Positions 1 to 64,000 of a stretch of 64,000 nt of DNA are shown in pieces; the stretch's first letter is position 1, and each line of letters starts with the position of its first letter. Under the pieces are notes generated by a model. The model saw nothing but the letters and a program-made list of their open reading frames with translations, did no database searches and had not been told where the DNA came from. This DNA is from Cephalotus follicularis. Taxonomy: Eukaryota; Streptophyta; Magnoliopsida; Oxalidales; Cephalotaceae. Position numbers and translations under genes: made by a program. The stretch is taken from positions 430,169 through 494,168 of the forward strand of contig BDDD01000532.1 in the NCBI GenBank assembly GCA_001972305.1, in the 5' to 3' direction.

Positions 1-3000
1 TGCATTACCCAGAAAAAGATTTGGAAGATTTATAAAAGACATAATGGACCTTACCATTATCTACTTCTTGTCATAAATCCATGACCCTTTCGTAGGATTT
101 TAGACTTGTGTTCCTCCTGAAACATTTACCCAAACTGAGATAAAACACCGGTGATGGTATTGAAGTAGTGAAAACCTCCATTTGCATTGACCGATATTGG
201 TTCACTACCATCAGTGTGGACTTAACCTAATATGTCCACTGTCCTTTCTCAACACTCGGAGAAAGGAGATTTGGTCATCACACCAATCAAACATGGTGCA
301 CACGATGGAAAGGACCACACGTCCTGGATGTCCAATAGACCATCCTTAACCATTGTGTTTTCCTAGCATCTCTAGGATGACCTAATCAACAATGCAATAA
401 GAATGAAGGATTTAGTCTTTTATTAATTTGTTCAATTGAATTGTTAATATAATGTTACGGTAATTGTATAAGACGTAGATCTCTTTAGTCCACGTGCCTC
501 TTGCACTAACTAGAACATTGAAATGTATAAGACTAAGAATTTATACCAAAAAATTTGAGCTTGCAGCTCATCTTATACATTTATTACATAGAAACAAAAT
601 TCCATACAATGTTCTTTATATACAGAGATCAAATCTTTATTACATAACCATTTACAAAAATATACAATTCATAAACGCCAACCATAAAGGTGTGAATCCT
701 CGATGCATCACCATAGCGCTAGTCCATAGCTTTATCAGCTCTCTCAGCTGTCTAGCGTCTCTCAGCCACCTGCAAAGAGTTACAAATGTTAGTCTCACAA
801 TTTGAGCCAACTACTCAATTTGAACTTACATTGTAAACTAGATAAAACATGAAAGTACCTAACCATAAACTATTTTCTGCTTTGGACTGTAGGAACAGAT
901 TATAATCTCTTCCAGTTGCCTTAGCTTCCCATGATGGAAGTAGGCAAACTCCATATAAAACTTTTGATCATTTTTCTAAAATGGAATCCCTTTGCACTAG
1001 CTGCCTCTTCCTTGGGTTTTCACCCTTGGAACTTAGATTCACTTGATCTATCTCCCCTTGGGATTATTCTAGTAGGAAATCGAGATATCACAGATGACCA
1101 TGACCTCTCTTGGTCAAAATCTACCTTTACAGTCATCGACTAGGTGCCATACAACTCCTCGAGTTGTGTAAGCATGACACACAAGGTTTGTGAGTGCATA
1201 ACCCAATCATGAGAAATTGTGGCAATATGCCAACAATTGATAGGGTAAGAGCTCGATAATCGTCATTCCACCATTTAGCCCAACTGGCCTTGTGATGGTC
1301 GGATACATCGTTCACTAGCTCGGGGTTATCTTAGTCATGACATGAGCGACTCTCATGCTCGTGAAAATGTTACGTTAACGCGTTTCCATTAAGTTAAATA
1401 CGGATGTTAGAGTTTTGGAGTGTTTAAATGTGTTTGAAAATTGGTTTGTGTTGTTCGCCAATTTGAGTATATAATCAAGTATGTGAAAAATAGCAACCTA
1501 TATGAGAAAAAAGAAAGAGAATGTTAACAGATCATTCCATTTATGTTATTACCATAATCCTTGGTCTTTTGTAATTATGGCTTCTCTCACTATTCTAATC
1601 GTGTCCCACACCTCCATGTGGAATTCGAGAAGCCTCTTGCTTCCTAGTGGGGATCGAAATCTATCTCTCTTTATTATGGCATCGGCGGTGGGCATGAAAA
1701 ACCACAATATCAAGACAGTTAGACATAAGTGCCCACTTACATTAGGACCTCTTGCCCTCAGTGTAAGATCCGATACAAATTCTGGCATCACGACCCATAC
1801 AATCCACAGCGTTGGGCTGTGCCAATAGTATGACCCCGGTATAAGTCCGAACCCACAATCCTCAAAGAAATGAACCTATTTTGTTACCCATAAGGGAGCT
1901 TGTCAGAGTTTCAAAACATGGTTATTTCCTTCCAGTGCACCTCACACTGAAATTGAATAGAAATGGTCATACGGGGGACCTCTACGGTGGGCAGTGCTAT
2001 CCCCAATATGTCCACACCATTCAACGAAAATTATGGAAGGCCAACGACGGGGCAACCATATGCCCCACCGCTTATGGACTTATTATTTCACAAGTTGGAG
2101 GAATTTGGTCTCATCAAATTTTTATATATTACCATGCCATTAATTAGATTGATTTTATCTTCCAATCCAATTGAGCGGCTTAGCATGCTTGATGTGTTTG
2201 GATTGTTTGTAAAAAGAAAACATCCATCTCATGCAACCTATTTCCCACTTAGAAATAAATATGGTCTGGCCAGGGACTAAATCTATGAGTGATCACACAT
2301 GCCAATGTGACCACTCGATCTCCTAGGTAAACTATTTAAAACTACTTTATTACAAAATGCACCACGCATACATGGCCTTCACTTGGTCTTGTAACTTCCT
2401 TTATCTTCCTCTACAAGCTCATTTGTTATTCTTCTCTTCTTTGTTTACAAAATGAAATTTCTCAAAATACATTAAAAATAAAGGACAGAATACAAATTGA
2501 AGGGAGATAAAGAATAATTCAAATAAGGAATCGATGGTGCTCGCAGGCAACCAAATTACAGACCAAATAAAAACACAAGTTAACAAAGCAAATTAAACCA
2601 TCCACAAAAGAAATCAAAAGCTAAGTCCAGTCCCATAACCAGCCATCATGCATAAGACATTTAAAATCTACATCCACTATAGACTTTAAATAAACACATG
2701 GAATTTCAATTTCCGATGGCCAATCTAAATAATTTCACAAGTCCGCCGACATTCCAATAAACCTCTCACTAGATCATTTAAAACCTAGTTTCCCAAAAAA
2801 TATTATTTTATTTTATAAAACAACCATGGAAAGGGAATTAAACCAGAATTTCAGGTACTTTAATTATTCCAAAATAGCCACCAAAACCGAAATTAAAGTC
2901 CAATTGAAATTAAACGGATCACTCTTTTGGAAACCTGGCAAGGGTTCCCGGTCGATTTGGTCCTAGGACGCAAGTGTGTATAATTTTATTTTTTCAAAAA

Positions 3001-3170
3001 TACCAAGACTGAAAGTCATGGTCCACACTTACATCTTAGTACCAAATAGAAACGCCTAGGATCTCCGTTTAACTAACAAGCGAACTAAAACAAGAACAAG
3101 CATGCACATAAAGATAAACCGCACACACGTCGATAAAGATAAAAGTGAGAGTGAAGCAATCATACCAACG
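1..3170. other. Unassigned AT-rich non-coding DNA
   Basis: No reading frame here resembles a known protein. The short open frames mostly begin at GTG or TTG, are under about 110 codons and have no domain-like composition. The sequence is moderately AT-rich and unlike the viral or Tekay parts further right. It may be the remains of a retroelement entering from the left of the window, but I found no LTR boundary, primer site or target duplication. Confidence 0.5.
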
Positions 3171-4060
3171 TTGGAGGCTCCATCACTTTGCCGCTACACA
3201 CTTGCGGTAGCAACTGCCGGTCACCGGTAACACTGCCGGTTTTCGAACAGTCCACGTTTGGTCCAATCTTGATACCAACAGACTTCAAAAAATCTGCTCA
3301 ACCCGAAACTGGAGGAGACTATCCCGAAACCGCGCCGGAACACGGCGGGCAGAGGCGGCGACTCACTGAGTTCGGACTCAGTGAGTTCGGTCAACTCGTC
3401 ATTGACCGGCTTTGACATATGTGGACGCCAACACCCTGATGAACACGCTGGTGCTGAGACTCGGGGAGACTCGTCCTGGAACGACGAAAACAACCGGCGG
3501 AGAGTCACGGGGTTGACTCTCCGTTGGTCGTCAGTGGTCGCCAAACCACCAAACGGCTCAGTGACACCAGCCCGACACACCCTGACCCTAGACTCGCCGT
3601 GACTCATCGCGGAACGCCAAGTCACAGCAGCCCGACGCGTCAACTCGCCCAGTTGACTCACTAAACGCAAAACGGCCAGAAAATGACCGAGAAACGCAAA
3701 ACAAAGATCAAAATGGATAGAGCCATGGATTGGCTCCACCCACTGTGATCAACGGCGGTGGAAGAGACGCCGGGAGCAAGAAACGGACAAAAAACGCAAA
3801 CGACCGAGAGGGAGAAACAAAGGAGAAGAAGGGAGAAAACGGCAGAGAGAAAGGAGAAGCCTTACCAGGGATGGTCGCTCGCCTTCTCACGGCCTCCAGC
3901 ACGAAGCGCCGGTCTCTCCTCCGGCCAAAACGCGCCCCTGCACGCCAGACGCCATGTGCGCCTCTCCTCTACCCAAAACGCACGAGTCTTGCGTTATAAG
4001 ATGAAGAAAACGGAGAGATGGGAGAGAGTGTGAGAGAGATTGAGAGAGAGATTTTTAAAA
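3171..4060. other. GC-rich block resembling an LTR leader
   Basis: A GC-rich island with many variants of GAGTCAACTC and CACTGAGTTC, followed by a purine-rich stretch (about 3770-3870 and 4010-4050). Very similar motif use occurs in the GC-rich parts of the LTRs at 20284-23708 (near 23100-23570) and 48093-51337 (near 48720-48960). This suggests part of a related LTR in minus orientation. No TG/CA ends or duplication could be fixed. Open frames in both directions here are composition artefacts. Confidence 0.4.
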
Positions 4061-5718
4061 AATCATTTTTGACTTAAAAAAAAAGTTTTGACTTAATTAA
4101 AATTAAGTCTCTCTCTCTTATTTCTCTTTTCTCCTTTAATTAAAATCTCTTTCAATTTTAATTTTGTTTCACATACATGTTTAATAATTCTCTCAATTAA
4201 TTAAACATGTTTCTCTCTTTAATTTTGATCTAATAAAATTAAATGATGCTCCGGCTTCAAATCTCTTATATATCAAGATGACAATTAGTGGAATGAAAAA
4301 ACAAATCTGTAATGTCAAAATAATATATACTAGTTAAAAACTAGATTTACCACCAAGCGAGCATGTGTGCAGCATGCGCCACTTTTCCAATAATCAGGCG
4401 GGACCCGAAAACCCGGTGGATTTCTGATACGATGATAAATTTCTCAGAACATCCCGGAGTTCTGGTACGACTATCCAGCTAATAGTCCCTGTGTGATCTA
4501 TAATCACCCCCGGATTCGCGGAACAAAAAGTACCACGTCTATCAATCGTTAACTCGATCCCCAGTACTTTATCACTATCATCGGTTTGCGTGCCGCGTAT
4601 CATTCCTCATCTCGGCTCCGACCGTGGACTAGGGTTTGGATAAATGTCACCCCTAGGTAAAACCGCGATAACTATAATTCTATGAACGCACGGAGACTAT
4701 GGGAGATATCCCCGGAAACCTCTCATTCCCATTCTCTCAGTGCCTGGCCATAACTTTAAGTCTTCAACGGTCACAGATGTTATAGAGCCTATAACCCTCA
4801 ACACGGGTGTTATGATCTCATCTTGCGCACTCGCCCACACATCTCAATGCCTCCCACAAGGCCCAAAGACAACCCTTTTTCCAGCACGTGGCTAGTGCTG
4901 GGGAAGGCAGAAATCAAAGCCAAGCAGTTACTACACAACGTATGTCAGCCGCTCAGGTCTAACGATACAATGTAAATCATGTATGATCTACTAGTCACCT
5001 TTGACTAAGCACTACTGCGACAATAGGAACTCTATTGACAGAGGTGTTGACTCTCCAAATAGATAACCTATGGTGGGTTGGTTCAGTGTCGTGCCGCTGC
5101 ACGCACCCCGCATTAGCTTTAGGGTAAAACCCAAATGGCAATGAGATGATCTATCCTCTTTTACCATTCGGAGCAAGCATAACACTGCAAGTCTTTGCGG
5201 TTCATCAATTTCCCTAAGAGAGTGAACCTATGACTTGGAACTTTTGTCACAAGGGAGTAAGGATCTCATTCTCATAACCTCTCAGGCACGAGATCCAACC
5301 CTTTACGGACAGGGCGCTATATGTGTATTCAGTTGACATGGTGATCAATTGATCCGTAGAGGCGGTATGGGATAATACATATAGTAAAATGTCAATCTTT
5401 ACTGAAATATGCATAATAGAACATGAATGGAACTAAGAATGTACGATTCAAGAGTGTGTCATATGTCAACAACATATGTTTGCAGCCTTCTCGTGGCTTG
5501 CAGGGACACCCTAATCTAACATCTTTTACTATTGTCTAGAGCCCATTTGTACTAGTTACCAGAGAGCACATTCTCTCTGTAATCCAATTCTTGTAATTAG
5601 GCCCAGAAAATTGAATTGGGGTCCATAAAAACATTAATATCTACCTTTGTTTTGCCCTATCACCCTAATCAGAAAGCATTCATTCTTCAATTTCTTCCGG
5701 TGAATATACAAGTGTCTG
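4061..5718. other. CT/AT low-complexity tract then unassigned repeat-like DNA
   Basis: Bases 4061-4230 are simple CT- and AT-rich sequence. Bases 4380-5640 are ordinary-composition non-coding DNA with no recognisable protein. The segment ends ...GTGTCTGACA at 5718, just before viral homology starts at about 5724. A TGACA end abutting an interrupted viral copy looks like the right end of an unidentified LTR element. No matching duplication is visible in the window. Confidence 0.35.
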
Positions 5719-5723
5719 ACAGG

Positions 5724-5990
5724 TTCCCTGACTATTTAACTCGAGAATTTTTGCAGGGACCAAGCTAAATGACGCAAGCAAAAATGCTGCCCACAAAGAT
5801 AGAAGAAAAATATTTGAGTAAGAAATTATCTCCCACTGAGATAAAAATCAAAAATTCAAGAGCATTTTTCTTTTCAAATACTATTTTCAAAACATTAAGA
5901 GAATACAATCTCCAAGACATAATTAAAAACATTCAAAAAATGAGATGCTTACGTAATCTCGAACAAATGATCCTATGGAATTGGGGCTAA
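5724..5990 (+). pseudogene. Viral fragment: end of RNase H ORF and start of ORF2A (type A)
   Basis: The first bases encode the tail of the pararetroviral RT-RNase H polyprotein (DYLTREFLQGPS then TAA). The next ORF starts directly at 5769, so stop and start touch as TAAATG. That second ORF (MTQAKMLPTK..., with one LSPTEIK motif) is the N-terminus of the accessory protein called ORF2A here. It matches 9338-9703 closely up to KNIQKMRC at about 5950, then diverges and stops. The function of ORF2A is unknown. This is a truncated plus-strand copy, opposite in orientation to most of the viral array. Confidence 0.75.
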
Positions 5991-6138
5991 TAAATTTTCT
6001 CTGCTCTTCTGATAACTATTCTATTTTTAAAATTGCTAGTAGATAAATAAGAATCTTTAAAAACATTAAAAAAACTATATTTTTTTCTTTTTTGCTATGT
6101 GTAATAATCTTTGTCTCCCAAATTATAGATGCACTCTA
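5991..6138. other. AT-rich filler beside viral fragment
   Basis: About 150 AT-rich bases with no coding content. The part near 6096-6128, read in reverse complement, resembles 9700-9735 beside the inverted viral junction (shared GGGAGACA core). The last five bases, CTCTA (6134-6138), are the left copy of the target duplication of the solo LTR that follows. Confidence 0.5.
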
Positions 6139-6825
6139 TGTGACGACCGAATTCCCTTTGGTACTATTCATGCATACATCGTACCGTATTTGTACCGCAT
6201 TAGACCGTATTGTATTGAGGTATTCTTATACCTATTGATATTGTATTGGTTATATGCATGTATAGTCGGGTTTTTGGGCCGAGTTTCGGGGAGTTGATCA
6301 AATTGACTATTTAAGTCAATTTTCTCCATTTTCTCTCATTATTCTCATTTCCTCTCCTCTCTCTATCTTCTCTCTCTCTCCCTCTTGCTGGCAGCCTCCA
6401 CCTTCCTCTCTTGCAGCTGGAATTGCATCTCCATCAACAAAAGCAGTGATTACAAGTTATAACTTACCAATTGAACAAGAAAGTAGCGGTTTTTGAGTGA
6501 TTTCTACCGATCGATTGAGTGGAAGCTCAACTTTTGAAGCTTCAGTGTTAGGTAGGACTTCTTTACCGAATTGCCTACTATTTTATTGGTTGATTGACTG
6601 AATTACATGATTGAATTGAATGATTGAGTGATTGAATTGAGGTTTTTGGGTTTATAGCAAACCCTTGACCTAATTGTTAAATTGAATGATTGAATTGATT
6701 TTGGAAGGTTGTAACTAGCTTTACTAACCTCAAATGATTGATTGTAAACTTTGGTTTTCAAAGAATGTCTTTTAATTGGATTTTGGTATGAGATTGGCCC
6801 ATTTTCTATCAGAAAAATCGACACT

Positions 6826-7150
6826 GCCAGGAAAGACGTCGACCCCTAGCCCAAAGGCGTCGATGTCTTTCTCACACGAGAGCAACATCTTTGATTCTGC
6901 AGAAAAGACATCGACGTCTTTATAAAGACGTCGACGTCTTTTCCTCGAGATGTCTCTCCCCAGAAAAGGCGTCGATGTCGAACATCGACGCTTATTCTCT
7001 CGTTAATTTTATTGAAAAGCATCGACGCCTTTCTCAAAAGACGTCGACGTCTTTTGGCCAATCCTCTACATGAACAAGGAAAGACATCGACGTCTTTCCT
7101 CCATTTTCAAGAGGAGTCGACGTCTTTCATTAAAGACGTCAACGCCTAAT
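6826..7150. repeat. Palindromic GACGTC minisatellite in Tekay LTR
   Basis: About ten degenerate copies of AAAGACGTCGACGTCTTT. Two are perfect palindromes: 18 bp at 6924-6941 and 20 bp at 7036-7055. Equivalent clusters lie at about 33285-33425, 39650-39970 and 55475-55810 in the other LTR copies. GACGTC contains the ACGT core bound by plant bZIP factors, so an enhancer role is possible but is inference. Confidence 0.85.
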
Positions 7151-7279
7151 GTACTGAAAAGAGTTTTGACTATTTTAAAGCTAGTTTTCTACTTCTTTTC
7201 ACATAGCCACTTGACTGGAACCTCACTTGAGGTGTTCAAGTGTTTGAAAACAGTTTTGTTGATTGTACTGACCGATTGA

Positions 7280-7745
7280 TTGCTTGGGTCATGAGTGTTG
7301 ATGCGAGTCTAAGTCGGTAAAATGGATGCACGTTCCCATCCCTCCATTAGGCACCACCACTTATTGCTTTGCTTCGATGTTGTATTGGTACATCGATCGA
7401 TTGCTTGAGTCATGAGTGTTGTTGCGAGCCTAAGTCAGTACGATGGACGCACGTTCCCATTTCTCCATTAGACACCACCACTTATTGACTTTACCTAATA
7501 TTGTATTGACTTGATTGATTGATCGATTGTGTTGTATGGATCCTATAGAGCGACCTTATGATTCGTGTCGGCATGTTAGGGCATTGACCTTGTCCGCCTA
7601 TTCCGTCGATCGTTTCATTTATTATACTGTATTGACCCACTGACGAGCGGTATTGATTGTTGCTCCCTTTATGGTTGAGCTTACCGATTGTTGCTCCCTG
7701 ACGGTAGAGCTTACCGATTGCTCCTTTTTTGGTTGAGCTTACCGT
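7280..7745 (+). repeat. Direct repeats within Tekay LTR
   Basis: Two copies (about 7285-7370 and 7405-7490) of a unit containing GAGTCATGAGTGTTG, then GCACGTTCCCAT and CACCACTTATTG, spaced roughly 120 bp. They are followed at about 7655-7745 by three short copies of a TTGCTCC...TAGAGCTTACCG unit. The same repeats occur inverted in the minus-strand LTRs, so they belong to the family and not to this copy alone. Confidence 0.75.
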
Positions 7746-8535
7746 ATTGACCCAGCCATAGGCTGGAAGATCTACGAGTTCCAGACCTGATCAATCTGGA
7801 AATCGTAGATAGATCTCCCACCCTTTTTGAAGGACTACCTTCCGTGGGATTGATCATCACTGACAGATTGACATTGTATTGACCGGGTCGCATGTTCTAT
7901 AGGATATTGATTGATTGATTGGGTGTTTCATACACCACCACTGAGTGTCTGCCATTGATTGATTGTCATAGATCCTGTCCGTATGCTCTATTGGGCCATT
8001 GTCATACGGATAGTCTGATCGCCAATTGTACACGTACATATTCTATGTCATGCATTGATATTGTACACCGCACATTGTTATTGAATAAATTGTCACCGAT
8101 ATTGCACATTGTACATGCATACATGCTGCATGGGGTTTCTGCTTAGCCAGTGTGGCTAACCCCATCCTTCGGGGTGGGGCTGTGTTGTACCTTTGTGTGC
8201 TGCATAGGTAGGGCAGCAGGTAGCAGTGGACAGAAGGACTGAGGACCGTTGATCGCATGACTGCTTGGACAGCGAGGAGTTGGTTATGATAGATTGTTAA
8301 TGTATTGAAAAGACTTTTATTGTAAATGAATTGTATCGTTTGTCTGGATCAGTGTATTGTTTCTTCCGTAACTGATATATATATATTGCAAAGTTTTAAG
8401 TTTTTCCGTATTTTATATTGCTAGTTCCAACCATTGTATTGTATATTGGACTGAGCGTAATGCCACGTGTCCGCCCTGCGGGCTCGGGGTGTTACACTCT
8501 ATCTACTTGATATGTGTAATAAATATTTTATTTTT

Positions 8536-9337
8536 GGATGTAACTTCTATATTTTCAAATTCTATAGAACAACATTTTAAACACTTATATACTTTATACA
8601 AAATCATTCAAATTAATGGTTTAGTATTATCAAAAACAAAATTAAAATTATTTAGTGCACATATCAGATTTCTTAGTCATAACATATATCAAGGAACTAT
8701 TACACCAATCCAAAGATCCATTTTGTTCGCTGAAAAATTTCCAGATATTATTATAGACAAAAAAACAATTGCAGAGATTCTTAGGAAGTTTAAATTATAT
8801 AAGAGATTTTATTCCAAATCTCCAAGATCTATGTACTCCATTATATCACAAACTACGAAATAATCCTCATCCCTGGACGAATATACACACTCAATTAATT
8901 AAAAAAATTAAGATTTATGCCAAAGAAATTCCCTGTTTACACTTGCCAACACATGAAGCAGATGCCTCCGATATTGGCTATGGTGGTATTCTAAAACAAT
9001 TAATAAATAACAAAGAACAATTAGTACAATACACTAGTGGTTCTTGGAACAATGCACAAAGAAATTATGCTACTGTCAAGAAAGAAATTTTAGCTATTGT
9101 ATTATGCATTCAAAAATTTCAAAGTGATCTTTTAAATCAAAAATTCCTTATTAGAGTTGACTGTGCAGCAGTCGGTTCCATTTTAAATAAAGATGTAAAA
9201 ACTTAGCATCTAAACAAATATTTGCTCGCTAGCAAGGAATTTTATCTAGCTTTGATTTTACTATTGAACATATTAAAGGAGACTCAAACTCACTCCCTAA
9301 CTATTTAACTCAAGAATTTTTGCAGGGACCAAGCTAA
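8536..9337 (+). pseudogene. Pararetroviral RT C-terminus and RNase H (type A fragment)
   Basis: Homologous to the C-terminal RT and RNase H part of a Caulimoviridae polyprotein. After the decayed catalytic region (DVTSIFSNSIEQHFKHL, where YIDDVLIFS is expected) comes the RT thumb and connection. A frame change near 8770 leads into QRFLGSLNYIRDFIP. RNase H follows, with its acidic residues visible in EADASDIGYGG, KKEILAIVL and IRVDCAA. An in-frame stop follows near 9206. The ORF ends with LPNYLTQEFLQGPS and a TAA directly before the next ATG. The N-terminal RT half is missing. Plus strand, opposite to the main array. Non-functional. Confidence 0.85.
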
Positions 9338-9703
9338 ATGACACAAGCAAAAATGCTTCCCACCAAGACAGAAGAAAAATATTTGAGTAAGAAATTATCT
9401 CCCACTGAGATAGAAATCAGAAATTCAAGAGTATTTTTCTTTTCAAATAGTATTTTCAAAATATTAAGAGAATACAATCTTGAAGATATAATTAAAAACA
9501 TTCAAAAAATGAGATGCAAAAATTTATTTAACAACTTCCAATTAATCCAAGACTTCCTCAAACACATCATTTTAAACCCAATACAATTTCCTTATATCTC
9601 CACTAGACATTTTTTTCATTATCTACCACCAGACCAACAAAAAACTTGTCCGGAAATACTTGATACTTGTAAAAATATTATCAAAAACACTGGTTTGTAT
9701 TAA
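9338..9703 (+). pseudogene. ORF2A N-terminal part (type A accessory protein)
   Basis: A 121-codon open frame that starts immediately after the RNase H stop (TAAATG). It carries one LSPTEIEIRNSR motif and a hydrophobic, asparagine-rich segment (FNNFQLIQDFLKHI) followed by CPEILDTC. The same series occurs near the middle of the longer ORF2A at 43774-45438 (SPTEIEIRNSRAFFF ... CPEILDTC). It lacks the upstream repeat region of that copy and is cut short at the inverted junction near 9704. No enzymatic motif is visible. It is a virus-specific protein of unknown role. Confidence 0.7.
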
Positions 9704-9744
9704 ATTGGGAGACATTGAATTGTTGTAAACAAAACAAAATAATA
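9704..9744. other. Head-to-head junction of inverted viral copies
   Basis: Plus-strand type A sequence ends here and minus-strand type A RT sequence begins about 40 bases later, so two viral fragments meet 3' end to 3' end. The spacer is AT-rich and includes GGGAGACATTG, which is related in inverted form to about 6096-6128. No duplication brackets it. This looks like an end-joining junction made during or after integration. Confidence 0.6.
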
Positions 9745-10345
9745 AATACAAAGTTGGTAATTGTTTTTTATTAACAATAATGTTTGGAAATTTTTCAATA
9801 AATAAATTGGATTTTCGAATGGGTATATGATGGTTATATGTGAAAAAAAAAATTAATTTTGTTTTTGGTAATACTAAACTTTTAATTTGAATGATCTTGT
9901 AGAAAGTATATAAGTGTTTAAAATGTTGTTCTATAGAAAATGTTAAAACATCATCAATATATGTAATTGAAAAGGATGAATAAGGATTAAATATGAAGTT
10001 CGTAATTTTTTGAAATTTACTAGGGGCATCTTTGAATAGCATTACATTCCACTCGTAACGTTCAAAGAGAGTAGTAAGATTAGTTCTGTATCTATAATTT
10101 TCTTGAATATGTATTTACCAGAATCCTCACTTTAAATCAAAATTTGAAAATAGCTTTGTTTCAGTTAATCTTTTTAAATCTTTTGGAATAGGATGTCTAA
10201 TACATTATGAATTGGCATAAAAGACTGTACAATTCCAAGGGGGTTTGTTAGACCTAATTAACGATTTATGAATTTCTTTTTTACAATGTTCCATTAATTC
10301 ATAAGTCATTTGAATTGGTCTTGCTTTAGTTGGAATGTTTTGTTC
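9745..10345 (-). pseudogene. Pararetroviral reverse transcriptase fragment (type A)
   Basis: Minus-strand RT of the endogenous pararetrovirus. The catalytic motif is intact as TYIDDVLTF, preceded by a decayed FGLKNAPSEFQ equivalent (FKDAPSKFQKI). The segment nearer 10050-10330 holds the N-terminal RT half with several frame changes, recognisable by comparison with the better-kept copy at 45439-45835. The C-terminal RT and RNase H are absent because the copy ends at the inverted junction. It continues upstream (higher coordinates) into the protease at 10346-11596. Non-functional. Confidence 0.85.
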
Positions 10346-11596
10346 AATAAAATCTTTTTCATATGGTAAGGACACCATATGTCGTTTCCTGTGCCAAAAG
10401 GTATCAGGAAGATCTGAACAAAGTTTGTTAATTATGTTATTTTTTAATAAGTTAATTTTTTTCTTTTATTTGTGAGGTTTGTAATTGTTGTTCAAGTTTT
10501 TTATTTGATATTTCTTGTTTCATAAAATATAAATGATTTTCTTTTGTTTTTATCAAATTTACAGAATGTTATTTAAATAAAGAAAATATTTTTAAAAGAT
10601 TAATATCTTTAGTAATGGGTTTTTCTTTAAAAGCAAATAGAATATTCCGTTGAAATATTTTTATCGTAATGCCTTCATTTGTTATTTTAAATGGTTTAAT
10701 AACTTCTAAAAATGGTTGACCTAAGATTATTCCTATGTCTAAGTCTTTGACTAAGATAAATGGTTGTTTTATGCAAACATCTTTATTACAGATATGGACA
10801 TCAGAAATTTTGAATTTAACTCTAAAATTTTTACCATTAGCAATGGATAATCTTTTTTTAGTTTTTTCAAAGTATTTTGTTGGAATTAATCCTTCCTGTA
10901 TACAATTCATTTGTGCTCCTGAATCAATCAGAGCATTTGTTTGGAGTTTAAAAGAATCTTGTATTGTGATGGTAATGTTAATGTGCCATTTTTTATAAGT
11001 TATTCTTTCTATTAAATGAATAAATTTGGTTGATGTTTCTTCTTGGTCTTCTAAATTAATTTCTTTATCAGAAGAAGAGAAAGACGAATGTTTTTGTAAT
11101 AATATTTGTTCTAAATTTATAATATGTTTCTTAGTTTTTTGTTTAAATTTTTGTAGTTCTTGTTTAGTATCTTTAATTTCTTTTTTGTAAATCTTGTAGA
11201 GTTATATTTTGTGATGGTGGATTTTCAAATTTTTGAAATATTTCTTGTAATGTGTAAGGTTGACTAGTTGATGTTGATGGTTCATTTATTATTAATTTTT
11301 TTAATTTTAGTAAATATTATCTTTTTAAATCTGGGTCATCAATTTTATCAGCTATTTTTAGTAATAAATTTGATTCATTTTGTTTGTCAGTATTTATCAT
11401 ACAAATAGTTTTTTCATTATCTTCCTTTTTTATTTTAGTAATTTCTTTAACAATTTCTTTAGTAGAAAAATGTTTATTTTCTTTTTTTATATTTCTATTT
11501 TTGTTTTCTAAAAATTTTTGTTTTTCTAAATTCTTTTCTTCTAAGTATAATTTGTTTTCTATGGATGTTTTAGTTTGAAAAGAATTATTTTTAATG
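10346..11596 (-). pseudogene. Pararetroviral aspartic protease and upstream linker (type A)
   Basis: On the minus strand, from high to low coordinates: a lysine-rich linker (HFSTKEIVKE), then KTICMINTDKQNESN and a DDPDLKR segment, then a coiled-coil-like KEIKD...LQKFKQ region. The retropepsin-like protease comes last. Its active site is intact at about 10915-10945 (ALIDSGAQMNC), followed by QEGLIPTKYFEKT and the family motif IILGQPFLEVI. In florendovirus-like genomes this precedes RT, as here. No capsid or zinc knuckle lies between linker and protease, the same as in the second type A copy (45836-46930). Several frameshifts are present. The upstream part is interrupted by the solo LTR at 11602. 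Confidence 0.83.
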
Positions 11597-11601
11597 ATTT
11601 C

Positions 11602-14422
11602 TGACACGCCCGGACCCAGCCCGGCTGGAATCCGTCGCCCCCGCTACGAGGCCAAGCCTTCCAACAGAGACTCACCTCGTAGGTTCAGCAGAACAGTGTT
11701 TCAGAAAAGCATTTTAAAACAGAAAGTTTCTTCAAAACAGAAAAATTTCTTGAAAAACTTGAAAATAATTATAACTCATAAAATTTTACGAATATCGGGC
11801 ATGTAGTATTTTTTATAGGACTATGCCCCCTGTAAATAAAAACACAATTTATAAAATCACACTCCCGAATGAGGAAACATTTTGTAATGGGCTCAACACT
11901 CAACAAACCACACTCCCGAAGGAGGAAACAATTTATAAAATGGGTTCAGCCATCAGCAGATCACAATTTCAAAGCAGAAAACAAGTAATGGATTGGGCTC
12001 TGTCTCAACCATATTAACAAAACTTAAAACCTGAATAGGGCTCAGCCCTTTTAAACAAAACCAAAACAGTTCTATAAAAACATAAATAATGCAGAAATTT
12101 AAATGCAAATGTGGTGAATGATATGCAAGTTGACTCTGGTAGGCATTCTCTTGTGGTCTCACCTCAGCAGACAGACAAACTTCAGCTGATAAAGCGCAAC
12201 AGACTAACCTGCCAGAACTAAAAACAGAAAACAGGGGAGGGGGTTAGTCCACGGGACTAGTGAGATGGAACAAAAGACTCAGTAGAGTTTTGCTCGCAAT
12301 ATAAAAATGTCCATACATAAAAGATATAAAAGTATAAAACAATTGAAACAGAATAAAAAATCCAGAATCCGATTTATAAACATATTTAAAACCACTTAAA
12401 TAGATTTATACATCCAAAGCTGATTTATACATAGATTATAAAACAAAAGTTAACAGAATCAGTAGAAAGTCAGGTTCTTTTCTCAAAACAGATTTAATTC
12501 CTCAGAATCTTAGAGATATATATAGTATTTAACAAAGTTTAAATAGAATAAACATATAAAGATGCAATGGGTCTACTAGGTAAGGTTGACGCCTGAGCCG
12601 CGTCAAGCCGAACGTCCAGCAGAACAGAAGGGCAATGATACCGTCGTATCAAAGCATCAGAACAGAGAGTCTACTGTGTAGACAGTGCCTCTCATGGGCA
12701 ACAAATGTATAAGTAATACAATACCGAGATCCCAGAGCATCAAGATATATTGAAACTGATTCAGAAACACAGAAGTCACCAATACTTCAAAGTAGATTCA
12801 AAACAGATTCAAAACCGACTTTAAAACAGATTCAGACATATACATAAATCATCAACGTCATCAAAACAGATTTAAACAGATAGAGGAATCATTTTCTTCA
12901 TCATGTACAAATATAGCTAAAAATAGCGTCATAGTATGACTATAACCATGCGAGCATTTGAAAACATTAAAACTTAAACAGATTTCAGAACAGATTCAGA
13001 TTCATTAAGATACGGAAATCAAATAGTAAGACGTTTCAAACATTCAAACCATTAAAAGAACTTTAGCATAAAAAGGGTTAAAGAAAGGCGTTCCACTCAC
13101 AGTATAGACGAGTGAGTCCCTCGACTGGTCACCTCCATGGCTGACCTCAAAGGCATGATACTCTTCCGACAGACAGACAGACAGATAACAGACCATCAGA
13201 ACCCAAACCTGCACAATGTAGTGCAATGCGTTATGCAGTGAAATACGTGTAGATGTCAAAATACTAAACCGATCAATACAATTGATAGAACAAAAATCAG
13301 ATTACTGAAACATCTTTTAAACCTTCGATTTAAACATCCGTTCGAAAACATTAAAGTAAGTCCAAGTCCAAATCCAAGTCCAAGTGGTTGTTCAAGGTTA
13401 TCCAATTTTGAGTTGATTTCACAATTCAAGATCATATATATATAACAGAAACAAACACAGATACAGATACAGATACAGATTTCAACAGAAAACAGATTAA
13501 CGGAACAAAGTTCAGAGTTTACCGAAATCGGACGAAACGGATCTCAAAGCCGAAATCTCAGAACAGAACTGGAGCGGATCACGTCAACGCGGAGAACTAA
13601 GTTGGAAAACTGTCAGAAACGGTTCGTCGAAGGTCGCCGGCGCGTGGGCCCATTCGCCACCCCTCGTCGGCGCGTGTCAGCCACGCGCGTCGCCGGTCAG
13701 CCCCAGAAGTCGCATCTGGCGCTTCCGAGGCTGGGGAACACGGATCCGAGGCGTTTTGGGTCTGGCGCCGCCTCGTCTGGCTGGAACGGACGCGTTGACC
13801 GCGGCTGCCCTTCGCCGGTGATCTACGCTGCTAGCGTCGTCACGTATCGGGGCTAGTACCGTTCGAACGGCCGCGACACCAGGAGTCCAAAACTGGGCTC
13901 GCCTTGCTGTGACGATCGCCGGAGACGCCGGAACGAAGCAAAACAGGGGCGGTGAGAGAAGAGGTCCGTGCGCGGGAACTGCGCGGTTGCCGGCGCGGTG
14001 GTGGGGCTCGGCGTGCTCGGGAGGTCGCTGTGGTTCGACCGGTACCTTCACCGGTGTCAGATCGGCACTGATGCCGGCGGCAGAAGGCAGAAACCGGAGA
14101 GAGACGGGACAGAGGAGAGAGAAAGTTGGGGAGAGAGAGAGAAATTGCAAAATGAGAAAAAATTTGGCATTTCTTATATGTATTCAACTCAAAACAGACT
14201 GGGTTTTTGCCCAGAATTTAACCGATATGGACAGAAATCGGATGTTTAGGACATACCACTTGGGCTATTTTTCTGAGTCTTCAGTCTTTTCATAAAAACA
14301 TTATTTATTAATGTCATGATGCATATGTCATGAGAACCAGAGAACGGAAAAACCGCTAGATAGACAGACAGAAAGCCACGTAGGCTCACAGACTTAGAAC
14401 GTACTAGGACACGGATGCCACA
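11602..14422 (-). mobile_element. Solo LTR of a gypsy-type family (TSD ATTTC)
   Basis: Starts TGACACGCCCGG and ends GGATGCCACA, with perfect flanking 5-bp repeats ATTTC at 11597-11601 and 14423-14427. Length 2821 bp. Internal landmarks CGGGCATGTAGTAT, GGACTATGCCCCCTG and ACTCCCGAATGAGG recur in the LTR at 20284-23708 and, inverted, near 31560-31680, so these LTR families are related. The GC-rich block at 13600-14110 gives overlapping open frames on both strands that are not genes. Orientation (minus) is inferred from those relatives. It splits the viral linker region. Confidence 0.9.
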
Positions 14423-14427
14423 ATTTC

Positions 14428-15268
14428 GTTGTGTGAGTTTTGGTTAGTAGAAAATTGTTTATTTTCCAAAATGTTGTCTTTTTCGAAATCTTCTTTTTTA
14501 TTTTGTTGATTAATGAAAAATTTTAAATAATCAAAAAACATAACATGATCTTTGATCTTAATCATGAACTCATACTAGGATGTTCAAATATCATTTTATT
14601 CTTTTTCAGAATATTTTTTTAAAGAATTTATTTCTTTTTTGTAAATGTTTTTCTTGAAAAAATATCTTTTTTAATCAATTCTTTGTTAATTTCGAACGAT
14701 TTTTTAATATTCTCTGTTTAAAAATATTTTTTGTTTTCTTGTTGGTTAATGTAAATTTTTAAATAATCAAAGAACATAATATGAGACTTGATTTCAACCA
14801 TGAATTTGTACCATGCAGTTCGAATATTGTTTTGTTCATTTTCTGAATAAATTTTAAAAAATATGTTTCTTTTTTGCAAATATTTTTCTTGTAGAAAATC
14901 TTTTCTAATTAAATCTTTATTGATTTCAAATGGTTTATCTATTTTATTTGAAGTTCTATTCCAGAGTTTGTTTCTAAGATAGTATTTGATTGATTTTTAT
15001 GTTCATTTAAGTTTTCAATTTTTAATTTTGTGTGACAATTTTTTCTAACATGATTATATAACCCACAAAAATAACAATGAATAAATTTTTTATTTGATTT
15101 TTTCAAATTTTCTTTTTCCTCTATTTTATGTTTGTTTGAAATCTTTGAAGGTTTCCAATTTTGCCATTGTTTTATTCTTTCATCTAACTCTTTATCTCTA
15201 TTTGAATTATTACTAGTTTCTGAACCACTATATGATCTTGAAGACATAGCTCTACATAATTTATTCAT
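14428..15268 (-). pseudogene. Viral ORF1 start with CCHC knuckle, no movement protein (type A)
   Basis: The ATG at 15268 opens a frame starting MNKLCRAMSSRSYSGSE. The same N-terminus occurs at 41154 and 51683. After a shared WQNWKPSKISNK stretch it departs from the other copies: in place of the movement protein it has a CCHC knuckle (CYFCGLYNHVRKNC). A one-base frame change follows, then IDKPFEINKDLIRKDFL, the linker seen after the movement protein elsewhere. That linker is present twice in tandem here. The primer site lies about 230 bases upstream. The fragment is broken by stops and by the solo LTR. Whether this is a genuine third gene arrangement or a deletion product is open. Confidence 0.75.
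14440..14938 (-). repeat. Tandem duplication inside viral linker
   Basis: Two adjacent diverged copies, about 14737-14938 and 14490-14736, of the linker that encodes EINKDLI...MFFDYL. Other viral copies (27120-27330 and 47090-47300) have a single copy. The two units differ at many positions, so the duplication is old and may have existed in the virus. Confidence 0.65.
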
Positions 15269-15495
15269 ATTAATTAATTTTTAAAGTTTCAGTTTCACCA
15301 CGTGCAAATAATTTGATCCCTCTAGCCCACTAAGAGTGTTTCGATGATCTACTGGGACTTACACTTCGTCTGCCCTATCATCCCAATTCTCTTACAGCTA
15401 GAAACTGATCAAACCACTGCAGATGCACTCTATCCAGACGCTTAGAAACTTAGTCTTTAAATTTAATTAATATTCTTAAACTATCTAGGGTTTTT

Positions 15496-15508
15496 GGATC
15501 TGATACCA
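15496..15508 (-). promoter_or_regulatory. tRNA-Met primer binding site of pararetrovirus (degenerate)
   Basis: On the minus strand this reads TGGTATCAGATCC, complementary to the 3' end of initiator tRNA-Met with one change from TGGTATCAGAGCC. It marks the first-strand start of the viral genome, by convention position 1. The perfect version is at 51912-51924. The first ORF starts about 230 bases downstream. Confidence 0.85.
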
Positions 15509-16693
15509 TTTGGGGTACGGAAGCTAATAACAATTTAAGTAAAGATAAATAACAGATAAATGGATAAAATAAGAGCAAAGCCAGATAATCGGAAAGACAC
15601 AAACAAAGATATAAAGATAAAGCATAAAAGTAAATAGAAAAGCACAAACAAAGAAAATAAAAGGAAAGGTAGGAGAAGAGATATTTAAATACTGGAATTA
15701 AAATAATAATTATATTGACTGAAAATATATAAATGATTAGTAGTAAATTAAATACTGAATTGAAATAACTGGAATTGGAAATACTGAAAATAAATTCAAT
15801 TAATTGAAAGCAATTGACATGAAGAAGTTAAATGGAAAAGGTTTCACGTTAGATGGATCCCTTTGAATACTTGAATTTAAGACAGTTGATATGGAAAAGG
15901 CACCACACTACCTAGCTGTGAACTGCCTGCTAGATGGTTCTTTTCAATACTGAAAATAAATGACTGAATTAAAGTTTAAGTTACCACTCTGTCAGACGGT
16001 ACAACCGTCCTTATAGATGGATCTTAAACATAATTGATAAATTACTGTAATGAAACACAAAATTTAAATAACTTTCTCCACACCGTCAGACGGATAAACC
16101 GATCATGTCGATGGATAAGTTAGAACAATTGATAAATTGTTTTGACTTTATTCAAAGAATCTTACCGGAATAGTTGTCAGAAAACTCAATAAACAGTGGC
16201 TAAACTCAATGAATAGTTATCACAAAACTTAATGAATAGTTAACATAATACTCAATCAATAGTACAACATAAATAGTAAAACATAACAATACTTAATATG
16301 AAATATATACAAAGGTTACATAAATTAAAAATTTACATGGACGTGGAGTATGTACAGAACTTACTTGAAATGTTTGCCGGAACTTATGTCGGAATGCTTA
16401 CAATACTTCAATACTGAATGGTTACAACACTCAAGTGTTTACACTTAGGCTCTAAGTGTGTACAACTAGAGAGAAATGGTTGAAGAATTGAAAGACTTGT
16501 GAAAGAGGAACTAAACTTGTAAGAAAACAAGCTTAGGAAATCAAGACTTGTTGAATGGGTTTACTATTTGTGAATAGTAACTTGTCTCCTGAGTGCTTGA
16601 AATAGTGAATGGCGGCTATGACGTTGACGTTTCTGCTGCAATTTGTTGGTTTTCATACATATAGCAGATTTATCTCTTTTTGGCTTTTCCTTT
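15509..16693 (-). promoter_or_regulatory. Viral intergenic region, copy 1 (TATA segment deleted)
   Basis: Aligns by eye with 42590-43735 and 51925-53165. These should hold the viral promoter, transcript leader and polyadenylation signals. In the other two copies a TATATATA box lies between GTCTTAGTAT/GGCTTAGTAT and AAGTCTTG/AAGCCTTG (43578-43586 and 52998-53006). Here about 55 bases containing it are missing near 16545-16560, apparently lost between short direct repeats (GACTTGTT). Several short inverted repeats around GTCAGACGG / ACCGTCC are visible. No protein is encoded. Confidence 0.7.
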
Positions 16694-17891
16694 TTACTTT
16701 TGGACTGGGAGAAAATCGTCATAATCTGCTAAGTTTATGGTGGAATTGCTAGATTCTTTTTCGTCATCTTCACTAAGAGTATCTTCTTTGTCGTCATCCT
16801 CATCAAAGGTATTGTCTAGAGCTTCTTGTAATTTTTGATTTGCTCTTGTAGTTCTTTTTTAGTAGATGATGATACGATAGTAGATTGTATCTGGCTCTTT
16901 GTCAGGGTAAATTGTTGATCTTGATGACTTTTTGATCTTAGTGATATCATAATGGTTTCGGAAGTACATTTTGATAAATCATATTTTTCCACCATTTTGT
17001 CCAAAATTGTCGATGGAGACTGGGTATTGTTTGAGGAGATTCTTCAATAGTATAATCCCAGTACATTATCCATGATAACTTACAATGGATAAAGAATGAT
17101 AGCATTGTTGGACATAAGGTCAATGTTTCAGTATGCTTTGTAAAGGTGTTGAATACTTCTATAATGGGAAGGGGTAAAATTTCTTCAATAGGCCCATAGA
17201 AGCACCACCAGTCTACAAACCAATAGGGAATAGTTTGTTTTTTAAATGTTTTATCAAAAGAGAAAAACCATGAATGTCTATCTTCAATGTTTTGGAAAAG
17301 GAAAGTATTTTTCCAAGCAACCATGTAGTAAAAATAGTTATAAATAGGTAAATCAAATGATGTCGCAAATTGTTTGAAATAATGAGGATTTTGTCCCCAT
17401 TCTGAAAGGGTTAAAATCTTTTGAATGAATGCTGATGCATGAGTGATTAATCCTGGGTTTTTTAGATCAGATTTTGGGTTAATTTTTATGGAATCATTAT
17501 CAACGAGAATAAACTCATAATAAGTTTGGTTCTTTTGGGCATGGTTATTGTAATAATGTCAGTATGGATAAAAGACTCTTTTTGCAATGTCTAAAGGAGT
17601 TTGACAGTTTATCCTGAACTCGGGCTCGATGAAGAAAAGGAATTCAGTATATAGATTTTTTATGTGTCTATAAATGATTTTACTGGGATCTTGGGTAGAG
17701 ATTGAATTTGGCGAACCAGTATGAGTGATGTTTAATTTTTTTACAACATCTGAATACACAGTGGTTAATGATTTGGGAGGTGAGATAAGAGTTTTATCTA
17801 TTTGAGTGTTTGTAATGGTTGGGGGTAATTGTCTTTTTTGGAGGGAATAAGATTGTTTTGTCTTGAAAGGGGTATTTGATTTTGATGACAT
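16694..17891 (-). pseudogene. ORF2B, type B accessory protein of unknown function
   Basis: Starts at ATG 17891 (MSSKSNTPFKTKQSYS), about 50 bases after the end of the capsid ORF. Recognisable parts in order: a basic, Ser/Thr-rich N-terminus; FFIEPEFR; YYEFILVDNDS; ILTLSEWGQNPHYFKQF; then a tryptophan-rich block with HSWFFSF, PYWFVDWWCFYGP and FWTKWW. A Gln-rich segment and an acidic tail (DEDDDKEDTLSEDDE) follow. The tail is in the -1 frame relative to the upstream part, the same frame change as in the copy at 53166-54071. I remember similar tryptophan-rich ORFs beside florendovirus-like loci, but no function is known to me. Broken by frameshifts near 16980 and 17340-17560. Confidence 0.75.
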
Positions 17892-18314
17892 TGTTGCTGC
17901 AAAGAGAAAATACAGAGATTAGAAAAATGGAAATGGGATGTAAACAAATGATAATATTGGGTTCTAAGTTTTAGTTGTGTTACAAGTAGTGCCAATAATA
18001 CAATTATTACAATTACAGGTTTTAATATTTAAATTGTCAGAATTAGTTTCGGATTCTGAAGTATAGTTTTTTTATGGCCTGAATTTTTGTTGAGGAATTT
18101 GAGAAATAATCACTCTCTCCTTCATCAAGACTTTGGTTATCAATAATTTTAAATAATTGATTTTTATGACTTTCGGACAAATCTAGTTTTTTTATTTGCT
18201 TCCTAATTTTACAATATCTTGCTATATGACCTGGTTTACCACAATTGTAACAAGTTTTTGAATATGTTTGGAAATTATTTTTAAAATAAGTTTTTCGTTT
18301 ATTGGGTTTTCTAT
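17892..18314 (-). pseudogene. Capsid C-terminus with CCHC zinc knuckle (type B)
   Basis: Continues the capsid ORF of 25462-26925 after a 7.1-kb insertion. It encodes a basic stretch (RKPNKRKTYFKNNFQ), a canonical CCHC knuckle (CYNCGKPGHIARYC), a basic patch, and an acidic segment ending in a cysteine-rich CNCNNCIIGTTC before the stop. In unsplit florendovirus-like polyproteins protease sequence would follow. Here the frame ends and ORF2B begins. One frameshift lies near 18050. The TCTAT at 18310-18314 is the left target duplication of the insertion. Confidence 0.88.
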
Positions 18315-18640
18315 TGTAACACCCCCGGTTCTGAACATGGCTGAGCAAACCTCAGTATGGATATAGGATCATAAAGCAGTACGAAACAAAACAGATTACG
18401 AAATAGATCGGTTTCCAAAATCATAACAGTTACGAGATGATACCAAATAAAAACAGTTGCGAATCAAAACAAATACAAAACCGAACAGTGTCCGATTCAA
18501 AACAGTATTCAAAACTTCATAATACGAAATAAAACGTTTTACGAAACAGTTTACGAAATGAAACAATACAAATCTTTTACCAAAAAACGAACAATTCATA
18601 ACTAAACCAATTTATGCAAATTAAAAGATGCTCCGTCTCA
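18315..18640 (-). repeat. Left inverted arm of composite element
   Basis: Reverse-complement match, roughly 90% by eye, to 24785-25100 plus the outermost bases up to 25456. Relative to the right arm it lacks about 330 bases just inside the tip: it goes from GGTTCTGAACATGG straight to CTGAGCAAACCTCAGTA. Rich in repeated CGAAACAAAACAG-type units. Confidence 0.85.
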
Positions 18641-20268
18641 TAGGTATGCAGCACAAGGTCTCAAAAGCAATCCATCAATTGCAAGGATGTCCGAAGACAA
18701 AACTGAAGAGGCATGCGTATTGATCGATCGATGAATCATCATGAAGCCAGCCAAGCCACGCAACCAAAAATACCGTTTCAGCGCCCGTACGTATACCAAG
18801 CGAGAGGTTATCTGAACGAACCACAATTCAAGACGATGAATAGTCAAAGCCAAACGTGTGGAAACATCGAGAGAACCAATGCTTACATCGATAGGCGTGA
18901 TATAAGAATGAGTATAAACTCCTGGTGCGGATAATCAAGGCTGACGATCGAAACATCATGTATACAAAATGCACAGGCTCAAGGCACCATGAAGGCAAGT
19001 TACACATACTCATGTCTATCATGCGTACAAACGCCAACACACGCAGAAAAACATACACATAAATACGCACACAAACCTCGTGCAAGCACCACATTATGCA
19101 TTCATAATCGCTAAGCAAGCAGCAAGAAGTGCACATAATAGCATGTGAACAAACTCTTAATGTGGACAACGAATGCATCATCTGCCTAAAATGCACACAC
19201 TTGATACTATTAGGTTGTATTGCATAAGATGAACCATGGCCTTCACAAGGACTTACGTTTAACGACTTCATTATGCGACGGACATAACCTGTCCCCATAC
19301 ATCAACGTTTCGTTGTCACAAAGCGAGCAGTCAGTGCGGTTACAATTCTATCACCGAGCATCGGTGATCCGGTCCTGCAATATCGATCTCTCCCAAAGAG
19401 TAGACGATAGAGCTCGCATGCGTAAGGCTGATAGGATCACGTGTAGTGATATGAGTAACTCATCTGAAGATAAGCCAGAGAAGTAGAAAACTTCTTACTC
19501 AAAGCATCTGCAATCATGTTTGCATTATGCTGAGGAATTCATCAGCGTAATCATACTTTTTAATCGTCTCCACCGAGCTCTGCTCGAGGTTCGAATCTCT
19601 GTCTATAAAGATCTGCATAGGGCCGACATTCATTCACAATAGACGATGTCATCTCGACATAACTCTTATAGGCTAAAACCTTCAGTGTACTCCGCTAACG
19701 TTTCCACCAAATACTCAAACAAAAAGTACCGTACTGGTTGCCTAAGCCTCTTCTGACAATTCGTCACTGTCAACGATTCATCGCTGCGAAGCAGTACCAG
19801 AACATATACAAAAACCATAGAGTAGTTCCGCCAATGTATTTAAGGTGTTATATCAAATACATCATGCGCTGATAACTCATAAAGTTTAGAATAGCCAGGC
19901 TATAGCCCGCTAGAATCATGGCTCAGACACATCAATTAATATGGGTTATAGGGAAAGTATCGTCCTCACGGCTAACTCGGCCGCTACCCAAAACAAGGTA
20001 ATATCCTAGAATATCTCCGGCCTTAGAATCCATATCCTTACATCGTACTCTAATAACATAAGCCATTTATCTAGTAACCTTAAAAAAAATCTCACTATTT
20101 ATCCTACCATGTACCCATCTTACCGACCCCGGGGCATGCTACCGAACACATGACATGATGCAATGCATGATATGCAAGAGTTTAAAATCATTTTAAAACC
20201 ATTTTCCCTTTTCTTCAAAATCTTGAAAACAATTTACTTTAAAAGTCTAGAGAACCTTAAAACCAATC
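18641..20268. other. Non-coding interior of composite element
   Basis: About 1.6 kb between the left arm and the primer-site-like sequence at 20269. A 156-codon minus-strand open frame (18828-19298) shows no known motif and an uneven, Cys/His/Ser-rich composition, so I do not call it a gene. If the LTR at 20284 is a 5' LTR read on the minus strand, this would be the start of its internal region. Confidence 0.45.
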
Positions 20269-20280
20269 GCTGTGATACCA
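20269..20280 (-). promoter_or_regulatory. Primer-binding-site-like sequence
   Basis: The minus strand reads TGGTATCACAGC, one change from the tRNA-Met complement TGGTATCAGAGC, and lies three bases inside the LTR edge at 20284. This is where a 5' LTR would have its primer site, so the LTR to its right is read on the minus strand. Confidence 0.7.
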
Positions 20281-20283
20281 AAA

Positions 20284-23200
20284 TGTCATACCCGTTCCTG
20301 ACAACAACCGACATCCTAATGAGAACGGATATGACGATCCACATGACAACTTCCTTTCGGAAGTTGCCATATGGTTTTTATAACTTAAAACCGCTTCAAG
20401 ACTTTCCAAAACTATTCATAAAATTTAACTTTTCCAAAACTTTGAAAATTTTTCTAACTCTTAAATTTTTACGAAAATCGGGCATGTAGTATCTGTTTAT
20501 AGGACTATGCCCCCTGTAAAGAAAAAACATAGTTTATATACACACTCCCGAAGGAGGAATCAACAGTTTTAAAATGGGCTCAGCCCTCAGCAAACCACAA
20601 TTTTTAAAGCAGTAAACATAGGTTGGGCTCAGCCTCAACCATTTAATCCAAACATGCAAAACAAATATGTAATGGCTCAGCCATTTAAAAGTAAAACCAT
20701 AAAAGAAAAACCATTATATATAAACATAAGTAAATGCTAAATTAAATGTTGATGTAGTTATGCAATGCATGTGTTGAAACCCTGGTAGCATGCCCTGCCC
20801 ACGTGGTCCATCATCTACCGAAAAATAAACTCAACAATTGCTTACCATCTTGTCTTTATCTGGAAGGGAAAGAAAAGATAGGGGGTTAGTCCAAATGACT
20901 AAGTGAGTAGAAACATTAAATACATCTCCCATAAATATATACTGAATAGAAGGCGAAATAAAATAAGCTCAAAGTAGTATAAAAGTGAATCTACGGCAAG
21001 AAATAAAATCAATGATCACCAAAGAAATCAAGATCCAAAAGGATAATCAAATCAACTGAAGATATCAAGATCCATAACAAACCATGATCCACAAAGGATA
21101 TCGAGATCACAAGGGAATATAGAGATTCTCGATGTGTAAACGAAATCAACGAAAGGGATCTCGATACTCGACAAATGGCTCCACAATATAACATGAGTCA
21201 GAAATGAAAACAATATCATCGAAAGAGATCCACAAAGGTTTCAAGATCATCTCGATACTTAACAATCGAATTCCACAAATGTGACCATAGACATTAACAA
21301 GGCTCCATAAATGAAACATTCGAACTTAACAACGAAGTCCACGAAACGAATATCAAAGTCAAGACAGAAATCAAATACATGAGAGTCAACAACAAATCCA
21401 AGTATCTGAATATCAACTCAAAGATACGATCATAAATAAAATATCAAACATCAAGAATGTAATATGTGCCCAAATAATCATAAACAACAAAAATATAAGG
21501 GGATGTTGGTACCAATCCTGTCACTGTCTCATATCCCCGCCAAATCACATGGCGACATATCATATCCCCGTCAAATCACATGGCGTCATAACATAACCGC
21601 TGCAGCAATAAGATAGGCCAATAGGCTACAGGATGTGATCATCATCCATCATACACCGGTGCAGAGTGCCTATGGTAAGCATAACATCCAAACCTCGAAC
21701 GAGGGGCCGGCATATACCGCACGGACCCTAGCCCTCGCCGAGAAAACCCGCACGCACACTCAACCTCATCTGAGGGACCCGCGTGCAATATATATCAACA
21801 ACCCAAACACAGTCCAATAGGAGGGTAATAGAGCAGCTCTGCTGCACTCACACTCAGCATACCATCATAGACAATAGTATGCCGCAGAACCAGGAATGGA
21901 ACCCGGGGGTAGTTTCCACATAACACCCTATCATAGACCAATGGGCCTGCTAAGTACAGTTGAGCGTCGAACATATACCACTCCTTGGACCGGTAATACA
22001 TATCCATAATCACGGTACCCAGCATCAGAATATAAATAGTATAACCATATAACAAGTCACAAGTGTGAGAAGGTGACCAAGTCACCCAGAGCATCGAGCA
22101 TATAACCGCTCGGAATCACATCACAATCATGAATACGTCACAAAAGACAACTGGATACAATTTCTGAACAATAACCCAATCATAAGAAAACCGGGCACAT
22201 ATGAACAACATGACTCTCAAGTAATGAAATAGAGAAAATGAAGGTCCAACGAAAAAGTATAAAGGCACGTCGCCACATAACAACCCTTTTTAGCAAAAGA
22301 TAGGAATTGCTCAATGGTATCAACAACAATGCTCAAGTATAACAATAAAGGAACCAATCCAAATAAACAAATCCGGCTCTCAATAGCCATCTCATGATAG
22401 AACCAAAAAGGGCACATACCCAGCAACAAAACTCAAACACGACGATACGAATCTAGAATGAATATAACAGTGATAACAAAAATAATATATAAGTCCGCAG
22501 GAGCCAATGCGGATACGACATCGCGAGGTGAAATGAATATACAATCACAAGATCTCATATCAATATGAACATTCAATCGGAATACCAATAGAGGGCTCAA
22601 AGTAAACGATTAAGGAATCGATTTCAATTCAACTAACAACAAGTCATATCAATATGAACATTCAATCGAATACCAATAAATGGTTCAATCAAAACAATAA
22701 TGGAATCATCATATAACAAGGGCTATCAACCAGTCAAATAAATCACAAACGTAAGAATAACAATTAAGTATACATATCCATCATCAACGGATTTCAAAAT
22801 CAAATAAGATAAAGGAAGGAGATGTACTACTCACAAATTCAATGCCCATTTCTATAACGAACTAACCCCTCGAAGCTTTGAATCGACTATCGGATTCCCG
22901 TCATCGTTTCGAAACTCTATCAACCGTCACACTGCATAAACAATACATATCGGTTACTTCCTACACATACGCAATTAACACTATTACTCACCGGAGCTTT
23001 GGCCAATTTCTGGTCAACCTGCCAAAGTTCCGACGACACCCAAAGCAACCTCTAAAACAACGGATCAACCCACATTATTGATCAAAACTCACGGCGACTC
23101 GCCCGGAAACGGGCAGCCACCATCGGCAGTGAGTTTGACTCACTGAGTCAACTCACCGGTCAACCAACAATTTAGGCCGCTTCGCAAAAAAGTCACAAAA

Positions 23201-23708
23201 CGACCTGGTCTACACGTCTCCGCCCAAGACTCGCCGAGAATCGGCGGCTGCCACCGCGCCAGAGCTCCGGCCGAGACGCCATTGCTTCAGTCTCGCCACC
23301 ACTAGCCTCCACAAGGTCCGGTCTACGCGTTGGTGACCGAGACTCACCGGGAATCACCGCCAAAAGTGGCGGCAGAGGCGACAGCGAGTCAACTCGTTCA
23401 GTTGTCTCCACCGTCAACTCTGGCTGAATCACGCCTCAACCACCACTGAAATGGAAAGAGGTGGTCTTTTAGGCCATGACCGGCCCAACCTGCGCTCAAA
23501 ACGGCGGCGGAGGAGAGCCGGCAGTGTCGGCAGGCGAAGAAGAAAAGAAGAGAAAGAAGAAAAAAGAGGAGGAAGGAGGCTTACCGGCGGCTGAAGGATA
23601 TTTTTTTTATTACATATAATATTATTAATAATACTAATATTCTACTTGCGTTTTTTACCCGCTCACGTGTTTTGCAAATTAGCCTCGTAAATGTGACGGG
23701 GCGTCACA
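20284..23708 (-). mobile_element. LTR (about 3.4 kb) inside the composite
   Basis: Bounded by TGTCATACCCG and GGGGCGTCACA; read on the minus strand it is TGTGACGCCCC...GGGTATGACA. Related throughout to the plus-strand LTR 28073-31768 plus 40692-40757, for example the ATGGGCCTGCTAAG and GAGCAGCTCTGCTGC landmarks. A GC-rich, GAGTCAACTC-containing block lies at 23050-23540. The flanks (CCAAA and TATGC) do not match, so it is not a simple solo LTR. It fits a 5' LTR with an adjacent primer site and no identifiable 3' partner. Confidence 0.7.
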
Positions 23709-24784
23709 TATGCAAGGGATCCTGTAGAATCCACTTGCCAAACAGAATGACGTGTACGGCACTATACAATCAATTCCAATAGTGAATCTTATCTTACAAT
23801 AACTAGAGCGACTCATACGCCCCAAAAGGATCCATATCCTACCCTCATGATACATATTAAGAGAGACGCCGTAGACTAATCACACCGCTACGGAAGTGTC
23901 ATGCCCTCGTGCCAGGCCTACGACATGCCTATGGTACCTCCATAGGTAGGAAACAAATATATTCTCAGTATTTCAAAAATAATGATTTATCAATAATCAT
24001 TTCAAAACATATTTCCAAACATATCCAAAATCATAATCATATCCAAGTTCAAAAATTTATATACTTCCAAAGGTGAAAGTCCTGTTCATTTAATCAAAAT
24101 CAATATACTTTCAATGGTGAAAGCCATACCCGTTTAACATATTTTCAATAGTGAAAGTCATGCTTAAATTATAAAATCGGTAATATTTAACTTATTAATA
24201 AAACAGATTTTATTCAAATATAACCAAATATCCGAAAACGAAAAATTCTATTTCAAAATATACACACATATATCTGAACATAAATCATAACACAGTAAAA
24301 CAATGTTTAATTTCCAATGAAATCAGAGGAGTTCATCAAAAGGGATACATCGGTACTAAAAGCATTATTCATTTCAATAAAATCAGATGTCCAATAACGA
24401 AGGTGTCCGTACTTAAAACAAAACTGAATTCATTTAAACAAAACCAAAGAAGAAGTCCAAAACAAGGAATCCGTTCGTATTAAAAGCAAGACATAATTTA
24501 TTTCAACAAAATCAACTGAATTTATACTATTGTAAAGTCGATAAGAGTGTATTAAGAAGGAAAAGATCCATACCTTACGTAAACACCAAAATTATCCTCA
24601 AGAGAAAATCAAACTACCCTACGCAGCACTTCCGTTGCATATATGTATGTATTTAATTCGATATTGCATCTCCCAGTATAAGACATGGATTTAACAAAAG
24701 TTTTGGAAACTGATATGTTTTGATATATATATTTTTCACTTTATGCTGAATTGTGAATATATATATATATATATATATGATTTG
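23709..24784. other. Non-coding stretch with AT microsatellite
   Basis: Lies between the LTR and the right arm. It is AT-rich, with dispersed repeats containing TTTCAA(T/A)GGTGAAAG (24070-24150) and a run of about ten AT units near 24757-24778. No coding potential was recognised. Confidence 0.5.
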
Positions 24785-25456
24785 ACATGAGCATCTTTTG
24801 ATTTGCATAAATTGGTTTAGTTATGAATTGTTCTGTTTTTGGTGAAAGATTTGTATTGTTCATTTTCGTAAACTTTTTCATAATTTGTTTTGTTTCGTAA
24901 AATGTTTTATTTCATATTATGAAGTTTTGAATACTGTTTTGTATCAGACACTGTTCAGTTTCGTATTTGTTTTGATTCGCAACTGTTTTTATTTGGTATC
25001 ATCTCGTAACTGTTATGATTTTGGAAACCGATCTATTTCGTAAGCTGTTTTGTTTCGTACTGCTTTATGATCCTATATATGTACTGAGGTTTGCTCAGCC
25101 GCGTTTTTGTTTCCATGCGGCAGGTTATCTGGAGCTTTGGGGGCAAGTGTGATAAGAGAGCAACATTGATTTGAGGATTTTATTGAGTTAATTTTCTTTT
25201 AGTAATGCTATGTTTTTCAGGACTATGATTTCCAATTCTATTGTGTTATCAGATTATGTTTAGACCACCACGTGTTAATTTGGAGACCAATTTGTTTATA
25301 AGCAGAATTTAAGTTTTGAATCTGACACTCTTTCTTTTATTAGTTTAATTGGAGACTTTGTTATAGTTTTTAATGACATAGATTTAGGATATGCTGATAT
25401 GTTTCGATTAGTTCGGTTTAGCGTGACATTTCCGGTTCTGAATCGGGGGTGTTACA
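24785..25456 (+). repeat. Right inverted arm of composite element
   Basis: The fuller of the two arms. Reads ...CGGTTCTGAATCGGGGGTGTTACA at its tip, the usual 3' end of this type of LTR in plus orientation, while the left arm has the same end in minus orientation. It includes about 330 bases (25110-25440) missing from the left arm. Confidence 0.85.
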
Positions 25457-25461
25457 TCTAT

Positions 25462-26925
25462 AGTATTCTGGTTTTTCAAATTGTTTTTTGTAATAATGTT
25501 TTCTACTTATCTTTTGTTTTTGTAAATTTTTTGAAGGTGGAGGTTTAAATGCTTCATAACCAAACTGGGTAAAAAAATCTCTCCATTCTTTTTTATAAGT
25601 TTTTGAATCTTTTTGAATTTGTTTACTTATTTTAATATCGTAACAAATTTCTAATCCTGTTTTTGTAATTGTACTTACAATATCTCCATATGTTAATTTT
25701 TCATATGGTACAACTCCTTTATGTTTTTCTCTATATTTATTCTTAATTTTTTCAGCAAATAAAGTTGGTAATTCTGTTATAAATTTTTATTTCCAATAGG
25801 GTTGATTTGCATCTTCTCTGGTTAAAACTTTAGTCATAAAAGTGTCTTTATACCACCGGAAATCTTGTAATTTTCTACATCTTAAATTTGATAATTGGTC
25901 AGCTGTCCTATCTTTCAAATAAGTAGGATCTCCTACGAAATAATTGGCAATATTGTAAATTAATGTTGACACAACATCTTCAATTGTTTCATTATTACTA
26001 TTTAAGATTGGTTCTTTTAATTCATTGACTTGAATGGCTTCTAAGATTTCAGTTTGTTGTTGTGTAGTGAGGACATTGTCCCACCAACCTTTTATTTGAC
26101 CAGTAAAGCCAGCAATTAAAATGTTTGCAATAGCTTTATCTGAATCGTTTCTAATTTTATGGGCATTACTTACCATTACCATAGTCATTTCTTGTAATTT
26201 GTTAATATATGATATTCGTTCATACCATCAATGCTCCATTCATAAATGGTTTCACTTTGGTATGAAGCTTGAGTAAATTTTCCTCTTTCTTCAATTTGTA
26301 AATCTGGATAAGTTAGTCTGTAATAATATAAAGTTAGTGACTCAATTTTTAATGGATTAATTTTTCTAGTAGATAATTGTTTTGTAGTTTCTTGGATAGA
26401 GTCATCTGAGAATGTTTCAAATTCTTGAATAATATTTATTATTTTGTTTTTATCTTTATGGGGAGTTTGTGGAGTAGATGTTATAGTTGTTATTGTTGTA
26501 GGAGTGTCTAGTTTGGGGCTATCAGGAACAATTAATTTTAATCTTTCATTGATTTCATTAAGTGTTAATTGTTTTATTTGAGACGAATGAATTTTATAAG
26601 GTGTGAATAAATGTTTAATTTTTTGGTCTTTATTTTTTGTTTCATCTTTTGGATTTTGTTTATTCTTTTGGATGGTATTTTCTATTCTAGATAGTTGTGC
26701 TCCTAATGTCTGAAGGTGTCTGTTTGTATAATTATTTTGTTCAATAATTTTATTAGTCTCATTTGTTGTTATTTGATTATTACTTGTTTCAGTTTGTAGT
26801 TTAAAAGGAGCAGCTTGAATTTGATTATTTTGAATGTTAATTTGAATTTTTTCAGATGGTGGATGAATAGTTTCTATAATTTTATTATTAGAAGTTATTC
26901 ATGTTGTAGTGGTTTTTTGATTCAT
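25462..26925 (-). pseudogene. Pararetroviral capsid region (type B)
   Basis: Minus strand. A possible start is ATG 26925 (MNQKTTTT, then an in-frame TGA). A Gln/Asn-rich leader and a helical stretch lead into the capsid core with the diagnostic GFTGQIKGWWDN, a YFVGDPTYLKDR segment and NLRCRKLQDFRWYKDTF. A stop after NQPYWK follows, then KFITELPTLFAEKIKNKYR, and a basic region that runs into the knuckle on the far side of the insertion at 18315-25456. A one-base deletion near 26210 breaks the frame. The core motifs match what I remember of florendovirus capsids. No protease or RT follows in this unit, which defines type B. Confidence 0.87.
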
Positions 26926-28072
26926 AAATATTTTAAATTCTTTTTTTTTATCTTAAATTTTTTGTGTGTCGTTTTCTTTAATAATTTTTTCTGTAGGAAA
27001 ATGGTTATTTTCTTTTACTAAATTTTTATTTTCTTTAAACACTTTTTCTTTCTCAAAACGTTTTTTGCTTTCTAAAATCTCTTCTTCAAAATTCTTTTCA
27101 TCTTCAAAATATTTTTTATTTTCTTGTTGATTTTTATAAATTGGTAAATAATCGAAAAACATAACATGAGCTTTGATTTTAATCATGTACTCATACCATG
27201 TTGTTCGAATATTATTTTGTTCAATCTCAGAATATTTTTTAAAGAATCTATATCTTTTACGTAAATAATTTTCTTGAAGAAAATCTTTTCTTATTAAGTC
27301 TTTATTAATTTCAAATGGTTCGTCAATTATAATTTCCATAAGCTGAGAATGATGTTTCATCTCAGAATATGTTGGGGAAATATGTTCATTAATTTCTTGA
27401 GAATCTTGAGAATTATCTTGTGTATAAATTCCTTTTAAAATACTTAACTGACTTGAAATTTCAGATAATTTAGTTTTAGTATCAAAATAATTTGTTTTTC
27501 CAGATCTAATACTAGAAGTTGAAGCTCTATGTGGTTGAAATTCATAATTTTTATCTAATTTTTCATCACAAATATTTATATAATTAAAATTTTCTTTTAA
27601 ATCTTCTGGTGTTGAATGGGTTTTGATAGTTTTATCAAACCTAATTTTTACTAATCCTTCTTCATTTTGAGTTATTGAGTGTAAAGAAGTGTTTTCAATG
27701 TTTTCTTGGTTAGGAGCAATAGTATCGGATTGTATGGACCAATCCTCAGGAATATTGATATCACTCCATTTAATTTTTTGTGGGATTAAAATGTTTGAAT
27801 CATTTGTGACACATTTCATCATTGTTGTTTCACCTTTTAACAAATTTACTAACGATTTTGGACAAATCGAATTAGTAGCTTTGTAATGAACATGATGAAT
27901 TATAGCAATAATTTCGGATCCAAGTAACATATTGTAACCATGGAGTTTAATGTTAATCTTTAATGTTTCTAAAATAATTTTATATGTTAAGGAAATGGTT
28001 AAATCTGGATACCCATCAAAATAGACAGGTCTATTGCATAGACTTGTTTCAATGGCTCTAATTAAGGAATCA
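26926..28072 (-). pseudogene. Movement protein and following linker (type B)
   Basis: A long frame (about 375 codons) encodes the C-terminal two-thirds of a 30K-type movement protein, the factor that moves Caulimoviridae between cells through plasmodesmata. Visible motifs: RPVYFDGYPDLTISL, the HGYNMLLGSEIIAIIH core, LLKGETTMMKC and PQKIKWSDINIPEDW. A charged linker follows (FEINKDLIRKDFLQ, MFFDYLPIYKNQQENKKYF, then KE-rich), ending at KENDTQKI. The N-terminal part is at 40763-41154, separated by the insertion at 28073-40757. Both flanks carry AATCA. The linker is almost identical to 46931-47328 in the type A unit up to about 26950, where the two units diverge. Confidence 0.87.
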
Positions 28073-31000
28073 CGTGACACCCGGTGTCACTTTCACAAAG
28101 TTGATGTGCGTAAGACGTGAATGTATTATTAATGTTATTATTGTAATTATTAATATATATATTATTATCTTATAAAAAAAAAGAAGTGTGAAGTGCCGGG
28201 CATTTTCTAGAAAACGCTAGGCACTTCAAACAACAAATAAAAAAAAAACAAGGCACGGGCGCTGAAGCAGGAAATAAAAAAGAGAGGCACGGGCGCTAAA
28301 GAGATGGCGAGAGAGAGTGATGCAGAGAGTGGGAGAGACGGTGGCGAACGGGGACCTGTGACCGAAGAGGGAGTGTGACGTCGAGCTTCATGGCTGGTAA
28401 GTCTCCTTCTCCCTTTTTTTTTCTTTTTCTTTCCTTCTCTTCTCCTCTGCCACCACTGACGTTGCTCCCCCACCGACGCCATCATCGCCATTTTTGTGCC
28501 AAGTGAGAAGGTGAGTTCCTCAAGCCTCCTTTATTTTCTTCTCTATCGTCTTCTTCCTCCATGGCCGCTCCTAACGCTTCTGGTCGACAGACAAAGAGAG
28601 AAGAAACGGGAAACAGGGAGAGGAAGGAAGAAAGAGGAAGAGGAGAGGAGAGTTTGACGTGATATAGGAGAGGAGCTTGAAATTGACGCCAGAAGGGGGC
28701 TGTGGTGTGCGGGCTGAGTGGAAGCTGACGATTCGATAGTGCTGAGCTTGGTGGAGTTCGGCAGTGGCTGTGAAATTTTCATTGTTGCAAGCTGTCAGTT
28801 TTAGTGAGGTAGGGTTATACTTCTTGCTTTGCATTATACATTTTGAATGGTTACATGGACTGATATGAACTGTTTGAAATGGTTTGTATGAATTGCTTAT
28901 TATTTCTATGCCTTAAATTTTCAGGTTTATTAGTAAGGAAAGAGGAAAGGATGATAGTAAGGATTAGTGATGTATTGTATTGGTAATTATGTTTATAGTA
29001 AAGGAATAAGAATTAATGTAAGGTTAATTCTTCCTTGTGTAACTTTTCGGGTTCTTTGAGAAGTAAAAATGACTTGAAAATTTAGTAGGCTTTAATATGT
29101 AAATGATATTATTAGTAAGTGAGATACCTAGAGATATGGGTGAATGTATGGAATTTAAGTCAAATTAACCATTTCTTATGTGTAGAGAATTCGGTCATGG
29201 TAAGATTTAGGGACAATTGAAGTTGTTCAATGTATTTAGTAAGATGTTAGTAAGTATGGGGATTAAGAAATTAAAGGAATTGGGTTATTGGTTGATATCA
29301 GCATGTATAGCTGCTATGTTGCCGAAACGACATTTTAGTCACTTTTCAAACCTAGAGTGGTCCGATTGACTTGAAATTTTAATGGTAGACCCTAGGATAG
29401 GTTTTTATATTACCTGTAAAGTTTTGTGCCAAACAGACTTTGTTTAAACTGAAAAGTGCAAAGTTACGCTAAAATCGTTTTGAAACGGTGATTTTACAAA
29501 GGAGCATATATCTCTGCTTATCCGTTTGAGTTTATTTTTGAGAAATAGACTCCTAGTGATGTTTATGAAAGTTTGGTGTCAAACAAATATGATTTTGGCA
29601 AAAAATTCTTGGTTTTGCAGTTTTTACGGAAAAATAATTCAAACATTAGTTTTTCAACGTAGCTCATAGCTCCGGTCATCGGTTTCACTTTATTTTTCAG
29701 TGGTAGACTCTTGGGTATTTACAAATACCTTTCCCAAAGTTTCAACTCCATTGGATCTTTAAAAATGTTAAAAGGGTGTTAACTTTGCTTTTGCAGAAAA
29801 AACTCGTTTATCAATGACTTTACAAAGGAGAATAGAACTTAGCTTGTCGGTTTCACTCAATTTTTGAATGACAGACTACTAGGATCTTTTAATTATGATT
29901 TGTTAAGTTTCACTTCGATACAACGTCTTAATGCATAAAGTAGCTCATACGTGTATTCATGCAGAGTTAAGGATTTAATTGATGATAGTGGAGCTTCTAG
30001 TCCATGACGTGGAATTCGATAGCCGAACTAGTTTTCAGCATCTGGTGTGATGCGGATCCTGTAGCTGATTCAGAGCATTGAGGGACTAGTACGCGGGGGT
30101 TATTAGCATTGATACAGTGAGTGAGACATTCCCTTCCTTTATTTTTATTGTCTTTGAAACTCTTGTTCCTATATGTGCCATTTGTTTGTTATTGATGGTT
30201 TGATCGGGATTTGAATTCCACATGTCTTATGTTGAGTTTGTTATTGATTGTTATGTGATAGACTCCGGGTGACTAGGTCACCTTCTTGTTTTTCTTTATG
30301 TATCATTGTTACCGCGTTTTGTACTCTGATGCTGGGTACTATGTGGTCTGTGACATGTAATAATGGTCTAGGGTGAAGTGTACGTTTGATGCTCAACTCT
30401 CCTTAGCATGCCCATTGGTCTATGATGGGGTGTTATGTGGGAACTGCCCCCGGGTTCCATACCTGGATCTACGGCATACTATTGTCTATGATGGTATGCT
30501 GATTGTGAGTGCAGCAGAGCTGCTCCGTCACTCACTTGACAGACCATATTACTAGTCTGATGATATTTTACCCATGTGGCTACAGCCTGTGTGGCTGGAT
30601 GACATTGATATGCTTACATGTACACCCATCGCGAGAGGTGCGGTACGTGCCGCTTACACGCATGCCCTTGGTGGTTGTGGGGTGAGTGCCGCTTACCATA
30701 GACACTCTGCACCGGTGTATGATGGATGATGTACACATCCTGTAGCCTATTGGCCTATATGTATATTATTGCTGCATCCAGATTCAGTATTGCCATTAGA
30801 TATGGCCATATGGGAATTGACGGATATATGGAATTGACGGATATATGGATTTGACGGTGATATGATATGCGACAGATGTACCAGCATCCTCGGATATTAT
30901 GATTTTCTTCATGGGCAAAAACCTTGATCTTTTATTCATGATTATGTCTTTGATTCTTGATATTCATGTATATTGATTTATTGTGATCTTGTTATACTCG

Positions 31001-31773
31001 GATGGCATTATTTTTGTTGTGCTGTTATTCAGTGGGTATTCAGATTTTTATCTTGGGCTTAAAGCCGGTTACAGTTATTGTATAATCATTTCCATTATTG
31101 AGTTGTGATCTTTTATTTTGGAGTCTTATTGATGATTATGTCTTTTCATGGAATCTCTTATATTTGTAGCTTATACTTTTGATTTCCTTATATATATATT
31201 TTCTTTCAGCACATCTGATTATTCAAAGATGTAACAGGGAATGATTTGTCCCAACTCACTTAGTCATTTGGACTAACCCCCTCACGGTCTTTCTTTTCAG
31301 ATTATGCGAGCAGTTGCTAAGTCAGATTCAGTAAGGGATGGACCATGAGAGTTGGGCATGCTACCAGTGTTTCAACACATGCATAATATCACCATCAGCA
31401 TTTATTCATGCTTTTATATAAGTAAATTTCTTTTACGGTTTCATTTTTAAAGGGCCGAGCCCTATACATTTACTTTTCATGTTTTGATAAAATGGTTAAG
31501 ACAGAGCCTAACCTATGCATGCTTATGAGTTTCAATTGTGTTTTGCTGAGGGCTGAGCCCACTTTTAAACTATTGATTCCTCCTTCGGGAGCGTATTTTT
31601 ATAAACTGCATTTTCTTTACAGGGAGCATAGTCCGATAAACGGATACTACATGCCCGATTTTCGTAAAATTTTAAGAGTTAGAAAAAAAAAATTCAAGTT
31701 TTTGGAAAAAGTTCAAGTTATGATTATTTTTATGGTTTTAAGAAGTTTTCAAACAGGTTTTAAGATATCACGT

Positions 31774-33442
31774 TGTAACACGTGGCATTACTCTCAATCC
31801 AATATACAATACAATGGTCGGGACTAGCAATATAAAAATGCGGAAAACTTTAAAACTTGGCAATACATATCATCTGTGGAAGATACAATACACTGATCCA
31901 TACATACGATGCAATACAATACAAATCCTTTATAATACAAGTCTTTTACAATATATAATCAATCTTTCAATACAGTATTTCAATGCAATACATTCGAATT
32001 TCCCCTACAATGTCTCACAACCAGCTCCGCAGTACCCAAGCAGTCATGCGATCAATCAAGTCTTTAGTCCTTCTGTCCACTGCTACCTGCTGCCCTACCT
32101 ATGCCGCACACAAAGGTACAACACAGCCCCATCCCGAAGGATAGGGTTAGCCACACTCGCCAAGCAGAAGCCTCATGCAGCATGTATGCATGTACAATGT
32201 GCAATATCGGTGACAATCTATACAATATCAATGTGCGGTGTACAATATCAATGCATGACATGGCAAATGCATGTGTACAGTTGGCGATCAAACTACCCGT
32301 ATGACAATGGCCCATAATAGAGCATACGGATAGGATCTATAACAATCAATCAATCAATCAATCAATAGCAGACATTCGATGGTGGTGTATAAAACACCCA
32401 ATCAATCAATATCCTATAGAGCATGCGACCGGTGTCAATGCAATGTCAATGAGTTAGCAATGATCAATCCCACGGAAGGTAGTCCTTCAAAAAGGGTGGG
32501 ACGGTTCTCAGACTGATCAGGTCTAGAACTCATAGACCCTGCAGCCTATGGCTGGGTCAATACAATCTCGATGAGCTACAACCGAGGGAGCTACTGATAC
32601 CGTTAGGGAGCTACGACCCTCAAGGGAGCATCAATCGACAATCAATTGGTACCGCTCGTCAACGGGTCAATAGAATACGATAACTGAAACGATCGACGGA
32701 ATAGGTGGACAGAGTCAACAACCTAACCTACCAACACGAATCATAAGGTCGCTCTATAGGATCCATATAATACAATCAATCAATCAATCAAGTCAATACA
32801 ATGTAAGTAAAGTAAATAAGTGGTGGTGTCTAATGGAGAAATGGGAACGTGCGTCCATCGTACCGACTTAGACTCACAACAACACCCATGACTCAATAAA
32901 TCGATCAATGTATCAATACAACGTCGAAACAAAGTCAATAAGTGGTGGTGCCTAATGAAGAGATGGGAACATGCGTCCATTTTACCGACTTAGACTCACA
33001 ACAACACTAATGACTCAAGCAATCAATTAATCAATCAATCCATAGCCACTGGGCGGTGACAATCGAATCGACCAAATAGGAATGAACATCTATTTGGTCA
33101 ATGAGAGTCACTGAGTCATCACTTATGGCCCAAGCTGTCACTCTATCAATCTATCAATTCGATCTTTGAAAACCATTGGAAACTGTGTTTTAAACGATTG
33201 AATACCTCAAGTGAGGTTCCGGTCAAGCGGCAATGTGAAAAGGGTTGAAAAACCAGCTTTAACAGTTAAAAATTCCACTCAGCCCGAAAGGCGTCGATGT
33301 CCTTAACAAAAGACGTCGATGCGTATCAGGGCATGCTTTTGAAAATGGTAGAAAGACGTCGATGTCTTTCTCAATTTGGCCGAAGACGTCGATGTTCTTG
33401 GACAAAGACGTCGACGCGTTTCAATGAAAATGGCCTGGGAAT
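31774..33442 (-). mobile_element. 3' LTR fragment of Tekay multimer
   Basis: Matches the first 1.7 kb (plus-strand view) of the LTR at 38117-40686, including CAATCAAT microsatellites (32342-32365) and part of the GACGTC cluster (33285-33425). It then jumps at about 33442 into RT sequence; only ATGC is shared at the breakpoint. The rest of the LTR, the polypurine tract, integrase, RNase H and the C-terminal RT are lost. Confidence 0.85.
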
Positions 33443-35852
33443 GCTCATCAGTCCTGGAATAGACCAAGAGGTCATCAATGAACACTACAATGAACTGATC
33501 CAAATACTGTCTGAACACTCGGTTCATCAGGTCCATGAAAGCCGTAGGAGCATTAGTCACACCCAAAGGCATAACTAAGAACTCATAATGGCCATATCTC
33601 GATCTGAAAGTCGTCTTCGGAATATCCTCCGGTCTGACTTTCAACTGGTGGTAGCCCGATCTCAAGTCGAGCTTAGAAAATACTATCTCTCCTCTAAGCT
33701 GATTGAAGAGCTCATGAATGTGCGGTAGAGGGTACTTATTCTTCACTGTAACTCTATTGAGCTGTCGGTAGTCAATACACATACGGAGCGATCCATCTTT
33801 CTTCTTGACAAAAAGAACAGGTGCTCGCCAGGGTGAAGCACTAGCTCTTATGAAACCTTTGTCCATAAGATTCTGTAAATGTATCTTTAACTCTTTTAAT
33901 TCTATCGGTGCCATTCGGTACGGTGCTCGAGAAATCGGTGCAATTCCTGGTATCAAATCAACCACAAAGTCAATCTCTCTGTTTGGCGGCAACAATGTCA
34001 AATCCCGAGGAAAAACATCTCCGAACTCACAAACCACTGGAATATCCTCCAGTTCCGAACGCCATCTTTCTGTATCGAGCACATGTGCCAGAAACCCCCG
34101 GCATCCCTGTCGTAACAATCTGTCCGCATGCAAAATCGAAATCATCGGAACAAACAATGGCTCTAAGGTGCCAAGAAACCGAAAAGGTGGTCGTCCCGGA
34201 GGACTAAAAACCACTACTTTCCGATGATAATCCACCTGAGCAAAGCTAGCAGACAACCAATCCATGCTGAGAATCACATCTAGGCAATCCATCGATAAAA
34301 CAATAAGATCGGCTAACAAGCAACGATCATCAATCTCAACAATACAATCTCTACACACTCGATCGGTGGTCGCTGACTCACCGAGAGGTGCGGATACCTC
34401 CATCAAGAAAGGAAGGTACTCAAGCCTCAAACCAACATGGGAGACAAAATGCAATGCTATGAATGAATGAGATGAACCCGGATCAATAAGAACCCGCGCT
34501 GGAAGCTGAAAGAGTCGAATGGTACCTCCAATCACAACATCTGACCCTGCTGCAGCGCTCGGTTCCATAGCAAACACTTTAGCCTGAACTGTCGGAGTAG
34601 AACCCATAGGCTGCTTCCCCCTGGACTGCGAAGTCCCCCGGGAAGAAGACGGTACACTAGCTGTCGGTCCTGGTGGAGGTGGTGCCCGCTGTGTCTGATC
34701 AAATCCTCTAGGACGAGAACTCTGAGGACAATCTCTAGCAATGTGGTCGGGACCACCACAAACCAAACAATGGCCCAAGAACCATCTACAATTCTCAGAA
34801 GTATGTTTGGTCTTCTGATAATGCGCACTAGGAACTGTAGCACTCTGATTACCACTATCAAAAAGTCTGGAGGGTGTACCCTGACTAGGTGCTGAAGATC
34901 AGCCTCCTCGACGTGCGTTCCTCGATCTGCCTCTCCTCTGAGAACGGGATAGATTCTCGCTATCCTGATTGCTACCCTGAGAACCAGGTGAGGGGCTACT
35001 ATCAGTCTTCTGTGATTTAGCACTGCCACGATCACTACCACTCTGCCAAGAAGAAGGAGTAGGCCTGGTGCGGGCTGCATTCCTCATCAGTCTAACCTCA
35101 GCTGCAATATCCTCAGGCTGCATATCTCGGGAAGAAATATCTGATATGGAGGTCAACCCCAAAGGAGTCAATTGCCTCCTCAAATCCAATCTCAGTCCCC
35201 GAAGGAACTTCTTTGCTCTACGCTCTTGGCATTCTACTAAGTATGGAGCAGACCGGGCTAACTGCATGAATTTTGCCTCATACTCAGCAACTGTCATGCT
35301 TCCTTGTACCAAGTTAGCAAATTCAATCTCCCTTCTGTTTGTCTCTACTTGAGGGTAGTACTTGAATTCTCCTTTGAAGGCATCCCAAGAGCAGACCGTA
35401 CCATTCCTTGGCCAATCTGTATTAACCATAGCCCACCAGTGCTCAGCCTCTCCTTGGAGCATATATACTGCCAATACCAATCTCTGTTCATCATCACATC
35501 CCATGACTTCAAAGATCTTTTCCATATGGATTAGCCAAGACTCAGCAAGGGTAGGATCAGGGAGTCCTACAAATGCTGGGGGCTGCAACTTTAAGAATCG
35601 GCTCAACATGTCCTCCCTCCTTGGTCTACGTTCCACTCTAGCCTGCTGGCGTCCCATCAGAGTATGCATCTGTGCCATAGTGGCACACAATTGTCTCCAA
35701 ACCTCAGGGTCAGCACCCACTGGTGGAGCATTAAGATCATACTCTGGAAAAGCATTACCAGGAGCCGGTTCATCATCAACAGGAACAGGGGCAGGGGCAA
35801 GGGCAGGAACATTCCTTCCACCCCGTCGGCCACGCCTTCCTCGGTTCTCCAT
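33443..35852 (-). pseudogene. Tekay gag-protease-RT fragment
   Basis: Gag starts at ATG 35852 (MENRGRRGRRGGRN) and has the retrotransposon gag core (EAEHWWAMVNTDW, KKFLRGLRLDLRRQL). An in-frame TGA at 34899-34901 replaces the CGA still present in the copy near 37230. The frame then continues through a first knuckle that has lost its cysteines (VPSAHYQ where a related copy has VPCVHCQ) and an intact second knuckle ([14 protein letters not shown]). The aspartic protease active site follows ([10 protein letters not shown]), then an RT fragment with [16 protein letters not shown] and [11 protein letters not shown] is cut just after the catalytic motif by the deletion into the LTR. Gag and pol are in one frame, as in this lineage. 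Confidence 0.9.
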
Positions 35853-36021
35853 TACTATAAGAAACAACAATGGGATGATCAGATGCAATCACTTTCAATT
35901 CCAATATCAATCTCTTTTCCAAAAACAATAGCATGAGCAAGTAAGAACATATATCATGCAAATCCATTCAGTCAATCTCAATCAACGCATTTATATATAC
36001 TTAACTAGCAGGCCAACCAAT

Positions 36022-36034
36022 GTCTCTGATACCA
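36022..36034 (-). promoter_or_regulatory. Primer binding site, first Tekay unit
   Basis: Minus strand TGGTATCAGAGAC, complementary to the 3' end of tRNA-Met, three bases inside the LTR edge at 36038. Confidence 0.88.
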
Positions 36035-36037
36035 TAA

Positions 36038-36752
36038 TGTAACACCCCGAGCCCGCAGGGCGGACACGTGGCATTACGCTCAGTCCAATATACAATACAA
36101 TGGTTGGAACTAGCAATATAAAATACGGAAAAACTTAAAACTTTGCAATATATATATATATCAGTTGCGGAAGAAACAATACACTGATCCAGACAAACGA
36201 TACAATTCCTTTACAATACAAGTCTTTTCAATACATTAACAATCTATCAAAACCAACTCCTCGTCGTCCAAGCAGTCATGCGATCAACGGTCCTCATTCC
36301 TTCTGTCCACTGCTACCTGCTGCCCTACCTATGCAGCACACAAAGGTACAACACAGCCCCACCCCGAAGGATGGGGTTAGCCACACTGGCTAAGCAGAAA
36401 CCCCATGCAGCATGTATGCATGTACAATGTGCAATATCGGTGACAATTTATTCAATAACAATGTGCCGTGTACAATATCAATGCATGACATAGCAAATGT
36501 ACGTGTACAATTGGCGATCAGACTATCCGTATGACAATGGCCCAACAGAGCATACGGACATGATCTATGACAATCAATCAATGGCAGACACTCAGTGGTG
36601 GTGTATGAAACACCCAATCAATCAATCAATATCCTATAGAACATGCGACCGGGTCAATACAATGTCAATCTGTCAGTGATGATCAATCCCACGGAAGGTA
36701 GTCCTTCAAAAAGGGTGGGAGATCTACCTACGATTTCCAGATTGATCAGGTA
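36038..36752 (-). mobile_element. Truncated middle LTR of Tekay multimer
   Basis: Begins TGTAACACCCCGAGCCCGC next to a primer site and follows the LTR for about 715 bases. At GATTGATCAGGT it switches into protease coding sequence of the second unit. The breakpoint shares about four bases (AGGT). Confidence 0.87.
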
Positions 36753-37949
36753 CTCAGGCCTCAAACCAACATGGGAGACAAAATGCAATGCTATGAATGA
36801 ATGAGATGATCACGGATAAATAAGAACCCGCGCTGGAAGCTGAAAGAGTCGAATGGTACCTCCAATCACAACATCTAACCCTGCTGCAGCACTCGGTTCC
36901 ATAGCAAACACTCTAGCCTGAACTGTCGGAGCAGAACTCATAGGCTGCTTCCCCCTGGACTGCGAAGTCCCATGGGAAGAAGACGGTACACTAGCTTTCA
37001 GTCCCGGTGTAGGTGGTGCCCGCTGTGTCTGATCGAATCCTCTAGGACGAGAACTCCGAGGACAATCTCTAACAATGTGGTCGGAACCACCACAAACCAA
37101 ACAATGGCCCAAGAACCATCTGCAATTCTCAGAAGTATGGTTGGTCTTCTGACAATGCACACAAGGAACCATAGCACTCAGATTACCACTCTTAGAAAAT
37201 TTGGAGGGTATACCCTGACTAGGTGCGGAAGATCGGTCTCCTCGGCGTGTGTTCCTCTATCTGCCTCTCCTCTGAGAATGGGACGGATTCCCGCTATCCC
37301 GATTGCTACCCTGGGAACCAGGTGAGGGGCTACTATTAGTCTTCTGTGATTTAGCACTACCACTATCACTACCACTCTGCCAAGAAGAAGGAGTAGGCTT
37401 GGTACGGGCTATATTTCTCATATGTTTAGCCTCAGCTGCAATATCTTCAAGCTACATAGCTCGGGAAGAAATATCCAATATGTAGGTCAACCCAAAGAGT
37501 GGGTCAGTTGCCTCCTCAAATCCAATCTCAGCCCCCGGAGGAACTTCTTTGCTCTATGCTCTTGGCTTACCACCAAGTACGGGGCATATCGGGCTAGTTG
37601 CGTGATCCTCGCCTCGTACTCAGCAACCGTCATGCTTCCTTGTACCAAGTTAGAAAATTCAATCTCTCTTATGTCTGTCTCTACCTGAGGGTAGTACCTT
37701 GCATTGAATTCTCTTTTGAAGGCATCCCAAGCGCAGACTGTACCATTCCTTGTCCAATCTGTGTTAACCATAGCCCACCAGTGGTCAACTTCTCCTTGGA
37801 GCATATACACTGCCAATACCAATATCTGTTCACTATCACATCTCATGACTTCAAAGGTCTTCTCCAAAAGGGTTAGCCAAGACTCAGCAAGAGCAGGATC
37901 AGGAAGTCCTCCAGATGCTGGAGGCTGCAACTTTAGGAAACGGCTCAAG
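36753..37949 (-). pseudogene. Second Tekay gag-protease fragment
   Basis: Closely related to 34417-35600. It holds part of the protease leader, both CCHC knuckles (CVHCQKTNHTSENC and CLVCGGSDHIVRDC, the first intact unlike the neighbouring copy), a frame break near 37250, and the gag core (KKFLRGLRLDLRRQL). At about 37949 the gag N-terminus is deleted, with CGGCTCAAG joined to leader sequence. No RT is present. Confidence 0.87.
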
Positions 37950-38100
37950 AACGGGATGATCAGATGCAATCACTTTCAATTCCAATATCAATCTCTTTTC
38001 CAATAACAATAGCATGAATAAGCAAGAACACATATCATGCAAATCCATTCAGTAACTCTCAATCAATGCATTAATATACTTAGCTAGCAGGCCGACCAAT

Positions 38101-38113
38101 GTCTCTGATACCA
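38101..38113 (-). promoter_or_regulatory. Primer binding site, second Tekay unit
   Basis: Minus strand TGGTATCAGAGAC, identical to the sites at 36022 and 61362, three bases from the LTR edge at 38117. Confidence 0.88.
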
Positions 38114-38116
38114 TAC

Positions 38117-40686
38117 TGTAACACCCCGCCCCCACAGGGCGGACACGTGGCATTACTCCTAATCCAATATACAATACAATGGTCGGGACTAGCAATATAA
38201 AAAAATGAAAAACTTTAAAACTTTGCAATACATATCATCTGTGGAAGATACAATACACTGATCCATACATATGATGCAATACAATACAAATCCTTTACAA
38301 TACAAGTCTTTTACAATACATTATCAATCTTTCAATACAGTATTTCAATGCAATACATTCCAATTTCCCCTACAATGTCTCACAACTAGCTCCGCGGTAC
38401 CCAAGCAGTCATGCGATCAATCAAGTCTTCAGTCCTTCAGTCCACTGCTACCTGCTGCCCTACCTATGCCGCACACAAAGGTACAATACAGCCCCTCCCA
38501 AAGGATGGGGTTAGCCACATTGGCTAAGCAGAAGCCTCATGCAGCATGTATGCATGTACAATGTGCAATATCGGTGACAATCTATACAATATCAATGTGC
38601 GGTGTACAATATCAATGCATGACATGGCAAATGCATGTGTACAGTTGGCGATCAAACTACCCGTATGACAATGGCCCATAACAGAGCATACGGATAGGAT
38701 CTATAACAATCAATCAATCAATAGAAGACATTCGATGGTGGTGTATAAAACACTCAATCAATCAATCAATATCCTATAGAGCATACGACCGGTGTCAATG
38801 CAATGTCAATAAGTTAGCAATGATCAATCCCACGGAAGGTAGTCCTTCAAAAAGGGTGGGAGATCTATCTACGGTTCTCAGACTGATCAGGTCAGGAACT
38901 CATAGATCCTCCAGCCTATGGCTGGGTCAATAAAATCTCGATGAGCTACAACTGAGGGAGCTACTGATACCGTTAGGGAGCTACGGCCCGCAAGGGAGCA
39001 TCAATCGACAATAAATCGGTACCGCTCATCAGCGGGTCAATACAATACGATAACTGAAATGATCGATGGAATAGGTGGACAGAGTCAACAACCTAACCTG
39101 CCGACAAGAATCATAAGGTCGCTCTATAGGATCCATACAATACAATCAATCAATCAAGTCAATACAATGTAAGTAAAGTCAATAAGTGGTGGTGTCTAAT
39201 GGAGAAATGGGAACGTGCATCCATCGTATCGACTTAGACTCACAACAACACTCATGACTCAAGCAATCGATCAATGTATCAATACAACGTCGAAGCAAAG
39301 TCAATAAGTGGTGCTGCCTAATGGAGGGATGGGAACGTGCGTCCATTTTACCGACTTAGACTCGCAACAACACTCATGACTCAAGGAATCAATTAATCAA
39401 TCAATTCATAGCCGCTAGGCGGTGACAATCGAATCGAGGGAATAGGAATGAACATCTATTTGGTCAATGAGAGTCACTGAGTCGTCACCTATGGCCCAAG
39501 ATGTCACTCTATCAATCTATCAATTCGATCTTTGAAAACCATTGGAAACTGTGTTTTAAACGCTTGAATACCTCAAGTGAGGTTCCGGTCAAGCGGCAAT
39601 GTGAAAAGGGTTGAAAAACCAACTTTAACAGTTAAAAATTCCACTCAGCCCGAAAGGCATCGATGTCCTTAACAAAAGACGTCGATGCGTATCAGGGCAT
39701 GCTTTTGAAAAAGGTAGAAAGACGTCGATGTCTTTCAAAGACGTCGATGTCTTTCTCAATTTGGCCGAAGACATCGATGTCCTTGGACAAAGACGTCGAC
39801 GCGTTTCAATGAAAATGGTCTAGGAATGCGCATCGATGTCTCGCGTCGACGCCTTCTCTGAGGAAAGGCATCTCAAGCAAAAGACGTTGACGCATTTCAA
39901 AGACGTCGATGTCTTTGCTACGAAATCAAGGAGGCTGCATCCCAAAGCGGAAATCATCGATGTCCATGGGCAAAGGGATCGATGTCTTTGTTGGGAATAA
40001 CCGATTTTTCTACAGAAAACCAGCAATTTTCAAGCCAAAATCCCATCAAATCCATTCTTTAAGAAACCAAGGGTTAAAAATCATTCTTTAAGGTTAGTGG
40101 AACTAGTTACAACCTTCAATTTAATATTTCAATCTTTCTATTAACAATTAGGTCAAGAATTTACTAAAAACCCTAAAAACCCCAATTTACATTCAATTCA
40201 ATCATTCAATCAGTCATTCAATCAATCAATCAATGAAGCACTTGGCAATTCAGTAAAGAAGTCCTACCTGTCAATGAAGCTTCAAAAGTTGAGCTCCCAA
40301 TCAATCGATCGGCAGAAATCTCCCAATAATCCGCTACTTTCTTGTTCAATCGGTAAGCCACCACTTGTAATCGGTGTCCTTGTTGAAGGAGCTGCAAATC
40401 CGGCTGTAAGAGAGGAAGATGGAGCCTCCAGCTAGAGAGAGGGAGGGAGAAGGATAGAGAGAGGGAGAAGAATGTGTGAAATGAGAGAGTGAGAATTGAC
40501 TTATATAGTCGATTCGGTCAACTCTCCGAAACTCAGCTCAAAGTCCCGACTATACATGCATAAAACCAATACAATCTCAATAAGCATAAGAATACCTCAA
40601 TTCAATACTACACCATATGGTCCGATACAGTACAATACGGTACGATGTATGCATGAACATTACAAAAGGGAATTCGGGTCGTCACA
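38117..40686 (-). mobile_element. Full-length 5' LTR of Tekay multimer
   Basis: About 2570 bp from TGTAACACCCCGCC to GGGTCGTCACA. Contains the CAATCAAT runs, the GGGAGCTAC repeats and a long GACGTC palindrome cluster (39650-39970). It is the most complete LTR of this element and ends at the CACGT duplication. Confidence 0.9.
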
Positions 40687-40762
40687 CACGTGGAGGTTTC
40701 CGAAAGGAGGCTTGTCACGTGATGGTCACATCCGTCTCGGTAGGGACGGGTGTGACAAATCA

Positions 40763-41154
40763 TCAAAGTTTAAATGTCTGGCATCTCGGAGACGTGCCAA
40801 GATGGAAGTGTTTAATCCTTGTCTTATTAATGGTTTAATGGTTACTTGAACTAACGCAAAATGAATATATTTAAAGTTTTTAGCTAATTCTTTAATGGTT
40901 TTCTCATCTAATAATTGGATATTTTATTGAGTTTTAGTAATTTTTATAGTTTGTTCAATTGTTTGAATTCTTTCTGTAAAATTAAAAGGATTAAATGGAT
41001 TATATTTATAAATTTATTTGTTTGAAATCTTTGGGGGTTTCCAATTTTGTCATTATTTTATTCTTTCATCTAATTCTTTATCTCTATTAGAATTATTACC
41101 AGTTTCTGAACCACTATATGATCTCAAAGATATAGCTCTACATAATTTATTCAT
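40763..41154 (-). pseudogene. ORF1 N-terminus and movement protein start (type B)
   Basis: The ATG at 41154 opens MNKLCRAISLRSYSGSE, followed by DKELDERIK, two stop-containing spots, then the start of the movement protein (YKYNPFNPFNFTERIQTI, KYIHFALVQVTIKPL, LNTSILARLRDARHLN). It continues directly into 28072 across the nested insertion; the AATCA duplication starts at 40758. The same N-terminus is at 51343-51683. Broken by at least two stops. Confidence 0.85.
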
Positions 41155-41380
41155 ATTAATTAATTTTTAAAGAATGTGTGCATACATTCTGTTTAGTATT
41201 GAAGTGTGTAATAAATTAGTAATGCCCACTATTTGAATCGTTTCTAAGAAAACAAATGTTTTTAAATATATAAGCCTTGTTGAGTGTGCATGCATTCTAA
41301 AAACTTTTATAACTATTTAAAATCAGAAAGCTTAAGAGTTTTTCGATGATCTACTGGGACTTACACTCCGTCTTCCCTGT
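41155..41380 (-). promoter_or_regulatory. Rearranged viral leader
   Basis: The part nearest 41345-41380 (GATCTACTGGGACTTACAC) matches the leader just downstream of the primer site in the other copies. 41167-41340 is different and includes a second copy of promoter-like sequence (ATATATAAGCCTTGTTGAGTG). The primer site itself is missing because the leader is joined at about 41381 to ORF2B. Confidence 0.6.
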
Positions 41381-42129
41381 AAAGGTGTTGAATGCTTCTA
41401 TAATGGGAGAGGGTAAATTTTTTTCAGTAGGTCTATAGAAGCACCACCAGTCTACAAACCAATAGGGAATAGTTTGTTTTTTAAATGTTATATCAAAAGA
41501 GAAAAACCATGAATGTCTATCTTCAATGTTTTAGAAAAGGAAAGTATTTTTCCAAGCATCCATGTAGTCAAAATAGTTATAAATAGGTAAATCAAATGAT
41601 GTCGTAAATTGTTTGAAATAATGAGGATTTTGTCCCCATTCTGAAAGGGTTAAAATCTTTTAAATGAATACTGATGTATGAGTGATTAATCCTGGGTTTT
41701 TTGGATCAGATTTTGGGTTAATTTTTATGGAATCAGTACCAACGAGAATAAACTCATAATAAGTTTGGGCCTTTTGGGCATGGTTATTGTAATAATGTCA
41801 GTCTGGGTAAAAGACTCTTTTTGTAATGTCTAAAGGAGTTTGATAGTTTTTTCTGAACTCGGGCTCGATGAAGAAAACGAATTCAGTATATGGATTTTTT
41901 ATGTGTCTATAAATGATTTTACTGGGATCTTGGGTAGAGATTGAATTTGGTGTACCAGTATGAGTGATGTTTGAATTTTTTACAACATCTGAATACACAG
42001 TGGTTAATGGTTTGGGAGGTGAGATAGAGTTTTATCTATTTGAGTGTTTGTAATGGTTGGGGGTAATTGTCTTTTTTGAAGGGAATAAGATTGTTTTGTC
42101 TTGAAAGGGGTATGTGATTTTGATGACAT
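41381..42129 (-). pseudogene. ORF2B N-terminal two-thirds, copy 2
   Basis: Starts at ATG 42129 and follows the copy at 16694-17891 (FFIEPEFRKNYQTPL, the EWGQNPHYFKQF region, RHSWFFSF). It stops at a deletion junction at 41381 that removes the C-terminus, the intergenic region and the primer site. A frameshift near 42025 and others interrupt it. Confidence 0.75.
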
Positions 42130-42589
42130 TGTTGCTGCAAAGAGAAAATACAGAGATTAGAAAAATTGAAATGGGATGTAAACAAAAAATAATATTGGGT
42201 TCTAATTTTTAGTTGTGTTACAAGTAGTGCCAATAATACAATTATTACAATTACAGGTTTTAATATTTGAATTGTCAGAATTAGTTTCAGATTCTGAAGT
42301 AGAGTTTTTTATGACCTGATTTTTTGTTGAGGAGGTTGAGAAATAATCACTTTCTCCTTCATCAAGACTTTGATTATCAATAATTTTAAATAATTGATTT
42401 TTATGATCTTCGGACAAATCTAGTTTTTTTTATTTGCTTTCTAATTTTACAATATCTTGCTATATGACCTGGTTTACCACAATTGTAACAAGTTTTTGGA
42501 TATGTTTTTTGAAAATCATTGTTGGATTTTTGGAAATTATTTTTAAAATAAGTTTTTCGTTTATTGGGTTTTCTATAGTATTTTGGTTT
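42130..42589 (-). pseudogene. Capsid C-terminus with CCHC knuckle, copy 2
   Basis: Encodes SKPKYYRKPNKRKTYF, the knuckle CYNCGKPGHIARYC, and the acidic and Cys-rich end (CNCNNCIIGTTC) before ORF2B, exactly as at 17892-18314. At 42589 it is fused to intergenic sequence, so movement protein and capsid core are absent from this unit. A frameshift lies near 42425. Confidence 0.85.
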
Positions 42590-43735
42590 AGACACAAACA
42601 AGAAAGATATAAAGATAAAACAGAAAAGCACATACAAAGAAAATAAAAGGAAAGGTAGGAGAAGAGATATTTAAATACTGGAATTGAAATAATAATTATA
42701 TTGACTGAAAATATATAAATGACTGGTAGTAAATTAAATACTGAATTGAAATAACTGGAATTGGAAATACTGAAACTAAATTCAATTAATTGAAAGCAAT
42801 TGATATGAAGAAGTTAAATGGAAAAGGTTCCACGTTAGATGGATCCCTTTGAATACTTGAATTTAAGACAGTTGATATGGAAAAGGCACCACACTACCTA
42901 GCGGTGAAACGCCTGCGAGATGGTTCTTTTCAATACTGAAAATAAATGACTGAATTAAAGTTTAAGTTACCACTCTGTCAGGCGGTACAACCGTCCTTAT
43001 AGATTGATCTTAAACAGAATTGATAAATTACTGTAATGAAATACTAAATTTAAATAACTTTCTCCACACTATCAGACGGATAAACCGATCATGTCGATGG
43101 ATAAGTTAGAACAATTGATAAATTGTTTTGCCTTTATTCAAAGAATCTTACCGGAATAGTTGCTGGAAAACTCAATGAACAGTGGCTAAACTCAATGAAT
43201 AGTTATCAGAAAACTTAATGAATAGTTAACATAATACTCAATCAATAGTACAACATAAATAGTAAAACATAACAATACTTAATATGAAATATGTAGAAAG
43301 GTTACATAAATTTAAAACTTACATGGATACGGAGTATGTACAGAACTTACATGAAATGTTTGCCTAAACTTATGCCGGAATGCTTACAATACTTCAATAC
43401 TGAATGGTTACAACACTCAAGTGTTTACACTTAGGCTCTAAGTGTTTACAATTAGAGAGAAATGGTTGAAGAATGGAAAGACTTGTGCAAGGGGAACTAA
43501 ACTTGTAAGAAAAGAAGCTTAGGAAATCAAGACTTGTGTGTGGAACTTCTCTTGCTGAATGAGTAATGAAGTCTTAGTATATATAAGTCTTGTTGAGTGG
43601 GTTTACTATTTGTGAATAGTAACTTGTCTTGTGGAATTACTGTTCATGAATAGTATCTTGTCTCCTGAGTGCTTGAAATAGTGAATGGCGGCTATGACGT
43701 TGACGTTTCTGCCACAATTTGTATTGATCTTCTTT
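42590..43735 (-). promoter_or_regulatory. Viral intergenic region downstream of ORF2A (copy 2)
   Basis: Nearly the same as 52010-53140 (following a type B unit), although it follows a type A unit, so both unit types share this region. A TATATATA box on the minus strand lies at 43578-43586, with possible transcription start about 30 bases downstream. The leader contains inverted repeats (GTCAGGCGGTAC / ACCGTCC). It is cut at 42590 before reaching the primer site. Confidence 0.75.
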
Positions 43736-43773
43736 GTTTTGCTGAGTGGAATGCCTTGTCGGGCGAGTTTCTC

Positions 43774-45438
43774 TTACTTTCTCATCCACTGATTGTGGGT
43801 TTTATTTTCTGAGAATGTTTTGTAGTAATTAGGGTTTTCAAATATATCTTTTTTATAAAAATTTATCAACGGGTCGTAATCTGTTTGATCTTTGAAACTG
43901 ATGTGAATTTGGGTTTGAAATGAATAATTTTTTTTGTATTTGATCTTCAGTGACAAGCCTGAAGTTGAAAGGAAGGAAGTAATGGTTCCAGTTAGTAGCA
44001 ATTGTTTTTGCTTTCCAATGGTGAATTTGTGTTTGAAGAGGACGGGAGCAATCCCAAAGTCCCATGTTATTGAGTTGTGGGATATGGTTGTATCCTTGAA
44101 TTTATATTAGATGTCTGGCAGGTTGTATGTCGTAGATGAATTCTGGAGTTGTGGATGTGATTGTTGCTTCGATGCTTTGGAATCCTCGAAACATCAGATC
44201 TGATCCAATAGTTGCTATCTTTCTTCCAAAACATTGGAAGTGGCTATAATCAGTGAAAATGATTTGTTGAAGCATTCCATGGTCCATGAGGAATTGTGGA
44301 GTAATCGTTTTGTTTTGGAAAATGTATTCTTTGGGTCTTGATAGATCCCAACAGGCTGTGTAAATTGTATATGCCAAATGGCATGTACAAGAATAATGTT
44401 CTAATGGTACGTTTCGACAAGTGTCTAGTATTTCCGGGCACTCAATTTGTTGGTTATTTGGAAAATAGTAAGATAAGTGGATAGCAGACATTTTTGGAAA
44501 TTCAACAGGATTTGAAAGAATGTGTCTAAGGAAGTCTTGAATTACCTGAAAATTGTTGAGTACATTATGGTGTCTCAATCTTTGAATGGTTTCTATGACT
44601 CCTTGAAGGTTGTATTCTCTAAAATTTTTGAAAATAGTGTTTGGGAAGAAGAATGCTCTAGAATTTCTTATCTCTATCTCAGTGGGGGATAAAGATTTTT
44701 TCCCACTTTCTTCTATCTCAGTAGGAGATGGAAGTTTTCTCTTTCTTGTTGTTTCTGTTGCTCTGTCAAATGGCAGTGTTTCCATTGTTGTTGGTTTTTC
44801 TACGAATGAATGAAAAATTGAAGTCCTTTTATATGGTTCTGGATGAGTGGGTTTATCATAGTTGAATAGTAATGGAATCTTCACACACAATGTTTCCATG
44901 CGCACAAGATAAAATTTAATAGCTTCGTACACAAGAATCTTATCAAGCACATGCAATAATTTTGAATATTTTTCTAATGTTTGTGTCACATTTTTCTTTG
45001 TCTTAGTGAGAGACAAAGTGTTACTCATACTTTTCTTTGCCTCAGTGGGAGACAAAGTGTCATTCATATTTTTCTTTATCTCAGTGGGAGATAAAGTGGC
45101 TTTAATGGATTCCTTTTCCTGTAAAACAAATGAGAAGATGGTTTTGCAGATAAAGGTTTTTGGAAAAAAATTTCTTTTATGTATAGAATGTTTTGCACAC
45201 AAAGTGTTATCACGTATACATAAATAAAATTCAATGGTTTCACACTCAAGAAATTTTTTAAATGTATATAATGATGTTAAAGGGTTAAGTGTTCCATTTC
45301 TTTGCAAATTTCTATTTTCTATCTTAATGGGAGGTAGAAACTGGTAACGGGTTTGATTGACTTTGAAAAGTAGATATAATTTCCTGCAATCTTGAAAAAG
45401 TTTGTTCATATCTTCAGAAAATATTAAATTAGCTTTTA
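43774..45438 (-). pseudogene. ORF2A, type A accessory protein with SPTEI repeats
   Basis: A long frame on the minus strand runs to an in-frame TAA at 44102, then resumes for about 80 codons in the same frame and further in another, ending near 43774. It has no known enzymatic motif. Visible features: five SPTE/SLTK-type repeats (TLSPTEIKKN, TLSPTEAKKS, KLPSPTEIEES, SLSPTEIEIRNS), and a duplicated module (LECETIEFYLCIRDNTLC and LVYEAIKFYLVRMETLC). A conserved middle follows (NNFQVIQDFLRHI ... CPEILDTC), then a Cys/His-rich CTCHLAYTIYTACWD. The frame is entered from RT sequence because RNase H is deleted at about 45440. Role unknown. Confidence 0.7.
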
Positions 45439-45835
45439 TCAATCGAAAATGATGAATATGGATTCAAATATATCATTCATGATTTTTTGAAATTCACTGG
45501 GTGCGTTTTTTAAACCGAATGACATTACATTCCATTCATAATGACCAAATGGAGTAGTGAACACAGTTTTATATCTATCATTTTCTTGAATTTGTATTTG
45601 CCAAAATCCTGATTTTAAATTAAATTTTGAAAATAATTTTGTTTCAGTTAATCTTTTTAATAAATCTTTTTTGTTTGGAATAGAATGTCTAATACATTGT
45701 AAAGTAAATGTTTTATAATTTATGACTAATCTTGGTGTTCCTGAATTGACATAAAAGGGTGCACAATTCCAAAGGGGTTTGCTAGGCCTAATTAATAATT
45801 CATGAATTAATTCATAAGTCATTTAAATTGGTCTT
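45439..45835 (-). pseudogene. Pararetroviral RT N-terminal half (type A)
   Basis: Best-preserved viral RT segment here: PSKPLWNCAPFYVN, RLVINYKTF, PIPNKKD-like, LFSKFNLKSGFWQI, TPFGHYEWNVM and FGLKNAPSEFQKIMNDIF, all typical of Caulimoviridae. It ends just before the catalytic YIDD motif, where a deletion joins it to ORF2A. No catalytic aspartate pair remains, so it is inactive. It follows the protease in the same orientation. Confidence 0.92.
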
Positions 45836-46930
45836 ACTTTAGTGGGAATATTTTGTTCTGTAAAATCTTTTCCATATGGTAAGGACTCCATATGTCGTTT
45901 CTTGTGCCAAAAGGTATTGGGAAGATCTGAACAAAGTTTGTTAATTATGTTATTTTTTAATAAGTAAATTTTTTCTTTTATTTGTGAGGTTTGTAATTGT
46001 TGTTCAAGTTTTTTATTTGATATTTCTTGTTTCATAAAATATAAATGATTTTCTTTTATTTTCATCAAATTTACAGAATGTTCTTTAAATAAAGAAAATA
46101 TTTTTAAAAGATTAATATCTTTAGTAATGAGTTTTTCATTAAAAGCAAATAGAATTTTTCGTTGAAATATTTTTGTTGTAATTTCTTCATTTGTTATTTT
46201 AAATGGTTTAATAACTTCTAAAAATGGTTGAACTATGATTATTTCTATGTCTAAGTCTTTGACTAAGATAAATGGTTGTTTTATGCAAACATCTTCATTA
46301 TAGATATGGACATCAGAAATTTTGAATTTAACTCTAAGATTTTCACCGTTAGCAGTGGATAATCTTTGTTTAGTTTTTTCAAAGTATTTTGTTGGAATTA
46401 ATCCTTCCTGTATACAATTCATTTGTGCTCCTGGATCAATTAGAGCAATTGTTTGGAGTTTAAAAGAATCTTGTATTGTGATGGTAATGTTAATGTGCTA
46501 TTTTTGATAAGTTATTCTTTCTATTAAATGAATAAATTTGGTTGATGTTTCTTCTTGGTCTTCTAAATTAATTTCTTCATCAGAAGAAGAGGAAGTCGAA
46601 TGTTTTTGTAATAATATTTGTTCTAAATTTATAATCTGTTTCTTAGTTTTTTGTTTAAATTTTTGTAGTTCTTTTTTAATATCTTTAATTTCTTTTTGTA
46701 AATCTTGTAGAGTTATATTTTATGATGGTGGATTTTCAAATTTTTGAAATATTTTTTGAAATGTGTATGGTTGACTAGTTGATGTTGATGGTTCATTTGT
46801 TATTAAATCTTTTAATTTTAGTAAATATTCTCTTTTTAAATATGGGTCATCAATTGTATCGACTAAATTTAATAATAAATTTGATTCTTTCTGTTTGTGA
46901 GTATTTATCATACAAATAGTTTTGTTTTTA
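45836..46930 (-). pseudogene. Protease and upstream spacer (type A, copy 2)
   Basis: On the minus strand: ICMINTHKQKESN and DTIDDPYLKREYLLKLK, a coiled-coil-like LQDLQKEIKDIKKEL, then the retropepsin. Its active-site triplet is DPG (ALIDPGAQMNC) where copy 1 has DSG, which probably abolishes normal geometry. QEGLIPTKYFEKT and a Val-for-Gly change in the IIVQPFLEVI motif follow. The spacer joins directly to the movement-protein linker without capsid or knuckle, as in copy 1. A stop lies near 46720. Confidence 0.85.
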
Positions 46931-48087
46931 TTATCTTGAATTTTTAGTGTGTCGTTTTCTTTAATAATTTTTTCTGTAGAAAAATGGTTATTTTTATTTT
47001 CTTCAAACACATTTTCTTTCTCAAAATGTTTTTTGCTTTCTAAAATCTCTTCTTCAAAATTCTTTTCATCTTCAAAATATTTTTTATTTTCTTGTTGATT
47101 TTTATAAATTGGTAAATAATCGAAAAACATAACATGAGCTTTGATTTTAATCATGTACTCATACCATGCTATTCGAATATTATTTTGTTCAATCTCAGAA
47201 TATTTTTTAAAGAATCTATATCTTTTACGTAAATATTTTTCTTGAAGAAAATCTTTTCTTATTAAGTCTTTATTAATTTCAAATGGTTCATCAATTATAA
47301 TTGCCATAAGCTGAGAAGGAGGTTTCATCTCAGAATATGTTGGGGGAATAAGTTCACTAATTTTTTGAGAATCTTGAGAATTATCTTGTGTATAAATTCC
47401 TTTTAAAATACTTGACTGACTTGAAATTTCAGATAATTTAGTTTTAGTATCAAAATAATTTGTTTTTCCAGATATAATACTAGAAGTTGAAGCTCTATGT
47501 GGTTGAAATTCATAATTTTTATCTAATTTTTCATCACAAATATTTAAATAATTAAAAAATTTCTTTTAAATCTTCTGGTGTTGAATGAGTTTTGATAGTT
47601 TTATCAAACCTAATTTTTACTAATCCTTCTTCATTTTGAGTTATTGAGTGTAAAGAAGTGTTTTCAATGTTTTCTTGGTTATGTGCAATAGTGTCGGATT
47701 GTATGGACCAACCCTCAGGAATATTGATATCGCTCCATTTATTTTTTTGTGGGATTAAAATGTTTGAATCATTTGTGACACATTTCATCATTGTTGTTTC
47801 ACCTTTTAACAAATTTACTAACGATTTTGAACAAATCGAATTAGTAGCTTTGTAATGAACATGATGAATTATAGCAATAATTTCGGATCTAGGTAATATA
47901 TTGTAACCATGGAGTTTAATGTTAATCTTTAATGTTTCTAAAATATTTTTATCTGTTAAGGAAATGGTTAAATCTGGATACCCATCAAAATAGACAGGTC
48001 CATTGCCTAGACTTGTTTCAATGGCTCTAATTAAGGAATCATCAAAGTTTAAATGTCTGGCATTTCAGAGACATGCCAAGATGGAAG
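46931..48087 (-). pseudogene. Movement protein and linker (type A, copy 2)
   Basis: Nearly the same sequence as 26950-28072: VYFDGYPDLT, the HGYN...GSEIIAIIH core, LLKGETTMMKC, SDINIPEGW, then FEINKDLIRKDFLQ and MFFDYLPIYKNQQENKKYF. A one-base frameshift lies at about 47556. It differs from the type B unit only downstream: at about 46925 it leads into ICMINTHKQ and the protease, where type B leads to capsid. TGTTT at 48088-48092 is the duplication of the LTR that separates it from the ORF1 start at 51683. Confidence 0.88.
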
Positions 48088-49519
48088 TGTTTTGTAACGT
48101 CCCGAATTTCATAAATAATTATTATGAAATTGGTGCGTGTATAGTTGTGATAAAATCGATGGAGCCCGGAGTAATAAAAAGGCATTACGCATTTAAGTCA
48201 TAATCGTGTTAGATAAGACGGCTAATAAAACCTATTTTTAATGCGCGACAATAAAGCCCAAATGTTCGCATTTTTATTGTGATTATTTTGGTGGTTGTTT
48301 GGGTAATTTATGTCGCGATTCGCGGAAAAATCGGGACTCATACCTTAGTATTTTACAAGAAAATACTAAGGAGGAAGCAAAATAATAAAAGAAGAAGGGA
48401 GAGAGACACGGGCGCATAGCGCGCCCGTGCGAAGAGGAACCTGCAGACGAGAGAGAGGGAGAGACTGGGAGAGACAGCGGGAGAGAGAGGGAGAGAGGGC
48501 GCCGGAGACGACGCCGGCGCCAGCCACGTGACCGGGAGAGGACGGCGGACCACCCAAGCACGCCTACCGCCGGTAAGCTCTTCCCCTTTCCCCTTTTTTC
48601 TCTTCTTTTTCTTCTTCTTCCTCGCCACTGTCGTGCCTCCGTCGAGCGTTTCTCGGCGCCGTTATAGTCGCGGATGGCGTGGGTTATGGTGTAGAAGGCC
48701 CGTTCTACCCATTTCGACCATCAGTGAGGCGTGATTTGGCCGGAATCACTTGGCCGAGTCGACTCACTGCCGCCTGAGACCGCGCGTTTGGCGCCGAGTC
48801 TCGGCGAGTCACGGGCAGTGACGTGCATAACTGGTGAATGTGTGGCACTTTTGGGTGGTGATCAGACCTGTTGAGGTCCGGCGAGTTGACTCAGTGAGTC
48901 ACAACTCACTGCCGGCCGTGGCGCGGCGTTCGACGCTGATTCACGGCGAGTCTTGACCGGTTTTGAGTAGACCGTTCAATGTGGAACCCGTTTATGTGTG
49001 TTTCACAAGCTGGATGCGTTGGCCGAAATCCGGTCGACGTTTCGGCGACGGCAATATTTTGCGTGCGTTGATCATAATGAAATGTGTTGTATGTGCAGTG
49101 TGTGCGGCAATTGGATTTGGCAGTGGAAAGGATCAATTAGCAAGAACCGGCTTCGGTTCAACGGTTATTGGAAAGGTTCGGCAATTAAACATGCGGCTCG
49201 ACTGTGCTGTTGCTACTGCGATTCCTAACTCGGAATCAGAGGTAGGGGTAATAGTAGGGGATTTATACTTATTTATTTGATTTCAAGAATGATGTTTATC
49301 ATTGATGAAATGCATGAACTTTGTGGATTGAATTGCATGCACGTTTTAGGATGATTTTCCCTTGGTGTGTGAATGGTGTGATTTGTGTTAGGGTTGCTAT
49401 GAGTAGCTAACCTGCCTTGCATATTGTGATTAAATGATTGTGGATCGAATTGCATGTGTAATTATGCATGTTGATCTCCTGGTATTGAACGTGTTGAAGA
49501 AGATGTTTCCGATCTTCTC

Positions 49520-49850
49520 TAACCGTCGATGCTTAGATGATAAGCGTTGACGCTATGGACTGTTACGTGTAGGTGTGTACACTGACTTCGCGATAAACAT
49601 CGACGCTTAAGGAAAGCGTTGACGCCCTGGTTTGAATGTGCGTAGCGATGGACACGTGGATGTTGACGCTTGAGGTCCTACCTCAAAGCGTCGAAGCCAA
49701 AGTAATGAGCGTCGACGCTCAAGGATCCTTACCTTGAAGCATCGACGTTAAGGGCAATTGTTGACGCCTAGGGTTAAGCGGCGATGCTTAAGTGACTAAT
49801 ATGAACGATTTGGCGCCTAGAGGTTAGGTGTCGATGTCGAAAGGGTCGGG
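49520..49850. repeat. Palindromic GCGTCGACGC minisatellite
   Basis: About ten degenerate copies of AAGCGTCGACGCTT spaced 20-40 bases apart. The best is the 16-bp palindrome TGAGCGTCGACGCTCA at 49706-49721. It shares the CGTCGACG core with the GACGTCGACGTC cluster of the Tekay LTRs although the LTRs are otherwise dissimilar. Confidence 0.8.
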
Positions 49851-49889
49851 TTGCATTTTGAGCATATGTTTGCTTGCATATTCTTGTGG

Positions 49890-50545
49890 ATTCGTCGAGC
49901 TTTCCTCGCCTTGTACCGGTTAGCGTCGATGTAGGTATGAATTGAACTGTGATCTGAATTGTGAATTGAGATGTGATTGAATTCTAAAGTGTTTTATCAT
50001 TTTAGAAGTGCATACATGATTTTATAACAAATCATTATTTTACACGAAAATGTATATTTGTTAAATGTATATTTTCGAAGGATTGAAACGTGATTTCAAA
50101 GACTGTTTACATTTTGAATAAATGTATTATTTCAAGTATTTTATAACTTATGAATTACTTGGAAAGGATTGATTTTTGGATTGATTGAGCTTTCCTAGCA
50201 CCACGGGACGGTTAGCTGTGTGCTTTCCTAGCTCGGGGCCGGTTAGCATCAATGATTGAATTGTTTGATTGATTGTGATTGTTACGCTGTTAGTGCGGTG
50301 ACGGAGGTTGTCACTTACACTAATGGCAGGTTGTGCTCTAGGGGCCAAGAGATGGCTAGGGACACCACACCGGATGGTCTTCCTCCGCTATGTACCGGTT
50401 GACATCCACACTATGAGCTATCCTCCGCCTATGTGCCGGTGAGACTCATTTATTTGTTGAACTTTCCTCCGCTACGTGCCGGTTAGTGTCAATTATTGAT
50501 CGAGCTTTCCTCCGCCTATGGGCCGGTTAGCATCGACGTGAGATA
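49890..50545 (+). repeat. Dispersed short repeat GAGCTTTCCTCCGC...GCCGGTTAGC
   Basis: Seven copies of a roughly 32-base unit (consensus GAGCTTTCCTCCGC, then TATGTGCCGGTTAGCATC) at about 49900, 50188, 50208, 50378, 50418, 50461 and 50503, separated by unrelated bases of varying length. They are confined to this LTR. Confidence 0.75.
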
Positions 50546-51342
50546 ATACTAACCTACGGGTGGTGGTTATCGAATACTGATTGAATTGATTGGTCCTTAG
50601 TGACATGACTGATGGATTGTGTTGATGTAGCCACTTGGCATGGTTGCGTAACTATTGATCGAGATACACATACAAATACATATTGTATATATATTGTACT
50701 ACATCATTATGCATTCATTACATGATTTACATTATTGTTGATCCTGAAAGGTATTTTATACTTTCTCTACTTAGCCGAGTGAGGACAAAGGCTAACCCCC
50801 AACAATTTCATATTGACAGGGGCAATCGAACAAGTGCTGCTGAAGCTGTGTTGGAAGCTTCTTTCCTGAATGTTGTTTTAATTGTATTGTGTTGTAATAA
50901 TCATACTCGTGTTTTAAGAGAATGATGAGACGTGCTTGTTAAGAATTATCAGTTGGATATTGTATCAATTGGTTATGGAAATTATGGAATCTTGTACTGG
51001 ATTAATGTATAATGGTTTATGACTTTACTAATTTGGGATAATGTATTATCGTATTTGATGGATAATCATTAAGTATGGATTCTATATTTAATGAAATATT
51101 GTATCGACATGTCTTAATCACGCTCCGTTTTGAGGGCAATTAACAATGAAATATCGTATGTTGGTAACACGTAGTATGGGATGCGTGTTACGTTGTTAAT
51201 TTGGCTTATAATTGAATGCTTCCGCAAGTAGTTAATCGTTTTGAAAGTTTTAAATTTTTGCGTAAAATTGTATAAGCCGGATATTATGTTGATTTCTACC
51301 ATTATTATTGTTGTTGTTATGGAAACGGGGTGTGACATGTTT

Positions 51343-51683
51343 AATCCTTATCTTGTTAATGGTTTAATGGTTACTTGAACTAAAGCAAAATGAATATATT
51401 TAAAGTTTTTAGCTAATTCTTTAATGGTTTTCTCATCTAATAATTGGATATTTTGTTGAGTTTTAGTAATTTTTACAGTTTGTTCAATTGTTTGAATTCT
51501 TTCAGTAAAATTAAAAGGATTAAATGGATTATATTTATAAATTTCTTTGTTTGAAATCTTTGGGGGTTTCCAATTTTGCCATTGTTTTATTCTTTCATCT
51601 AATTCTTTATCTCTATTTGAATTATTACTAGTTTCTGAATCACTATATGATCTCGAAGACATAGCTCCACATAATTTATTCAT
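51343..51683 (-). pseudogene. ORF1 N-terminus and movement protein start (type A, copy 2)
   Basis: ATG 51683 opens MNKLCGAMSSRSYSDSE, DKELDERIKQWQNWKPPK, then YKYNPFNPFNFTERIQTI and YIHFALVQVTIKPLTR, the beginning of the movement protein. About 111 codons are open, making it the cleanest of the three ORF1 starts. It continues across the solo LTR into 48087. The primer site lies about 230 bases upstream. Confidence 0.87.
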
Positions 51684-51911
51684 ATTAATTAATTTTTAAA
51701 GTTTCAGTTTCACCACGTGCAAATAATTTGATCCCTCTAGCCCACTAAGAGTGTTTCGATGATCTACTGGGACTTACACTCCGTCTGCCTTATCACCCCA
51801 ATTCTCTTACAGTTAGAAACTGATCGAACCAGTGCAGATGCACTCTATCCAGACGCTTAGAAACTTAGTCTTTAAAGTTTAATTAATATTCTTAAACTAT
51901 CCAGGGTTTTT

Positions 51912-51924
51912 GGCTCTGATACCA
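51912..51924 (-). promoter_or_regulatory. tRNA-Met primer binding site of pararetrovirus
   Basis: Minus strand TGGTATCAGAGCC, a perfect match to the tRNA-Met complement used by Caulimoviridae, followed by AAAAACCCTGG. It defines the genome origin for the type A unit downstream. Confidence 0.92.
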
Positions 51925-53165
51925 TTTGGGGTACGGAAACTAATAGCAATTTAAGCAAAGATAAATAATAGATAAAGGGATAAAATAAGAGCAAAGCCAG
52001 ATAATCGGAAAGACACAAACAAGAAAGATATAAAGATAAAACAGAAAAGCACAAAGAAGAAAATAAAAGGAAAGGTAGGAGAAGAGATATTTAAATACTG
52101 TAATTGAAATAATAATTATATTGACTGAAAATATATAAATGACTGGTAGTAAATTAAATACTGAATTGAAATAACTGGAATTGGAAATACTAAAAATAAA
52201 TTCAATTAATTGAAAGCAATTAATATGAAGAAGTTAAATGGAAAAGGTTCCACGTTAGATGGATCCCTTTGAATACTTGAATTTAAGACAGTTGATATGG
52301 AAAAGGCACCACACTACCTAGCGGTGAACCGCCTGCTAGATGGTTATTTTCAATACTGAAAATAAATGACTGAATTAAAGTTTAAGTTACCACTCTGTCA
52401 TGCGGTACAACCGTCCTTATAGATGGATCTTAAACAGAATTGATAAATTACTGTAATGAAATACTAAATTTAAATAACTTTCTCCACACTGTCAGACGGA
52501 TAAACCGATCATGTCGATGGATAAGTTAGAACAATTGATAAATTGTTTTGCCTTTATTCAAAGAATTTTACCGGAATAGTTGCCGAAAAACTCAATGAAC
52601 AGTGGATAAACTCAATGAATAGTTATTAGAAAACTTAATGAATAGTTAACATAATACTCAATCAATAGTGCAACATAAATCGTAAAACATAACAATACTT
52701 AATATGAAATATGCACAAAGGTTACATAAATTAAAAACTTACATGGACATGGAGTATGTACAGAAATTACTTGAAATGTTTGCTGGAACTTATGCCAGAA
52801 TGCTTACAATACTTCAATACTGAATGGTTACAACACTCAAGTATTTACACTTAGGCTCTAAGTGTTTACAACTAGAGAGAAATGATTGAAAAATTGAAAG
52901 ACTTGTGAAAGGGGAACTAAACTTGTAAGAAAACAAGCTTAGGAAATCAAGACTTGTGTGTTGAACTTCTCTTCCCGAATGAGTAATGAAGGCTTAGTAT
53001 ATATAAGCCTTGTTGAGTGGGTTTACTATTTATGAATAGTAACTTGTCTGGTAGAGTTACTGTTCATGAATAATATCGTGTCTCCTGAGTGCTTGAAATA
53101 GTGAATGGCGACTATGACGTTGACGTTTCTGCCGCAATTTGTTGGTTTTCTTACATATAGCAGAT
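51925..53165 (-). promoter_or_regulatory. Viral intergenic region (copy 3, most complete)
   Basis: Lies between ORF2B (higher coordinates) and the primer site. A TATATATA box on the minus strand is at 52998-53006, with a repeated flank (GAATAGTAACTTGTCT, TTCATGAATAATAT) upstream. The remaining leader of about 1 kb is non-coding, with several GTCAGACGG / CCGTCTGAC-type short inverted repeats that could fold. It is shared with the region following the type A unit at 42590-43735. Confidence 0.75.
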
Positions 53166-54071
53166 TTATCTCTTTTTGGCTTTTCCTTTTTTCTTTTGGA
53201 CTGGGAGAAAATCGTCATAATCTGCTAAGTTTATGGTGGAATTGCTAGATTCTTTTTCGTCATCTTCACTAAGAGTATCTTCTTTGTCGTCATCCTCATC
53301 AGGAGTATTGTTTAAAGCCTCTTGTAATTTTTGATTTGCTCTTGTAGTTCTTTTTTAGTAGATGATGATACGATAGTAGATTGTATCTGGCTCTTTGTCA
53401 GGGTAAATTGTTGATCTTGATGACTTTTTGATCTTAGTGATTTCAGAATGGTTTCGGAAGTACATTTTGATAAATCATATTTGTTCCACCATTTTGTCCA
53501 AAATTGTCGATGGAGACTGGGTATTGTTTGAGGAGATTCTTCAATAGTATAATCCCAATACATTATTCATGATAACTTGCAATGGATAAAGAATGATAGC
53601 ATTGTTGGACATAAGGTCAATGTTTCAGTATGCTTTGTAAAGGTGTTGAATGCTTCTATAATGGGAAGGGGTAAAATTTCTTCAATAGGTCCATAAAAGC
53701 ACCACCAATCTACAAACCAATAGGGAATAGTTTGTTTTTTAAATGTTTTATCAAAAGAGAAAAACCATGAATGTCTATCTTCAATGTTTTGGAAAAGGAA
53801 AGTATTTTTCCAGGCATCCATGTAGTCAAAATAGTTATAAATAGGTAAATCAAATGATGTCGTAAATTGTTTGAAATAATGAGGATTTTGTCCCCGTTCT
53901 GAAAGGGTTAAAATCTTTTGAATGAATACTGAAGTATGAGTGATTAATCCTGGGTTTTTTTTATCAGATTTTGGGTTAATTTTTATGGAATCAGTATCAA
54001 CGAGAATAAACTCATAATAAGTTTGGTTCTTTTGGGCATGCTTATTGTAATAATGTTAGTTTGGGTAAAAG
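53166..54071 (-). pseudogene. ORF2B C-terminal two-thirds, copy 3 (type B)
   Basis: Encodes the tryptophan-rich block (HSWFFSF, PYWFVDWWCFYGP, FWTKWWNKYDL) and the Gln/Lys segment. In the -1 frame there follows the acidic tail (DEDDDKEDTLSEDDE) and a basic end (KKKGKAKKR). The N-terminus is cut off at 54071 by the Tekay insertion. A Trp-to-stop change lies at 53564. The flank AAAAG at 54067-54071 is the presumed left target duplication; its partner lies outside the window. Confidence 0.75.
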
Positions 54072-56524
54072 TGTAACACCCCGCACCCGCAGGGCGGACA
54101 CGTGACATTACTCTCAATCCAATACACAATATAATGGTCGGGACTAGCAAAATAAAAATGCGGAAAAACATAAAACTTTGCAATACATATCAGTTGCGGA
54201 AGAAACAGTACAAATCCATCCAAACAGTACAATGCAAAGTTTTTACAATACAGTCTTTTACAATACATCATCAATCCTTCAATACAGTATTACAGTACAA
54301 TACATAACAAATCAATCCTTTTGCTACGATGTCTCAGCCAGCTCTGCGATGCCCAAACGGTCATGCAATCGAGTCGAGTATTCAATCTTTCTGTCTGCAG
54401 CTACCTGCTACGCTACCTATGCCGCAAACAAAGGTACAACACAGCCCCACCCCGAAGGATGGGGTTAGCCACACTGGCTAAGCAAAGACCCCATGCAGCA
54501 TGTATGCATGTACAATGTGCAATATCGATGACAATCTATACAATATCAATGTGCAGTGTACAATATCAATGCATGACATGACAAATGTACATATACAATT
54601 GGCGATCATACTATCCGTATGACAGTGGCCCATAACAGAGCATACGGATAGAATCTATAACAATCAATCAATGGCAGACACTCAATAATGGGGTATGAAA
54701 CACCCAATCAATCAATCAATATCCTATAGAGCATGCGATCGAGTCAATACAATGTCAATCGGTTAGCGGTGATCAATCCCACGGAAGGTAGTCCTTCAAA
54801 AAGGGTGCAAGATCTATCTACGGTTTCCAGATTGATCAGGTCTGGGACTCATAGATCTTCCAGCTTATGGCTGGGTCAATACGGTCTCGATGAGCTACAA
54901 CCGAGGGAGCTACTGATACCGTTAGGGAGCTACGGCCTCAAGGGAGCATCAATCAACAATCAATCGATACCGCTCGTCAGCGGGTCAATACAATTCAATA
55001 AATGAAACGATCGGCAGAATAGGTGGACAGAGTCAACAACCTAACATTCCGACACGAATCATGAGGTCGCTCTATAGGATCCATACAATACAATCAATCA
55101 ATCAATAGAGTCAATACAATATTGGGTAAAGTCAATAAGTGGTGGTGTCTAATGGAGAAATGGGAACGTGCGTCCATCGTACCGACTTAGGCTCGCAACA
55201 ACACTCACGACTCAAGCAATCGATCAATGTATCAATACAACGTCGAAGCAAGGCCAATAAGTGGCGGTGCCTAATGGAGTGATGGGAACGTGCATCCATT
55301 TTACCAACTTAGACTCGCAGCAACACTCATGACCCAAGCAATCAATCGGTCAGTGCAATCATTAAAACTGTTTTCAAACACTTGAACACCTCAAGTGAGG
55401 CTCCGGTCAAGTGGCGATGTGAAAAGAAGTGGAAAACTAGCTCCAAAACAGTTAAAAACTCCTTTCATTACATTAGGCGTCGATGTCTTTGGTGAAAGAC
55501 ATCGACTCCTCTTTAAAACGGAGGAAAGACGTCGATGTCTTTAGAAAGACGTTGATGTCTTTCCTTGTTTATGCAGAGAACTGGCCAAAGACGTCGACGT
55601 CCTTGGAGAAAGGCATCGACGCTTTTCAATAAAAATAGCCTGAGAATGCGCGTCGATGTTCGGCATCGATGTATTTCCAGGGGAGAGACATCTCGAGGCA
55701 AAGACGTCGACGTCTTTGAAAGACGTCGATGTCTTTGCTGCAGAATCAAGGATAAAACACTTAGATGAAAAAGACATCGACGCCTTTGGGCTAAGGGTCG
55801 ATGTCTTTCCTGGGCAGAGTCAATTTTTAGGTAGAAAATGGGGCCAATCTCTAGCCAAAATCCAATTAAAAGACATTCTTTAAAAACCAAAGTTTACAAT
55901 CAGTCATTTGAGGTTAGTAAGACTAGTTATAACCTTCCAAATTCAATTTTAATCCTTTAATTAACAATTAGGTCAAGGATTTACTTAAAAACCCTAAAAC
56001 CCCAATTTCACTCAATACATTCAATTCAATCATTCAATCAGTCATTCAATCATGCAATTCAATCAATAAAGCAGTAGGAAATTCAGTAAAGAAGTCCTAC
56101 CTATCACTGATGCTCCAAAAGTTGAGCTAACGATCGATCAATCGGCTCAAATCGCCCAAATCCGCTACTTTCTTGTTCAATCGGTAAGCCACCACTTGTA
56201 ATCATTGTCCTTGTCGATGGAGATGCAATTCCGGCTGCAAGGGATGAAGATGGAGGCTCCAGCTATAGGGAGAGAGAGGGAGAAGGATAGAGAGAGAGAG
56301 AAGAGTGAAGAATGAAGAGATAAGAGTGAGAAATTGACTTATATAGTCAATTCGACCAACTCTCCGAAACTCAGCCCAGAATCCCGACTATACATGCATA
56401 TGATCAATACAATATCAATAGGTATAAGAATACCTCAATTCAATACAGTTCAATACGGTCTAATACGGTGCATTACGGTACGATGTACGCATGAATAGTA
56501 CAAAAGAGAATTCGGGTCGTCACA
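54072..56524 (-). mobile_element. 3' LTR of Tekay element
   Basis: 2453 bp, TGTAACACCCCGC ... GGGTCGTCACA. Contains the GACGTC palindrome cluster at 55475-55810. Its right edge abuts the polypurine tract, which fixes the orientation. Confidence 0.93.
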
Positions 56525-56536
56525 TTCTCCCCTCCT
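56525..56536 (-). promoter_or_regulatory. Polypurine tract
   Basis: Minus strand AGGAGGGGAGAA immediately before the 3' LTR, the expected plus-strand primer for second-strand synthesis. Confidence 0.88.
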
Positions 56537-56577
56537 TAAAGGAATTTGGTCCCCAGATTCATCGATCAAACGATCAC

Positions 56578-57960
56578 TCAATCAAATAGGAAATGATATG
56601 TCTCTCTTATATCGTCCTCACGCTCCCATGTGCGCTCCATTGAACCATGATACTGCCATAGAACACTGACCAAAGGGATGGTCTTGTTCCTCAATACTCT
56701 GATCTGTCGGTCAACAATCTGTATAGGAGTCTCTGTAAACGACAAGTCAGGTTCCAACTGAATCTGACCATACTCAATGATGTGTGAAGGATCACGAACA
56801 TATCTCATCAACTAAGAAACATGGAACACATCATGCACCTCCGACAACGCTGGAGGCAAGGCAAGCCTGTAAGCAAGTCGGCCAATCCGATCCAATACCT
56901 TGAAAGGTCCAATCAAATGAGGAGAAAGCTTTCCTTTCTTCCCGAATCTCATGACTCCTTTAGTGGGCGACACTTTGAGGAAAACATGGTCACCTACACT
57001 AAACTCCAAGCCTCTACGATGAACATCAGCATAGCTTTTCTGTCTATTCTGTGGAACAATTAGTCGGTCTCTTATCAATTTCACTTTTTCTGCGGTAATC
57101 TGTACAATCTCTGGCCCCAAATTACTCTTTTCACCGACCTGATCCAAACAAACTGGTGATCGGCACTTCCTACCATATAGGGCTTCATAGGGAGCCTTCT
57201 GTATGCTCTCGTGATAACTATTGTTATACGAGAACTCAATCAAATGCAAGTAGTCATCCCAACTACCTCCAAAGTTGAGTACGCATGCTCGAAGCATGTC
57301 GTCCAATGTCTGAATGGTCCTTTCGGACAAACCATCTGTTTGGGGATGAAAAGCAGTGCTGAAACTAAATTCTGTACCCATAGCTACCTGTAACTTCCTC
57401 CAAAACCCGGAAGTGAAGCGAGAGTCTCAACCTGAAACAATGCTGACAGGAGCTCCATGTGCCTTAACAGTCTCTTTCATGAACAATCTGGACAACTTCT
57501 CTCTAGAATAAGTCATCTGAATTGGTAGAAAGTAGGCCGACTTCGTGAGTCGATCGACCATAAGCCATATACCATCATGTCTGTCACGAGTCAGAGGCAA
57601 CCCAGACACAAAATCCATGGTAATATGCTCCCATTTCCACTCAGGGAGGAGCAAAGGCTGAAGCAAGCCAGCCAGTCTCTGGTGCTCTGCCTTAACTTGC
57701 TGACAAGTCAGGCATCTATATACACACTCTGCGATTTCTCTCTTCATGCCAACCCACCAATAGCTAAGTTTTAGGTCACGATACATCTTCGTACTCCCTA
57801 GGTGGACAGAGAGACGAGATTTATGAGCTTGAGAAAGAAGCTCTTCCTTCAACTCGCTATCGGCTGGAATGCAAATTCTGTTCCTGTATCTCAATAACCC
57901 ATCTATAGAGAGAGAGAGAAATCGGGTTTCAATCCTTCATCAAAAGCAGTAGTCACTTTC
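56578..57960 (-). pseudogene. Tekay integrase with C-terminal chromodomain
   Basis: Integrase: HHCC finger (HKSRLSVHLGSTK ... CLTCQQVKAEHQ), first catalytic Asp in ITMDFVSGLP, and the Glu in GLSERTIQTLDDML. The second Asp motif (normally SDRD) reads S-G-stop-D near 57427-57432: GAT became GGT and CGA became TGA. After the C-terminal domain (FKVLDRIGRLAYRLALPP) a TAG near 56812 replaces a CAG before the chromodomain (LWQYHGSMERTWEREDD). A chromodomain after integrase is the mark of the chromovirus clade and would steer integration to heterochromatin. Confidence 0.92.
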
Positions 57961-58019
57961 TGTAATTCAATATCCACTATCTGTGCATCTCTAATCCGGT
58001 CAAGCAATGCAGGTTGCAC

Positions 58020-59446
58020 CTAAATATGGGAAAGAGTCATACAAGATAGCTTGCGACTCAATGCATCTGCAACGACATTTGCTTTTCCAGGATGGTATTC
58101 AATGTCACAATCATAATCATTAAGAAGCTCAAACCACCTCCTCTGTCTCATGTTCAATTCCTTCTGTGAAAAGAGATATCTCAAACTCTTATGATCAGAA
58201 AAAACTGTGAACATGGTCCCATAAAGGTACTGGCGCCATTTTCCAAGAGCAAAGAATTTGGCCGCCAGCTCCAAATCATGCACTGGGTAGTTTTCCTCAT
58301 GTGGTTTGATCTTCCTCGATGCATATGCAATCACTTTGCCGTATTGCATAAGAACACAACCAAGACCCTTTCCAGAAGCATCGGTGTAAACAACAAAGTC
58401 TTCGTTCCCATCTGGCAAGGCTAAAACAGGAGCGGAAATCAATCTGTCTTTCAACTCTTGAAAACTTCTTTCACAATCACTATCCCATATAAAGGCAGCG
58501 TTCTTCTGTGTCAATCTGGTCAACGGTGTTGCAATACGGGAAAATCCCTCAACAAACCAACGATAATACCCCGCTAAACCCAAGAAGCTGCGAACTTCAG
58601 AAGCATTCGTCAGTCGTTTCCAATTTTTCACTGCCTCTACTTTCGATGGATCCACTGATAAACCGTCACCAGAAACAATATGCCCTAGGAAAGCAACCTC
58701 CGATAACAAAAACTCGCACTTGTCGAATTTGGCATACAGTCGATGATCCCTCAAGGTTTGCAATACAATGTAGAGGTGTTGGGTATGCTCCTCATCGGTC
58801 CAGGAATAGACCAAGAGGTCATCAATGAACACAACAATGAACTGATCCAAATACTGTATGAACACTCGGTTCATCAGGTCCATGAAAGCCGCAGGAGCAT
58901 TAGTCACACCAAAAGGCATAACTAAGAACTCATAATGGCCATATCTCGATCTGAAAGCCGTCTTCGGAATATCCTCCGGTCTGACTTTCAACTGGTGGTA
59001 GCCCGATCTCAAGTCGAGCTTAGAAAACACTGCCGCTCCTATAAGCTGGTCGAACAGCTCGTCAATGTGCGGTAGAGGGTACTTATTCTTCACCGTAACT
59101 TTATTGAGTTGTCGGTAGTCAATACACATACGGAGCGATCCATCTTTCTTTTTGACAAAAAGAACAGGTGCTCCCCAGGGTGAAGCACTAGGTCTGATAA
59201 AACCTTTGTCGAGAAGATTCTATAAATGTATCTTTAACTCTTTCAACTCTATCGGTGCCATTCGGTACGGTGCTCAAGAAATCGGTGCAGTTCCTGGTAT
59301 CAGATCAATCATAAATTCTATCTCTCAGTCTGGCGGCAACGACGTTAAATCTCGAGGAAAAACATCTCCGAACTCGCAAACCACTGGAATATCTTCCAGT
59401 TCCGGCCGCCATCTGTCAGTATCGAGCACATGTTCCAGAAACCCCT
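58020..59446 (-). pseudogene. Tekay reverse transcriptase and RNase H
   Basis: A 369-codon open frame from [12 protein letters not shown] (59129) through [17 protein letters not shown] (catalytic, near 58855), the RT-RNase H connection ([14 protein letters not shown]) and RNase H ([39 protein letters not shown]). The N-terminal RT part at 59130-59446 is broken by frame changes and stops, although [13 protein letters not shown] is readable. The core active sites are all intact, making it the best-preserved enzyme in the window, but it is cut off from both gag and integrase. Confidence 0.93.
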
Positions 59447-61194
59447 AGCATCCCTGTCGTAACAATCTGTCCGCATGCAAAGCCGAAATCATCAGAACAA
59501 ACAATGGCTCTAAGGTGCCAAGAAACCGAAAAGGTGGTCGTCCCGGAGGACTAAAAACCACTACTTTCTGATGACAATCCACCTGAGCAAAGCTAGCAGA
59601 CAACCAATCCATGCCAAGAATCACATCTAGGAAATCCATCGGTAAAACAATAAGATCGGCTAATAAGCAACGATCATCAATCTCAACAATACAATCTCTA
59701 CATACTCGACCGGTGGTCGCTGAATCACCGAGAGGTGGGGATACCTCCATAAAGAAAGGAAGGTACTCGGGTCTCAACCCAACATGGGAGACAAAATGCA
59801 ATGCATTGAATGAATGGGATGAACCTGGATCAATAAGAACCCGCGCTGGATGCTGAAAGAGTCGAATGGTACCTCCAATCACAACATTTGACCCTGCTGT
59901 AGCACTCGGTTCCATAGCGAACACTCTAGCCTGAACTATCGGAGCAGAACCCATAGGCTGCTTCCCCCTGGACTGCGAAGTCCCACGGGAAGTAGACGGT
60001 ACACTAGCTGTTGGAACTGGTGGAGGCGGTGCCCGCTGTGTCTGATCAAATCCTCTAAGACGAGAACTCCGAGGACAATCTCTAGCAATGTGGTCAGGAC
60101 TACCACAAACCAAGCAATGGCCCAAGAACCATCTATAATTCTCAGAAGTATGGTTGGTAATCTGACAATGCACACAAGGTACCGCAGCACTCTGATTACC
60201 ACTCTCAGAAAGTCTAGAGACTAGGTGCTGAAGATCGGCCTCCTCAACGTGCGTTCCTCTATCTGCCTCTCCTCTGAGAACGGGACAGATTCCCGCTATC
60301 CTGATTACTGCCCTGAGAACCAGGTGAGGGGCTACTATCAGTCTTCTGTGATTTAGCACTGCCACTGTCACTACCACTCTGCCAAGAAGAAGGAGTAGGC
60401 CTGGTACGGGCTGCATTCCTCATCAGTTTAGCCTCAGCTGCAATATCCTCAAGCTGCATAGCTCGGGAAGAAATATCTGATATGGAGGTTAACCGCAAGG
60501 GAGTCAATTGCCTCCTTAAATCCAATCTCAGTCCCCAAAGGAACTTCTTTGCTCTACGCTCTTGGCCTTCCACTAAGTATGGGGCAGATCGGGCTAATTG
60601 CATGAATCTCGCCTCATACTCAGCAACTGTCATGCTTCCTTGTACCAAGTTAGCAAATTCAATCTCTTTTCTGTCTATCTCTACCTGAGGGTAGTACCAT
60701 GCATTGAATTCTCTTTTGAAGGCATCCCAAGAGCGGACTGTACCATTCCTTGTCCAATCTGTGTTAACCATAGCCCACCAGTGCTCGGCTTCTCCTTGGA
60801 GCATATACACTGCCAATACCAATTTCTGTTCATCATCACATCCCATGACCTCAAAGATCTTTTCCAGATGGGTTAGCCAAGACTCAGCAAGTGTAGGATC
60901 AGGGAATCCTATAAATGCTGGAGGCTGCAACTTTAAGAAGCGGCTCAACATGTCTTCCCTCCTTGGTCTACGTTCCATTCTAGCCTGTTGGCGTCCCATC
61001 AGAGTATGCATCTGTCCCATGGTAGCACAACATTGTCTCCAAACCTCAGGGTCAGCACCCACTGGTGGAGCATTGGGATCATACTCTGGAAAAGCATTAC
61101 CAGGAGCTGGTTCATCATCAATAGGAACAGGGGCAGGAGCAAGGGCAGGAGCATTCCTTCCACCCCGCCGGCCACGCCTTCCTCTGTTTTCCAT
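59447..61194 (-). pseudogene. Tekay gag and protease
   Basis: Gag starts at ATG 61194 (MENRGRRGRRGGRNAP), the only start that matches the other copies; an upstream in-frame ATG at 61230 lies in the leader. Gag core EAEHWWAMVNTDWTR and KKFLWGLRLDLRRQL. The frame shifts near 60260 owing to a small deletion, then two CCHC knuckles (CVHCQITNHTSENY with the last Cys lost, and [14 protein letters not shown]). A protease with [10 protein letters not shown] and ILGMDWLS follows. A TAG at 59447 ends the frame before RT. Confidence 0.92.
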
Positions 61195-61361
61195 TACTAT
61201 AAGAGACAACAATGGGATGATCAGATGCAATTACTTTCAATTCCAATATCAATCTCTTTTCCAATAACAATAGCATGAATAAGCAAGAACACATATCATG
61301 CAAATCCATTCAGTCAATCTCAATCAACGCATTTATATACTTAGCTAGCAGGCCGACCAAT

Positions 61362-61374
61362 GTCTCTGATACCA
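61362..61374 (-). promoter_or_regulatory. Primer binding site of Tekay element
   Basis: Minus strand TGGTATCAGAGAC, three bases from the LTR edge at 61378; tRNA-Met type. Confidence 0.9.
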
Positions 61375-61377
61375 TAA

Positions 61378-61879
61378 TGTAACACCCCGCGCCCGCAGGG
61401 CGGAGACGTGGCATTACTCTTAATCCAATACACAATATAATGGTCGGGACTAGCAAAATAAAAATGCGGAAAAACTTAAAACTTTGCAATACATATCAGT
61501 TGCGGAAGAAACAATACAAATCCATCCAAACAGTACAATGAAAAGCTTTTACAATACAGTCTTTTACAATACATCATCAATCCTTCAATACAGTATTACA
61601 GTACAATACATAACAAATCAATCCTTTTGCTACGATGTCTCAGTCAGCTCTGCGATGCCCAAACGGTCATGCAATCGAGTCGAGTCTTCAATCTTTCTGT
61701 CCGCTGCTACCTGCTGCCCTACCTATGCCGCACACAAAGGTACAACACAGCCCTACCCCGAAGGATGAGGTTAGCCACACCGGCTAAGCAGAAACCCCAT
61801 GCAGCATGTATGCATGTACAATGTGCAATATCGGTGACAATCTATACAATATCAATGTGCGGTGTACAATATATATGCA
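61378..61879 (-). mobile_element. 5' LTR fragment interrupted by CACTA element
   Basis: The same LTR as 54072-56524 for 502 bases; the sequence then turns into a CACTA terminus. The last three bases (GCA) are the likely left target duplication. The rest of the LTR must lie beyond the right edge of the window. Confidence 0.9.
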
Positions 61880-61894
61880 CACTACAGGAAAAGG

Positions 61895-62340
61895 GAGCAA
61901 CGGCGAGGGCACTTCCCCTCGCCATCCCCTCGCCATTGAGTCAACGGCGAGGGCATGGCGAGGGGACCACACCCTCGCAAATTTACTCCTCGCCAGCTAG
62001 TACGGCGAGGGTACGGCGAGGGGACGACGAGGGTAGCGTCCCCTCGGCATTTACTGCCCTCGCCACGCAGAGGGCATGGCTAGGGCTATTCACCCTCGCC
62101 ATGCCCTCTCCATGGCGAGGGCACGGCAAGGGTATGGCTAGGGTGCTGGGCTGCTAGCCATCCCCTACCTCGCCATGGCCTCGCTATGCCCTCGGAAAAT
62201 GGCGAGGGTATGGCTAGGGCCGGACTGCCCGTCATCGCCACCCATCACCGTGGCCTCGCCATGCCCTCGACATGGCGAGGGTTAATGCCCTCGTCGTCAA
62301 CAGTATCTACAGAACGCCCTCGCCATGCCCTCGCTATTCT
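61895..62340. repeat. CACTA subterminal repeats
   Basis: Roughly twenty copies of GGCGAGGG(CATGGCGAGGG) or its complement CCCTCGCCAT in about 440 bases, in direct and inverted arrangement. This spurious GC-rich repeat array gives open frames (for example to 62157) that are not genes. Confidence 0.85.
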
Positions 62341-62578
62341 GCAGAAACCTTGACAGCAACTATCAGCAAAATCTCTACCCTAAACTCCAAGCAAAACCTA
62401 CAATTCATTTCAACAGCAACCACAACAGTTTATATTTGATAATTCTCAGCAATAGACACATTTCATTCATTCTGGACTAACCAAACAATGGAAAAAAGTT
62501 GTAAGTATTTTATACAAAGAATAATCTGTCAAATACATAATAGTGTTAGAATATGTTATATACAACAACGGACTACTA
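62341..62578. other. Presumed 3' UTR of the CACTA gene
   Basis: AT-rich non-coding sequence between the subterminal repeats and the stop codon of the minus-strand gene at 62579. No other feature is visible. Confidence 0.5.
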
Positions 62579-63928
62579 CTACTGGTCATCGCTATCACTA
62601 TCCTCCGAATCTCCGGATGGCTGGAAGGGGGGGTGCCGAGACCGCGGCGAACTGTGATCAGATGGTGTGCGTGTGGACCGAGACTCCATCATCATCTGCG
62701 TCATATTAGCCATAAAAGTCTCCATCTTCGACTCCATCCGGTCCAACTGGCCTTGAATGTCTGGCCCTGGGGTGCTCTGTGACGGTTGTGAAGTGAATGG
62801 GTAACTCTGACCTCCCACTCCCGGCTGAGTACCTCGAAGTGCTTGTGATAGCATCTTCATGGAAGTCATATAGTTCCCTAATCCACGGATCTTGCCCTTC
62901 CGCGGACCCCCAGTAGCCTTCGTCCATGCCATGACGTCGAAGGGAGCCGGCACCCTAGTACCATCGGGGCCCTCCACAGTATCCGGCCCAGCAGCAGCCC
63001 GGTACTTTTCCTACAAAAAATACAAGATTAATCAATTAAGTGATTAAACATATACAAGATTAATCAGTTAAGTGACATTCATTTCAGTTTGTAACTCACC
63101 ATCCTCTCCATTATAATAGGAGATGGAAGAGTATCATCCCCCGCCTTCTTATGGGTGTCTAAGTATACATCCACGTGCGGTTTCCCCTTGGCCACCTGCA
63201 AGTCAAATGGTATTTTGAATTAGTTTGAAACAAAAATTAAGTTTATTAATCACCATAATCATAAATGTAGTGTATTACTTACCCCAATCTGCAACTGTCT
63301 CTCCATAGTGTGACTGCCGCCAGTGTAGGTGGTGTGTGCTTCGTTCGCCCTATTGACGGCATTTGTTCTTGCCCGCTTCTGAAAATCCTCGGACATCCAC
63401 ATGTTCACCATTTCATCCCACACTGGCCGTGGTATCTCTGCAGGGCCATGCTGCATGCAATCCGGGCCCATCTGCTGCACCCCAGCGCCCGTCATAGCCC
63501 TCCTCCTATAGTTACGCATCCATTTTGGGTAATTCTCCTGCGCGTAACTATAGAATGGCTGTCTGCTGTGTGCATCAGATGGAAGAAATTGGAAGTACTC
63601 CTACAAAACATAAGTGCCAAAACAATTAGTCGGTCAAAAACAACCTAAATAATATTTACGATAAATTGAAATAGTTTTACCCACCAATAATTTCTCCCAC
63701 AGTAGTTCCTTCTCTGCATTAGGCCACTGGCTCCAAGTGATCCATGGCTGTAGTATTCAGCTCTTGATGATGGACGCTATCGTGTTCTTCACGTCCATCT
63801 CCTCAAAACACCTGCAATTAAACAAACAATTATGAGCACATACAGTACAGGTTTAAAAAAATGTACTCAAATTACTAGTCACTTTACCCATTCGGACTGA
63901 TATGCCGAATAGGTCTAACGTCATCCCC
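62579..63928 (-). pseudogene. TNP1/Ptta-En-Spm-like protein gene, partial, with introns
   Basis: Exons inferred from GT-AG borders on the minus strand: 63928-63888, 63811-63685, 63600-63283, 63195-63100 and 63010-62579 (stop). Joined phases are consistent. Motifs: WPNAEKELLWEKLL; YPKWMRNYRRRAM; RPVWDEMVNMW; SEDFQKRARTNAVNRA; a TYTGGSHT...ERQ stretch typical of this plant transposase family; GKPHVDVYLDTHKK; and a Ser/Pro-rich, acidic C-terminus. An in-frame TGA in the 63811-63685 exon (after SIIKS, probably from a Trp codon) suggests it is dead. The 5' part lies beyond the window. Confidence 0.75.
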
Positions 63929-64000
63929 CTGCGGGGGCAAGGGTACAAAAACTTAGTCCAAGGGTAGTCGCTGCCTACTCCCCTCGATCATCCCCCGCCT

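What the first reader, a model, noticed from the sequence alone, without database searches (positions are those of the whole stretch)
15509..54071. Two complementary viral genome types alternate in one array: a probable bipartite florendovirus-like pararetrovirus
Seen: type B units run MNKLC - movement protein - capsid - CCHC - stop - ORF2B - intergenic region (41154 to 16694, nested insertions removed; partial copies at 42589-41381 and 54071-53166). Type A units run MNKLC - (movement protein) - linker - protease - RT - ORF2A - intergenic region (51683 to 42590; partial 15268 to 9745). Capsid and knuckle are never followed by protease, and protease is never preceded by capsid. The linker-to-ICMINT join occurs in both type A copies and the knuckle-stop-ORF2B join in two type B copies, so these are unlikely to be chance deletions. 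Both types share the intergenic region, primer site and 5' coding part. Known, from memory: some endogenous florendoviruses were proposed to be bipartite. Inference: this locus holds both components, joined head to tail.
Basis: partly seen in the sequence, partly recalled or inferred. Interest (0 to 1): 0.88.

Follow-up and report, generated by a model that had tools for sequence, protein, structure and literature searches.

The report
Fossil plant virus in two halves
A plant genome, most probably that of the pitcher plant Cephalotus, carries many ancient copies of a reverse-transcribing virus split into two complementary pieces, one with the coat protein and one with the enzymes; this split design was already reported in grape, rice, sorghum and beet, but here it can be compared with a close unsplit relative in the same genome.

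Summary
On the minus strand, type B copies read MP - capsid - CCHC - ORF2B - intergenic region (IR); type A copies read 5' part - linker - protease - RT - ORF2A - the same IR. The rest of the genome (1.58 Gb, very probably Cephalotus follicularis) repeats both: of 29 other capsid loci read, 21 have ORF2B downstream and 0 linker or protease; of 28 other protease loci, 0 have capsid upstream. Among 150 x 150 scored matches, capsid and protease lie within 20 kb 21 times (0.57 expected). A divergent sister lineage in the same genome is unsplit (MP-CP-PR-RT-RH-ORF2). Against it, B stops and A starts within about 35 nt inside ORF1, and A's exchange of ORF2 for ORF2A falls at the ORF1/ORF2 boundary. 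Bipartite endogenous florendoviruses are known (Geering 2014); this case adds a protease-free B, an A-specific ORF2A and an RT-dead A class with mostly in-frame deletions. Corrections: the stop just after the knuckle is decay; neither minus-strand A copy in the window has RNase H. Genus placement against named references and real complementation are untested.

The parts
53153..54071 (-). Type B, partial: ORF2B tail, ending at 54071 where an element of gypsy type (named by eye) begins
   Evidence: 91.9% to 15131-17574; element repeat starts at 54072; ORF2B frame 53567-54055
51684..53152 (-). Intergenic region and leader between B and A, with tRNA-Met-like primer site at 51913-51924
   Evidence: 95.2% to 42590-43734; exact TGGTATCAGAGC
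51345..51683 (-). Type A copy: N-terminal part of ORF1 (MNKLC...)
   Evidence: 95.9% to 40809-41172
48093..51337 (.). Insert in the type A copy, 5-bp target duplication
   Evidence: flanking homologies overlap by 5 bp (40809-40813)
46925..48092 (-). Type A copy: movement protein and DUF7588
   Evidence: Pfam MP, DUF7588; 95.3% to B 26942-28072
45823..46924 (-). Type A copy: linker (ICMINT...) and aspartic protease
   Evidence: Pfam RVP; A/B homology ends at 46925/26942
45439..45822 (-). Type A copy: reverse transcriptase, truncated at the active-site region; no RNase H follows
   Evidence: Pfam RVT_1, profile 55-141 of 205
44102..45463 (-). Type A copy: ORF2A with SPTEI repeats
   Evidence: open frame of 453 aa; 39-bp tandem repeat; 12 of 12 homologues found are Cephalotus
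42590..43734 (-). Type A copy: 3' intergenic region
41378..42589 (-). Type B, partial: capsid C-terminus, CCHC knuckle, second Cys cluster, ORF2B
   Evidence: 93.3% to 17139-18318
40809..41172 (-). Type B main copy: N-terminal part of ORF1
28073..40757 (.). Nested insert of gypsy type (by eye) in the type B copy, 5-bp target duplication
   Evidence: flanking homologies overlap by 5 bp (48037-48041)
26942..28072 (-). Type B main copy: movement protein and DUF7588
   Evidence: Pfam; 95.3% to A
25418..26898 (-). Type B main copy: capsid (DUF7746, caulimovirus coat domain), frames broken
18319..25417 (.). Insert (bounds approximate) between capsid and knuckle, with an inverted repeat 18339-18633 / 24789-25100 (89%)
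16647..18318 (-). Type B main copy: CCHC knuckle, second Cys cluster, ORF2B (frame 16947-17558)
15509..16646 (-). Intergenic region after the type B copy; primer-like site at 15497-15508 (1 mismatch)
   Evidence: 94.1% to 42590-43537
14464..15286 (-). Second type A copy: about 46 N-terminal residues, then DUF7588 twice; no MP core
   Evidence: 15131-15286 within 15131-17574 ~ 51546-54071; 14464-14696 and 14718-14950 ~ 47053-47303
9623..11595 (-). Second type A copy: linker, protease, RT 99 nt short, no RNase H found
8498..9703 (+). Third type A fragment, opposite strand: RT end, RNase H, ORF1 stop, start of ORF2A
   Evidence: Pfam RT_RNaseH
5725..5948 (+). Further type A fragment: ORF1 end and ORF2A start
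   Evidence: 93.8% to 9294-9517

Best explanation
The array is an integrated, decayed head-to-tail concatemer of two genome components of one caulimovirid of florendovirus-like design. Component B carried MP, capsid with CCHC and ORF2 (ORF2B). Component A carried protease, RT and RNase H plus a separate ORF2A. Each had its own copy of the intergenic region with primer site and, by analogy, promoter and RNA ends. Most likely an unsplit ancestor gave two deletion forms that broke ORF1 at the same point; each replicated and was packaged with the other's proteins, and recombination through the shared IR kept their ends alike. Shown: two recurrent forms, recurrent complementary break points, shared IR and 5' part, purifying selection on capsid, ORF2B, protease, RT and RNase H pieces, an unsplit sister lineage, clustering of A and B in the genome. 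Inferred: mutual complementation, joint packaging, recombination, concatemers formed before or during integration.
For: CP and PR are multi-copy (150 matches scored out of 496 and 1617 first-look candidates). 21 of 29 non-window CP loci have ORF2B downstream, 19 of the 20 measured spacings are 759-782 bp; 0 of 29 have linker/PR downstream on the same strand; 0 of 28 non-window PR loci have CP upstream, 26 have the linker and 22 MP/DUF7588. The capsid side starts at one point in 12 of 12 B loci aligned. 21 CP-PR pairs within 20 kb against 0.57 expected. At C64 a whole unit (of the A-delta class) lies between IR copies (period about 5990 bp) and is followed by B, leaders 94.8% alike over 1049 columns. 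Window IRs are 94-95% alike but 71-76% to IRs of three other loci over the stretches of 590 columns or more: A and B are matched by strain. MP core of 4 A and 17 B loci on different contigs is 91.6% alike (68 pairs), B-B 92.3% (136 pairs). Unsplit relatives L074, L075, L076: B homology ends and A homology begins -10 to +19 nt apart measured with the upper A copy, up to +34 nt with the lower one. dN/dS: CPm 0.11, ORF2B 0.11, PR 0.10-0.15, RT 0.19, RH 0.08. The Cephalotus copies, split and unsplit, form one clade (support 0.998) against 30 proteins that I picked from the non-Cephalotus hits; the A copies form a clade beside the unsplit ones (0.916).
Against: Only top-ranked, window-like copies were read (30 loci from each search), so rarer unsplit copies of the same lineage could be missed. 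8 of 29 CP loci show no ORF2B within 1.5 kb and one spacing is 459 bp; 2 of 28 PR loci lack the linker and 6 lack MP/DUF7588 in the flank; 7 of 12 B loci lack the last stretch before the break. Only 7 of the 28 PR loci show RNase H in the flank read. Neither minus-strand A copy in the window has RNase H or a whole RT. In the junction search the top hit (C714) and about 20 others run on past the capsid side, to query 136-167, each with one or more stops, and were not read one by one. Gene models P0111 and P0124 join capsid to linker and were not located. An unsplit cousin exists in the genome and might have been a helper. Tandem A/B arrays could have been homogenised after integration.
Confidence: 0.77

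Rival explanations
1. A and B are two defective, satellite-like deletion derivatives that each depended on an unsplit helper virus (the sister lineage or an extinct one), not two halves of a self-sufficient pair.
For: An unsplit sister lineage sits in the same genome; A-delta copies lack a working RT and were still amplified, so replication in trans did occur.
Against: The two unsplit copies with PR that were read are about 25% divergent in PR; the part of their IR that was fetched matches A/B IR only over 65-86 nt (L076) or not at all (L075); A-full and B together hold every domain, each under constraint; A and B share IR and MP with each other more closely than with the unsplit lineage.
Confidence: 0.15
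2. The array held one ordinary unsplit virus and the two types arose by deletions after integration, multiplied by tandem or segmental duplication.
For: The locus is a heavily rearranged tandem array with nested transposons. Redundancy of flanks was not tested.
Against: The same two structures recur on many contigs with mean dS of 0.22-0.51 between copies, by piece; B lacks what A has.
Confidence: 0.02
3. Three segment kinds, not two: A-full (PR-RT-RH-ORF2A), A-delta (PR, dead RT, long fused ORF2A) and B.
For: Of 9 distinct loci with a shortened RT (one is the window's), 7 are short by a multiple of 3, and the two others (422, 424 nt) are sister copies; 3 of the 4 loci measured run on into ORF2A without a stop; one frame is 1330 aa without a stop (L046); PR in A-delta has dN/dS 0.10.
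Against: 4 of the 7 in-frame loci carry 1-3 stops. A-full and A-delta interleave on the PR tree, so the constraint on PR may have been inherited from A-full and the deletions may be recent and repeated. The class 'full' was set by RT columns present and includes L041 and L055, which one search shows to be short. dN/dS of the RT remnant is 0.55, near relaxed. Defective genomes can keep frames open only because they are young.
Confidence: 0.17

Closest known systems
Bipartite endogenous florendoviruses of Vitis, Oryza and Sorghum (Geering et al. 2014, PMC4241990)
   Same: Component A lacks CP (sometimes MP too), component B lacks RT; near-identical IR (>90%) and MP (>87%); compound A+B insertions; 5.5-6.9 kb components; a further ORF at the 3' end (passages and text parts 1-2 of 7).
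   Different: In Vitis B keeps the aspartic protease and part of RNase H1, and its ORF2-like part is a C-terminal extension of the polyprotein, homologous to ORF2 of A. Here B has no protease, ORF2B is a separate ORF, and ORF2A shows no detectable likeness to ORF2B. Here an RT-dead A class exists too. Host order differs (Oxalidales).
Unsplit florendoviruses such as Lotus japonicus A virus, and Vitis vinifera A virus as possible unsplit parent of Vitis vinifera B virus (PMC4241990; PMC10377300, passages)
   Same: Gene order MP-CP-AP-RT-RH then ORF2 is that of the Cephalotus unsplit cousin (L076, ORF2 of about 410 aa); the pair cousin/bipartite mirrors the Vitis pair.
   Different: The cousin is about 25% (nt, PR) away from A; no named florendovirus sequence was available for comparison.
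Florendoviruses of sugar beet reported as bipartite (cited in PMC10377300)
   Same: Reported bipartite organisation (one sentence seen).
   Different: Original paper not held (identifier recalled); details not compared.

Membership tests
Caulimoviridae | 30K movement protein, caulimovirus-type coat domain with CCHC, aspartic protease, RT and RNase H, no integrase | tested here: met
   Pfam MP, Caulimovir_coat_dom, RVP, RVT_1, RT_RNaseH, CCHC read by eye in translations; no integrase among the Pfam hits of the viral pieces scanned, not searched for otherwise
Caulimoviridae | tRNA-Met primer site | tested here: met
   exact TGGTATCAGAGC at 51913-51924 (motif recalled); same motif in L071, L072, L076, not found by that scan in L040 and L075
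Florendovirus (genus) | ORF1 MP-CP-AP-RT-RH1 followed by ORF2 of 45-58 kDa | tested here: met
   Met by the unsplit cousin L076 by order and size (ORF1 frames broken, 410-aa ORF2); split between A and B in this lineage
Florendovirus (genus) | Monophyly with named florendoviruses in an AP-RT-RH1 tree | not tested
   no named reference genomes held; a PR tree with 30 database proteins without virus names was made
Florendovirus (genus) | ORF2 homologous to that of other florendoviruses | not tested
   no reference ORF2 available; Pfam gives nothing significant
Bipartite florendovirus | Complementary components, A without CP and B without RT, at several loci | tested here: met
Bipartite florendovirus | IR >90% and MP >87% alike between A and B | tested here: met
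   IR 95.2%, MP 95.3% in the window; leader 94.8% at C64; MP core 91.6% on average, 87.4-95.5, over 68 pairs on different contigs
Bipartite florendovirus | Compound A+B insertions | tested here: met
   window, C64, C714, C9338; 21 pairs within 20 kb
Bipartite florendovirus | B retains aspartic protease (as in Vitis) | tested here: not met
   0 of 29 CP loci with PR downstream within 1.5 kb
Bipartite florendovirus | Non-redundant flanks of the copies | not tested
   host flanks were not compared
Bipartite florendovirus | Two components complement each other in infection | not testable with these tools
   -

The most novel reading that the evidence does not exclude
A pararetrovirus with three co-evolving genome segments: A-full (enzymes), B (movement, capsid, ORF2) and an RT-dead A-delta that was kept as a coding segment, its dead RT shrinking mostly by in-frame deletions so that protease and an expanded ORF2A stay in one reading frame.
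Probability: 0.17. Interest if true: 0.75.

Novelty: new variant of a known kind. Interest (0 to 1): 0.52.

Why it matters
A divided genome was reported as unique to a few endogenous florendoviruses among viral retroelements (PMC4241990), and its origin is unclear. Here an unsplit sister lineage and both components lie in one genome, so the split can be read to within about 35 nt: ORF1 was cut between capsid and protease, and the ORF1/ORF2 boundary is the other edge. Together with Vitis, the grasses and beet this points to a repeatable route to multipartite pararetroviruses. It also warns that predicted gene models can fuse neighbouring components into false unsplit genes.

Tried and rejected
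Unsplit virus of the same lineage: looked for by domain neighbourhood, pair distances and a junction query; rejected for the copies read. In one search (150 scored, list cut) most hits end near the capsid side of the query (121-135). The top hit (C714, 21-156, 73%) and about 20 others reach 136-167, each with at least one stop inside; C714 is a B|A tandem with the two genes 5.4 kb apart, the others were not read one by one. The 12 weakest capsid-side hits listed (47-59%) led to the unsplit cousin.

ORF2A as a relative of ORF2B: BLASTP E 0.077, hhalign probability 0.2-0.3%. One search is void: its alignments held protease. N-terminal alignments: score reached by 7 (in another register), 54, 64 and 256 of 2000 shuffles against B, 362 and 578 against the unsplit ORF2; longer pieces 201 and 144. 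Unresolved. Solved-structure search gave nothing credible (best E 0.43). The AlphaFold model of ORF2A had mean pLDDT 36.8 and was not used.

An RNase H abundance search did not complete. Searches that gave nothing useful.

Full report
Where it is. The window is G000:C532:430169-494168 of a 1.577 Gb, 9746-contig assembly. All 12 hits of the ORF2A protein and all 64 hits of the MP piece at E <= 0.001 are Cephalotus follicularis gene models, and two contig lengths agree (C714 362030 bp with P0166, C9338 13142 bp with P0149), so the host is very probably this pitcher plant (Oxalidales).

Observation. Self-comparison, translation and Pfam confirm the two unit types, the shared intergenic region and 5' part, and the insert-bounded gaps. 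Corrections are in the observation check: decay explains the stop straight after the knuckle, both minus-strand A copies are RT-defective and show no RNase H, and the plus strand holds further A fragments (5725-5948, 8498-9703), the longer one with RNase H, both with the ORF1 stop and the start of ORF2A.

Genome-wide recurrence. The capsid piece gave 150 scored matches of 496 candidates, the protease piece 150 of 1617. The 30 best of each were read with flanks of up to 1.5 kb; 29 and 28 are not the window. ORF2B lies downstream of 21 of 29 capsids and no linker or protease does; of the 20 spacings measured, 19 are 759-782 bp and one is 459 bp. No capsid lies upstream of the 28 proteases; 26 have the linker, 22 MP or DUF7588. 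L024 has a protease on the other strand next to its capsid. Seven of the 28 show RNase H downstream in the flank read (L050, L054, L057, L058, L060, L061, L065). An alignment of the MP-capsid junction in 12 chosen B loci, the window's B and its two A copies shows that the capsid side starts at one point in all 12; 5 of the 12 keep the part shared with A right up to it, 7 lack its last stretch. Among the 150 x 150 places, 21 pairs lie within 20 kb (one of them is the window's) against 0.57 expected for uniform placement, 12 of them on one strand; the nearest same-strand capsid-to-protease distance is 5.1 kb, where the unsplit cousin has about 1.4 kb.

Whole components. At C64 (L072) a unit of the A-delta class lies between two IR copies, period about 5990 bp, and B follows; their leaders and first 47 residues agree at 94.8% over 1049 columns. 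The window's IRs agree at 94-95% with each other but only 71-76% with those of C64, C714 and C9338 over the stretches of 590 columns or more; shorter stretches reach 71-92%. On different contigs the MP core of 4 A and 17 B loci is 91.6% alike against 92.3% within B (supports in the trees of that call are mostly weak). So A and B are matched by strain, which is what one virus with two components predicts.

The unsplit cousin. The junction query listed, besides B loci, 12 divergent places (47-59% identity; the list was cut). Three were read: L076 (C1577) shows MP-CP-linker-PR-RT-RH-ORF2 with broken ORF1 frames, L075 (C4761) linker-PR-RT-RH-ORF2, L074 (C340) capsid end and linker only. Their ORF2 is homologous to ORF2B (56-64%). 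Against these, B homology of ORF1 ends at L076 2329-2332, L075 743, L074 2299, and A homology starts at 2322, 762 and 2317 with the upper A copy (2335 and 777 in L076 and L075 with the lower one): the halves meet within about 35 nt. A-full homology ends at L076 4620, just before the ORF2 start (4638). B homology resumes at L075 3823, which is about the ORF2 start there (inferred from the protein alignment), and in L076 at 4838, inside ORF2. In A-full (C210: L065 and L077) ORF1 ends and a different ORF, ORF2A, starts at once in the same frame, with one stop after 250 codons in this copy, followed by the IR. On a PR tree (17 Cephalotus loci and 30 other proteins that I picked) all Cephalotus copies form one clade (0.998) and the A copies a clade beside the unsplit ones (0.916), so the split most likely arose inside this lineage.

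Selection. Pairwise dN/dS by piece: CPm 0.11, CPn 0.21, CPc 0.26, ORF2B 0.11, MP 0.30 (B) and 0.19 (A), PR 0.15 (class full) and 0.10 (A-delta), RT 0.19, RH 0.08, ORF2A in A-delta 0.38 (20 pairs), RT remnant 0.55. Both components coded for working proteins while they diverged. Because the classes interleave on the PR tree, the value for PR in A-delta does not prove that A-delta itself was selected; and the class full there was set by RT columns present, so that it holds L041 and L055, which are short.

A-delta. Loci with full RT have 549 nt between two anchors (six loci; 547 and 550 in two more). Nine distinct loci are shorter: 450, 441, 390, 390, 360, 327, 297 nt (short by a multiple of 3; four of these seven have 1-3 stops) and 422, 424 nt (not a multiple, sister copies). 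By my own binomial arithmetic 7 of 9 would be reached by chance with p about 0.008 if they were independent, which they are not fully. Two loci are longer (907, 1051 nt); the anchors failed in 11 of 31 records (L072 and L044 are one locus). Of four loci with the ORF2A anchor, three run on without a stop and one has two. One frame runs 1330 aa without a stop (L046).

Prior art. Geering 2014 (outline, passages and parts 1-2 of 7 of the text read) describes bipartite florendoviruses in Vitis, rice and sorghum; later works repeat it (passages of PMC9719215, PMC10377300, PMC5766536), and beet is cited in PMC10377300. Other listings are. Full-text searches for Cephalotus with caulimovirid or pararetrovirus terms gave one paper, unrelated by its title (listing only), and none. 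The finding is thus a further case, apparently of independent origin and unusually well bounded, with a protease-free B, an A-specific ORF2A and an RT-dead A class.

Noticed in passing
L044, L046, L047, L048, L049, L052, L056, L062, L066, L068, L069 (PR loci): A-delta class: A copies with deletions in the RT core, no RNase H in the flank read and, where seen, an expanded ORF2A; 7 of 9 measured short RTs are short by a multiple of 3 (which also counts L041 and L055).
   Followed up: partly
L074, L075, L076 (C340, C4761, C1577): Divergent unsplit caulimovirid lineage in the same genome, sister to the bipartite one; 12 places listed, 3 read.
   Followed up: partly
window 5725-5948 and 8498-9703, plus strand: Further A fragments in inverted orientation next to the lower A copy; the longer one has the only RNase H in the window.
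   Followed up: yes
C714 (L071) and C9338 (L031, L040): Public gene models P0166 and P0149 fuse capsid and protease, most likely by predicted splicing over a B|A tandem: annotation artefact.
   Followed up: partly
window 44992-45098: 39-bp tandem repeat coding for SPTEI-type units in ORF2A; by eye the number of units varies among gene models.
   Followed up: no
A loci with DUF7588 twice (e.g. L044, L046, L050, L058, window 14464-14950): DUF7588 (PF24496) is duplicated in tandem in A copies in which no MP core was seen; its function is unknown.
   Followed up: no
window 18339-18633 and 24789-25100: Inverted repeat of about 300 bp (89%) bounding an insert inside the type B copy, like a DNA transposon.
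   Followed up: no
window 54072-54573 and 61378-61879: Probable LTR pair, 95.2% alike, of the element that borders the upper B copy; could give a minimum age for the array.
   Followed up: no
window 32773-33039, 39143-39405, 7273-7492: 121-122 bp tandem repeat (about 2 units) in several elements of gypsy type.
   Followed up: no
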